NCBI RefSeq assembly: GCF_010183535.1
Contig: NC_071331.1
Coordinates: forward strand, 12,338,001 to 12,402,000
From: Caenorhabditis remanei
Taxonomy: Eukaryota; Nematoda; Chromadorea; Rhabditida; Rhabditidae
DNA length: 64,000 nucleotides
Direction: 5' to 3'
A model generated the notes under the pieces. That model was not told where the DNA came from and searched no databases. It saw nothing but the letters and a program-made list of their open reading frames with translations. Made by a program: the position numbers and the translations under genes. Below, in pieces: positions 1 to 64,000 of this stretch. Positions within the stretch are counted from its first letter, which is position 1. The number at the start of each line of letters is the position of its first letter.

Positions 1-212
1 CTTAAAATAAATATTAATAGTTATTTCTGTTATTCTGTTCACAAATTAACTATACTGATTAGAAACGAGAAAAGTGTGCAGCACGCCGGCAGCACTGATG
101 CAACAACTGTGCAGCATTCATGCAACACTTGTGCGCCTCTGACGCAGCAGGAGTAAACTCTACGAATAACTGCTGCGTTAGTGCTGCACAACTGTAGCGG
201 AAAGTAGCCGAG
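1..212 (-). mobile_element. Partial copy of a CTCGGCTAC-ended transposon, cut by the window edge
   Basis: Bases 1-212 are the reverse complement of 43289-43500 with no mismatch that I could find by eye. The outer end is the terminus CTCGGCTACTTTCCGC, read on the minus strand at 212. The interior carries several imperfect copies of a GCTGCACAGTTGTTGC-like motif. The rest of this copy lies outside the window. The open frame it contains is repeat-derived and is not a gene. Confidence 0.85.
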
Positions 213-267
213 ACAGGAGCCTGTCCCTTCCCACCTATTCATTTTAAAGAAGTTTAAATAGTGCATT

Positions 268-333
268 GAACCTTATGAAGTCGAGACATTGGTTGATATA
301 ACCAAAGTGGTTGATATAACCGATATGAAACAG
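268..333 (-). ncRNA. Predicted 21U-RNA (piRNA) gene
   Basis: An exact CTGTTTCA core lies at 326-333 on the minus strand. A YRNT start signal (CAAT) puts the first U at 288, 45 nt from the first C of the core, so the RNA would cover 268-288. Known from C. elegans: such motifs drive single piRNAs. Inference: this is one such locus; expression is not shown. Confidence 0.45.
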
Positions 334-1171
334 ACTTTTTTGAGAATGACAATTATCGTTTTGGTACGGTAGAATTCATAATAATGTGTTAGACTGATAT
401 TTAGCTGTATCCTCTTCACCAATCAAGAGTCTAGAATACCAGTTTTCAGAAAAAACCTCTATTTTGAATCTCAGAAATCTTGTGTATCAGTAAAGGTCAT
501 TTGTCTCAATCAAACACCAAATCACCCCCTAAAAGATCATGTTTTTGACAGACTGAGCCTCCAGTAAACATGTCTTTGGATACTCGAGTAAATTCATATT
601 ATTCATTCCCATTTTTTGTCATTTTTTGTCAACTACCACCCATCGAAAAAAAGCAAAGCATCCGTCATATTCTTCCTTCTTCTCCTTCTTCTTATTTCTC
701 GCCCTTCTTCACTCCAATATGCTCGTCCGTTCTCCTTCATTTCTTCTTCTCCTTCTTCTTCTTTTTCTATGAGTTATATAGCCTTTCTTCTTCTTTTTTT
801 TTTTTCATTTTTCACTTAAGCTCCGCCTACTAGTCCTCCTTTTTCTCTATTAGAGAATCTCATCTTTTTTTTTTGAAAGTAGTGTTCCTACCAGTCGTTT
901 CCCATTGTTCTAATCAGATTACCATGTCTCTTTGGTTGAAGAAGAGCAACGGCAGAGAACGGAGAAGAAATATTATAAACAGGCTCTTTTCTTTTCTCTC
1001 CCGTGTTGTTTTTTCGGTGTTTTTTGTCCTCCTAATTGCTCTTTCTCTGTCTTTATTTCCTTTCTTCTCTCTATCTATCCTCGGTTCCCGCCGCTAAGCC
1101 ACGCCTCTTTTTTCGGTTGAAGACGTAGAGCAGAAGAAGTTGAGGACACCGCCGTCGCATCACTCCTCCCG
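334..1171. other. Region upstream of the neuropeptide receptor gene
   Basis: No gene is seen. From about 600 to 1100 the plus strand is strongly pyrimidine-rich (runs of TTCTTC). Two CCGCC-type boxes, AAGCTCCGCCTAC near 819 and AAGCCACGCCTC near 1096, precede the receptor ATG at 1172. Open frames here are low-complexity Ser/Phe artefacts of the pyrimidine tract. Confidence 0.5.
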
Positions 1172-4100
1172 ATGAACTTCACAACAATCTCTGATTCTTC
1201 TTCGATTCTCACATCGACGATTACGTCAAGCAGCTTGCTGGAATCCACTGCTGCCGTACCTGATAGCGATGATTCGGATTTCTATGAACTGTCTCCTGTA
1301 GAATTGGTGAGTTGGATTCTATTCGTGGATTATTTTAATTGTGATCAGTTACTGTTTCAATGGGGTTTCAAAGCTTGTCATCCCATTTGTATCTTGCTAA
1401 AAGACGCTTAACCCAATTAAAACTGATTGAGATCTTAAGAAAACAAATATCTGGTTATTGAAGTGGCGAAAATTGAATATTTATGTATGGATAGAGATGT
1501 ATGCTATTTGATAATTATCCGAAACCAAATTTCAGTAAAACGAGCAGGTTAAAGTATTTCGAAGCTTATTTCAACACCCATTTTGAAACTAAAAGAATGC
1601 GGCCATTTTATCGAATTGGGATGAAAAGGTTGATCAAAACGACTTCAGCTTTATCATGATCTCGGTCAGACATTAACTTTGTTACCGCGTTGTTCGGCAG
1701 TTTTTGCCCCTACGAGCATCTACCGAGCAATAACAAACTACTAATATTTTTCTATTTTTTAATAAAATAATTTCAAACAGTATTTTTAGTTTTAAATTTT
1801 TCGAATTTTCGAATTTTCGAAATTTCCGATAATGTTTTTAACACCCCCGCCCACCTTCTATAATTAATTAAAAATATTATTACCCAACACAAAATTAATA
1901 TCGAAAGCATCTTCTTCCTGTAGCCGTCATCTATTTACCCAAGAAATCCATCATGGAAAATCTAAAATTCAGTTTTTTCTGATGTCTTCTTTTTCTAATT
2001 TTGATGGAATTACATCCGGATATTTCTCGTCAAAAAATGGAATCATTCAGGGAGAAAATGAATTTCAAATGAGGTGGCATTGTGATTCACTGAACCTCGG
2101 ATCTTCGTTCCTGCTCTCTCTGAAACATTGAAATCGAAAATTATTCATATGAAAGTATCAGTTGTTTGTTTATGACCCACTACTCCCTCTTTTTGAAATG
2201 AAAAGAAATACTACAACCATTTGAATTGAATTTTCTCTACTTAATCTCAATTTCACGGTCTCCTACGCGTGAAAAATTTTATTAATTTGCACGTCGTCTG
2301 CGTCTCTCACAGTGATTTTTATCTCTCGTTTTCTCTTTATAGACGTAACTTTAAACTATCTGGTGACTTGGAAGAAGCAGGGTTTTGATTGATTTTTATG
2401 AAAAGTAGATGGAGGAAGACATTCCCAGCATTTTCATATATTAAACGTATTATTCTGCCGTCTATGAAGCTCATTATCTCTTGTTTAATCGAATGGAGTG
2501 TTCTGACCCGTATTCGAGGAAGTGGTCTACGCTTCGTTCAAAATTGGATGGAAGACTGTTAATGAAGGCTTCCATAAGCATTTTGAACACCGAAACCGTT
2601 CAGAAAATCATCAGATGGATGAAAAAATTAGGAATTCAGTAGATAATATGATGATTTTATACTGCCGATGACCTAATTACGATGTATTTCAAAAATCGCT
2701 TGCCATGAGTTTTTAGAGAATTTGAAATTAATCAGTTTGGACCTTGAAATTTTAATTTTAGGCAAAAACTGAAAAAGTAGATTCAAAAATTCAATTTCAG
2801 TACAAAAATACGATTTTTTCGTACTTTTTGTCAAATATCTTGAAAACAAAATCAAAAATCAAAAAACTGGCCCCATGCGAAGTTTCTAAATTTCATTCTG
2901 ATTCGAATGAGCCATAAATCGAGAATTTTCGTTGGAAAATAAAAAAGTAGATGCATATATAAGAATTACTACTCAGTCGAAGGAACATCTTAAAACTAGA
3001 TCAACTTTTTTATTTTCCAATGAAAATTCTTGATTGACGGCTCATTAAAATCAGTATAAAATTTAGAAACTTTGCAAGATGCCACATTTTGGAAGTTTGA
3101 CCTAATTCTTGAGAAAAATCGGAAAATGTGCAGAAAATTTGCCATTTTAAACTGACATCGAAAATTGGGATCTGCTTTTTTGGTTTTGTTCCAGGAAGAT
3201 TCATTCCACTTAAATAATGATCAGATCAAAAATCTCTACAACCCCATGGAAACAGTTTTTAATCAAATGTCGTAATTAGGTATACGGTATCTCAGCTGAC
3301 TGAATATTGGTTGAGAACGGAGTGTTTAGGAGCATAAAAGATTTCCGGATGGTTTTTCAGAGCTAAACGATCACTAACAACTTGTTCAACAAAATTATAG
3401 CGCATGAACAACAAATAGTCTATTACATTTCTCAAATTCGGTCAAGTTTCCCAGTTTTTCAGTTTCTCGTTCACTGGCTTCCAAAGTCTAAGTTCATATT
3501 ACTAGTGCATATCAAAATGTAGGGCTTTTTTTCCTCTATTCGTTTTGAAAACTTCTAGTCAAGTTGGTACTTTTCCTTGAAGCTAGAGCGTTCTAAACAA
3601 TTGCCCTACTTTTTTTCTCAAAAATAGCCAAGGACAATACTCAGCGTGAAAGGTCAAATGATGTGGAAAATTATTTAGAATTTTTTACGCGTAGGAGACC
3701 GTGAATTTCCCATTTTTCGATTTCAATCTAAATTTGGATTTTCCTCTCTCGGACATTGGGATTAATGTCCAGAGATCCTCCCTCTTCATTCCAAACGTCA
3801 GACAAAAAAAAAGAAGGAAAAAGGGAAGAAATCTGGATATAAAAAGAAAGTAATTAGAAGGGATGTTCTGTTTTGAAGACAATTATCTAGAAGGTTGAGT
3901 CTGAAGTTTTTCAAGAGTTGTCTAGAGAACTCAACAAGGAAAAGTAAGAAGGAAGGACTTGAAGTTCTTGGATTTGGCAGGAAGTAAAATTGATGTTGTT
4001 CTGTGAAAAACAAATTGTGATTTGCCCTTATCAAATGAGTAGAAGAATTGAATTGAATGTAAATGACCATAATGGATCAAAAGATTTTACAAAAACAGTT

Positions 4101-7100
4101 ACTCACTTTTGTTAAGCTATGGGTGTCTAGACGGAAAACAATTGAATGGCAAACTTCGTAGAAACGCATGTCGTAGTTTTGAAACGTTAATTTTTTTTAA
4201 CGAACCGCATTTCTCATTGATTAAGTCTTTTGATATTATGTTTGTGCTTGTAGTCAAGAAATTTATTATAGCGAACAGTAGTTACTAGAAATGTTTACTT
4301 GTCATCAAGTTGACATAACTATGAGATAACCAGTGAAGTTACTGAAAGGACTACTTTTTACAACTAGCCAATTTTTTTTTGATTGAGGAGTCTATTGACG
4401 GTATATAATAGAATCTAGAAACTTCACTACGGTATGAGTTGAACAAAGGTTATTTGCGGGGTTTCTAACTTATTCATAATCTGCGATTTTTCTTTTGCAG
4501 ATGATATGGTGTATGCTGTATGCAGTCATTGCCTTCATGGCAGTTGTTGGAAACCTTCTCGTTCTCTACATCACGCTATTCCGTTTAAGGTGAATTTTAT
4601 TCCTTTGAATTGACGGAGATTCCTCCATCCACATGATTTTTGAAGATCACATCAGATGAAACTCGATCTCCGTGTCTTGTTTGTTATTTTTAACCCGGAA
4701 ACTAGAGTGAAAAAACCGAAAAATCCGAAAAAAGCGGAAAGTCAACTGGTTGTGACACGTTTCTTGTTCTCACGCATCTTGTTAGTTAGCTCCTCTTCAC
4801 TGAGAATATTCTGTTTCACCGGGAAACAAAAACAGGATGTTTCGTTGAATTCCTTCTCTGAATAAGCGATCACTTTTTCTTGAAGAGAGATGGTTTTGGG
4901 GGCGATTTACGTGCAAAAGAGAGAGAGCGAAGAATTGAACTTCTTCGATATTTTAACAAGCTTTTGACAAAATATAGAAAATGAAAAAATTCCACTTCTG
5001 AAGGACTCAAAACTTGAAATTGTGATGAAGTGCTTTTCAATTAATTACTGTATGTGAGGTTTGGATCTCCAATACCGAGCTCGAAAATTGATTATTTACG
5101 CTAATTTGATCCTTTCTATCTAACTTGCAAGTTACTCGATAGTTCTTATCCCAAACGTACACAGTCATTAATCAACCAGCATCAATTCAAATATTTCTTT
5201 TTCATTGCTGAAGAGCTTTGATGCTTTTTTTATAGATTACCTTAAAAGTTTACTGCAACAGCCTCTTCAACAATTCAAAGAAGCTTCTGCCAAAAAGTTT
5301 TTGTTCTCCCCGTTTTGAACCATAACTCAAAATGGTCACGATTTTTTCAAAAAGTTAATTGTTCTCTGCGGCTCTCCGTTTCTCAAACTAATTCTCTAAA
5401 AAAGCTTTAAAATCATTGAAAAACATGAGCAGGAGATTACCCAAATTCGAAACCACAAAACTATTTTCAGAGTTCGTTCAATCACCACATATTTCATTTT
5501 AAACCTGGGATTTGCTGATCTTTTCACGGGCATCTTCGCGATTCCTTTCAAATTTCAAGCGGCCCTTTTCCAAGTAAGTCTCTCTTCTTTTTGTGTTTAA
5601 ACCCAAGTGTTGAAAAAAAGAACAAGAGAAGAAATGAAAAATGACATTCGATCTGTTTCCGGAGGTCTCAGAAAAGACTAGTTTGATTTCTCTATGAATT
5701 ATTGAACTGAGGAAAACAAAGAAGAAGTCAAGGGACTATATTGCAACATGGTTCGAAGGGAACTTCGGAAAAGAAGAACCCAAAAACATTCCAAGTTATA
5801 AATCTTTTTCTTTTTTTAGTGTGAAAAAAGGGAAAACAACTTTTCTTTTCAACAATAAAAAAGCGCTTGTTTTGATGTTCAACTCATCGAAAACAGATGG
5901 GATTTACAAGTGTGAAATGTGAATAACGGGGTTTGGAGCAGGGAAAAGTTAGAGAATCGGAAATCGGGCAACTGGAAATTAAAAGAATCAGATAAACGGT
6001 CTAGTTATTATCAGAACGAAACGGTTGTTATAATTTATCTGGTTCGTCTGAGCTAATTTTTTTTATTGGATCAAGAGAGTGCAACGACTCGATAATTTCG
6101 TATGATCTTTTCACTACTTTCTGAAACAGTATCCCAAAAACATTAACTCAAATATCTATTTTCAGGAATGGTTCTTACCTCATCCGCTCTGTCGAATCGT
6201 TCCATACGTGGAAACAGTTGCTTTGACAGTATCAGTCTTCACTTTGGTCACATCTGCAGTCCACGAATTCCGTACAATGTTCTTCTCTAAATGCTCTCAA
6301 ATGAGTCCGAAATCTGCAAAAAGATGTGTGCTTTTGATATGGATCATGTCGGTTATCGTGTCACTTCCACATGGATTATTTCATCAGACTTACGAGTTTG
6401 AGGATGATAATGATTCCAGTAAAACTATTGTTCAGGTATCGTTTGAGATTTTTGTTTGACTATCAAAAACCGGGTTTTTGTCTAGTTTTTGAAATAGGTG
6501 TCCTACGAATAAGTTTTACTTCTATTCCTAAGCATTACAGTGTCTCCCAGTGTACCCTGAAGCCGGATGGTGGAAAAGCTACAACATCTATCTCGTCATC
6601 ATTCAATACTTTTTCCCAATGGTCATTCTTGACACCGCTTACACAATGATTGCTGTGAAAATCTGGACGTTGAGCAAGGCTGGAGAAGAAATGGATGAAA
6701 CAAAAACTGCAAATCAAAAAGTGAGTCCATTGAGTGTAGTTTTACATGTAGCATGGGATTGTATCACTTTTCGACTAATCTTCTTGCAGTGTGCTTTTCT
6801 TCTAACACTTTCATAACTTCTTTTCAATAATCAATTTCTATCGCTTTCTCACTACTCTTTCTCACTCTGCACTGTCTTTTCTCTGGAATCTAATCTAATT
6901 AATCCCATTAATCCGAAATGTAGATATCAGTGGTATCAATGGTTCCACCAAACACTCAATTATCGCAGCTCATGCGAACTCTCATCATTGTCGTCGCCTG
7001 TTTCTCTTTGTGTTGGTTCCCATTGGAGACGTATCTTCTTCTGAATGAACTAAAACCTGAAGTCAATGGATGGAAATATATCAATCTGGTGTTCTTCTTC

Positions 7101-7723
7101 TCTCATTGGTTGGCTATGAGCAATTCTTGTTTGAATCCGATAATTTATGGACTTTATAATGTGAGTTACAGACAATATTGGAATAAATTATGAGTGATCT
7201 GATTTCAGACAAAATACAACGAAGAGTATCGTCGATTGTTCCGGCAGATTGGATGTTTTTGGCAGAGGGGAAAAAGCGTTACTGATCCAGTAAGTTTTTT
7301 TTTATAGAAAGAAATATTTTAGGATTCTGAGCTTACTTACCTAGAAATAGATCAGTGAAACTCTGACCGGAAGTAAGCACAAAGTTCGTTTTTAGTATCT
7401 CACATTACCAATTCATTCATAAGATTTCCGCGGCGCATTATTAGTACTTAGACACCAGACAATGATGTCATTTGAGTTGTTGAAAAATTAATACATTTGG
7501 TTGGTGGAAAATCTGAAAAACTAGGTCAGATTATTATGTAAGGGATTTTTTTTAATTAGGGCATAGTTTGTGTTGTCAAAGTACTATAAAAAATTTACTG
7601 TTTTGTTTTTAGATGAAACCTGAACGCCGATGGAACTCTTCAAATGACTGCCAAGATCAACAAGAAATCGATCAGATCGTCGACATTCCTTCAATAATTC
7701 CAACGAATAATTGTCCCCGCTAA
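1172..7723 (+). CDS. Rhodopsin-family neuropeptide receptor (NPY/tachykinin-like GPCR)
   Basis: Eight exons: 1172-1306, 4501-4589, 5471-5573, 6166-6435, 6541-6720, 6924-7160, 7209-7289, 7613-7723, giving 401 aa in a continuous frame. Seven-TM landmarks are clear: VVGNLLVLY in TM1, NLGFADLFTG in TM2, the TM3 cysteine in HPLCRIV, LLIWIMS in TM4, QYFFPMVIL in TM5, CFSLCWFPLETY in TM6 and NSCLNPIIYG in TM7. The TM5/TM6 wording (AYTMIAVKIW, CWFPL) is typical of worm NPY/tachykinin-like receptors. The end of TM3 reads SAVHEFRTMF, so the DRY triplet is replaced by HEF. The extracellular N-terminus is about 45 aa, Ser/Thr-rich, with one N-glycosylation sequon (NFT). The ATG at 1172 is the first in frame with exon 2. 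Intron 1 is 3.2 kb and carries a palindromic repeat and a predicted 21U-RNA. An npr-22-like identity is possible but unproven. Confidence 0.9.
1352..1418 (+). ncRNA. Predicted 21U-RNA (piRNA) gene in receptor intron 1
   Basis: The core ACTGTTTCA has its octamer at 1352-1359. The YRNT signal TTGCT-context places the first U at 1398, 46 nt from the first C. It lies in the first intron of the receptor gene, on the same strand. Confidence 0.45.
2659..3290. mobile_element. Palindromic (foldback) repeat in receptor intron 1
   Basis: Two long, diverged inverted arms face each other around about 2975. The outer ends match as CCTAATTACGA (2672-2682) against TCGTAATTAGG (3270-3280), perhaps extended by ATAC/GTAT at 2659 and 3287. 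Inner arms pair over about 75 bp (2881-2953 with 2999-3072, including the shared GGAAAATAAAAAAGT). No clear target-site duplication was found. The arm divergence suggests an old non-autonomous DNA element. Confidence 0.7.
6063..6129 (-). ncRNA. Predicted 21U-RNA (piRNA) gene in receptor intron 3
   Basis: The minus-strand core TACTGTTTCA has its octamer at 6122-6129. The start signal CGTT puts the first U at 6083, 46 nt downstream. It is antisense to the receptor gene. Confidence 0.45.
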
Positions 7724-7776
7724 ACGTGTATTTTCCTCAGATTCTTATAATATTTGATGTTATGATGCATTATTGT

Positions 7777-7782
7777 AATAAA
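7777..7782 (+). terminator. AATAAA poly(A) signal of the receptor gene
   Basis: A canonical AATAAA lies 54 bp after the receptor stop codon and is the only one close to the 3' end. Confidence 0.7.
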
Positions 7783-8996
7783 ACAACGGCTTCTGATCCC
7801 CAGGACTCACTTTTTCCATGAATAAACTAAGAATAAGACTATAGAGTTGGGAGACTATTTGTTTGGAGCATCACGGCTAAAACAGTTCAGCTTCAAGTAG
7901 TTGTGAACATATTTAAGTGATAGTTCTTTGTAGAAATAGTGAAACTAGCCTGTAAGCGAAACAAAAATTTTCCTGTAAGGAAGGTAAAATAGTTTCCTTT
8001 TTCGTGTGAGAACCTGAAATCAGTTCAAAAAAGGTACGACATTGCTCATGCAAGATCTTTACTATTAACAAACACCAGATTTTTTTATATGTTTGTTTGT
8101 TGTTGATTCTATCCTTCCCTACTGAATAAAAAAACGTCTTCTGAGCCAGAAACAGAGGTTTCCTGGGTTACCTATGCGGTTCCGTCACAGAGTAAGAATG
8201 GTGGGAGGAAGTCAGATGGATAGAAAGTATCCCAATTTCTTATATATTCTAGACCAGGAGAATTCAAACTCATGTCTACTGAAGTAAACTTCAGCCCGCT
8301 TTGTATAGCATTTCTCCAGGTTTCCTGGGTTACCTATGCGGTTCCGACACAGAGTAAGAATGGAGGGGACCCACGTTACACTAAACCAAAGCACTGCTAC
8401 GTACCTTCACATCGATTCAGAGTCCTTGTTTGATTTTTTTCCACGGTGCCGAAAAGTCCATAGATGACAACTGAGATCCTCCAAGTAGACAGAAAACCAA
8501 ACCAATTTGCAATTGTGAAATCTGGAACTGACTCGATGGAGAACAGAGTATGAAGAAGAGAAAAGTAGAGTAAGGCAAGGAGTCAGTAAGATATGGGGAC
8601 ACATGAAGGTCGATATATAATTAATTTTCAACGTTCGCGTGGAATCATATTTGATGTTTTTTGGAAGCTAGCCACGTGGGTCACGATTTTTTTTCGATTG
8701 TAATACAATACAATAATTTCTCATGAAAATCCGGCATAGTTCAAATAGTTCAAGCAAAAACCAGCTGATGTTCTGGGGAAAGCAACCAAAAATTTAATAA
8801 AGCTCTAAATGGGATCCAGACTATTCGTGCATGTGTGTATAATCAGCGACTCCGCCACACCAAAGCTATTATAAGAGTGGCGTCCCGATCAGAATTTAGA
8901 TCCTTATCCCTTATCCTAAACTAAATTCCAAATCCCTCCTTACCTTCTCAAAAATTCAGAGAATTCTCCTCCAACCAAACCATTCGTAGGAAAACC
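7783..8996. other. Intergenic, between receptor and foldback element
   Basis: No gene is recognised. The stretch holds a 45-bp direct repeat (listed separately). The minus-strand frames around 8400-8630 have no splice-supported extension and no recognisable domain. Confidence 0.5.
8157..8363. repeat. 45-bp direct repeat, two copies
   Basis: The stretch GGTTTCCTGGGTTACC... runs at 8157-8201 and again at 8319-8363. The copies differ at one base (GTC versus GAC near the middle). They are 117 bp apart, and both continue into a similar G-rich tail (AATGGTGGGAGG, AATGGAGGGG). Confidence 0.85.
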
Positions 8997-9441
8997 GGCT
9001 CCGCGACAATTCGCAACTGCGACATTTCGCAACTGCGACATTCCGCAACTAACGTAGGTTTCGCAACTGCGACACTTCGCAACTGCGACATTTCGCAACT
9101 AGTCATTTCGCAACTGCGACGTCTCGCAACTACGACATTTCGCAACCACGACGTTTCGCAACCACTGGGCATTTGCATATTTGGGTCAGTAAAAAATGTT
9201 GAGTGTACCAAAGAGCTTGGGAACATATTTGAAAATAATTAAATGGAAGAAAAAGTTACCTGACCCATTTTTAGACAAAACTAGGTTAAACTATTGCTAG
9301 TTTAATGGTTGCGAAACGTCGCAGTTGCGAAACGTCGTGGTTGCGAATTGTCGTAGTTGCGAAATGTCGCAGTTGCGAAATGAACAGTTGCGAAACCTAC
9401 GTTAGTTGCGGAATGTCGCAGTTGCGAATTGTCGCGGAGCC
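8997..9441. mobile_element. Foldback MITE, GGCTCCGCGAC termini, 8-bp target duplication
   Basis: This 445-bp element is bounded by inverted termini GGCTCCGCGACAATTCGCAA and its complement. A direct duplication GGAAAACC flanks it on both sides (8989-8996 and 9442-9449). The left arm is built of tandem units of CGCAACTGCGACA type and the right arm of the complementary units, around an AT-rich centre near 9180-9300. It shares the GGCTC terminus and 8-bp duplication with the larger element at 58593-59708. An 8-bp duplication is typical of the hAT superfamily. It encodes no transposase. Confidence 0.9.
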
Positions 9442-9736
9442 GGAAAACCCAGTACTGACGAGCAAGTGAACTGGTTGGTTGAATAGAGTGGATTAGGACG
9501 GGCGGTCAATAGGGTGACACGTCTTTTCTGAAATGACCCACGTCATAAAAGACACGGGCAGTTTCGAAAAAATCATATAAAGTTCAATTTTCTCCCATTA
9601 TCGTGTTATTACACAACGCGACCTCGACGTGAAACCTTACTCCAATTCTTCCCATCTCCCGATTTCTTCCATTCCTTCTGGACTCAGTATTCAAATATCG
9701 ATTGAACTTTGGAAATCGAATCAAGACCAGAACATC

Positions 9737-11908
9737 ATGTCCTCTTCGTAAGTTTTCTTCTCTCTCTCGAATTCAGGTCAATTCTCTTTTTCAGAAACTC
9801 GTTACATGCCAACGCCCCACCTCATCACTTCGAACAAATCGCCAAAAATTTGCAATCGAAGCGTCGAGTCGGAGATTTTAGCACTTGCGATATCAAGCTA
9901 AATCTGAAAAACGGGTTCGATTTGGTGCATTCGATGGTAGTTTGTGCTCACTCCGCTCTCCTTGCTGATGCTCTCGAACCTCAACGGGCTCCGTATCAAC
10001 CGATTGATTTGAAAGAGTTTGAAGGGGCAAGTGTGAAGAGAGTTATCGATTGGATGTATTCTGGAAATCTCAATATTCCGGAGTCTCAAATTGCAGATGT
10101 TCTTGCTGTCGCCTCGTACCTTCGCGTGAGTTGAATGAATCTTGATATTTCTCGCAAAATGATGTGTTCAGGTGACAATGCTCCAACAGCAAATCGAACA
10201 AAAGATCCGTAACCACAGTGGGAATCCAATTCTCGCCTTGAATATTGCTTCGGTTCGAGACTTCTCAGTTATGGATGCGACAATGAATGGATTGGTTTAT
10301 GATTTGACTGATAAAGTGGCTGGATTGACTATCGAGGAGATCTCGAAACTCACCGTCAACTCAATGATTGCTGTGATGGCATCAGTTCTTCCAATGCAAA
10401 AGAAAGTTCCGCTCATCAACATGTTCATTTTGTGGATAATGGCAAAGAAACCAGAGAAGGAGACAATTAATACAATTCTTCAAAGTCTCGTCATCAGTGA
10501 TATTACTTTTGATGCATTGTACGCAATCAGATACTCATTGAAACAATATTTGACTAATCTGGATATTGCCTCCAAATCTCAATTGTCGATTTCTCCAAGT
10601 GGAACGATTGGAATCAAGATTGTCACCAAGAAGACAGCGAAACAATCTGAAAAAGTTGCTTCGTCGACAAATGTTGCTCCTCCAGCGGAACCATTCCATC
10701 GTTCTCGCTCCGAGATTTCAGCTATTGAGCATCTTCCAGATCCGTTCAACAGGTATGAATCTAAAACGTGTTTTAGTTCAATATGAATCACTTAAGCCGC
10801 TCGAACTACCGCTCTGTTTCCGAAATCGAGGCGATCAAAAAGATTCCTGATCCATTTGAAAAGTAAGTTGATGTTGTACAATATCATGTAAATTGAAATT
10901 ATAGATCATTGACCAGCAGCCAATCCAACAATAGTATTCTTGTTCGTGAAACTAACACCGGTCCGAAGTATTTCACCAAAAGTGAAGTGGAGAGCCTTCA
11001 AAACATGACTGATCCGTTTGCAAGTAGTAAATCTGAGAAACTTCTTCCACCGATTTCTCCAGTTTACAAACCATCGAGTGGATTCAAGAAGCCGCATTGT
11101 ACTGCGAAATATCCGTAAGTTTCCGAGATAAAGCTTTCTTTATCGAGTATGTTTTCAGTGGGTGGTCCAGTGACATCGTTCTGAAAAACAAGGAAATGGA
11201 GCGTCAGAAAATGTTGAAAGCGAGTTTCACGGCTTCAGAAGCTCAACTGGTTCGTGATATTCCAGATCCATTTGGGTAAGTCAACTGCCTTTTGGAAACA
11301 AATACATGAATAAACTATTTCAGTCCATCTGATCCTGTGATTATGAGTCCAGCCAACGGAAGTTTGAACAAAACGTTTACAAGTGGTGCCAAGCAGAGCT
11401 TCTCTGGACATTCCATGGTTAACAACAACTATATTGTGAAGAATCAAGTAGCCAGAGCAGGTTAGTTAACATTTCTGTTTCAGGCTTATGTTGTTTTTCA
11501 ATGACAATCAGAGAAATGATCCACTGATCCACTGCTATATGGTAATCATGTTACAGACCGTCCTGCCATTCTCTCCACCATGTCGAGTGCATCTCCGAAC
11601 GTCCTCAGCTCGAGATCGGAAATTGATCCAAAAATGATGGGAACCAGAAAGACTGAATCCGAAATTCGTGAGATTCAAGCACTGCCATCTTTCCATTCTG
11701 CATCGTTCCACACTGCCAAAACCAGTCAATATTCGCATACACCAAAAGGAAACAATGATAAATCGCAGAAGTCTCAGAAATCTGATAAAACTTTGAAGTC
11801 TCAAAAGTCTCAAAAGTCTCAAAAGAAACTTCGTGAGTTTGCTGATTCAATTTAGTTTTTGATAAAACCCTTTTTTCAGCAAGATCGCAATATTTGTACC
11901 CGAACTAA
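9737..11908 (+). CDS. BTB/POZ-domain protein with repeated DPF motifs
   Basis: Nine exons: 9737-9747, 9795-10125, 10172-10752, 10797-10862, 10905-11114, 11159-11275, 11324-11460, 11557-11832, 11880-11908, predicting 585 aa. Residues of roughly 15-125 form a BTB/POZ fold (CDIKLNL...HSMVVCAHSALLADAL...VKRVIDWMYSGNL...ADVLAVASYL), followed by a helical region like the BACK/post-BTB segment. The C-terminal half is Ser/Lys-rich and disordered, with four related motifs LPDPF, IPDPF, MTDPF, IPDPF near residues 302, 324, 364 and 434, and ends in SQKSQKS repeats. BTB proteins often act as CUL3 adaptors or as scaffolds; which applies here is not visible. The exon 3/4 junction is the weakest: the in-frame acceptor (CTTAAG at 10791-10796) is poor and the intron only 44 bp. 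Confidence 0.85.
11475..11540 (+). ncRNA. Predicted 21U-RNA (piRNA) gene in BTB-gene intron 7
   Basis: The octamer CTGTTTCA lies at 11475-11482. The start signal TGAT puts the first U at 11520, 45 nt from the first C. It lies inside a 96-bp intron, on the sense strand of the host gene. Confidence 0.45.
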
Positions 11909-12430
11909 AAGGCCATCGGGACCTATCGTCTATCGTGAACTCATTTTACTTGTATTGAAATGAAAATTTTGAGAGAATTGATTTTTGTTCAGACAATTGG
12001 TCATCTACTGAATCCATATGAACACATACTTCAAATTATTCTGCACAGTTATAAAAGGGAACAGAACAGTGTAAAAATTCAGATAAATGTGTGATTGGAA
12101 GAAATTTTTTAAACGCCGGTTTCAAATAGCTCTCTTAATTTATTGTAAAATTCAGAATATTAATTCTTAGTTTGTACACGACACATCTCAACTAAAACTA
12201 AATGTACAAAAGACTATAGAACTACCCATAAAACACATTTCCTGCCGACTATAAAACACAGTTTTCGTGCAACGCCTCAATGAATGTTGACCTAATGTTT
12301 TCGTTGTTTTCAAAATGGTAGGCCACACAAAATGTTTCAGATTGTCATAAACCACGAACACTTTGGAGTATAAAATAATGGAAAATTGAACTGAATCAAC
12401 TCAAAAAACCTCTGAATATTTTGAATCATC
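11909..12430. other. Intergenic, BTB gene to dehydrogenase
   Basis: AT-rich spacer of about 520 bp holding the 3' UTR of the BTB gene and the promoter of the dehydrogenase. No further gene or repeat was seen. Confidence 0.5.
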
Positions 12431-13500
12431 ATGGCTAGATTCTCCGATAAAGTGGCACTTGTTACAGGTATGTTGTTTTTGTGTTTTAGCAGACTTTACT
12501 GTGATTTCTCTCTCGATTCTCAATTTTTTATTGTTACATTTCCGTATGATTTTCCAGGCTCCTCCAGCGGAATCGGACGTGCAACTGCTATTCTCCTCGC
12601 GAAACAAGGATGCAAAGTTACTATTACTGGAAGAAATACGGATCGTCTTGAGAGTACTAAACAAGAGATTTTGAAAAAGGGAACACCGGAAAGTGATGTT
12701 CTTGTGATTGCGGCTGATTTGAATGTTGAATCGGAACAGGATAACCTGATTGACTCAACAGTTGCGAAGTTCGGAAGACTTGACATTTTGGTTAATAGTG
12801 CTGGAGGAGCATTCGTTGATCCGGAAGGAAAAATTGGAGTAAATCAGGGAATGGAGGTATTCGACAAGCATATGTATACCAATTTGAGAGCTATCGTGAT
12901 GATGACGAAGAAAGCGATTCCTCATTTGATGAAAACGAAGGGAGAAGTTGTGAATGTTTCTGCTATGGGAGCCGATCATCATGGCGTAAGCACGTTTTAA
13001 CTTTAGATATAATTTTCTAACTGTGTTTTTTTGTAATCTAGATAAGCAAAATCGTGGATCGAACATTATAACAATTCCAGAATCCTCATTTCATATATCA
13101 CTCAATGCCAAAAGCTGCTCTAAATCAATTCACCAGAAGTGCAGCCATCGAACTCATTCGGCACGGAGTCCGTGTAAATTCGGTCAGTCCTGGATTCACG
13201 AACACTGGATTTGGAACATCGATGGGAATTCCAGATGAGATTTGGAGAAAAGTGAGTTTCGAAATCAGCTTCTCTAAGAACATCTCTATTTCCCAGATGG
13301 TGGAGTTCATGTCTTCTCATAAGGAGTGTATTCCTTATGGAGCTGTTGCACAACCGGATCACATCGCTCAAGTCATTGCATTCCTTGCCGATCGGACCAT
13401 GTCATCTTTTATCATTGGACAATCAATTGTAGTCGATGGTGGATCGTCTCTTCTGATGGGGATGGATGTTCATGATGTGACCGGATTTATGGCACTCTAA
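12431..13500 (+). CDS. Classical short-chain dehydrogenase/reductase
   Basis: Four exons: 12431-12467, 12558-12985, 13081-13251, 13297-13500, giving 279 aa, a normal length for a classical SDR. The Rossmann cofactor motif TGSSSGIG is at residues 12-19, GRN follows the second strand (NADP(H)-type basic residue), the NSAG motif is near 92, catalytic Ser is in VVNVSAM (S147), and PGFTNTGF follows the active site. The active-site segment reads IYHSMPKAAL: the lysine (K166) is present, but the residue four positions before it, normally the catalytic tyrosine, is H162, with Y161 next to it. In close worm relatives this stretch is usually YYSxxK, so a Tyr-to-His change is likely. The substrate is unknown. 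The gene is convergent with the coiled-coil gene at 13667. Confidence 0.92.
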
Positions 13501-13643
13501 TTTCATCTTTCATGATAATTTTGGAAAAAAATGAATTCTTACAGTGTTGTTGTTTGGTAATTATGAGTTCTGATTCTTACTGAAACCTTTATTGCGTTTA
13601 TTGAAACCAAACGAACCGCAATAGGAAAAATTCAATAGTTCTC

Positions 13644-13649
13644 TTTATT
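13644..13649 (-). terminator. AATAAA poly(A) signal of the coiled-coil gene
   Basis: The minus strand reads AATAAA 17 bp after the stop codon at 13667. The short spacing implies a very short 3' UTR. Confidence 0.6.
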
Positions 13650-13666
13650 CCATTCCTTTCAATAAT

Positions 13667-14576
13667 TCATTTACCATCTTTATCATCTACACTCAATTTC
13701 GAAGCTTTATCATGTTCCTTTTCTTTATCTTTTCTCGGTTTAATAGTGACATCCGGCTTGAACTTAGCGAAAGGAGCAAACGTTCTACTCCATTGCTCAT
13801 TTTGTCTCTGATACAACTCTGTACATTCTCGGATCACTTTCAAATGTTGAGCTTGAATTGCAGCAAGTCCTTCACGAATCATGTCTTTGAGCTGAACTTT
13901 AATAGATGACACGAATGAGATCTTCTCAATCAAACCTTTCTTTGCAAATCAGTGAATCTTGCCATCACCTTATCCAGTTGTTGTATCTGCTCTGGTTCAG
14001 CTGGACGGTTTGCTTGCAGTTTCTCTAATACTGGTCCCAAATCGTCAAATTCCTTCTTTTTCACTTCAAATTCGTTGGCAAAAAAGGAATTGATGACTTG
14101 CAATTTTGCCTTCATATTCTTATGGAATTCATACTCCGTAGCGATAGCAGATTCAAAAAGGGGACGAATTTCATCGAGAAATTTCTTAGAGTCTTCTTGA
14201 TAATTCTGAAATGTTCATTATTCTCAGCAGAAAATGTAGATTTTCAATCTGTCAAACCAGTGAATATAGAGCACTGAGCGATTGGAAAAGTCTGTTGCAT
14301 CGAAATTCACTAGGCGAACGGTCCTGTTTGAAATCCGAGCTTTCCAATCCGACACAAGTCAGAAAATGTTTGTAAGCTGGTTTGAAGTTAGTCTGAATTC
14401 AAAGAAAGTCATACGAAACGTGTTTATTGTTTAGTGAAACTGACTCGATATTTCAGGTAACCGTCACTCTCTTTCGAGAAACTTGCGACAATTTGAGATG
14501 GGAGACTGTGAAAAGATAGATGGAATCTGAAAACATGAGAAAGAACTCACATGTCATCTTTATTGTTTCTCTTCAT
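13667..14576 (-). CDS. Charged coiled-coil protein, apparent one-base frameshift in the last exon
   Basis: Exons on the minus strand: 14551-14576, 14445-14526, 14258-14392, 13667-14205, about 260 aa. I do not recognise the family. The sequence is helical and charged throughout (KKFLDEIRPLFESAIATEYEF, VKKKEFDDLGPVLEKL, IQAQHLKVIRECTELYQRQN), with a Lys/Asp-rich tail, and could form a BAR-like or simple coiled-coil dimer. Near 13933 the frame breaks: the upstream frame reads DLQRKV then TGA, and the downstream frame resumes as LIEKISF. One missing base would restore continuity. A 47-bp intron from GTGATGG to GAGAAG could also bridge the two frames, at the cost of conserved-looking residues. No signal peptide or TM segment is visible. 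The gene converges on the dehydrogenase, 166 bp apart. Confidence 0.7.
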
Positions 14577-17500
14577 ATTTCGTGGCAAGAATTACTTGAT
14601 TTCAAACTATTGATTTTCGATTCACAATGGAATTTGGAACTATTTTTTACGTGAAGATTATACAAACTAGTGCATGGACTAGTGCACTTTTGAAGGTTCA
14701 CGGTTGCATCGGTTTTGAACCTTCGGCCAAAACTCATACGAGCTGAGGTTTGATATTTTTTATCTCAAAACTTGTAGAATATGCCGTTAATATATGCATC
14801 CATATCTGAAAACCAGAAAACTATATTTTCTCCTCGAAATCTCAATCTGAAGCCTGCTCAAAATTAAATTTGTCAAGACAAAGGAAGTCCTCGCAGTCCC
14901 CTTTTTTCTCCTTTTTCCATCTTCTTTTTTCTTGAAATTTTGCTTCGAACGAACCAATCAATCAAGCCTCAAGTCGACACAGAGAGCAATTCTTTCCTGC
15001 TTTTCGAGCATGTTCGTGTCAAAACCAATCCCTATTTTATTTCTGTTCTCTTTCCTCTCTCTGTTTTCTTATTCCTTCAATTTTTATTCATGTGCTCCAG
15101 TCCCCTTTTTTGTTCGAATATTCAATACTCTTTTCAATTAGTCTATCCCTTTCTCTTCTCCCCCTTCTTCTCCAATATATAGCTTAGAGCTCATAAAAAT
15201 GAGCACAAAAAAACGGATGAAGAGACTGAAACTTTGAAGCTCATCGAGCCTTGTCTCATCAACGACTCCCTAGAGAATCACGAATGGCAACAAAAACGAA
15301 CACGAATGCGGTCGTCTCTTCTTTTTTGTGGTGTCAAGTTTTGACGAGTTGAGCCTTGAAAGTGTGTCGTTTTGAAACTTTTTTGTGTCATAAAAAATGA
15401 GGAAAAGAGAGAAGGAAAGAGTGAAGTGTTCAAAACTTCAAAGTTCCATCGAGCAGTTTTTTTGTTGTAGGACACATTCAGCTCGTTGAGTTTCGAGAAA
15501 TGAGATGGATCGAAACAAAGCATGTGACATATGAAAAAAGAGTTCCTTGAGTTATTCTCCCGGCATGAGTCATCTTTGATAGGGTTGGAATAGAAAAGCA
15601 GTCCATGCAATTTTTTAAATAAATTTTTCAATTTCTAGGCCTAACCCAGAGGACTAAAAGAAAGCCGATTATAGTTAGCGATCAAATGATAACTGGACCG
15701 GTCAAGTCTTCCTTCCCAACTGTACAAAACTGTTTCTACTCCCTATTGTCTGATCGACCATTGTGAGATAAAACCGATTCCATGGATGGTGACTGCACGT
15801 TCTATGACAAACACAATCTTTTTCTCATATTTCTCTCTTGCAACAAATTTGAAATCCGTGACTCACAGCAGCTTCTAATCGGCTTAATCAAAGCAATCTC
15901 TGGTTCTTAGCCTGATAACCAGGGAGTAAGGTCATGCGTATCGTGACAAGCTTTTTTGATTTTGGAGGACGTTGTCGGCACTTTGCTTGTGATTCACAAC
16001 TGATATGAGTCATATTAATTGGTTTTTGTAGAATTGATTCTGGAAAATAAAATATTTTTAGAATGAACGAGAATAGTGTCTAGTTCGGTCGATCAAAGCC
16101 TCATAGACCGATTAAGAATCTGTTAACTAGCTGCATTCAAATTGTTCCAAACCCTTCTCCGATCCACAGTCTCTTTGTCTTTACCTCACCGCAAATCTGC
16201 TAATTCGATTGGTTCCTTCATGAACCGATATATAATTTTTTGCTTCTCCTAATCCTAAACATACACACCCCTCATTTTTCTTCATTCGGTACCCTCTTCA
16301 TTCTAATTAACCCAATTTCCCCTCTACCAAATTTCCGTTTGATGACGCAACCCGTTCACAGACAAGCAGGTGGCAGATGGTCGGCGAAAAATAGAAGATA
16401 GAAAGGTCCGTTCGGATCGAGAAGGTCTCTTTTTGAGATTAGCATCTTTAAACGATATAGAAACAATGTTATGGTTATGGTTGGGTGAGGAAAAGGGAGA
16501 TGGAGATGGAAGGTATGGGAATATGATAGTTATCGGATGGATAGAGGAGTAGAGAAGGTTATTACGTTAGGTCAATGTTTCATGGAGTTTTCTTCTGTGT
16601 TAGTAAAATAATAAATATTAATAAACGTATAGATTTTTATATTGCATCAAACCCATGTTCCATTCCCTTACAACATTTCTAGTATGGTCTGAGGTTGTTG
16701 TCCCGTATTTAGAGATCCCACCAGTAGAACGTTCATGATTTCCAATAAATGATACAGAGGTCTGTTCTTTTGACGATGTGATACATCACGCTGGACATCA
16801 AGAAGCACAGATAGCGTCAGAACTGTTAATGTTAAATTTTATTTCTGATTCAACATTTCCACAATATCAGATCGCATCTAAACTTTCATTGGTTTTTCTC
16901 TCTCCTCTTCCATAATGACTATCTAATTCCTCTCCTCCACGACTTCCAACTTTTTCTCAACTTTTATTCCCATTTTGCTCTCTTTTCGCCGTCATTTACG
17001 CCACTCGGAAGTGTAACTCCTTCCGGTTCGACAGCTCCCTTCTTCTTCTTCTTTTCTCGTCACCACAAATGTTCGAATGCATTCGAAAATTGAATCTTTC
17101 GTGTTTCCATCCTATGGGGGGTTAATCGAATTCCTGCCATATTCCATCGTAAATTAGGTATTAGAAATGTTGCAAAAGACGAAGAGTGTTGAAGTAGAAG
17201 GAGAAGAATATAAGCATCTAGTTAGATGTCTATTTCATTTTAATTTTACTATTGCTGACCCATAGAGGTTTTGAATACGAAATTCACTGGAGAATTTACA
17301 TGAATCGTTCGTTATTTGAGAACAATTTGCTCAGTATCTGATGCATTTCAACAATCTTTCGAATGGCTGGCTCTTGATCTGCTTTAGTTCAATTCCTCCA
17401 AATACTCATTCAAGATTCCTCTTATTTAAAATCCATTCAAATCAATTCAAAAACCATTTTTTAAAAATGTCATTTCTTTTTCAAAATGTCACCAAAACAG

Positions 17501-20336
17501 ATGGGAAAGTACCAGGCAGTTGACCAGGTACGATCCCATTCTCTTTCCATCTCTCACTTTTTGAATTTTAATGACTTTTATGGGTGAGCCAACCGTCCCC
17601 CTCCGTAAGGAGAAAGAGACACTCTTTGTTTCCATTGGAGACATCCGGCTGTCAGAATCATAATAATAGAAATTATAATGAGCCCTAAAGAGCTCCGTGT
17701 TCGTTTCGAAATGGAGTTCTCTTTCTCTTTCTCTCAACTAATAACTTCCTTTTCTTTCAAGTTTATTGTCTACGTTTAGTGATTCAAGTTACCGATTCGG
17801 TGTTCGGAGTTTTCTGTTTTGAGAGGAAAATCTTGTGCTCCGAATGTGGAATAAGTAAATCATCTAAGATCTTCCAGATTCAGGTCTACAGTTTCATCTG
17901 ACTCTCTAATTTTTGTCTAATTTCAACTTCTAAATCAATATAGTATCTTCGTTTTCCAAATTTCACAATATTTTTGTGCTATCGCAGAATTCGATATCTA
18001 TCTCTTCTCTCCGTTTTTCAACTCTTACAAAACCTTGTTTCTGCTGAAAACTCATTCCCAAAACATTTTCGCATTTAAATTTCTTTTTGACAAGTCACCA
18101 GAAAATCGAAAATTGTACACATTTCCCAAGGACAATCTCCTTTCCTTTCTGCTACAAAAATCTTTTCTTTTTCTCATTCTCGAAAAAACGATAACACTTT
18201 TTGTGGGATTTGACTCAACACTTTCTTCTAGAAATTCTCTTTTGTACACTACAAATTGGCCAGCTTCTTCTTTTTCTTCTTTTACTTTTCCCCATGAAAA
18301 AGACCACCCCGGTAGTTTAAAATGAAACAATTAAAAACCGGAGAGAAGAATAAATATATGCATAGGTGTATGAAAAGAGACACACATTTTGTCTCAGGTA
18401 GTCTTGAAAAAGAATTCAGTGAACCGGAAACCATTCGAGAGATGCAAAGTAGCATAACGATTGCATAACACATCCAGCTGTTTGTAAGAGGTTTTGATTC
18501 TCGAGTTTTCAGCTGTTTCGGTGGTTCGAGATATATGTACAAGCAGTGAGAAGTTCCACTTTTTGTTTCATAATTGAGTTTGTATCCAGGTGATTTCGGA
18601 TTCGGTGTCGGCTTTCAACGTTAAACTTACCAAAGTATTCGAACCGAGTTGTTCCGTTGATCCCAAAAGGTCCGGCGGACGTTAATATTCAGTGATTTTT
18701 GCTGATTCCTAAAACCACTATAAAAGTTAAGAGAAATATTTCAAGCTTTGATGAAGTTACCGCAAGTTTGATAGATTCTTGTGGGACTTTTCTATTTACA
18801 GCTTAGACGATGAGCTATTAAATAGAGTAATATTCTGAAAAACTGATGGTCAGAGTTATTTATTACTTTTTAAATTTATATTCTGTTCCCAGAACTAGTT
18901 AAAGTTCAGTGTGCCTTATTCTTGCGATTTTGAGATTGCAGATAAATTCCTACATCCCAATACTTTCCTCTCCCTTGTCCATGTTTCTTGTTAATTTCGC
19001 TGATTCACTGTCCACATCCTCCAACACAACAAATCTCATCATCAATTCCATAGACCCGACACCTTCTGTTCATACTCCTCTTCATAATACTCGACGCTCT
19101 TCGACTACTCTAAACGTGTACCCAAATAATATGTACATGTGTCCTCCTCTCTACTCTTCACAGGCATTATACCGGCTCATCGAGCCCTGAACACCACCTG
19201 CCAGAATCAGTAGTCCTCCCTCTGTTTCTTCAACGTATTCATAATTGGCAACCACAGGAGAGAGAGGGAACGGACCCGCAACTAAGCTCTATGGACTATT
19301 ACATTAAGAGAAAGAAGGAATACCTGCTTAGAAGATGTGGGACTCACTTCCCACCTGTCTCTTTTTTCGAGGAAGACTTAGAGTAAAAGAAGGGGGTTGT
19401 TTTTGAGTAACGAGTTTTTCGAATATTCAAACGATTAGGTTTTCCAGTTTTTACTAGCTAGGTCGTAGTGTTCTAGTTGAAATAACGGAAGCTTGGGCAA
19501 ACACGATCCTCTTCTAAATGAAAAGAGCCCGGAACCTTTTAGTTAGTTCAAGGAAAACAACTCGTTCATTATCAATATTTAACTGTCGAATTTCAGTTTT
19601 CTTAGTTGCAAGATGAATGGAAGCTCCCGATTTTAGAGCCTTCGACAAACTAGAAGACGAATTTTTCCCAGTTTCAGGAACAATTCTTGGTGTACCATAA
19701 AAATGGTTTATATTCATGCATTAGTTCTGCGTTTGAGTTTGAGACTCACAATCAGACATGCCCTCGAAATTCCAAAACCACACCTCATTTTACGCCAACG
19801 TCACCAGTTTCATGATTTTTCATCCTTGGATAATCCAGTTAGCCGATCTTGCGGAATCTATTAGATAATTTCAATTCCTTACTGTTTCTTCCAGTGCATA
19901 TCCAATCGATTTTACTGATAGGCACACTCTATTTCAAAATGATTCGCAACTTCTTCTGAAACATATTCATCATTGTCTCTATTCTTCATTGTTCCTTCTC
20001 TCGATGGACTACTAATTCCCCCTCTCGTAACCCTTTGCTTCTAAACTCATTTCACTCTTAATCTCTTTCCATCAAAAGGTGTCAACAACTGCATCCAAAA
20101 CCAATGCTTCCAGAGGGACGTCTCTATAATGATGTATAAGCTTTTTCCCCTCTTGTCTGAAAATCGATGCTCTCTAGTCAGTGTCCGAGAGTGTAGAGGC
20201 CAAAACCGCTGCTTCTTTAGCTGCGCAAGAAGATGGCTGATAGAGATAGAAAAAGGAAAGAGAGAAAAAGAAAATGTTTTGTTTCTCTCACTTCTCTCCG
20301 TCTCCTCACCTCCTGATCTCTCGCCATCGAGGGAGT
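14577..20336. other. Gene-poor spacer of about 5.8 kb
   Basis: No splice-supported coding gene was found on either strand. A short hairpin, GAAGGTTCA / TGAACCTTC, lies at 14692-14724. The plus strand is pyrimidine-rich around 14900-15180 and 16900-17060. One-base variants of the Ruby core (CAGTTTCA) occur at 17889, 19669 and 19805. The plus-strand frame at 18909-19190 (Ser/Thr/Asn-rich) has no supporting splice context. Most of the region is probably the upstream control region of the EGF-repeat gene. Confidence 0.5.
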
Positions 20337-20462
20337 AAGCCCCGCCCACTTTTCCTCGGTTTCCCCAACGGCATTCCCTCTCTATTTCTCCGCCCTCTCT
20401 CATAGATTTTTGCATCTTTTTGATATATATTTGTTTCTTTTTTCACACTTTATCATTTTCAG
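20337..20462 (+). promoter_or_regulatory. Probable promoter and trans-splice acceptor of the EGF-repeat gene
   Basis: AAGCCCCGCCCAC (20338-20350) is a GC-box-like motif in AT-rich sequence. A TATA-like GATATATAT lies at 20421-20429. A pyrimidine tract ending TATCATTTTCAG closes at 20462, 38 bp before the ATG, which would suit an SL1 trans-splice acceptor. All three roles are inferred from position and sequence only. Confidence 0.4.
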
Positions 20463-20500
20463 AAGTCTTCTGAAACTAGTAGACATCTGAAAAACTGAAG

Positions 20501-23500
20501 ATGAGAACCGGAGCACTTTGCATTGTGCTCCTGAGCATCGGAGCATCAATGGTAGCTTGTGAACGACCGAAAATCAAGGATACTCATGGAAATCTGCTGG
20601 TCAAACTCAGGTTCGTTTTTACAGTTTTAATAGGACTTGAATGTCTGAGACGGTATGTGACGAGGCCTAGTCATAGCAGATAGGTAGTATCTTTTGAAAT
20701 TAAAAGATTTTTTTCATTTTTTATCCTTTTTAATAGTCCACCCAACAAATTGATCTTTCCTCTAGAGATTTCATAACTAGAAGAAACAGAAAAGTGCAGT
20801 GTTACTAATCTCGTGTATATCCAGCTGCAAATCTGAAAATCCCTAGAATCGGATTACAAAACTCTTGATGTCTGACCAGTTCCCAGAAATAGAAATAGAA
20901 ATAAAAGAAATAAAGAAAACTTTGTTCCGGAACAAATGAGATCTCTTGGTGAAGAAGAAGGAGTAGAGACCAGAAGCCAGAAGTTTTTTGATGAAGAGGA
21001 GAACTTCTTTTTTGGGATTCACTGACGTAGGAATAAGAAGAGGTGGATAAGACGTTTTGTTTTAAATAGCAGGAGATGATGACAAGATGCTTCACTCCAT
21101 TTTCTCGTGGAATTTCAGTTAGACTGAAATTCACAACTGTTTCATGCATTACACAAATATCGCTTTTGATTTTCTAACCTTCTTTCCTTTTTTCCGTTCT
21201 TTCCATTAAAATACTAGAGCTTGCCCTCTCAAAAAGTTTTCAAATCTCACACTCGCCCTCCTCGTTTGACGTGTCACATCACATTGTGATGTAGTAAAAC
21301 GTCTCTTTTTGGAAACTTCTCAGATTACACGCCCAGCCGCATTTGGCAGATACTCGGCCAAATATCGAATATCCGCTTCTAGTTTAACCTCTTCAAATTG
21401 TTTTATGTATAAGAGGAGAGGGGAAAAGTAAGAAAAATGATTGAGATATGGAAGATCTATGAACGTGAGGTACATATGATTAGAACTCAATCCTCAATCA
21501 AAAGTGAATTGATCATTTAAGAACTCATTGAAACAGTGGAAACAGGTGTGCATCCGATTATCTCATTTCGGATTTCTGCTATAAAAAATGGGAGTTTTCG
21601 ATACTGTTTTGTAACATCGCTCCACTGAAACTATCCCGACACCCCTTGCGTTTTCGGTATTTTGATTGAGAATACTATTGAGACTTTTTTTTTGATTGGA
21701 CTGATTTATGACACGAAATGTTTTTTACGAGAGCTGTTATGTCAAATCCGAATTTACAATACTTTACTTTTTCGTGAATTCCGAAAACTACAACTTCTCA
21801 AATTCCCACTCCATTTCTGGAGCAGATCTTGTTGTTGTTTATTACTCTCTCTTCGAATTCCAGCACAGCACTTTATCATAGAAAAAGATCGCTTGTTGTC
21901 CATTTTTTCTCTTCTTTCCAACCATTTCTGGATGGAAACAAAAGTTAGTCTCCGGAAATTAAAGAAATTAAAGAAGCGCCAACACTATTTATCTATTTAT
22001 CCATCTGGCACCACGCCAAATTGGTAGAAGACTTCTCTCACTCTGTCTCTATCGATGGGGGTCAGAAGGCAACAACGACGACGTCGTCGACGTCGTGGTG
22101 GTGGAAGTCTTCACAAATTTGGCGTGGCTCGCGGCGGAGCAACACAAGCAAACAAACATTTTTTGAGTGCGCACTCTCTCCGAATGAGACGTAGAGGGAG
22201 TGCGCAATGTGCTGTTGTGCTCGCTAAAAATTGCATCAATTCGGTGGTGTTGTGTCGAAAAAAAACTGACGATGAGGGGTGGAAAAAGAAAAAAAAAGGA
22301 GAGAACAAACAAGTAAGTGTTGACCAACGAATGGATTTGAGTTGAAAAAATAACGAATGATACATTTCGCTTTTTCACACTTTTCGAATATTGAGGGAGA
22401 GGAAGAGAGAGAGAACATCTGGAATTTGTTTAGTTTGAAAAAAGTTTATTGTGAACTGTTGTCATGGGGCTCCTGGAACGTCAATGATTCAAGCATCGAA
22501 CTTTTCAAAAGTTGATTTCCGTTTATTTGTCTGTTCAGTGAAAACGTTTTCAGCTTGAGACTTCATTTGTGAGAAAACTCATTTGCTGAAAAACACATAG
22601 CAGGGTCCCTGGCTCATCCTTCTATCTGACAAAGATCAGTAACTTTTCTGGTTATTGGTTTGTAGGAATGAGAAAATTATCGGATCTTGATGATGAGAAT
22701 ACCATTTAACTTTAAGGCGAAACTGTAAATCATAACTTTTTTTGGTACTTTTACTTTGGTCCTGACTACCAACCAGTGGTTCAATAGTTTGTGATCAATT
22801 TGCCATTTCATAACTTTCTAAAATCAGTTTTCAGTTTCATAGTTCGGTCCTCCACTTTTCGGATAACCTTACAAACTTTAGAAGCCTTTCTACTCAATTC
22901 CTCTCCTCCCATTTACTTTTCCCCTTCTTCCTTTTACTGTTTTGCTCTACACCGTTGTCCAAATATTATGACAACAACTGGTCGGTTAGGTATGATGGAT
23001 TCGTTAAGTGTCATCGACACGAGTTCATCATCGGCTCAAGCACCCAAAGAGATGTATCAACACAGAGGAGAGAGAGAGAGAGAGTTACTGACTAAATACT
23101 TACTTTGATGGACAGTTTTAAACGAAAATAGAGAAAACGGAATATATGGGGTTATTGTTTCAGACATTATGTTTCTAGTGCTACAGTCAAATCACTTGCA
23201 CGTAGTTATACTTATTACAAACAAATCAGTTTCCACAAGACTAAATTTGTCTCGAATAGATCTCTTCGACATATTATCAATTCATCTTATCATTTCAGTG
23301 ATATCCCGATTGGATCATGTGGAGACGATTCATACTTCGGATTGGGAATAATGGACGGTGGATTGGAAGAGTGTGATAGATGGAAGTTGGAGACTACAAA
23401 CCCAGAATACGAAGAGTACAAATGCAAAGTTTTGAGAGTTCACGCATCGGTTAAGAATGGAAAATGCACTTGTAATGAGAACTGGAAAGGTGAGAATTTT

Positions 23501-26041
23501 GAGAATAGATAGAGATGGTTTGTGGTTCTAGCAAAAAATTTTTTGCTGTTTCCAACCTCGCATTAACCAACCTTGCTCACAGATATATCAGTTTTTCTGA
23601 TCTCTGGTATTGATCCATCCGTAATTATATGTAGATGGTCCTCACTCATCAAAAAGTCTGCTTAAATCCGAACATTCAAATGAATCCTAGACGAAAACTT
23701 GATAGACGAGAAAGAACTTTAATGTTCGTTCTCCCTCATATCCAGATGTTTTTCATCTCATGAAAATATAGATTTATCGTCATTTTTATGTCTTTTCACA
23801 TCCAATTTTTCTTTTGTTTTCCAGGACCGATTTGCAACGAATACAACGGATGCGGCAAGGGAGAGACACTCTTCGGATCTTCGTAAGTTATTTTTTTCGT
23901 GTGCAAAGAGAGAAAAAAGAAAATTCATAATCGGATTGTTCTCTGTATTGTCATTTCCCCTCCGACAATGTAAGTGAGAAATGAACATCGAGAGGGAAAA
24001 GAAAAGAGAAATAAAAAGTGACACAATTCATTTTGACAGCTGCAATTGACTAGGGGCAGGTGTTGGTATGGATATGGATGTTGAGATTGATACATTTCGG
24101 ATGTGGAGAGAAATGGAATGGGAAAGAGGAAATGAAACAATTGAGCAAAAGAATAGAAAGAGAAAGGGACTGTGAGCCAGTGTCTACTTTTTTGAACAAG
24201 AGAGCAGTTCAAAGATTTACGAAATTTTTGAATAATTTTCAGTTTAAGCTATCTTGAAATTCTAATCACAGAGTGTCTCACTTTAATGAACAGATATATT
24301 CCCAAAGAATCGTATTTTCCTTTTCTTACCAGACAAGGAACTCATACGGTATTTCTCACTTCTTCCTTCTCCAAATAGGCTAACAAGCATGCATTGAGAT
24401 GAAGTTAGAAGACGTTCAACAACACCTGTTCATCTTGTTTTTTCTCACAACCCTCCTCCTACAGTCTCTCTGCTTTGATCCGTGTATTCGTCTCTCTCAA
24501 AAGTCTACAAAATGTTTTATTTATCCACCTGAATAGCCATCTCTGCTTAACAAAAAGAAAGAGGGAACGGGAAATATCTGGATGGTCATACAACATACAC
24601 GCGAAAAAGAAAAAAGGAGGAAAAAAGGTGATTGTGGAGACGAAATAAGAAGAAATAAGATGAAGAGGTGAAGGCATTCCATCCGGATTTTGCGACTTCT
24701 TCTCATCTCTTTCTTGTCTCTTATCCATTCCCAAAAAGTGTTGCAAGCATGTGTGAATTGTAAAGTGACGACGAGGGACTTGGAAATGGGATTTTACAGT
24801 ATTTGGATTAGAGGGAAAGGGAAGTTTGATAGAAATATGTGAAATTGAGGAGGAACTTTTAAGAATTACAGTTTCAAATGTATCAGATTACTGAAAAATA
24901 GAATATGTTCATCAATCCATTGGTTACTGCTTAACATAAATATCTGGGTTTCAAGATTTCTGCTCGTTAACAGCGATATAATGTCCTGAATCTTTGTTTT
25001 CATCAAATACAGTCTCAAAACATTCAATCCTTATCGCCCATATTCCAGATGCACCCCACACATGTGCCACCACAACGGAACCATCGCCGTCGGAAAGAAA
25101 GAAGTCGAGTGTATCTGTCCACCACCATGGGATGGACGTCTCTGCGATCGTCTCGCTTGCTGGAGAAAGACAATTCCAACCCAACAACACAGATACCGTA
25201 ACAACGGAGACCACTGCATCTGTGGAAACCACTACTCTGGAGAGAATTGCGATATCGTCAAGTCTTGTTTGAACAATGGACAACTCATCGAAGGAAAGTG
25301 CAAGTGTGGAGATGGATGGCATGGAGAGCTCTGTGATAAGAGATGTCCAAAGGGACATGTTACGTAAGTTACTTTCTCTTCTTTGAAAGCAAGGTACTTT
25401 AGCTATGAGCGTGCCACGGATCAAATGTACCTTGAAAGTAATCCTAATATAATATTTTTGAAACAGTAAATGCCGGGTAGTTAGTGGATTTACCAAGAAC
25501 GTGTTGAAAGCTGAAACTGTGCCGATTCCAAAGATGTATTCTGTTTTTTCCCAGACTCTCACTTTTGAAGAAATATGTTTCCATTAGAGAGTCACCATGG
25601 GATTCAGTGTGACTTACAGTACTAAACCACTTACTCTGAAAACAAGAACGCTTCTAATTTAGTTCTTTGTTAATCGCGAGGTGAAAATACCAAAGCGAAA
25701 TCGTTTTCATAATATAATACTTCTGAAACAGGAATTTATATAAAGTCACTGTTTTCAATACCAATATCAAACGCACCACGATTTCATTCAATTCTCCCAC
25801 ACATCCATTTCCGTGACCCTTATGAAGTATCTAAGAGAGAACTAAAGAGAAACAATCTGTTCGAAAAGAGTAATTAGTCTTTCTCCTCCATTCTCTCCGG
25901 AAGTACCTTCGACTCATTGTGCTCTCACTCACTCCGACTAATTACACCCTCCCATTTTGCAGGTGTTCCACGTGCTCCTCCTTCACTGCTGCTACTCTCG
26001 TCGCCATCGTTCTTCTCTGTGTCAACAAGTTCAATTATTAG
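20501..26041 (+). CDS. Secreted or membrane-anchored protein with EGF-like repeats
   Basis: Five exons: 20501-20610, 23299-23489, 23825-23882, 25049-25363, 25963-26041, giving 250 aa. A signal peptide covers residues 1-20 (ALCIVLLSIGASMVA). About four EGF-like modules follow, each ending in the typical CxCxxxWxGxxC pattern: CTCNENWKGPIC, CICPPPWDGRLC, CICGNHYSGENC, CKCGDGWHGELC. The C-terminus is a short hydrophobic stretch (FTAATLVAIVLLCVNKF) with almost nothing after it, so the protein is either GPI-anchored or a single-pass membrane protein with a minimal tail. An extracellular role in adhesion or signalling is likely from the family, but no partner can be named. Intron 1 is 2.7 kb; intron 4 carries two predicted antisense 21U-RNAs. 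The antisense frame at 24951-25562 is a shadow of exon 4. Confidence 0.88.
22168..22206. repeat. Short hairpin in intron 1 of the EGF-repeat gene
   Basis: TGCGCACTCTCTC (22168-22180) pairs with GAGGGAGTGCGCA (22194-22206), with one G:T-type mismatch and a 13-nt loop. It lies about 75 bp after a CpG-rich stretch, CGACGACGTCGTCGACGTCG, at 22076-22095. The stem is shorter than a usual miRNA precursor. Confidence 0.5.
25400..25466 (-). ncRNA. Predicted 21U-RNA (piRNA) gene in EGF-gene intron 4
   Basis: The minus-strand octamer is at 25459-25466 in the context ATTTACTGTTTCAAAAAT, followed by AT-rich sequence as in typical 21U promoters. The start signal TGAT puts the first U at 25420, 46 nt downstream. 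Confidence 0.5.
25666..25731 (-). ncRNA. Predicted 21U-RNA (piRNA) gene in EGF-gene intron 4, second locus
   Basis: The minus-strand octamer is at 25724-25731 in the context CCTGTTTCAGAAGTATT. The start signal TATT puts the first U at 25686, 45 nt downstream. It lies 265 bp from the previous locus in the same orientation, with partly similar flanks (TATTATATTA after both cores). Confidence 0.5.
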
Positions 26042-26558
26042 AAAATTATGAGAGGGACCGAAGAATTTGGGATTTCAAGAAGGAAATTGAGAGAGATTTC
26101 AATTGGAGAGTGAAGAGATCGAAGGGTTTCATACGATGTTGCCAGACCGAAATGTCGCCAGATTTCGTATTTTTCATCTTCTTTTCTCTAATATTTTATA
26201 TTTTCTTCTAAAGATCCCGAATTTTCTATCATCCCGCCTTGAAAATTGCTTTTTTTTCCCTTTTCTCTTTGATTCAATTATTCTCTCCCATAAAACGGTG
26301 TTTTTTCCCATTTTCTCCACATTAATTCTTCCTTTTTCGAAACAAATCCCATTGATAATCGATTGATTTCTTCTAATTTATAAGCACTGCCTCTAGTCGT
26401 GTAATTCTTTAATTCTGATTCTCATTTAGATTTCTTTTTTCTTTTTCACTCTTCTATCCGACATCCCCATCGCCGCTTTCTTCTATTTTTTCCCCTTTCT
26501 CACTCACCCAATCGTCACAATTATTTACAAACCTAATAACACAAATAATAAATGAGCC

Positions 26559-26564
26559 AATAAA
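26559..26564 (+). terminator. AATAAA poly(A) signal, probably of the EGF-repeat gene
   Basis: A plus-strand AATAAA lies about 520 bp after the EGF-gene stop. The intervening stretch is pyrimidine-rich and has no coding gene, so it is probably a long 3' UTR. Confidence 0.45.
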
Positions 26565-26589
26565 AGTTTTTGTTTATGAAAAATATATC

Positions 26590-26595
26590 TTTATT
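26590..26595 (-). terminator. AATAAA poly(A) signal of the ALY/REF gene
   Basis: The minus strand reads AATAAA about 190 bp past the ALY stop codon. It lies 25 bp from the plus-strand AATAAA of the convergent EGF-repeat gene, so the two 3' ends meet or overlap here. Confidence 0.5.
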
Positions 26596-26785
26596 TACTT
26601 TCAGCGTAATTAAAACGAGAAGACTGAAATTATCATTCAGTATCTTTTGACATTGGAATTTGTATAGAACAACAAAAGGAGAGATTTCAATGACTTTGGA
26701 GAGAATAAATAGAATGAGACTTCGAATGCGGAATTTCAGATTATTATCAAAACGATTACAAGTAGATCATGGCATAAACGTAGAT

Positions 26786-27811
26786 TTAGAATCCACCTCG
26801 TCCTCCTTTCTTCACGACGCGGCTTCCTCGGTTTCCGACAACGACCCGCATCTTTGGCTTGAAGTCATTCTGGCGACTGACCTGAAGAAAAGAAAATTGG
26901 GTTTTTAGGTTCTCCCGGAAAGTTTTACTGGCTAAAAGTCTGGCGCGGCGCTGTAATTTTCATTAATCTCCGGGAAAATTGGTTTCAGACTTTTGCATGA
27001 CGTGCCAAATATTAGCGATATACAAACGGGAATATTTCAACCGCCAAAAGCTTGCCAGGGGTTTAAATCTTGTAAAATAAAAACTTCTATTGGCGAGCTG
27101 AATATGTGAATTTCAGAGATGTAATATTACCTTCTTGATACGATCGAAGACAGACACTGGCTTGGCAACGTTCGTCTCGAGTACTTCGATTTGTTGTCCG
27201 TCCAGAAGAACACCTTCTAATGCTTTCCGAATGATGGCTACTTGTGGTTGTGGGACGACGAGATCTGCTGTTCCGAGGCTAGCTCCAGCTGCGTCGAAGT
27301 GAAGTTGCACAACTTCTGGCTGATATTGTTCGAAGAGCTCCTCAAGATCTTCCTAAAAATATTAATGATTTGTGTTGTTAATTTTCGTCATGAAATTTGA
27401 AACATTTCATGTCCATTATTGATTTAATTATACTAACCTGAGTAACAGAGGAAGCCAAGTTGCTGATGAACAACGTCGATGGACCAGTTTCCTCTTTAAC
27501 TACTGGAGCAGCAGTTCTTCCACGAATCGCCGCAGTTGTGATGTTTCTGGAGACAGCTCCTCCTCCGATAGCAGCGGCTCCTGCTTTGCTCATGAAACTC
27601 GTTTGCTGACGTTTCTTTGTGACGAAACTGGTTTTAGGAGAACGATTAGCAGTTTGGAACATGTCTCGCTTCCATTTTCCATCGATTCCTGAGCCACGAG
27701 AGCCGGAGAAACTGAAAAATTGAACAATTGAAGAATTTGTAAGAATAGATAAAATTACCTCTTTTTGTAACCTCCGCTTGATCTCTCTTTTTCGATATCG
27801 TCTGCGTACAT
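26786..27811 (-). CDS. ALY/REF-family mRNA export adaptor
   Basis: Exons on the minus strand: 27759-27811, 27438-27711, 27131-27352, 26786-26881, giving 214 aa. A single RRM spans about residues 95-170: RNP2-like TLFISNL at 96-102, EDLEELFEQY, and the stretch VVQLHFDAAGASLGTADLVV, which matches the ALYREF signature (Asp-x-x-Gly-x-SLGTAD). The N-terminus is basic with Gly/Arg (GSRGSGIDGKWKR) and the C-terminus ends KKGGRGGF, as in REF proteins that bind RNA through flanking RGG segments. Family role: recruited by the UAP56 helicase and TREX to mRNA, and hands it to the NXF1 export receptor in the nucleus. C. elegans has three paralogues (aly-1 to aly-3) and I cannot tell which this is. A CAG acceptor at 27824-27826 (minus) is a plausible SL1 site. 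The gene is divergent from snapin. Confidence 0.9.
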
Positions 27812-28347
27812 CTTTTTGGTCTACTGGAAATGGAGTAGTTACTGAAATTTAACGGAAAAATGATATGCACAAAGAGAGAGAATATGAGGGTAAAATGCAT
27901 CAAAACAATCAATAATGAGCCTTCTTCATCACATTATTGAGTGTGACAGCATAAAAGTGCATTGAAAATTCGAAGTTTTCTCAGTGTGTGCATTGTTGCG
28001 TCGTAGTGTCTGCGTCGCGGTGTTTGCAGACGATTGTCGACCGTACACCAATTAATTAAATTGAACAAGATCTTTGAAAATTCAACACTTTATCTTTAAC
28101 TAACATTTTCTTCATTTTATTTGGATGATTTAACTTTTGTTTTTTTTCTGAAATTGTACATATTTTATGCGTCATATCTCAGTTTTTTTTCTGTGCAACA
28201 CATTTACGCAATAATGCACTCTGGGTTTAATCGGCTTTCCGCTCCGCTCCCTGCTACTTTATTTGTCTATTTTTCCATTTTCGCAGACATTTTCCTTACT
28301 CATATCGTTTCAACACGAATTCAAAGTTCTATTTTCAGCGCAAAAAG
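27812..28347. promoter_or_regulatory. Divergent promoter region, ALY/REF and snapin
   Basis: The two start codons face away from each other across 536 bp. The stretch includes a GC-richer segment (GTTGCGTCGTAGTGTCTGCGTCGCGG, broken here as GTTGCGTCGTAG and TCTGCGTCGCGG) near 27990-28020. A trans-splice-type acceptor ATTTTCAG ends at 28338, 9 bp before the snapin ATG. Shared regulation is possible but not shown. Confidence 0.5.
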
Positions 28348-28813
28348 ATGATGTCTTCAAGCGTCGGAGGAGAAGTATCGATTAATTCAGGAGACCTTCT
28401 ACTTGGAACTCTTTCAAAAGCAATCACAAAATTAGAACAGCAGATTCAAGCAACACAGGCATCCCAGAGGAAACTGAATTCTGATTGTGACACGATGGCT
28501 GAGGTATGTTTTTCTCTGGCTTGCTTAAGATTCAAAAATATGTTTTTAGTATCTTCGAGACCTAAGCGAATACAAGCAGCCCGTAGACTTGTTGCCGTAT
28601 GTTGGAAAGCTGAACGACTCAACAATTCGTGTGAACAATACTCATGCGGTATGCGTTCTCTTCCCTTCCCCAAATAGTTCATTACCCGAGTTTCAGAAGC
28701 TAGACGAACTTCTTGAACGCCTCACAAAACTCCAACGACAAATTGCCAGAGAGACTTACAAGAAGAAGAGTTCCATTAAAGAACAAGAGCCACCAGTGCA
28801 ACCAGAAAATTGA
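28348..28813 (+). CDS. snpn-1: Snapin homologue (BLOC-1/BORC and SNARE-associated protein)
   Basis: Three exons: 28348-28503, 28550-28648, 28697-28813, giving 123 aa, the usual snapin length. The protein is a short coiled coil: [20 protein letters not shown] at the N-terminal end, [21 protein letters not shown] in the middle (compare the snapin DLDPYVKKL...RRVVLVNN pattern), then [20 protein letters not shown], the conserved end of the family. Known role: subunit of the BLOC-1 and BORC complexes acting in lysosome-related organelle biogenesis and positioning, and a SNAP-25/SNARE-binding factor in synaptic vesicle priming. Two adjacent ATGs (28348 and 28351) could both start translation. Its neighbour ivd-1 lies downstream on the same strand, 2 kb away, too far for an operon. 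Confidence 0.93.
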
Positions 28814-29280
28814 ATTCTAAAGCCAACAATATTTGTGACCTTCGTCCTTTTCCTTTCTCCATAATTTTCACTTATCACGTAACTATTTCTCCCCCGGAAT
28901 CACACCATTTCCCCCTTTTATGTGCATATTCCATCTCTCACCATTCGCTTCTAGTCATTGTTTTCCCATGTTTATACTTAAACCAATAATATAAACGAGT
29001 TTTTGTAATGATTGTTGTTGTTTCAGAACGCTATTAACACAAAAAAGTGTGGTCGAATGCGCCTAACTTCCTATTTTGTTTTCTTCATTTTCGGCAGCTG
29101 TTTGCTTACGTTTTCTAGAATCTTATCAATCGAAAGTTGTTGCACTTTCCTGATAAGAACTGATTAAAAATTGCAACATAAACTTTGTCGACGTAAGTCG
29201 TTGTAAGAATATAAAAACGAATTTCTTTGAAGAATTTTTAGAAGCCGTCAAGACAGTGTGATTTGCCGTGCTTCCAGTGC

Positions 29281-29536
29281 ACTCATCACGATAATTCAAA
29301 GTGAACCTATGCCAACGCGCCCTTTTGAGAAAAATCGCTTACCTAAATTTTTTTGTTCAAGCTGAAGAACTTTGACAAGAAATAGTTTTAAGGACACAAA
29401 TAACCGAGAAAGGCCAAATTTTTGAAAGAACAAAAAATATTTGAAAATTGCAATTTAGGCTTCAAATAATATTACCAAAAATGTAGTCTCAACAAAGCGC
29501 GTTTGCATAGGTTCACTTTGAATTAACGTGACTCAT
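29281..29536. mobile_element. Small palindromic MITE-like repeat
   Basis: ATTCAAAGTGAACCTATGCC (from 29293) and its near-perfect complement (29499-29523) face each other around a centre near 29410. The arms continue outwards as CATCACGAT / AACGTGACT with mismatches. Total length is about 256 bp with no coding capacity. No target duplication could be fixed. Confidence 0.7.
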
Positions 29537-30191
29537 TAGAATAAATTTTAGCCCTTTCCTCGTCTATTTCTCAAAGATCATCACCAATTTTTGCTCTTCT
29601 CTTCTCATTTCTTTTCACCAAACTACTTCCTCCATTTCTCATGCAATTTCGTTTTTCTTCTCCCTATCTGCAAATGCGTCATTGCTTTACACCACATAAC
29701 AATAGCAAAACCAGCAAAATTGGTTTTTAGCTGGGCGAGAAGAAAAAGTATTGTATGTGCAAAAATTCAATAGAATCGGTTCTCGTCACTGCTCGATCTG
29801 TATCGACTAGCGATCAGTACAATTTGCATATGAATAGAGCTGTCTAGACAGGCTAACCGAGTAAAGATCGGTGACTGATCGATGGCTCGAAATCTGAAAA
29901 CTTACTTGTAAGTGCTGAAAAAAGGCCTGTATTATCGCTGTAACTCAACAATTGTTTTTCTGATTCGGAAAATTGGTCCAGAACTTCCGATTTTGCTTAA
30001 AATGCAGTTTTTTGCAGAAATTTTGCAAAAAAGTCGAATAATCACATAATTACCATAACAATAGTCTATGATCAACTAGCTGTATAAAAGCCGCAGGCAG
30101 ACTCATTTTTCAGTGTAGAGCCACAGAATTCAGTGTGCTTTCTAACCCTTTTTTCACAAAGGAACATATTTCCGTGCATCATTGGGAATAA

Positions 30192-30338
30192 GAGTGATCC
30201 AGCCTCCCTAGATCACTGACCACACTCTGCGTCCTACCTCACTCATCATATTTGTCTTAAGGTCCATTAATAAACGAATAGGTTTGTCGTTCATTAGAAA
30301 AATATGAGTGATCGAACCTCCATCAGATCACTGATCAC
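30192..30338. repeat. Two diverged direct repeats, each an internal hairpin
   Basis: GAGTGATCCAGCCTCC...GATCACTGACCAC (30192-30223) and GAGTGATCGAACCTCC...GATCACTGATCAC (30306-30338) are clearly related. In each, AGTGATC at the start can pair with GATCACT near the end. They sit 510-660 bp upstream of ivd-1. Confidence 0.6.
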
Positions 30339-30847
30339 CTTATGTCTCCACCCTTTCCCGTCATGTCACTAGTTGGAAATGAGACACCTCGTGGAGAGAA
30401 TCTTTCTCCTCTGTTTCTCTCTTTTCAGTACTTACTCTTATGCTCGTAGGGGCTCCACGTGGTGGCTGCTCCTACTGCTCCTCGACAAACAGTCATCCCC
30501 GTTGCTCCTCCTTCTGTTCTTTTCCTCTCTCATCTTTTTTGAGTTTTAAACTCTCTATTTACTTCATCTTTCCCTTTTCCTTGTCTTCTTCCTTTCCTAC
30601 CCTAAAAACTTAATGAGAAAAAGGCAAAAACTGGGCTTTCCCTCCCTTCTCCCTAGTTTATCTTTTCATTTCTCTTATTTTCTTCCCTATTAGTACACGA
30701 GTACACGTTAAAAGATTCTCGTCTAGAGATAACCGATTTCTCTCGAATTTCCTTTTCTCCGCCTTTCTCCTCCTTCTACTTTTTCATCTTTTCATTTTTG
30801 AGAAATCTTCAGAGCCGTACCCTCCGTCTCCCGACTTCTTGGCAAAA

Positions 30848-32329
30848 ATGTCCGCTTTGGCATCGAAATTGTTCTCAAAATGTGTCATCGGACGAGCTCT
30901 TCAAGCTCAAACTGTTCGTCAATTTTCCGCTTATCCAATTGATGACACGATGTTTGGACTTAATGAGGAGGAGATTGCTGTGAGTTTTATCTATCATTTC
31001 TGCCAACTGCACTTCGTATTTTTCGATGCTTGATCATTCGATTTCAGCTACGTCAATCGATCCGTCAATTCGCCGACAAAGAACTCGCTCCGTTCGCCGA
31101 CAAGATTGACAAGGACAACGGATGGGATCAATTGCGGCCATTCTGGAAAAAGCTTGGAGATCAGGGACTCCTCGGAATCACTGCTCCAGGTAAGTAATTT
31201 TTCCATTGCTTCTAAATATAGTTCGAAAACTTTTCAGCCGAGTATGGTGGATCCGCGATGAACTACTTCTCCCACGTCATCGCAATGGAGGAATTGTCTC
31301 GTGCTGCCGGAGGAATTGCTCTTTCTTATGGAGCTCATTCGAATCTTTGTGTCAACCAGATCTGCCGCAACGGATCAGAGGAGCAAAAGAAGAAGTATCT
31401 TCCAAAGGTAATTAGATATTTATTCGGAAAACTCATTCGAAAATAACTCAATTATAACTTCCAGCTCATTTCTGGAGAGCACATGGGAGCACTCGCCATG
31501 TCGGAAGCTCAAGCCGGTTCTGACGTCGTTAGCATGAAGTTGCGCGCTGAGAAGAAAGGGGATAAATACATTCTGAACGGAACCAAATTCTGGATTACCA
31601 ACGGACCAGATGCTGATGTTCTCGTTGTCTACGCAAAGACTGATCCATCGAAACATCAACATGGAATCACTTGTTTCCTCGTCGAGAAGAACACTCCAGG
31701 ATTTAGTCAATCACCAAAACTCGATAAACTCGGAATGCGTGGATCGAACACTTGTGAATTGGTATTCGATAATTGCGAGATTCATGAAAGCCAAATTATG
31801 GGAGGAGTTGGAAAAGGAGTTTACGTTTTGATGACTGGATTGGATTACGAGAGATTGGTTCTGTCGGGAGGACCATTGGGATTGATGCAAGCCGCCTGTG
31901 ATATCGCTTTTGATTATGCTCATCAGAGAACTGCTTTCGGACAAAAGATTGGATCATTCCAGGTAAAAATCATTTGATTTTGAAAATTTTCAGCGAATAC
32001 TTGTATTTTTATAGCTCCTCCAAGGAAAGCTTGCTGATATGTACACGACTCTCAACGCTTCCCGCTCTTATCTCTACATGGTCGCCAAGGCTGCCGACAA
32101 AGGAACAGTCTCGAACAAGGATTGTGCTGGAGTCATCCTTTACGTTGCTGAGAAATGTACTCAAGTTTGTCTCGATGCCATTCAAATTCTCGGAGGAAAT
32201 GGATACATCAACGATTATCCAGCTGGAAGACTTCTTCGTGACGCAAAGCTTTATGAAATCGGTGCCGGAACCAGTGAAGTCCGTCGTTTGATTATCGGAC
32301 GTGCTCTCAACAAGGAATACTCCACCTAA
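30848..32329 (+). CDS. ivd-1: Isovaleryl-CoA dehydrogenase, mitochondrial
   Basis: Five exons: 30848-30979, 31048-31189, 31238-31407, 31465-31962, 32015-32329, giving 418 aa. It oxidises isovaleryl-CoA to 3-methylcrotonyl-CoA with FAD in leucine breakdown, passing electrons to ETF in the mitochondrial matrix. The N-terminus (about 30 aa, basic, Ser/Ala-rich, no acids) fits a transit peptide. Acyl-CoA dehydrogenase signatures are complete: [13 protein letters not shown], the [19 protein letters not shown] flavin region, [45 protein letters not shown]. The catalytic glutamate sits in [16 protein letters not shown] (about E277), the loop position specific to isovaleryl-CoA dehydrogenases rather than the C-terminal position of most of the family. 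The ATG at 30848 is chosen because the in-frame codon just upstream at 30839 is TTG. No defects were seen. Confidence 0.97.
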
Positions 32330-32979
32330 TTGCCAACTGATCTCTTTTGTTCATTTCAAAGAGCTTTTTGATTGAATCTTCTTCCATTTTATTGTGACTT
32401 TTTACCGGTCGTTCTCCCCCGTAGAGTAATGAATTTGTAGATTTATAAAACTTTTTAAGTAACCATTCATTGCTTGATTTTTGTTTTCTATTGCTTGGCC
32501 AGCAAACGGGAAATGGGTTGAAATAATTTGAAAATGTCATTAGAAGACAGGAATATCTCAATCGGGATAAAAATGTTAAAAATGGAAAATAATGCACAAG
32601 ATTTGAGAGGATGGGAAGAGAAATAGAGGGAAAAGCTCACATTGTATAGGAGAAAAGAATCATTTCGAACGGAAGAGAAGGGATGGAAAGTTGATACCGG
32701 TAAATGAAAAATGGTTGTTATTTTGGCGGAAATGAGAGGGGAAATCAGGAAGATGAGGTCTTCTCAATCTATTGAGAATAGGGTAGCTTAGGCAGATCTA
32801 CAGAAGCCCAAGTCTAAAAGTTAATGAAGCAATATGGGGGAAACTATCCGATCAGGGTATGTTAATAAGTAATTTTACAGGTTTATCGGGATGTAAGTGC
32901 GGGGTCTTTTGGGGTTAAAGTTAAAAAAGAAACAACATTTAACAAGAATCTATTTCATCGAATCGAATGACGAGTGAAT
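32330..32979. other. Convergent 3' region, ivd-1 and the BCL9-like gene
   Basis: The 650-bp spacer holds the 3' UTRs of two convergent genes. No further gene was seen, and the minus-strand frame at 32307-32597 has no support. Confidence 0.5.
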
Positions 32980-35817
32980 CTATCGAGGCGTTGAGCTACC
33001 CGGACCAGGGGATGGGCCACAGACTGGGAATGGAGCTGGATAGTGGGGGGTTAGTTGCCACATATTCCCCATTTGATGGTGTGGATTTGGTCCGCCCATT
33101 CCATTAGGAGTTGATGGCTCTCCTTGCCCTCCCGAACGATTTCCAGCAACCATCAGAGTAGGATCTACAAGAAATTAGAGTTTAGATAATGAACTCCGAT
33201 TTTATTGAGTTAAAACTCACTTTGTGGATTCGTTGAGGTTGGAGTTGACGTCGGTGGCATCCCAGGCATCATGCCAGGCATATTCGGCATGTTTGGAGGC
33301 ATACCAGGCATACCGGGCATTCCACCCATCATTCCTGGATGCATCATACCCGGATGCATCATTCCTGGATGCATCATTCCAGGAGGCATTCCCTGCATTC
33401 CTTGCATCATTCCAGGATGCATTCCTGGATGACCTGGAGTTCCTTGTGATCCTGGTTGTTGTCCGTGTTGCCCAGGTGGTCCTCCTGGGTATCCTTGTTG
33501 TTGCGCCTGCATTTGTCTCATCATCATCATGTGGTGATACATCGGATGATTCGGTGGAATTTGCGGAGGAAACTGCGGTGGATTTGCTGGAGACGCACGA
33601 GCCGCCATATTCGGTGATAACCCTGCGGCAGCGGCAGCGGCGGCTGCTTTCTGCTGAGCATGCATATGAGCCATATGTTGCATGTGCATAAAGTGTTGAT
33701 GTTGTTGTTGTTGAGACATCATACTCGGATGAGGTGGCATCTGTGGTCCAGGCATTCTCCCTTGTTGTTGTTGCATTGCTGCCATAGCGGCTGGAGATGG
33801 CGTTCCCGGTTGTGGGAAGCTTGGTGATCCAAATGGCATCTTTCCTGGTGCAGACATTGGATATCCACCTGGTGTCATTCCTGGATACATTGGATGACCG
33901 TATGGAGGAAATGGTGCACCCATTGGTGGGTACGCTGCTCCAGCAGAGAATGGAGCTCCTGGATGCATCATTGGTGGCATTCCAGGATGTGGTGGCATTC
34001 CGGGCATTCCTGGCATCCCTGGATACGGCATTCCTGGTTGCATTCCAGGTGGCATTGCTCCTGGGTATTGTCCTGGAGATGGATAAGGTTGAGCTGCGGC
34101 GGCAGCGGCTGCCTGTGCTTGTTGCATTCGTTTCATTTGAGCTTCGCGAGCTTGCTGTGCCATCTCCTCTTCGACAGATTTCTCGATTCCTTCAAGTCTC
34201 TCCATTTTTAATGCACGTTCGTCTCTGAAAATATGAAAATTTGTATAAAAGAAGTGATAATGAGTGTAAAACTTCTAGTCAATTTTTAAAGAAATTTACC
34301 GTAAGAAACTTACTTTTTGTTATTAGATTCGACGACTTCATTAATAGTGTTGCCGGTTCGGAAATTCTGTGAGTTAGCCATCATCTCCAACTTTCTCATC
34401 GGACAATTTTCTACATCAGCGGCTCCTCCAGCCCTACTATCCAATTTCGCTAACTTCGGCGCTCCTTCTCCAGAAAAGTCATCTGAAGTTGCTTTTCGTT
34501 TTAATGATGCACTGGACGATGGGTTGGAAGCTGAAGTTGGAATTTGATGGTTAAAATTCACTGGATTCAACGGGCTCGGTTGAGGATATGAGTTCGGATG
34601 AGGATGATGTGGAGATTGATACATCATCATTGGATTCATTTCATGCGATTGTGGATGTGAAGGATATGCATATGGATTTGGTTGGTTCTCTCCTTGACTC
34701 GGTGGTTGGCTGTTTACTGAAGGAGATAATGTTGAAGGTGCAGTTGAAACTGGTGCTGCACTGGAAGTAGATGGCATTGATCTTGCACTCATATAATCTT
34801 CCAAAGTTGGGCAAATTTCATCCAAATCGACCGGCGAACTCGAGCATTGCATTGGGTCGTTCGAGTTCGGATTGTTTTCGAAGGCATACTGCAAAATCTG
34901 ATTAAACGATTAAAAAATTGTATCTTAGCTTTCTATAACTTACGGGGCTATAATTGAATCCATTGTGTCCACTAAGCGCTCCATTCGTGCTGCTTGTTCC
35001 ACTTTGATGTGATGACGGTTGCGAAGACATTGGCGTCGAAGATCCCTTCTCACTGGCGTAAGATGGCGCGGTAGAATTGCCAACTGAACTTGTTCCAAGA
35101 TTCGGTATGTCTTCTCGTGTTAATTTGTACCAAGTAATAAGTGAATCGAATTTTTCTTTTTCTCTCTCTATGTCCAGTGCCGCTTGATTTGCCATATCAG
35201 TTCTGAAAGATAAGAAAATTAGAAGTTTTTCTAACAATTAAATGTTTTTTCTTTTAAACTAACGTAAAATAATAATATTCTTGCTCTCCAGCAACGAGCG
35301 GTGTCGCCACTCGTCTTGCTGTCGATGGAGACGTCGCCTCTTGACTGGTCGGCGCAGATTGTCCTTGTGCAGGCGAGATGACAGACTGAAATGGAGGCAG
35401 GTTATAATAATAAGAGGGAAATATTATTAGCAAATAAGGTCTCACACTATCGACCTACCTCCTTCTCTAGTCATCTTCTTTTGGGAAAAAGAGTAGAGAG
35501 CAGGTGTTCGCCCCCAGCCGTTTTCAAACGCCCGCAAAAAAATGTTGTGCAATAGAGCGCACTTGAGATTACTAAAATTGGAGGGAGTTTCGAAAATCAA
35601 TTTTTTTGGTTTCTACAAAACTTATTTTGGCAAAATGTAATTTCGAAATTACCTGATAGCCCTGACTAGTAGACGGCATAGTCAACGTTCTATCGTTGTC
35701 ATCTTCGTCCCCCGCGCCTTCAGATGACGTTGGCGATGCCTTCGGGGTGACGTCTTCATCAGCGGAAGTGTGTTTGTCTTCTTCGGAAGAAGGGGAAGAA
35801 GATGAACTCGATGGCAT
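32980..35817 (-). CDS. Met/Pro/Gly-rich nuclear-type protein with a BCL9/Legless HD1-like motif
   Basis: Six exons on the minus strand: 35653-35817, 35264-35385, 34944-35202, 34314-34897, 33221-34224, 32980-33164. They sum to exactly 773 codons (772 aa). Order: acidic Ser-rich N-terminus; then EQEYYYFTTDMANQAALDIE (about residues 86-105), which spans a splice junction and resembles the Pygopus-binding HD1 motif of BCL9 (from memory YVFSTEMANKAAEAV); Ser/Asn/Pro-rich linker with an NLS-like LKRKATSDD; a charged helix DERALKMERLEGIEKSVEEE (candidate HD2, weak); poly-Ala and a long Met/Pro/Gly/Gln-rich tail of MPGMPP and MHPGMM repeats. Apart from HD1 nothing is diagnostic, and such tails occur in many co-activators. 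If HD1 is real, the role would be a Wnt/beta-catenin co-activator scaffold. A TTCCAG acceptor at 35822-35824 (minus) precedes the ATG. Confidence 0.85.
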
Positions 35818-38800
35818 ATTACTGGAATTTGGACCGTTTTGGAATAACTTGAAAATTCAATCAAACATCGAAAATAATGTTCTTTTGGATGTCATTCGAT
35901 CAAGAACTATGTTTGATTGGGAGAAAAAAACTGATAAGAAAGTGAAAAAAAGAACAAAAACTGACGGAGGGAGAGGAGAAAGTGTTAATTTCAGTCATAC
36001 CTTTTTTTATTAGTTCTTTTTTTTTCGTTCACTTCGACGACACCAATTCCATTGAATTTGCCGTTTTCCCTTTCCGATTATCTGAAAGAAATTTGGAAAT
36101 TAGACGTTTCATTTTTTTGAAAATTGATGATGATAGGTGGTGAGAAATTGAGAAATTGAGAGAAAGTAGAAGGCAAATGATGAGAGAGAATGGCCAGGTG
36201 CGTGTGCCGGGCAGAGACCGGTGCAGAACGAATTGGAGGAAGAAGAAAAAACGGAAAGTGATAGAGGAAGAGGAAAAATAGTGTATAGGGGGAAGAGATG
36301 AAGGTTGAAACAAAAAAAAGATGTGGGGTTGACCGAAGGAAATTGAGAAGAGAAGTTCATGTTCAGGTTTATGTACTTTGAAGATTGATCTGTCTTCGAA
36401 GAAATAACCAACTAATTGATGATTTGGTTCTAAATTCAGTGTAAGTTTGGAGTTTATGAAGGTGAAAAGTTCTGATTAGGAGGAGACGTTCTTGGCTATC
36501 ATAACTCTGTGTATTTAATAGGGGGCGGGGCTTAGTTTGTTTTTAGTTTCACGAAAAAGGCTTATAGTTCGGCTTTCCTAGTGGAGCAAAATTAAAGCCA
36601 GAGAAAACTCAAAATTTCACAGTTTTCAGATCTCTAATTTAGTTTCGGTTTCCTAGGAATTAGTAAGAAGTCTAACACTAGATCCCTGAGCTTCAGTTGA
36701 TCTGCTAGCTCATAGGCTCACTAGACCGTACCAATAAAAGAACCTAATTTCAACTTGATCACTTATAATTGTGATGTCTTACTTACACACCAATGCCATA
36801 AACCTCCAATCGCCCGATTTCATTCTCTCTCTCCTCTAATCTCCGCCCACAACTCTTTAGCAAATAGAAGAATCTGCATCGAATCAAATCAAAGCATCAT
36901 ACGATTTGGAGAGACGACAGAGATAGATCAGAATGGCCTTGAAAATGAGAAAGACACCAAGTGGTGGTGTAGGGTGTGGTGTCTTCTTCGAGTAGGGCGC
37001 TCGCGCCAACGGACAAACAGTCCGCTTGAGGAAATAGTGTGCAAGACGGAGAGAGTGATGAGAAAAAGGTGTTTGGTGTAGGGGCACCAAGGGCGTCGCG
37101 GAAAAAGTCGACGGAGGGAGGATGGAAATCGGTGAGAGATGGTGAGACACTTTTACTTTTTGGGTGGAATAAGAAGTCGAAAGATGGCAAATATATACAG
37201 GTGTTAGTATGAATGGAGAAAGAGTTGGAAACCAACTGAGGGTTACTTCTAGAAGGTTGTTTGAATTGTAGAAACACGGCCAACGAAACGTTTGACTGGA
37301 TGGGAAAGTTACTTTGAAAGGAAGATGGTACCTATAGGCCAGTCGTTTACGAGAGGATCTAAAGCGTTACAAACTGCTAACGGCTCTGAACGGAGTGAAG
37401 ACGGTGATAACTCAGAATGTCCTGGATTCACAACTTTCTGTAGTTTTTAGAAGCGGAACTTGAAATTTATGTTTGTTGTAAACTTCCATAAGAAAGTTGA
37501 CAAATGTTACCAATTTGTATCGTCGAAATTCGGATTACAAAATCATTGGGCAATACCGATGAGTAGAGTAAAGTCTACTCGTCTAAGTGTACTTATTACT
37601 CATCTCATGTTCCTTCGTGGAAAGATGCGTTTTCAGAGGTGAAGAAAGCCTCAGTAATCGTAGAATTGACATAAGTTTCAGGAGCTGCGAGTACCGTATC
37701 GGTGAAAGAAAACATATAATCTTACGGTTTCAAAACAGAGACATAACTTGGGATTTTTTCTTTTTTTTCGATTGTGCAAATTTTAGATATTGGATAAATT
37801 TTCTAAACTTCGAAACTCTAAATCATTCCCTGAATGAAGGTCTCATTCTGACTACAGTACCCACCTTCTCCCAAATTTTCAAAAACAAGTTCTAGACTTC
37901 CCAACTTCTACAGTAACCAAACAAACAAGAAGTGCTTTCTCGAAATGGAAGCTGATGAAGAAGAGAAAGAAAAAGAAAAGTGAGATGAATGAAAAAAAAC
38001 AGAAAAGTAAGCAAGTAAAGCGAGAAATGGATAGATAGAGAGATGCAGTCATCCAGGCAGCAATAGCATCAAAACCGGGGACAGGGGAGGGCCTCCCGTC
38101 GAAAACATTGGGACGCCACAATGTTCTCTGCATCTCTTCATCTTCATTGTGCTCCTCGAGCATTGCCTTCGTCAAAACTGAGGACGAGACTTGAAAAAAA
38201 AAATAAAAACTGCTCGGAATACATCGGGATGAAGGAGAAAACGAGAAGATGGAGCAGAAGAAGTGGAATTATTATTTTTTTTTTTCGGGGCGGTCTTCTT
38301 CTTCTCCTCCCCCTTTTCTTCTTCTTCTTATTTCTCTTATTCTTCCATTTTCTTTTGAGGAAACGCTCGATACTCAAGCTTTCCGTGACTCTTGTCTACT
38401 CTTCTACCACCGGACGACATTGCTTTTATGAGCAAAAAAAGAAGAAAAAGGGAGAAAAAAGGAGGAGGAGAGTGGCCGTATGTTGTGGAATGGAAAAATA
38501 GAACTGGGAGATGCTTCGTGAAGAAAACGGAACGAAATGGCCACGAGATGGAATATTTGGGAAGAAGAAAATATGTGGAGGAGGAGGGAAAAATATTATT
38601 TCTTTTTGAAAATGAGTAGGCATGATGTCATGAGATAGTGGTTTCGAAAAGTTGAAAATAGTTGGGATTACGGTATCAAAATAGTCAAAAGGGATGGGAA
38701 CTTGCTCATCCGGTTACAATTTTAAACGAGAAAGTGCCGAGTCGTGAGTTGGAAAATGTGAGTTTTTGGAGGTTCTCCCTTTTTGGATGATTTGGAAGCT

Positions 38801-38819
38801 CTTGATTAGACAAACATTA

Positions 38820-38885
38820 CTGTTTCAACTTCCTCATATTTTATTGTTCTGGCGCTCTCTGTGTTATGAACCCTTCTCGTATTAG
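38820..38885 (+). ncRNA. Predicted 21U-RNA (piRNA) gene
   Basis: The octamer is at 38820-38827 in the context CATTACTGTTTCAAC. The start signal TGTT puts the first U at 38865, 45 nt from the first C. The spacer between them is AT-rich (TCATATTTTATTG). Confidence 0.5.
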
Positions 38886-39191
38886 ATAAGTTGAAGACAC
38901 AGAAGTGGTGAAATTAACACCAAGCTATGGAAAGTTATCAAGAGCCCACAGTTTCAATTGCATGTTTAGGAAAGCAACAGCTGTCAGATTCGCTTGACGA
39001 CTGATAATTCGGTATACAATTCACAGTTATTCAATTTCAAATTTCTGATGAATCGCTCAACTCGGAAACTGGATCCAGTATGACACCTAAGTGTGTACAA
39101 ATTTAACCCAACGAAAGCAGAAAAAAACCGTACTGGCAGCAATATTTGAATGTCTGACTATTTTAGATATGGCGATTAGAGTGTAGAAAAA

Positions 39192-39257
39192 AATGGGTCA
39201 TCCAAAACTTGAATAATAGTTACATACTCTGATGGAACTGATGCAAGGTTGAAACAG
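39192..39257 (-). ncRNA. Predicted 21U-RNA (piRNA) gene
   Basis: The minus-strand octamer is at 39250-39257 in the context ATTTTACTGTTTCAACC. The start signal TATT puts the first U at 39212, 45 nt downstream. It is the middle member of a three-locus group within 0.9 kb. Confidence 0.5.
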
Positions 39258-39672
39258 TAAAATATTTTCAGGAAATCTGAACGAAAAACTAAACTTTCTA
39301 CCAATATTTTTTTTTTTTTTTTTTGATTTGGGAAGAAGAAAAAGTTCTCAGAGTCTCGTCTCCGTCACTTTACAAAATCGGACGATATTCTCGCCTAAAT
39401 TTCAAAAAAGAAACGCGTGAAAATTGAGAAAAATTGGAGACAAAACAGTGGTATGAGGGTGTCTGCGTCTCGAAAATGAGAACTGTTCGACCTTGAATTA
39501 GAAATAATGTTGCTGCTACTAATACCCTCTTCGTTTTTCAATGTTAGGAGAAAAAAGAGAAAAGAGAACATCTTTGATACCGATATACACAGGTACAAAT
39601 TGAATGAAAATAAATGTGTGCGGGAAGAGAGAAAAGAAGAGAAAGAGTGGAATGGCAGGGCAAAAATGGGAA

Positions 39673-39737
39673 CTGTTTCAAAGTGGATAGATGTATGAAC
39701 TCGTTGAGTTTCACAGTACTGTTCGATGTGTAGATAT
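39673..39737 (+). ncRNA. Predicted 21U-RNA (piRNA) gene
   Basis: The octamer is at 39673-39680 in the context GGAACTGTTTCAAAG. The start signal CAGT puts the first U at 39717 (44 nt); a second signal, TACT, would give 39720 (47 nt). Confidence 0.42.
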
Positions 39738-42700
39738 CTATCACTTTCGGAAAAATATAAGCCAGCTGAACTCAGATTTCGGCTTTGAGTTTTGTGAAAG
39801 TAAATAGATATGAATTATATAATTAAGAAACTGGAAAGATTTGAGAACTTGTAAAGCTTGCTCACAAGGAAAATTTACGTGGAAGACGTTTCTAACACGG
39901 ATACGATCAGACATGGACAAGATACTTCTTCGTTCCATGAATCTCAAACTGAGCACCTCGTCTGTTCTGTACTCCCAGAATGTCCAAATTCAGATGATAT
40001 CCATCTTCTAGAGCCCGCTGTAGTTGTTTTTGCTAGGGATCGGCCTAACTCGACGGAGAATAGACAATAGACGTCTTGAAAACTGACGATGAAGAGACTG
40101 GTTCTCGGAATACCTGACTCTTGAAATTTTGAAATCTGATTGATGTCTACTGTAAGCTTTATCAAAACACTGATAAGAAGAAGTCTACGACTCACACATA
40201 GAAAGAGTGCTACAGTAACCCAGACTTCACATGAACTTCTTCCTCGATATCCCTTCCATATAATTTCAAATTCTCTCAGAAAGCGACACTAAAATCAAAT
40301 AAAAGAGTGTCCCAAAAAGAAAAAGATAGACGGATTGAGAGAAGAGGAACCTATATATGCTCACATAGAGATGTACCAAACACATCTGCCATCTGTGTGT
40401 GTGTGGAGTGAGTGTCCTCTTTTCTTCCCTCCGAGAGAGAGATGCTAATTTGTGTCGTCCGATATATATATCGTCTGGGTCTCTATGAAGTGAATACTAT
40501 TCAAGGTTTCGTCTATCCACGGAGCATTTCATTCGAACATGCTCGGAGACTCTCGACCAACAGAGGTCCCTGATGGAAAACATTGTTTTTGAGATGAAAA
40601 CTTTTTTTTCATTTCTCGTTTTTTCTTCTTTTTCCATGAAGACAGAAAATATGAGAAGACGAAAAAAGAAGAGAGGAACTCAATATGCGTCGAAATATAT
40701 AAATAGGAGAAGAAGCAGAAGAAGGATCTAGAATGAAGTTTGTCCCGAGAAAAATGAAGAATAAGGGAAATGGAAAAGGGACTAGGAAAGGGATTGAACA
40801 ATTATGTATAAATCATCAGTCGATAATTGGATGTAAACGTTTCGGTTTCTATTCTTCATCTAGTGTCACGACGAAAAAAGGAGAAGAGAATGACTGACCG
40901 ATCGGCACACTTTTTTAATGGTAAAGGACGACAGGAACAGAATGAAAAAGAGCGGATTTTGTATAGAGGAGAGAGGATACAAGATGAACTGTAGAAGGAC
41001 ATTCAAAAAAATGTTGAACTATTGACTCAGAACCAGGGAACATTTGTAGAGCGTCGGCTCATGCCGCCTAGAATCCGAACATCTGGCCTAAAATGTTGGT
41101 GGAAAATAGGCAAATCTAGATTCGATATTACAAAAAGTTTGGATCCAGGATGTTCTGAAACTAAAAAGTACCAATTAGAACTTCACGAGAGTTTGTAAAA
41201 ATCGATTAAAATAAGAGTGATTCCTATTTTTACCAAAGGTCAAGATTCCTGGTTTCGAAATGCCCCGTTTTTGGTATTACAGGATAATCGAAAATTAATA
41301 TCGCAGGTTTTTGGAAATCTCAAAAAAAAAGAGCCACGCTGACATGCGGACCATCCACGAAAAATCAAAAGTTACAACATAAGGATTCTGGGAAACAGTG
41401 GAATGAAGGACACAACTTTTCCATATTTTTGAAAACTTGAATTCCCACAGTTAACTCATGAAAACAAGAGTCTTCAATTAGAAAAAAAAAGAAAAACAAC
41501 TACTTTGGACCTAGAATTGGTAAACAGCGTCTCTCCAAAAAAGGGAATAAACAAATAATGAGGAACCTTATTCACTTTTCGACTCGCATACACATTGAGC
41601 ACTTCTTCTCGTTCTCTCCATGTGAAAGACCAAGAAATAATAAGAGAAAAAGAGAAAGGGACCCGATGGTGATTGGTGTGTAACCGGGGTAGTCGAATAC
41701 TCTTCAGGAGGAGAAAACGGGCGGAGAGAGTGTGGAAGACGAAGAGACGCAGACATATCTCTTGCACTGACCCTCGCTTTCCTCCCTCCTCGTCGCTTTG
41801 GAGACCTTTTCACAATTGGCTAGTTGCCAATACGGTCAACGGGTATGCGATGGGAGAGAGAGACAGTGTGTCCACCAAGAGAGATGACAGACAATTCATG
41901 GTGATGTCATCATTTGGTAGGAATAAGAGAGGGAGAGACTGTTTGACCAGAGAGTTGGTGTGACTCAGTGCATGAGTTTGGTACCAGAGGTATCAGTTAG
42001 TACTAGTCACATGTATACTTTTTGTAAGACTGTTTTGATGGTAAGAAGCAATGACTGGACCTATGGTGGGCTACTGGAAACCTACGGGTGAAGACACCAA
42101 GGGAAGAACATGACGAGTTCAACAGATGTTTTCGAAGCTAAGCACCTTGAAACTGATTCACGGAAGCTCGTGTTTGTGAAAATGACTTCAGTAGAGAGGA
42201 AGCTATAAATTTATCTTACTAAAATTCTGGTGTATGTTACCGAAATGTTCCAGAAACAAAGTCCACAGTGCCAAGATTCCTCTACTGCCATATGTCTAGA
42301 AGTTCCGAAAATCACGTCCTCGACAATTTCTCTTGTTAACCTCGATGGCTCTAGGTGACATTTTCCAGATGTTTCTTACAAAATGAACTCATAAACTTCT
42401 ACTAATTTTGACATACAACATCTTCTAGCTCAGAGTTCAATTCAAGGGCGGAAATTTTACTAACGAGGGGAACTTTCCTTCTGTCCAAACTCAAACGAAT
42501 ACCTCGAAAACAAAACCCACCAGTTTATCGGTTTTTCGAAACCGGAAAGATTTCTCGGAACCAAAGAATAATAGAAATGATAATAACTTTTGCTCTTTCT
42601 CTCGTTTGCCTCATTTCTCATATCTTATCCTTTTCTTCTTCTCCTTCATCTTTTCCTCACCACCCACCCCAATATCAAAATTGTGTCAGTTGTGTGAAAT

Positions 42701-42836
42701 AGTGTATGTGTATTACGACAAGTTTATTGGCAGCCGAGAAGATCGATTGGGTGCAATCTCTATCGTTGTCTTGCAACAACACACGTTCCGGAAGAGAAGA
42801 GGGAGCATCAGCGATAAAAAGTACACGCAGGTGTCC

Positions 42837-42915
42837 TTTGTTAGCCCAGAGAAACTGGACCAGTGGGCAACAGGTGTGACCTTTGGCAAGGAAATTGACC
42901 TTCAAGATGACGTCA
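42837..42915. promoter_or_regulatory. Candidate regulatory cluster: nuclear-receptor half-sites and a CRE
   Basis: Within 80 bp lie GTGACCTTTGGCA (DR1-like, HNF4/NHR type), a second TGACCTT 15 bp on, CAGGTG boxes, and a perfect CRE palindrome TGACGTCA at 42908-42915. The local GC content is higher than in the surroundings. No adjacent gene start was found, so the target is unknown. Confidence 0.3.
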
Positions 42916-43288
42916 CCGGGGAAAAATGAGGAGGGCGAGTTGGGATGAGGAAAGGAGGAATAAAGAGGATAAGAAGGACAACAACACATTGGACATACAG
43001 GGCTGTTGTGGCGGGTAAAGGCAAATTTTGGGTGTTTGTCTTCTGTAACTGTTTGTGTTTGCACCGTGATGACTAGTTGGGTTGATGAGACCGTGGTAAG
43101 AGTTCTGAGCTGTCAATCTGTTCTGAATAAGGAATGCATGGATCACGGTTTAAAAATCACAGAAAAACGAGTATAGGAAGAAAAAATATCAAAAGCGGAG
43201 GAGACGTAAAGGCGATCTCAATGAATCTCGAGTGCAGATGTCTGTTTTTACAAAAAAAATCTCCGACTAATAGATTCCGATGTTCACA

Positions 43289-44146
43289 CTCGGCTACTTT
43301 CCGCTACAGTTGTGCAGCACTAACGCAGCAGTTATTCGTAGAGTTTACTCCTGCTGCGTCAGAGGCGCACAAGTGTTGCATGAATGCTGCACAGTTGTTG
43401 CATCAGTGCTGCCGGCGTGCTGCACACTTTTCTCGTTTCTAATCAGTATAGTTAATTTGTGAACAGAATAACAGAAATAACTATTAATATTTATTTTAAG
43501 AATATAAAATTTAAAAATAAAAGCAAAAACAAAAAACTTAGAAACGTCATTGAAATTCCATGTTGACCGACAGTCGGTGAAGTTTCCAAGTTCCTTATAT
43601 CTGTAGACGTCCGGTGCCCCAAGCTCATCGACTCTAGAACTGAAAAAGAATATTTCAATGAAATTCGGTTGGGAAACAACTCACATTTTTAGGTAATCTC
43701 TTGCTGAAAACGCTTCAAAAGTCCAAGTTTTTTATCGAATAGGCGAATTATGTCGATCAGCTGCTCTCTCTGAATCGTTTTTGCCATCCAGACACATTCT
43801 TCTTCTGAAAAATAATATTTTCAAAAAATGGAGTAAAAATAAGTCGGAAAAATGATAAAACTTGTCAAATAGACAATAAATAATCATTGGAAAAAATGGA
43901 AAAATGCAGCCAAACTCCAATTTGTATTGGAGCGAATATACAGTTGCTGCGCGACTGTTGTGAGATTGTTGCACAACTGGTGCATGCCCCAAAAACAAGG
44001 GAACCATCAGTCGCAGTGACGTGAAAGCTGTGTAACTGTTGCATATGTTCTGATTTTTCCTAATTGCTGTGGAACTGTTGCAATCTTGTCGCGTAACTGT
44101 TGCAAAAGCTGTGAATGCTGCGTAACTGTTGCGGGAAGTAGCCGAG
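43289..44146. mobile_element. CTCGGCTAC-ended transposon, complete copy
   Basis: 858 bp between inverted termini CTCGGCTACTTTCCGC (43289-43304) and GCGGGAAGTAGCCGAG (44131-44146). Both ends are rich in imperfect copies of a GCTGYGTAACTGTTGC-like unit, inverted between the ends. The first 212 bp are identical to the edge copy at 1-212, 43 kb away in opposite orientation, so the family moved recently. No clear target duplication is visible. The interior contains a spliced-looking coding remnant (43548-43804, minus). Confidence 0.85.
43548..43804 (-). pseudogene. Spliced coding remnant inside the transposon
   Basis: On the minus strand an acceptor (TTTTCAG) at 43805-43811 leads into an exon reading ECVWMAKTIQREQLIDIIRL. 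After a frame change it reads TWTFEAFSARDYLK. It then crosses a well-formed 45-bp intron (43640-43684, GTGAGT to TTTTTCAG) into SRVDELGAPDVYRYKELGNF. The joined frame is protein-like but needs one frameshift in the first exon and shows no start. I do not recognise it. It could be a captured host gene fragment or the relic of a transposon protein. Confidence 0.4.
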
Positions 44147-45078
44147 CAGTTTTTCATATTACCTCTCTGAAACTGAAACTGAAATTGAATTCTTGTGATC
44201 CATTCTAAGAAACGTGGATATTACGTAGCGAGCGAAGTAGTCGGTACTATAAAATGATATTCCAAAATAGATTTCAAAGTTTATCTTCCAAGACTCACAA
44301 TAGAATAGACTTAAAAATCATAGTGACGTAAAAATCATAGTGAAAATCATAGTGAATCAATTGTTAAATATTGAAATCAAAAAGGACTCTGAAGTCACAA
44401 GTTTCAAACTACTGACTGTTCTATTTTTATTAGAGCACTGCTACTACAAGTACGTAATACTTGTACTCTTATCTTAATCTTAGTTTTTAACTGAAAATAA
44501 CTCTACGAATATACATTTGCTGACACAAAATCTAATAAAACAAAAGAGCACCGAGATATGTCCAGCCGCTTTCTTTCGATATCCGATGCTCATTTATTTC
44601 AGAAACCCCTTTGATGGCGCCGCCTTTCTTCTTAAAAAGACCAAAAAGGTGGTGGAGAATGGGACTCCAGAGAGAAAAGAAGAAGGGTTGTACTATAAAT
44701 TTAATGAATTGTTGTTGGTTTTGACCAGTGCAGTGAGAAAAACTTTTGATATTTCTTCAGAGAAAAAAAAGCTTTACAGCAAGAATAGAGGGAAGAAAAA
44801 GAGCAGAAAAAAGAGAACGGAGAGAAATGGGTCACGTGGAGACTTTCGAAGTTTTTGAGGAATGTCAAAATGTTGAGTCCAGATGATGATGATGCTGGGA
44901 GGAGGAAGGAAGTAATAGATGATATATAAAGTGTAGTAATGGAAAGAGAATGAATGCTCTGAAGAAGCAGAAGATGCGTCTGGAATATTATATGTATATC
45001 TAGTGAGTCAGATGGAAATGTTTCCAGTCTTGCAGCTAATAACTTTCATTGAAGCTGGAACATTGAAGCTGGATCATC

Positions 45079-45146
45079 TGGAAATGCACAAGGAAGAGAA
45101 CGAGTCAAAAATCAATCAGCTGGTTCTTTTGAATTTTTTGAAACAG
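45079..45146 (-). ncRNA. Predicted 21U-RNA (piRNA) gene
   Basis: The minus-strand octamer is at 45139-45146 in the context AACTACTGTTTCAAAAAATT. The start signal CGTT puts the first U at 45099, 47 nt downstream, the long end of the spacing seen here. Confidence 0.42.
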
Positions 45147-45924
45147 TAGTTATTCAACAATCAGAAATTTACGAGAAATACAGTTTCATCCCGGCTTTAA
45201 CTCTCCACATCATTTACACTCCTCGATGTTTTGAACTTTTGTCTTAGGCACCTCAATTTCAAAGTGCTAGTTTCGCTCTTTTTTAAATAGCATCCAAATT
45301 GAAATACACCTCAGAAGCTCTTGTAAACTTTCAGAAACATGAACAATCATTAACAATTTTCAGTCCCTAAAGTTATGGAAAATAGGAAAAAGTTATTCAG
45401 AACATTAAAAATCATCTCGAAAAATATTCGGTTTCAGATGCTGGCCAATATCTAGGGATGGCCCCAACACTTGCTACAAAGAAAATCGGATGTGTACCCA
45501 TAGAACTAACATCTGATTGTTTCAGTGAACTCACTTGGAGAACAGTTGTTCTTTTCTCCCATTACACCATTCAAAATATTATTTATCTACTGCAAAATCC
45601 GCTCGTTTGTGTTTTGACTCGGAGTCTTTTGAGCTTTGAAATAAAATGGAGCTAGATAAAGTGGTGGGAGGAGACAAAATATATATCTAAATCCAAAGAA
45701 CGAATAAGTGTTCTGAGGATTGTTTTCGACGGAATGAGGAACGAATAACCCTTCCGATTATTTTGTGTTCCGAGAAGTTTTTAGAATTTTTCAGAGGAAA
45801 ATAGGAGTTATAGTGAGATAGGAAGGATGGAGATTCAAAATAGAGACAAACGGAATGGGGATTGTGAATAGATCATCAAATATTACTACAAGGGAACAGT
45901 TTTTCAAGGAGAGGATTCGAGGTT

Positions 45925-45990
45925 ATTCTCACACGATTTCAACAATTAAATGTTTTTCTCGTAGATCACTATCACTAATATCTGAAACAG
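45925..45990 (-). ncRNA. Predicted 21U-RNA (piRNA) gene
   Basis: The minus-strand octamer is at 45983-45990 in the context TTCCCTGTTTCAGATATT. The start signal TAAT puts the first U at 45945, 45 nt downstream. Confidence 0.45.
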
Positions 45991-46729
45991 GGAAAATTCA
46001 AAAAGTTATGCCTCTATAAACACTGAAAACATAACAAGACGTATTTCACTATTCGTTTGGCAATTTCAGTTCAAGTTTGAAAAACGAAAAACCGAAACTT
46101 CGACTCATACCAGAATTTGAGATGATTCCCGAAATTGATTTCCAAAAATAAATGACTGAAAAACTGTGTAAATCTGCTTATAAACTTCCGGTACTGATCC
46201 CCTTTATAACCGCCGAAAGAAGGTGTCGATGCTGTCGGCAAGATCTAAAGAATCAGGTAGGTGCCAATTGATAAGGAGATCACAATGAAATATTGTCACT
46301 TTCCTTTCCAAAAGATACAGGAAATGGAACGAATGTAAAGAGGTGAGAGAGGGTATCTACGGTTATTTTGACCTGAAAGAGGAGTTGTAATTGAGATCAT
46401 GGACGTTTCGGAAGAGACTATTCGAGTGCGTAACCCGACAAAAAAAGCGGAAAATGATGATCACTTCGTTTCGGGCTGGTGGAATTTGTTGTGTGTACGT
46501 ACGTGTATGGAGGACATTTCTCGCGTCGTCGCCTTGATGACAAGGTCTTTTTTCGCCACTTTTTTTTGTGATTCGACCACCAGCTAAATATCTTTTTTAT
46601 TTTCTCTCCCAAGTTTAGAAGATGGCAGAGGCAAGAGAGAAGAACATCGAAAAGACGATGACACGATTAATTATTGTGATGAATTGCGGGGAGAAAGGGA
46701 GAAACAAAAAATGGGGAGGCGAAGAAAAA

Positions 46730-46797
46730 AGTGTCCAGTAGCAATAAAGATTGAAACTTTTGGCAGAGTGGCCCGCTGTATGGTAACTCTGAAACAG
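46730..46797 (-). ncRNA. Predicted 21U-RNA (piRNA) gene
   Basis: The minus-strand octamer is at 46790-46797 in the context AATTCTGTTTCAGAG. The start signal CAAT puts the first U at 46750, 47 nt downstream. The spacer is GC-richer than at other loci, so this is a weaker case. Confidence 0.35.
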
Positions 46798-47078
46798 AAT
46801 TTTCGAAAAAAAAACAAACTTCACTGAAAAGACGGTCTTTCCTAAAATAAGTGATTGTCAGCGATAAAAAAGTATACCAGCAGCCCCAATTCATGAATTA
46901 AGGTCTCAACTCACACAACAGTTGGAATGTTTTAGGATGCCATTTTATTGGAATTCCACACTTTTTAATGTTTCAGAAGGCTTTGATATACGTTAGATTG
47001 AGAACGGTAAAATTAACAAAACACAAATAGAATATGGCTTCGGAATTTGAGGTTATCGGGTTGCAGTAGGAATTAAAT

Positions 47079-49363
47079 TTATTTCTGATAGCGATTGATG
47101 ACGAGCTTTCCAGTCTTTTTTCTTCCAAAATGAATGATCAAGATCACTAAAATTCAGAGAGGTTATGGAAACACAATTGTTTTCAACTCACTGCAAACGA
47201 CGAGAAGCAGGATAATGAGTCCGATTGTGATAGCCACGTACCAAGTGGCAATCTCTCCGGGAATCCAGAGACTGAAACTGGTGGTGACCGACGGTTTGAG
47301 GAACATGTAGACGGTGGATGGATCGATTTCAGCCAGCGAGCAGGTTGTCTGAAAAATCATTACTGTTTCAACATTCTTTTAAAGACAAGAAATTATATCT
47401 CATATATTCCATTTTCACTCTGTAAGAAATAGAAATTAACTCACATTATCCATCATTGCTTCAATATCAATATCGATTCGATGAGTTCCAGTGGTGAGAT
47501 TGGAATAGAACATGTCAGTTTCTTGACTTTTGCATGGTGACAAGTAGACCATCATGCCTCCGCTTCTGAAAAAAAACTGTTGGTTGTCGTTTGAGCGTTT
47601 CATTAATAAATGGTTCTTCATAAAAAAGTTAAGAATTCATTGAAACCGAGAATCAGAACTTACAAAACATCCAAGTAAGCCTGAATATTCTTCATCGTCG
47701 GCTGGTATTTCAATTCGACAACTTTCATTTCTCCACCATTCAATGTGAATTTTCCAGTCTCATACTCTGCCACGTGGCTATCAAGTGTTGGCTCAGCTCC
47801 GTTTATAAGCACCAGCATGGTCCCGTTTATGTAGAATTTGGACTCTAGACTGAAAATTTGAGTCATTAACTAGGAATATTTGGAAATCGGTTACCGAATG
47901 ATGAGAGGAGATGTTGGCTGAGTAGAGTTACTGTAGAAGGCGATGTCGGAGTCACAAGAGTAGGAATCTAAATACAGGAATGAAAGACCGTAGTATTTAG
48001 TAGGGAATTACCGTAGTACAATTCCATTTGGGGACTTTTCAAAGTGATTTCAAAGTTGGGTGCATAAGAAATTGTGTAGAGAACTCCAGGTTTAGTAGAG
48101 CAGAATGAGATGAAGACCTGAAAATTTTTTTATTCAATCATGGATGGATGATGTTTCCCAACTAAGTCTAGCTGAATTCTAAAACAATTATGACAAACAC
48201 GAAACGGTGAATATCAGGAAAACAAAAAGAACTCGCTCAACGTTCCTAGCCTTTTCCAGTGAATTCACTCACCTCCACAGCGTGCTCCACATTTTCAGAC
48301 GTCACACTTATCAACACATTATCCAAGAGACTCTGCAGTTTGACTTTCTGAATGTATGGGTTGTTTTCTGAAAGCTTGAGTAGAAAAGTCAATATTCAAT
48401 AAGTTCTACCCACCTGACACGGCGAACTCATTAGGATCTCCAAAGGTCTCAGAGGCTTGTGCTCTGAAAATGTGACGCGCGGTTCTGGAAAAATTTATCT
48501 GTCCGATTGCATGATCTTCTGGATTTTCCAGATGCAGATAGATCCTGAAAATGAAGTTGTGATCTTCTTGAACCTAATGATTCATGCAACTGACTTCCCA
48601 ACCACTCCCTTTTCCTTTCCACATTTAATCCAATCTTCCAACATTTCATCTGGAATCTGGACTTCAATACTTCCAGAATATCTTGCTATCTCCATTTTGA
48701 GACATTCTGCACTTCCGGAAAGAAAAACTGAAAGAGGAGATGAAGTTTGAACCGAAAGGACATATGACAACAAAACAGATGAAGAAGAAGATGATGTGTC
48801 TGAAAAAATGGAGAAAATTATGATGGATAGCACTTTTCTCTCGATTGAGTTTAGATGACTTTCTACTTCCATTTGAAGATGGAGTTCCCCCCTTTTTTAG
48901 TTTCAAAAATCAATTTTTCCTTGAAAAAATAATATTTTGGACTGTTCTCTGTCTATATTGTTCTCCATATTTATGATTCAGGTTGGTCAGAATTTAAATT
49001 GTTCATGTTGAGATAACTAGGTATCCTTCAAATTCCCCTTGCTTTTTGAATATCAGTTACTGATTTTTAGTTGATTTTCCACTGAATCTAAAAAGACTTA
49101 TCCAAAAAATGTTATCAGATCTTGAAGGTGTTTGGGATCCTTAATACATCAGCTAAAACAAAAGTGATAAACTCAGCATAATTAAATAGATACGCGGTCT
49201 CATCTCTAAATGTTCGAGTTTTTTTCTTACCTGAAGTGGGATTCAAACCGATCTCCTTCACGAGTGAATTATTTGGAGCCAAGTTCAATTCCATTGAATG
49301 CAATCCATCGCATGATCCAATAAGTATCAGTAGATTCCAACAGAACCAAACGATTCGTGTCAT
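47079..49363 (-). CDS. Type I transmembrane glycoprotein of unknown family
   Basis: Ten exons on the minus strand: 49231-49363, 48595-48799, 48414-48544, 48273-48367, 48012-48117, 47895-47967, 47664-47849, 47445-47565, 47192-47348, 47079-47146. They sum to 425 codons (424 aa) with every junction in frame. A signal peptide covers about residues 1-20 (WFCWNLLILIGSCDG). The ectodomain of about 365 residues is beta-rich in appearance, with nine or so cysteines and six N-glycosylation sequons (NNS, NFS, NST, NGT, NLT, NTT). One TM helix (YVAITIGLIILLLVVCMILII) precedes a short basic tail, HFGRKKTGKLVINRYQK. I recognise no domain. The topology suggests a surface receptor or adhesion protein. The last exon uses a TTTTAG acceptor. 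A predicted 21U-RNA lies antisense in its last-but-two intron. Confidence 0.88.
47363..47428 (+). ncRNA. Predicted 21U-RNA (piRNA) gene in an intron of the membrane-protein gene
   Basis: The octamer is at 47363-47370 in the context CATTACTGTTTCAACATT. The start signal TATT puts the first U at 47408, 45 nt from the first C, with an AT-rich spacer. It lies in the 96-bp intron at 47349-47444, antisense to the host gene. Confidence 0.5.
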
Positions 49364-50399
49364 TTTTCTGCTTTCCGAATTCAGGAAACAGGAATAGAAA
49401 AAGCGAGAAAAAACAGAAACTGATTCTTTTGTGATATTAGTCAGTTGAATAGAAAGGAAATAAAATGACAAGAATGAATAGAGAAATATGGAATATAAAA
49501 CGGGGTAAGAAAAAGAAACAGTATATCAGAACCCAGAGAATCAGACACGTCGAATAGTGCTCGTTTGGCGTGGGATCCCTTACCCTTGCCTCGTGCTCAT
49601 CGTCCATGCGGAGGTGTACAGAAATTTGCATTTTCATTTTATGACCAAAAAAAGAATCGAGGTGTCTTGTCATACATGACACGAGAGGAATACGGTGACA
49701 TGTGTTGATGGAAGAGGGATTTTTATGAATTTGGCATTTTTATTTCGGGAAAAAAACATGAGGAAATCTTGTGACTTGGAAGATCTGGAGCACGCTTTGA
49801 TTTGTTTAGACTCTGGACTTTAAAATACTACTGCAAAATAGTAATGTTTCATCATTTTGACAAAAGAATAAAGATATAATTTTTTTTTGATTAATTAAGC
49901 CTTTTTCTACTCGAACAAGCAAGCATTGAAGTCTTAATGCGAGTTTCAGAGATTCATTTTGAAGTCGTTACGCCAACTAGTTCGCCATAAAGTTGGTTGT
50001 CTCGCCTACTCGACAGCGTGGAAAATTTGTGACAACTCTTGAAACAGTTTCAAAATGTTTTCATATTCGATACAATATTACTTTTGATTACATCGAAGCA
50101 TAATCAGAAAAACCATGTTCTCCTTGCCTATTTTCCATTTTTTCGAACCGTGTAGCGACTCCCTCACAATGTTCACATTTTCTGCTGATTTTCGAATGCG
50201 AGTCGTAGCGTCACCGAGTTTGACACCGAAGATGTTGTCCCGGATACACGACGGCTTCGAATTTGTGAAATGCCACATTTCGTATAGTTTTGATTTTTCT
50301 AGAAACGGCTACAATGATGTTGAACTTTCTTGTTTCTTCTGGAGCGAAATTTGTGAGAACTGCTTGACGAAATCTTTAGGATTGGTGATTCATTGTTCA

Positions 50400-50464
50400 C
50401 TGTTTCAGAAAACTTTCTTTGTTTCAGAAAAAAATTGATTCGTTGTGTACTCGTTTTCTTCATT
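50400..50464 (+). ncRNA. Predicted 21U-RNA (piRNA) gene
   Basis: The octamer is at 50400-50407 in the context TTCACTGTTTCAGAAAAC. The start signal CGTT puts the first U at 50444, 44 nt downstream. Confidence 0.43.
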
Positions 50465-53400
50465 TTAATTTCTCGAATTTTCCAACCTCTCTCCCTTCAA
50501 ATATCCATGTTTTCAATGAACCCGATCTCCTAGTAATTACTTTTTTCCTCTCCTTCCACCATTGCTCCCCTTATTTTAATAAAAACAAATCAATTTTCAT
50601 TTTTCACACTTATTATTAGTCTTTGTAACAAATCATAACATTCTCAGAATTCTCCCTCAGTCTCTTTCCTTCTTCCAACCACCTACATATCCGGACAACA
50701 TAAAATTCCCTTTTATTCTTTTGATTTTTGATTTCTTTATAACATAAAACAACTACTTGATGTCTTGTTGTTTTGAGTAAAAAGGAACTCAGTTTTTATG
50801 GTTCATAAAAAGTGCATTTCTCATATGAAATCGGGGGATAATTCAAATCGGAAAAGGCTACGAGACTCTGGGAACAGTTCTTGATGGGAATTTGTGTTTT
50901 GGTAGCAGAAATTATAACTTTTTTCATAAAATTTTATACAGGAAATAGTAGAGAAGTTTACAGCAGAGCAGTTCGAGTCCTTTACTATTGACGGAGAATT
51001 ACATACCCAAAAATTTTTTTCAGATAGTTTTCTCATCACGGATTTGTGATCACTTTCGAATACATCCTGGTTATTTGATATCCTAAAAACATTTCAGAAA
51101 TCAAAGTATTTTGAAATTTCGAAAAGAAACTTGCCAATTAATCATGGATACTTCAAAAAGTTGGCAGATTTCTTCTTCATAAACACATTTGAACCCCCGT
51201 TTCTCATTGGTCATTCGGAAGTTTGTCTCAAAATTTGAAATGTTTTCAAACTATACACATCGAATGATTTTTGGGTGGTTTTTTGATGTGAATGAAGATC
51301 TAGATCAGAATGAGATGATCTTGATTTAAGAATGTCTGATGAGGTTTTCGACTTTCGATTGAAAAACTAGAGAGACTGAAAACTACTGACTGTTTTACAG
51401 AAGACTTAAACATGGATCTCACTTTATTTCATTAATTCAATCGTCCGTTCAAAATCCTACCTCCCTTCCCAAAATCATTCCGACCACCACCACAGAAAAG
51501 GAATCTGGGAAACCTCTTTCCCTCCATCTGCAATCACGTGATGTTGCGAGGGGTAGACTTCTCCTTCTCAGAAGAAAAAAGTCGTTTGCAACTACCAAAT
51601 GGAATAATTCATATTTGAAAAGAAGCACAAATTGACTCACTCATCCACAACTTTTTCTCTCAGTTTTCTTCCCTTCCTTTGTCCATTTTTCTCTTCTTTG
51701 AACTTCTTTTTCTTCTCTTAACTAGGATTTCTGAGCATTGGAACTTTCGGCTCTTCCTTCCGATTCCACCCACAACCACGCTTGTTTTCTTTTTTATTTT
51801 TCAAAAAAGTTTTGAATAATTTATTTTTGCGAAGAAGTATCAAATAATGATCCCTTAGTACTCATCTTCATTGTGATCCTTTCTCGAAACCAATCCAATT
51901 TGATCTATTTCAATTCTATGTCATTTCATACGTAATAATGTAGGAGATATTCTGCACACAAATACAAAGTGAAGTCTCTGTAAAAGAGAGATTAATCCTT
52001 TTGACAACGTGTTTCTTGCTATTTCGGAATCCTTATTGTGATAAAAGATAGATTACAAAGTGATGCTGATATTCAATGGATTCTCAGAATTCAGGGTATT
52101 TTTATGACTTGGAGTGAATCAGATAGAAGAAACAAATATGATTATTTAGATATTTATAGGTTATGGTGATAGTGAAATGTGAAAGTTATTGTTAAACAAT
52201 GTTCACTTCAACGGAAAGAGTTCAATTTTAAAGAAAGTTACTGTTCTAAAGTTTTCTCAAAAATTATGTCGTTTTCTCAACAGCGCTATCAAGCTAGGGT
52301 TTTCCAATAATTCAACAATTATCTGAAAATTTTCGAAACTTTGAGCTGATAATAAGTGTTCTGTTTCCCTATATTGGGATTAATGTTGAGTCGAAATGAG
52401 TCTCATTCTTGCCGCTTTACTCTTGAGTTTATCAGAGAAAACCATTCAAATCACCTACAAAATGTGTTTCCTTCTGTCGATCCCTTTTCTTTTTCAAAAT
52501 AAATATTCTGGAAACACTTCTTGCAAAAACCACTTCTCCACACAATCTTCTCTCACTAATCCCCCTTTTCTTCTCATAATAAAACATGTTCTCACGTAGA
52601 CTCTTGAGTTATTTTCGACTATTTCCTTCCCCTCTGGAGTAAAGATTACAATGATATCTGATTGATTGTGATGTTTTGGTTTCAGTGAGTACAAAAAGAA
52701 CTAGTGCCATTTTCAAGAAGTTGACATTTTGCACGAACGCACGGAAACGTAACTTCCCAAAAAGAGATAATTTTGTTAGGAAAAGTTTGCTTCCGGGTCA
52801 GAGAAAATGAGAAAAGTGCATGTTTGGAAGATCTTACTACCGGGTGGTATACTGTAGAGCTATCCGATAGAAAACGAAGATTAAAAGTCAGGAAGCAGTA
52901 CTGCGAAATGATTTGCTACAACTAAACCAAATTTGTGTTTCAGTAAATTTTTGTTGCTGATGATATTTTTTCACAACAGTTGGTTCTTAATTGTGTGAGT
53001 TCCAGTGTTCGGATTCGTAACAATAGTTAGAAGCAAACTATTCTGTATCCCTTCAAGTCAAGAAGAAAATTGAGTCCTCGTTCCCCAGTTGTGAATCATC
53101 TCACTCAGCGCCTCAGTCTTCAATTGGACCAACTCCCTTAAAAACAGTGTATACCGAATTGTTTTCTTCTCCAAATCTCGTTATCTACCCACTCGCCGTT
53201 CACCTGTTTTGACTTGAACATTTTGGGACCCACTCAATCACCGTACCCTCCCCAATTCCCCTCTTTCATTTAATTTACTTTCTCTAGATGACGCGCATTC
53301 AGGTAAATCGAATGTACCTTGTCTTAATCAGATTTTTGTTCATCTTATCTATCGTCACTTTCTTGGAGAAAAGAAGAACTTTCATCGGAAAGAGTTATTC

Positions 53401-55031
53401 TAATAACGAATAACAAGGGAAAGAGCCAAAAAACGCAGCCATTCTTCTCTTCCTTTTCTGTAATTTATTTCATGTTAGTCATTCCTTTGTTTGAGAATTT
53501 TTTTTGTTTAGGATAGGTTCTCAAGGTTTTTGATAGTACAAGGGAATCTCCATTGTCTTGGTTCGTTCCAACGTCATTTTTCATTCAGATGACTAACTTC
53601 ATTTAGGTTTTAAGAACATAATGACAATGAGTTTGGAAAATATTATGCTATTATCTGAGAAAATAACTCACTTTCTGGTTAATCATTGAAATGTGAGAAC
53701 CGTTTATCCAGAAACGAGAGACTCTTTTGCTGTACACGACGAATACGGGAACAAAGATGTCACTATTGAAAGAAAACCAAATTGAGTGATTATCAAGATT
53801 CTGAAACTGAGTTATTTCTAACAGAAATCTGAAAGTAACTAATTTATTTTTAAAATGTTTAAATTTGATCAAATTCATTTGAGTATTTTTCTTAATCCTG
53901 CTTTATTCAAATTCTCCGATTATCTTCAGATGAAGTTTGAAATAATAGGCTCTCTTTAGCAGCAAAGACTCTGGAATTTCGATTTGATTTTTTCTCGAAA
54001 ATCGAAAAGTTTAACTTTCCCACACGGTTTCAGATGTTTTCTCTCTGTCAATTCTCTCATTACTCGATTCGATCATGAATTTTCCATCTCTCTTCTACCT
54101 TCAAGCTCCCTTCGAAGCCTTTCTCAAAAACAAATCATCCGTCACTCTTACCCAAAAACCTTGCAAAGTCCACGTAACTCATCTGAAATTCAGAAGTAAA
54201 TCCCCTGTTGGGGAAGTTTTTTCTCATTTTTTCACCTATTCAAAAATTCTGAAGCAGTTACAACGCACATATCGTAAATCACTCATAATCCTTTTTGCAG
54301 AGAATTAGAAATTCTCAATGATTTTTTTCCTTTCTTTCCATGGACTTTTCCGAGAACTTCAAGGTCAAATACCAAACGTTTGCATCTGCAGATTCAGGCT
54401 AAAAATGTATGAGAATATGGGATAAAATATAGAAAAAGAAAATGATATCATTCACTTTTCTATTCCAAATTTAGCCATTTCCCATCAGAATATACTCTTA
54501 AATTCATCTCCTTGACATCTTCTTCCATTAATCTTTTCCCCTTTTCCAGAATATTCTGATATCTTTTTCCCTAAGATCTCCTCCTCTGATAATCCTCTTT
54601 TGCAATTGAGAAGAAGAAAATGATAACGAGATTTTCCAGTTTTCCTACTGTAGTTGTTGTTTCGCTGAACTGAAAAAGAGAAAACATTCCATCGTTTGCA
54701 AAGCTCTAAAAAATTGATTTCAAATGTCACTGTGATTGTAGTTTCTGATAGAAAAAAGAGCACAATTTTTCATAAAGATTTAGATCAGAAGCTGGAAAAC
54801 GTAGGTGTGGAGTAAAACAGAGAAGAAGGAGAGGAATACGTCACAAAGACAATGAAGAAGAAGAAGACTTAGAAATTGAGTGGGGTGGGGAAGGAATGCT
54901 GTTGAAATGGTGATGATTTAGATGACACGTGTCGAGTTCTAAAAATGAAAAATGATCTGGTGAATTTGAATCAGAAATGAGTCGACTCATTTTAACTCGA
55001 TGATGGGCTTCTCGTCCAATCGAAAAGTGGA

Positions 55032-55098
55032 TTACGAAAGAAAGTCGTGAAATTGATTATGGTTCTTGCATCACACCTTCATCATACCTCTGAAACAG
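55032..55098 (-). ncRNA. Predicted 21U-RNA (piRNA) gene
   Basis: The minus-strand octamer is at 55091-55098 in the context ATTTCTGTTTCAGAGG. The start signal CAAT puts the first U at 55052, 46 nt downstream. Confidence 0.43.
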
Positions 55099-58000
55099 AA
55101 ATAATCTATTGGGAAGAATAACTTGCACCAGGGAGACTGGTATCGAACTAGCTCATTTTCGTAGGTTGCGTTTCTCATCAGATCAAAAATCTTGACTTTC
55201 CAAAAACATGATCTCCCTGCAAAGCGGTGTTTTTTGGATTCCCCAACCCTGACAAAAAATGAGAAACGCCTGGTCCCTCATCTAATTTCCTCATTTCTTC
55301 CCCATTCCAAGATTCTATTTATTTCCATTCTTCTCCAGATGATGATGAAAACATTGAATACACCTGAAGATAAAATAAATTTGATTGGAAAAAAGATTGG
55401 AATTCTTTCCACTTTTTTCGTCTCCCTTTCTTCTTCAAAATTCAATTTTCGTCTCCTCAGATGACGTGGAACTCCACTCTGCTCTCCGTTTTCACGAGGT
55501 CAAGTTCTAATCTTCAACTCGATTTTTGAAACATCAAAAATTCGAAAAACGGAGAGAGAAAAGTTAAAAGAAGGGGAAATGGATACGGAGAAGCATTCAG
55601 GACAAAAGAGCACAAATTGGAGAGAGCACGAGTGCAAAGAATCTTTCTTTTGGAAGAAAAAAGAACCGAATGCCTTCAGAAAATGTAATTCTGGACCTGA
55701 AAAGGGAGATTCTTTTGCTCATTTTTGATGAAAAGCTAGAAAGATGATAGTAAGAGGGGAAGAGAAAAGTCTAGACGAATCAGAAAGTGTAATGAGTTAA
55801 TCATGATAGTAGTAACTGGGTGGGAAAGATGAGGAAGTAAAAGTAGATGTCAGTACTGTTTCTAGTGGTTCTGAAATAAGAAGATTGTTATGCTTCCTTC
55901 AATTTTGAAATCTCTACACTTTTCGGAGATTTGTTCAAGCAAGGGCGTCCAAATCGAGGCCCAATTGCTTGTCTAACTTTGGGCAGAGCATTGCTCAGAA
56001 TCGTAGTCGAATTCCGAGTGCAGTTTTACTGTTCTCTGTAATTTTTGAAGCTTGAGACAGCTATCAGCTTTGATGATGTACTGATCAAATCAAATCTATT
56101 TACTGATCAATATCTATTTGTTCGGATTTCATATATATATACTTATGGAGATTCATATTGTGTGAAACGCTTAAGAAAATATTTCAGTTTCCTGGAATTA
56201 TAATAATTTTAGTCGACTTTGAACACTGATGCGGCTCCTATTTGACGTAGAAAAATCTGCTCCAAAGTTGTGAAGAGAGTACATACATATACTGTACCCT
56301 CATCCTACTTTCGTAAACATTTTTTCCATAACAACACAACACCTTCTGGGAAATAATAGTATTATCTACGTTACGTTATTGAAAATTTAATTCGAAATCA
56401 AATTTCGGTTTCAAATAGTTTTATTAATTTTTGTCAACTTTCGGACTTCGATAACTTATCCTTGTAAGAATGTTGCTTTCAAGCTTTGATCGTTAGTCTT
56501 GTCCCGTTCAAATGTCTGCGTTAAGTGTTCCCGACAACAAAATATATTTTCCTCGAAATCTCGTCCAATGAAACATTCACAAACTAAAAACCAACTATGG
56601 TTTCCGTGCCTGGTAGTACACTAATTGACCACCATCCAGGTGGTTTCTTTTCTGAAATTCGTCAACTTTTCTGAATTCTGAAATTAGGTTCATTCCTGAA
56701 TTTAATAATTTCTGACTAGACCCTTTCACCCCTTTTCTGAAAAGAATGTACTTCTTTTTCAGATTCCCTTTACCCGGACTCCCTCAATTTCCTGTTAACC
56801 TTCTACTCCCACCGTGAAATTTAAACCAGACATCCCACTTCTGTCTAGCTGATATTTCCCCCATAATCATCATTTAGCATTCTGTTTTATTAATCATCAT
56901 CAAGACTCCAGTTACAAGAGTCAGACTCTTCTCTCCCACCGTCTTCCAGCATTTTTCATCCTCCAAACCCCGATTTCCGATTGAATTAGATATTCATATA
57001 CATATTTCTTTATTTCCGCCCTCTCCTCCCCTCAAAACGTCATTTTTTTCCAGAAATTTCCAGACAAATTATAGGCTCCAACCGGTAGTAAAAGAGGAAG
57101 AATTCAAGAATACTGGACATCGTCTTGTTACGACGAAAACTCCAAAAAACCAAGGGAATAGAGTGTCAAAAAACCGCGTTAAGTGGTTTGTTTACCAAAG
57201 AAATCAAGTGAAATACTCCAAATATTTTGTTGCCGTCCTTTCTGACTCGCATCGGGTTGGACTCATTGCGGAACTCGTAAGGATTCTTGGAATTTGGATT
57301 TGATCTGGTGATACGAGTCATCGAGTCTGGGTATATATTAATTAGATTCTACAGGTCTTCCATAACAAATCGTACTCATACATGCTTAGAGAAGTTTTGG
57401 AAAAAGATTGGGCTAGCTGGAATTATTTTTTTATTGCTGTGGGTTCAGCAGAGGATACGCTAGAATTGGTTCCAGTATTTTGAAGTCGCACGGACACTTT
57501 GTGCGGAATAAATCAATCTATTAGTAATAAGGCCAATCTTAGTCATAATGACAATGTCCCAAAGGACAATCAGTTTGGGAACTCGATGAAACGGTGAAAA
57601 TGACATTGAACTTTTTCGTTTAGCCGTCGGTGGATCAGTTAGAATCAAACTTTCTGTAGAATTTTTGTTTTTGCTTCAGAGATCAAATATTTACGTTTTT
57701 CGAAATACGAGAACAAAATATTTCCATTTTCCAGTAATCCGTTTCGAACTAATTTCAATGTCTGCACTTTTCTCTTTGATCAAAATTTCTCGATTTCTTT
57801 ACAAATGATCCATTTGTGGTCTCCACCTATTCGTCTGCTTTTCAGATCAAAATTACAGTTTCATCGTGAAGTTTTATTTTTGGGATTTCTAGTTACTTTG
57901 GTGAACTGTACCTCAAGGCTTTAAATATATTTTGAACTTCTCCTCGTCTGAACTTTACAAAAATACTTATTTTCAGATATTATTTTCAAAAAACTGTTCC

Positions 58001-58592
58001 AGCTGCCCTTTTCCAGCATAAACTGAACCACCTGTTCTGATTTCACGAGTTGCTTTCAGCCCCATTTTTCTCAGATTTCATTTTCATTCCGATACCAAAA
58101 CACCTCCAGCCTGTTTATCACTTTCATCTCGTTTGATGACTTGTTAGTTTGTGTCAAAAAGCCAAAACATTCTCAATTAACAACTGATTCATCGTAGAAT
58201 ATTAATGTAATCAAGTAGTAGAAGAAGCCCTCAAAAGAGTCGCAGAGAAATGCTCACCTGCCCTTCCAAGCTCCGCCCTTTTTTGGCTCCATCCTTCTTT
58301 TCCACTTCTTCTTCTTCGTGAGACTCCGCCCCTTCTTCTCCTCCTCCGTTTTCTTCTTCTTTTCACTCATCAAACCGCCTTCCGACGACCGGAGACATCC
58401 TTTCCACCTGTCCATTTTCTGACTCATTTTCTCTCGAGTTGTGATTCTCGTGATCTCCATTCGGACCTGCTTTCAGAAATCAGGTGTTTATGGAATCCTG
58501 ATCTTGACTCCAAAGATTTGTTTTTCTTTTTTTCAGATGGTAAGATAAATGATCAAATTTCATTACCATATTCTATCACAGTTACTTATCCT

Positions 58593-59708
58593 GGCTCTAT
58601 TACAGTTTAGACGTCCTTTGAAAACTTGAACGTCCCTTAAAACACTTAGACGTCCCTTAAAACACTTAGACGTCCCTTAAAACACTTAGACGTCCCTTAA
58701 AACACTTAGACGTCCCTTGAAACATTTAGACGTCCTTTGAGGCCCAAATTTTTTTCCTGTAAATTGAAACGTCCTTTGGAATGTTTAAACGTCCCAAAAA
58801 ACATTTAGACGTCCCAAAAAACATTTAAACGTCCTTTGAAATCCGAAAAATTGTCGGAAAAATTAAGACGTCCCAAAAATTATTTAGACGTCCCAAAAAA
58901 TGTTTAGACGTCCCAAAAAATGTTTAGACGTCCTTTGATATCCCACATTATGATAAATAATATTTAAACGTCCCAAAAAATATTTAGACGTCCCAAAAAA
59001 TGTTTAGACGTCCCTTTAAATCCCAAAATTTGGTGTTAAATATTTAGACGTCCCAAAAAATGTTTAGACGTCCCAAAAAATAATTAGACGTCCCAAAAAA
59101 TATTTAGACGTCCCATTAAATATTGAGACGTCCCTTGAACACTTTCAGTGGCTTTTAGTGTTGAAGGGACGTCTAAACATTTTTTGGGACGTTTAAATGT
59201 TTTTTGGGACGTCTAAATGTTTTTTGGGACGTCTAAGTATTTAAAACCAAAGTTTCGGATTTCAAGGGACGTCTAAATATTTTTTGGGACGTCTAAATAT
59301 TTTTTGGGACGTCTAAATATTATTTATCATAATGTGAGATATCAAAGGACGTCTAAACTATTTTTGGGACGTCTAAACATTTTTTGGGACGTCTAAATAA
59401 TTTTTGGGACGTCTAATTATTCGAAACCTAATTCTGGGACGTCAAAGGACGTCTAAATGTTTTAAGGGACGTCTATATGTTTTTTGGGACGTCTAAACAT
59501 TTTTTGGGACGTCTAAACATTTCGGACGACTTTTCGGTCCCCAAAGGACGTCCAAGTTTTTTGAGGGACGTCTAAATGTATCAAGGGACGTCTAAGTGTT
59601 TTAAGGGACGTCTAAGTGTTTTAAGGGACGTCTAAGTGTTTTAAGGGACGTCTAAGTGTTTTAAGGGACGTTCAAGTTTTCAAAGGACGCCTAAACTGTA
59701 ATAGAGCC
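58593..59708. mobile_element. 1.1-kb palindromic transposon built of ACGTCC tandem units
   Basis: The 1116-bp element is bounded by inverted termini GGCTCTATTACAGTTTAGAC, matching over about 64 bp with one difference. An 8-bp target duplication CTTATCCT lies at 58585-58592 and 59709-59716. The left arm carries about 23 copies of a TTTAGACGTCCC-like unit, mostly spaced 20 bp. The right arm carries about 24 copies, all in the opposite orientation, with the switch near 59150-59165. No transposase is encoded. Termini beginning GGCTC and the 8-bp duplication link it to the smaller element at 8997-9441 (hAT-like). A transcript across it would fold into a very long hairpin. Confidence 0.93.
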
Positions 59709-61297
59709 CTTATCCTAATAAGATATAATTAGTAACTGAAACGGGAAATAAATTTAATTAGTGTGCGGTTATGAAGATGCATGCTCCAAGTTTATTACTG
59801 AGAATATGTTTTTATTATATTTGCTTGCTTAAAATTCCAAGAACTCACACAATAATTGTACACAATTCACCTATAAAACCAAGAAAGAGGCTTTTCAACG
59901 TATTCAACTTTGTGGGGAGAGTATCGAATCAAGTTGTTTTTTCTCAAACGTTTTCTGAGTTTTCAGAAACAGTAATTATCTCAAATTATTATTCTCGAAT
60001 CTTTTCCAAAACTTTTGTAACTAAATCAGACTCGCATAATAACGCTTTTGATAGTTTTTCATAATTTGTGCCCTCTCTGAAACTGTACTTCTCTCGAAAT
60101 TCATTCATATCTTTTTCTCCATTTTCCAATTATTAATTCTACTCCATTCCAATCACAAAACCGCGGGGTGTGTGAATGCACTTTCCCATGATTCGTTTCC
60201 TCATGCCATTTCCATTCAATCCGTCTCCCGAGATTCCAATTCCCTTCAGTCTAGATGCCAAGAGTTCAATTCTTTTGTCAACATACTAGGTCATCAATCC
60301 CTCAATTACCGTAATCCTCTAGTGAGATTAAGTTTTCGATCTCTCCCCAAGTATCTAGTAAGCTCTTTTCTTCCCTCCAATCCACCCGGCGACTCTCTTC
60401 CAGAGTTCTCAGAAATTTTTTATTAAACTAATCCAATCTCTCATTCACAATCAAAAAGTCATCTAATCTTCTTGTTGATAATAGTTGACAAGCAGATGGG
60501 ATTAGGGAAAATGTGTGTGAGGTGAGATTTTCTCGACGGCATTTTCAGATTTTCTAATATCAATCATGTATTCAAATGGGGTAAACGTAGGAATCAAGGT
60601 CTGATACTCTTTTTTGTTTTAAAGAGTCAGCCAGAGAGTATTTTACAATTTAGGCCATTAATTGAGTGTGAGGCCTACCGTAATAACCCAGTCTTCCAAT
60701 TTCTTATCATCCAACAACACCCTGTTCCCATAACTTTCACTCCACCCGCCCGATTCTACCCTTTCACTGCAAAACTGAGAGCTTGAATTCCCCTTCAAGT
60801 TTTCCCAGAATACGAACGCTTCTTGTCTATATACCTAAGATCCTTATTATTCTTGCTCACTACACGGATTAACTTTAATTGGTTTTACCTTGAAGGATTA
60901 TCCTTTTGTGCTCTTCTGTCGGACGGCTCGCTTATTAAAAATCAGAAAAATAGATTTAGGGAAAGGATATTGTGTTCTTATGACACTAAGCTTTTGGAGC
61001 ATCACACAATATGAATCGTCACAAAGATTGACTAAGCAGAAGAAGAAGCCGTTGGGTTATTCTTTTCATTCTGGAATTGAATAGAACGAGACTTTCACAT
61101 TTGAGCAAGATTGTTTTTTGAGGGTTTGATGGTTCTGATATTTTGATTTTTTAATGAGGAGATGTGTGCAACATTGTGCAATGCTTTTAGAGCCATTATC
61201 TTAGTACTGAAACTAAAACCATTTTCGTTGTATTTCTTTGTTTCTCATTCAAGTCTTCCTGTCTTATTCTCCAAACTCAAACACTAATTTCAGAAGC
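59709..61297. other. Upstream region of the neuropeptide gene
   Basis: No gene was seen. The plus strand is pyrimidine-rich near 60060-60470. The sequence ATTTCAG ends at 61293, 4 bp before the ATG of the neuropeptide gene, and could be a trans-splice or 5' UTR splice acceptor. A Ruby-core variant lies at 60078-60085 on the minus strand with start signals at 44 and 47 nt. Confidence 0.5.
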
Positions 61298-62818
61298 ATG
61301 CAACTGTACGCCGTGCTTTGCTTCCTGGCTCTTCTTTGTCTTTCATCCGGACAAATGACATTCACCGATCAATGGACCAAGAAGAGAGCCGCGCTTCACA
61401 AACAGCAATTGTAAGTTTAGTAAATCTATTTAAGAAATAGATAGAGGATTTTTCTCTAGTGGCTGCAAATCGTATCCTGTGGTTACTACGGGGAACTTTA
61501 AATCGTAGGCGAAAGTAGACCAACGGTACGGTTGCTGTTATCATCTTTTCCATCTTCAGCCTTATAGTTGTAAACCTGTTGAAACAGGATACATTTCTAA
61601 TCACAAATAGGAAGCTATCTTAATATAACTCATCCATAGATCAAATCAAATTAGAAAAAAACCGAGAGTCAAACTTTGAAGTGGCGGGATCTGGTCGCAT
61701 TAACTGAATAATTCAAATTTCCTTAATGTGTCACAAATAAGGAAGACAAGGGAAAATTGAATTAGAAAGTTTATTTGGGAGTTTGTAAATGACTTGTGAC
61801 CGAAAGTGATAATTTATCATCAACTGAACCTTAGTCACTTCTTTTGATACCCATTTGAAACCGCAAGCATTTTTCCAATGACACTTATGGAGAGAGAGAA
61901 CAAAAATCAGACAGTTTTTCACCTGTCTTGATTATTGGTAACTTGAGAAAACCAGACAGTTTCAGACTTCTTTTGAGGAAATGGAATCGAAGATTGCTCT
62001 ATTCTCTTCCTTGTTCTCTGTTTTGATTTCGTGCTCTTTCGTGCTCGTCACGCCTCGTTGAGTCCCCCCCTCTATTCAAAAAAGTTTCGCCGTAAAATGA
62101 ATCTGAATTCATTCGAAATTTACGATGTATTCATGAATAATCTATAATATTTCTACGTCCCCTTTTTTCTCAGTGTACTTCCGAATGTATACATGTACTA
62201 TGATCATCTTAAAAAGGGGTGAGAAGAGTTTACAGAAATATCACTTTTGTTCTCAACTTCCAGAATTATGTTTCCCTTTTCGTCTTCAGACAAGAATAAT
62301 TCATTCTCATTAATAAGAGTGTTTTCATCTAACTCACCCCCCTCATACTCTCAGCAATAGTAGAAAATGAGATGGAGGGAAATAAATGCATGTTCTGCAC
62401 GAACCTTTCACGTCATGACACGGAGAGAAAATGTGTGAAGATTTTGAGGAAGAAATTATAGAGATCTGAAATGTTATGAATTAGAGGACACTTGGAATCA
62501 TCGAGGTTTCGAAGTTAGATTTTACGGTTTCGGGACTCTCATAAGATCGGAAAGTATATTATTTCATCATTAGTTTAAAATCGTTATCAACAAATATTTT
62601 GTTAAAGAAATATCAGCGAATTGTACCCAAATGCAATATTGTGTAATTTCAGCCCAGGGGTAACCCCAGAAGAACCAATCTGCCCATCTGATCGTGTTCA
62701 ATTAGTTTTCGAGCAACTCGGACAACTCCAAAGAGCCCAACAACGTCTTACCGAATACCTTGCATCATGCGCCTACCCAGTCGAAGCTCCTCAGAAACTC
62801 GAGAAACCACAGCAATAG
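61298..62818 (+). CDS. nlp-47: AKH/GnRH-like neuropeptide precursor
   Basis: Two exons, 61298-61410 and 62653-62818, give 92 aa. A signal peptide (AVLCFLALLCLSSG) is followed directly by QMTFTDQWT and the dibasic site KKR. This matches the C. elegans AKH/GnRH-related peptide pQMTFTDQWT encoded by nlp-47, known to act on the GnRH-receptor homologue GNRR-1 and to affect egg laying. The N-terminal Gln directly at the predicted cleavage site fits pyroglutamate formation. No Gly precedes KKR, so C-terminal amidation is not expected, unlike most insect AKHs. The remaining associated peptide (PGVTPEEPICPSDRVQLVFE and on) has two cysteines that could pair, like arthropod AKH precursor-related peptides. 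The intron is 1.24 kb and carries a predicted antisense 21U-RNA. Confidence 0.93.
61520..61587 (-). ncRNA. Predicted 21U-RNA (piRNA) gene in the neuropeptide intron
   Basis: The minus-strand octamer is at 61580-61587 in the context TATCCTGTTTCAACAGG. The start signal TGAT puts the first U at 61540, 47 nt downstream. The core is part of a small inverted repeat (CCTGTTGAAACAGG), so the match could be partly coincidental. Confidence 0.33.
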
Positions 62819-64000
62819 GAAAAGGAAGAATGAATCGACGACGACGACTACTGTACCCAATTATCTTTTTATCTGAAACCATTTCTTATTGATTGTGCTC
62901 CCAATCTCATCTCTTTCCCCCAATAAATATACTTACTTCGAAATGTACTTCCGACTCACACAATTTCAAATTCCCCCTCGTTTCTCAATATTCTCACCAT
63001 TCCTCTCTTTTCCTATTCTATAATTTCGAAATATATATTGAATCCTTCTGTTTCTCAACCACTGAAAATTGTCTGTGCTTGTTTGTTTCTTTGAGTTTTT
63101 GAATTATTTTTTTTTGAAAAAAGAAAGACACACCACTTTTGTTAGTTCGCATCACCCCTGTTCTTCTCGATAAACTTGCGATATCCTGTTGTTGGACGGT
63201 ACTACAAAGAAACTTGATGTTAATGGAGAAATACAGACTACGGGGGATATTTTACACGAGGTGCACGGAAGTGGTAATAGCAGAGTGTCCAGTTTTCTAA
63301 TTCCGAAATACCAGGATACCCTGGCAATGCATGCTTGCTCAGAAAAAATCGAATTTCAATTTCATGAATACACAACTTCAAACAAATTTCAAAAATTCCC
63401 TGACTCGAATCACAAGTTACCTTTTTCTACTGTTTTACAGAACTTACATTATTGAGTGAGTACAAGCTATGTCATGCAAAAAAATAATAGTGGGAAACTG
63501 GAGATGAATCGGCGAGTTTTCCTAAACAGTTGATTCTAGTTCAGATCTTGTTGGAATAGAAAATATGTACTGGGTAACAAAGCAATTGGGAGCAATCTGA
63601 GATGCTTGAAAAGGAATTTTCATATTCCCGAGCTCGGATTAGAAATGTATCATAATGTTGAGGATGAATACTTCAAGAACGATAAACGTGATTCAATTTT
63701 TCAACTACTGTTTCCGTGATCTTACATTATTCTAAGAAAAAAACTAACATCAGTGATCTATTGACTATTGTATCCAATTTTCGACATGAACAAATCAAGT
63801 TGAATAATTTATTTGAAAATAGTGTCAGATTTTTAAAATATCCTAATAAAAAATTTCCGAACTGAAGCATGAAATTGAATCGACGATGAACTTTTGAATT
63901 TTGAATATTTAATGGAACATAGAATGTAATATTAGTTCATTTGGATCCAGGATCAACTCACGTGTGGTCTGAATTTTGGTTTTGCTTCATCAGAAATACT
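62819..64000. other. Downstream region at the window end
   Basis: It begins with the 3' UTR of the neuropeptide gene. After that no gene is supported. The plus-strand frame ending at 63455 reads like protein around DGTTKKLDVNGEIQTTGDIL but lacks splice context and a recognisable family; it might be an exon of a gene beyond the edge. Confidence 0.45.
62922..62927 (+). terminator. AATAAA poly(A) signal of the neuropeptide gene
   Basis: A canonical AATAAA lies 104 bp after the stop codon, following a pyrimidine-rich 3' UTR. Confidence 0.7.

What the first reader, a model, noticed from the sequence alone, without database searches (positions are those of the whole stretch)
326..61587. A scattered piRNA (21U-RNA) cluster: 19 exact Ruby cores, 16 with correctly spaced start signals
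Exact CTGTTTCA occurs at 1352, 11475, 21137, 38820, 39673, 47363, 50400 (+) and at 326, 6122, 21529, 25459, 25724, 39250, 45139, 45983, 46790, 50040, 55091, 61580 (-, left coordinate). From base composition I estimate 2-3 by chance in 64 kb on both strands. All 19 lie outside coding exons. In 16 a YRNT signal places a U 44-47 nt from the first C (most at 45-46); by chance about a quarter should. Many share the longer context TACTGTTTCA and an AT-rich spacer. This is the architecture of type 1 piRNA genes in C. elegans, which cluster on chromosome IV, where I recall the snpn-1/ivd-1 homologues also lie. The loci sit in introns and gene-poor stretches on either strand.
Basis: partly seen in the sequence, partly recalled or inferred. 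Interest (0 to 1): 0.92.

Follow-up and report, generated by a model that had tools for sequence, protein, structure and literature searches.

The report
Sparse piRNA gene cluster, roundworm chromosome
This stretch of a roundworm chromosome holds a loose scatter of tiny genes of a known kind, each predicted to make one 21-letter guard RNA for the germline; the pattern is real and fits what is known from related worms, and it looks like a thin part of a much larger cluster.

Summary
The window has 20 exact CTGTTTCA cores (19 listed; 4811+ missed) against 4.8 in shuffles; unclustered DNA of the same genome predicts about 7.5, so the count alone is modest. Spacing decides: a YRNT signal puts a T 45-47 nt from the first C in 15 of 20 cores, against 4.3 on average in 26 other 3-nt windows (max 8, p=6e-7). 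Other DNA of this chromosome shows the same: 41 of 55 and 76 of 108. A promoter model trained without the window finds 44 candidates here (12 expected from background), 27 with inexact cores. The window (C4:12.34-12.40 Mb) lies on the sparse right side of a broad Ruby-motif domain; two right-half samples are far denser. The genome encodes a Piwi-clade protein. I read these as type I piRNA (21U-RNA) genes of a Caenorhabditis (contig lengths recall C. remanei): new members of a known kind, expression untested. Outside the window, dense clusters carry back-to-back cores about 22 bp apart.

The parts
268..333 (-). piRNA candidate: exact core 326-333, predicted U at 288
   Evidence: YRNT at offset 45; model score 3.3
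1352..1418 (+). piRNA candidate: exact core 1352-1359, predicted U at 1398
   Evidence: YRNT at offset 46; score 3.0
4121..4187 (-). piRNA candidate with inexact core ACGTTTCA at 4180, predicted U at 4141
   Evidence: model score 4.4
   Evidence: no YRNT at offsets 41-50; score 1.7
6063..6129 (-). piRNA candidate: exact core 6122-6129, predicted U at 6083; antisense, just upstream of an exon of a 7tm receptor gene
   Evidence: YRNT at offset 46; score 4.6; acceptor ends at 6165
11475..11540 (+). piRNA candidate: exact core 11475-11482, predicted U at 11520
   Evidence: YRNT at offset 45; score 3.3
21137..21144 (+). exact core without a start signal
   Evidence: no YRNT at 41-50; score -0.6
21529..21536 (-). 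exact core without YRNT at 41-50; weak candidate
   Evidence: score 2.3
25400..25466 (-). piRNA candidate: exact core 25459-25466, predicted U at 25420
   Evidence: YRNT at offset 46; score 5.0
25666..25731 (-). piRNA candidate: exact core 25724-25731, predicted U at 25686
   Evidence: YRNT at offset 45; score 5.1
38820..38885 (+). piRNA candidate: exact core 38820-38827, predicted U at 38865
   Evidence: YRNT at offset 45; score 4.4
39192..39257 (-). piRNA candidate: exact core 39250-39257, predicted U at 39212
   Evidence: YRNT at offset 45; score 4.6
39673..39740 (+). piRNA candidate: exact core 39673-39680, predicted U at 39720 (alternative 39717)
   Evidence: YRNT at offsets 44, 47 and 50; score 2.4
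42478..42544 (-). piRNA candidate with inexact core CGGTTTCG at 42537, predicted U at 42498
   Evidence: model score 4.3
45079..45146 (-). piRNA candidate: exact core 45139-45146, predicted U at 45099
   Evidence: YRNT at offset 47; score 5.1
45925..45990 (-). piRNA candidate: exact core 45983-45990, predicted U at 45945
   Evidence: YRNT at offset 45; score 5.6
46730..46797 (-). piRNA candidate: exact core 46790-46797, predicted U at 46750
   Evidence: YRNT at offset 47; score 3.0
47363..47428 (+). piRNA candidate: exact core 47363-47370, predicted U at 47408
   Evidence: YRNT at offset 45; score 5.4
50040..50047 (-). exact core without a start signal
   Evidence: no YRNT at 41-50; score -2.0
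50400..50466 (+). piRNA candidate: exact core 50400-50407, predicted U at 50444 (YRNT) or 50446 (model)
   Evidence: YRNT at offset 44; score 4.4
50419..50484 (+). piRNA candidate with core TTGTTTCA at 50419, predicted U at 50464; overlaps the previous unit
   Evidence: model score 4.6
55032..55098 (-). piRNA candidate: exact core 55091-55098, predicted U at 55052; best-scoring site of the window
   Evidence: YRNT at offset 46; score 5.7
61520..61587 (-). piRNA candidate: exact core 61580-61587, predicted U at 61540
   Evidence: YRNT at offset 47; score 2.3

Best explanation
The window is a low-density stretch of a chromosome-scale domain of Ruby-motif (type I) piRNA genes in a Caenorhabditis nematode. 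Each unit is a tiny autonomous gene: a core close to CTGTTTCA, a spacer of about 37-39 nt, and a YRNT initiator whose T is the first base of a 21-nt RNA. By analogy with C. elegans, the USTC complex (PRDE-1, SNPC-4, TOFU-4, TOFU-5) binds the core in germline nuclei, Pol II starts 2 nt upstream of the T and makes a short capped precursor, and after trimming the 21U-RNA is loaded on the Piwi protein PRG-1 and scans for foreign transcripts. Shown here: the motif, its enrichment, the fixed spacing, the chromosomal domain and a Piwi-clade gene fragment. Inferred: transcription, processing, PRG-1 loading, and male-germline bias of cores with a 5' C. Thirteen candidates score above 4 (1.6 expected from background) and 44 above 2 (12.3 expected), on both strands (23+, 21-).
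For: Spacing 15 of 20 vs 4.3 expected, p=5.7e-7; same spacing in 41 of 55 and 76 of 108 cores elsewhere on C4. YRNT-specific in left+dense. CTGTTTCA is the top 8-mer in eight left-half samples. Model trained without the window: 44 vs 12.3 background and 5.4 in order-3 Markov sequence. Extended motif 117 genome-wide vs 2 in the reversed control, the 100 listed places all on C4. Piwi-clade peptide at C1:628061-628363, 121 bits to PIWI-like 1 vs 60 to AGO2. PMC3597512: CTGTTTCA core and A/T-rich spacer of about 35-42 nt (passages). PMC6468775: C. remanei 21U-RNAs have been profiled, with features largely identical to those of C. elegans (passages).
Against: No small-RNA reads were available. Core density alone is only p=0.0036 over real background. 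4 of 20 exact cores lack a YRNT at 41-49. In the window, inexact cores are weakly supported one by one: non-C NTGTTTCA 7 of 21 phased vs 4.2 (p=0.11), CAGTTTCA 8 of 19 vs 4.4 (p=0.054), and inexact sites scoring above 4 are 3 vs 1.1 (p=0.23). The model leans on the core: it also passes 36 sites in the 10-kb C2 region L029, where phasing is absent. The same background samples trained the background part of the model and served as control. The downstream A/T-rich signature is weak and not clear in the window.
Confidence: 0.92

Rival explanations
1. The cores are mostly 3' splice acceptors (TTTCAG) and other common TTTCA words of an AT-rich, intron-rich genome, with no promoter role.
For: 7 of 20 cores read CTGTTTCAG; the real-genome background of the core is higher than shuffles suggest.
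Against: 6 of 7 G-type cores and 9 of 13 others carry the YRNT at 45-47; splice sites predict no signal there; CTGTTTCAG is 2 in 120 kb of background versus 7 in 64 kb here (p=0.011).
Confidence: 0.04
2. Decayed or silent piRNA promoters: part of a former cluster whose units are no longer transcribed.
For: Low density, inexact cores, position towards the sparse side of the domain.
Against: The phased share of exact cores in the window (15 of 20) is like that of the dense (76 of 108) and left-half samples (41 of 55), which argues against long decay.
Confidence: 0.1
3. Binding sites of another factor (for example a forkhead protein, or SNAPc at snRNA genes) that merely share the core.
For: PMC3597512 cites forkhead proteins that bind a CTGTTTCA probe in vitro (passage); the SNAPc motif is related to the Ruby motif (PMC6436959, passages).
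Against: No snRNA or other Rfam family reaches its cut-off in the window; a phased initiator is not expected of such sites; a C2 region with 56 exact cores shows no phasing (3 of 56), so core and spacing can come apart.
Confidence: 0.03

Closest known systems
C. elegans type I 21U-RNA (piRNA) genes with the Ruby motif, chromosome IV clusters
   Same: Same 8-nt core, spacer in the same range, YRNT start, both strands, chromosome-scale clustering. The snapin/ivd gene pair recalls C. elegans chromosome IV near the smaller cluster (location recalled, not tested).
   Different: The left-half domain plus window tolerates CGGTTTCA, CAGTTTCA and ATGTTTCA cores with phasing. The window has 3.1 exact cores per 10 kb, far fewer than the 37 and 71 of two right-half samples of the same chromosome.
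C. briggsae piRNA clusters (PMC9683057)
   Same: CTGTTTCA core, YR before the T, broad clusters on chromosome IV.
   Different: C. briggsae also has a cluster on chromosome I; here one 10-kb C1 sample had 2 cores and the 17-nt extended motif has no match on C1-C3 (list ordered by contig). One sample does not exclude a C1 cluster.
Pristionchus-type (P-type) piRNAs (PMC6436959)
   Same: Ruby-related GTTTC motif; at least one unit here (6122) appears intronic.
   Different: The motif here is concentrated on one chromosome and candidates are rare in gene-dense blocks, as in the Caenorhabditis type.

Membership tests
Type I (Ruby-motif) 21U-RNA genes | Upstream core CTGTTTCA, over-represented | tested here: met
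   20 vs 4.76 shuffled; 20 vs 7.5 from real background, p=0.0036
Type I (Ruby-motif) 21U-RNA genes | YRNT with T 43-50 nt from the first base of the core (spacer 35-42 nt) | tested here: met
   15 of 20 at 45-47 vs 4.3; same elsewhere on C4
Type I (Ruby-motif) 21U-RNA genes | Clustered on one chromosome, both strands | tested here: met
   (capped lists and samples); strand 23/21 in the window
Type I (Ruby-motif) 21U-RNA genes | A/T-rich signal downstream of the 21U sequence | tested here: inconclusive
   slight GC drop and T excess in left and dense sets, not clear in the window
Type I (Ruby-motif) 21U-RNA genes | Piwi (PRG-1) present in the genome | tested here: met
   Piwi-clade fragment at C1:0.628 Mb, one of four places tested; orthology to PRG-1 not proved
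Type I (Ruby-motif) 21U-RNA genes | 21-nt 5'-U RNA bound by PRG-1; dependence on PRDE-1/USTC | not testable with these tools
   no reads or mutants
Type II 21U-RNAs | No Ruby motif, at Pol II promoters | tested here: not met
   the candidates are defined by the Ruby motif; type II loci in the window were not looked for

The most novel reading that the evidence does not exclude
This chromosome carries two architectures of type I piRNA genes. One is a broad, sparse left-half domain (the window included) whose promoters accept relaxed cores (CGGTTTCA, CAGTTTCA, ATGTTTCA). The other is a set of hyper-dense AT-rich right-half blocks (37 and 71 exact cores per 10 kb in two samples; 108 of 119 NTGTTTCA cores begin with C, against 55 of 114 in the left samples), where 13 pairs of cores stand back to back 19-23 bp apart (mode 22, about two DNA turns; 0.77 expected) and the arms are phased as often as single promoters. 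These would be bidirectional piRNA promoters, perhaps bound by paired USTC complexes: a separate promoter class and a route by which piRNA genes multiply. Against it: the unphased C2 region L029 has 7 divergent pairs at 16-21 bp too, so mirrored cores also occur without the piRNA spacing.
Probability: 0.5. Interest if true: 0.55.

Novelty: new member of a known kind. Interest (0 to 1): 0.35.

Why it matters
It gives 44 ranked loci with exact predicted 5' ends on a chromosome of what is probably an outcrossing Caenorhabditis (species recalled). It also shows that phasing of YRNT to the core can point to piRNA genes and to tolerated core variants from bare sequence, without reads. The contrast between a sparse relaxed domain and dense strict blocks with paired promoters bears on how piRNA clusters grow.

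Tried and rejected
Splice-acceptor explanation: rejected by the phasing of G-type cores. Satellite origin of the dense clusters: each of L024 and L027 has three tandem-repeat rows; one short row in L024 (6971-7005, two copies of 17 bp) contains the core, the other five consensus units do not, so tandem repeats cannot account for 37 and 71 cores. A duplication of about 13.5 kb near C4:23.63-23.65 Mb is suggested by repeated spacers, so some paired sites there are not independent. Pfam on ten window ORFs: six matched (7tm, BTB, SDR, teneurin EGF, snapin below cut-off, acyl-CoA dehydrogenase), four did not. Four PIWI-domain places tested by PDB search out of 67 matches: one is Piwi-clade, three are nearer to AGO. 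Rfam and tRNA scans of the window: nothing (ARAGORN ran in its bacterial setting). Primary sources that I recall (Shi 2013, de Wit 2009, Ruby 2006) are not held; nothing is cited from them. Searches for divergent, palindromic or head-to-head Ruby promoters (listings only) and term look-ups in two USTC papers showed no report of back-to-back cores; this covers only the held open-access library.
Full report
OBSERVATION. All 19 cores given are present, plus one at 4811+. Dinucleotide shuffles give 4.76 on average, none of 100 reaching 20. Shuffles are a weak control because TTTCA words and splice acceptors are common in real nematode DNA. Against twelve 10-kb samples taken as unclustered (14 cores in 120 kb) the window has 20 where 7.5 are expected (p=0.0036); the eight C4 samples give 0.75 per 10 kb, the four from other chromosomes 2.0, the window 3.1. 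CAGTTTCA is also raised (19 in the window, p=0.009). De novo, CTGTTTCA is the top 8-mer of eight left-half samples without the window (55 vs 5), but in the window it is not among the top 22, which satellite words lead.

SPACING. Of the 20 cores, 15 have YRNT with its T 45-47 nt from the first C; 26 other 3-nt windows average 4.3, maximum 8. The same offsets stand out in other DNA of this chromosome: eight 10-kb left-half samples, 41 of 55 (other windows mean 14.1, maximum 25), and two dense samples, 76 of 108 (mean 25.0, maximum 35). I saw the offsets of all three sets in one call before fixing 45-47, so the choice was not blind to the window. The unclustered samples show 5 of 14 (2.7 expected, p=0.11), and a region on C2 with 56 cores shows 3 of 56 (10.5 expected). 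The signal is YRNT: at 45-47 in 162 left+dense cores YRNT sums to 117 against 38.9 expected, RYNT to 37 against 38.6, YRNA to 13 against 39.2; in the window YRNT is 15 against 4.4, YRNA 0 against 4.0 and YRNG 2 against 1.9.

WHERE IT LIES. The window is C4:12338001-12402000 of a 130.5-Mb assembly with six chromosome-sized contigs. I recall these lengths as those of C. remanei PX506; no call names the organism. In twenty 10-kb samples along C4 the exact core counts are 1 at 0.25 Mb; 4-10 in eight of nine samples from 1.55 to 11.95 Mb (the ninth, at 10.65 Mb, has 1); 0-2 in four samples from 13.25 to 17.15 Mb; 6 at 18.45; 37 at 19.75; 6 at 21.05; 1 at 22.35; 71 at 23.65; and 0 at 24.95 Mb. Four 5-kb samples at 12.50-13.05 Mb hold 1, 0, 4 and 1, so I could place no sharp edge. 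In grouping I put L017 (10.65 Mb) with the background although it lies inside the domain; L023 and L025 (6 cores each) were left out of the left, dense and background sets alike; L029 and L034-L037 were kept apart. TTACTGTTTCAA occurs 1283 times genome-wide against 128 for the reversed word; of the 100 places listed 31 are on C1-C3 and 69 on C4, where the list stops at 4.5 Mb. TTTTTACTGTTTCAAAA occurs 117 times against 2; the 100 listed are all on C4, none on C1-C3, and 17 are not listed.

MODEL. I fitted a mixture model to all 484 GTTTC sites of the eight left samples, without the window: a weight matrix around the core, a start-site matrix and a spacing distribution. It was seeded with CTGTTTCA and YRNT, so those features are not a blind discovery; from a flat start the spacing settled on 45 (27%), 46 (34%), 47 (13%) and 48 (9%). 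In the window 44 of 283 GTTTC sites score above 2 (12.3 expected from the background samples, p=2.6e-7 per base; mean 5.4 and maximum 12 in 30 order-3 Markov sequences) and 13 above 4 (1.6; Markov 0.4). Seventeen of the 44 have exact cores (2.1 expected) and 27 inexact ones (10.1 expected, p=0.0008); above 4 the inexact ones are 3 against 1.1, not significant. Limits: the background samples also trained the background matrix, and the score leans on the core, since the unphased C2 region L029 gets 36 sites above 2 and 8 above 4 in 10 kb. With phasing as the read-out over left samples plus window, tolerated variants are CGGTTTCA (15 of 19 phased, 3.5 expected), ATGTTTCA (19 of 40, 7.1) and CAGTTTCA (23 of 50, 11.2), and more weakly CTGTTTCG and CTGTTTCT, out of 21 words tested. 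In the window alone these variants do not reach significance (CAGTTTCA p=0.054, non-C NTGTTTCA p=0.11).

SURROUNDINGS. One of 44 candidates lies in the gene-dense blocks 6.5-19.5 and 26-37 kb, which hold 92 of 283 GTTTC sites (p=3e-7). I chose those blocks after seeing the candidates, so the p-value is not to be taken at face value; the direction matches PMC6436959, where only 4 of 9,634 C. elegans 21U sequences in the clusters come from active chromatin domains (passages).

MECHANISM. In C. [quoted passage not shown] Each gene is an autonomous unit with an A/T-rich spacer of about 35-42 nt, and a 5' C in the core favours male-germline expression (PMC3597512, passages). C. briggsae uses the same core in clusters on chromosomes I and IV (PMC9683057, section 5 and passages). 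A review states that C. remanei small RNAs have been profiled, with 21U-RNAs of largely identical features and 2-3 times as many as in C. elegans and C. briggsae (PMC6468775, passages). The genome here has 67 matches to the PIWI domain, exon pieces counted separately; of four places examined one is clearly Piwi-clade. Transcription of the window units is an inference.

BEYOND THE WINDOW. In the two dense samples, 13 divergent pairs of exact cores lie 19-23 bp apart, 7 of them at 22, against 0.77 expected for uniformly placed cores (maximum 5 in 2000 trials); 6 pairs have both arms phased, 6 one arm and 1 none, i.e. 18 of 26 arms, like single cores (58 of 82). One convergent pair within 60 bp was seen. 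A genome-wide search of a strict form with 8-14 bp between the arms found 31 pairs, all on C4, 0 in the reversed control; some of these are copies within a duplication. The left samples have one such pair and the window none. The C2 region L029 has 7 divergent pairs at 16-21 bp and convergent ones as well, without phasing, so mirrored cores alone do not prove a piRNA promoter.

VERDICT. A correct and well-reasoned first reading of a known kind of locus; ordinary in kind, useful as a ranked prediction.

Noticed in passing
L027 (C4:23650001-23660000) and L024 (C4:19750001-19760000): Hyper-dense Ruby cores (71 and 37 per 10 kb) with back-to-back divergent pairs 19-23 bp apart (13 pairs, 0.77 expected); 18 of 26 arms phased to YRNT.
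   Followed up: partly
L029 (C2:1140001-1150000): 56 exact cores in 10 kb on another chromosome, 38 of them CTGTTTCAG, some mirrored, but only 3 of 56 phased to YRNT: a region that mimics the Ruby core without the start spacing.
   Followed up: partly
C4:23634889-23653262: Pairs with identical or near-identical spacers recur about 13.5 kb apart, suggesting a recent tandem duplication of a piRNA block.
   Followed up: no
58607-59694: Arrays of a 20-bp unit (GGGACGTCTAAATATTTTTT and its reverse complement) in opposite orientation on either side of about 59150: a large inverted repeat or foldback-like satellite; its words lead the window's k-mer enrichment.
   Followed up: no
9003-9162: Tandem array of a 16-bp unit GCGACATTTCGCAACT.
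   Followed up: no
left half of C4 (L010-L016, L018) and window: CGGTTTCA, ATGTTTCA and CAGTTTCA are phased to YRNT in the pooled set and so seem to work as Ruby cores here.
   Followed up: partly
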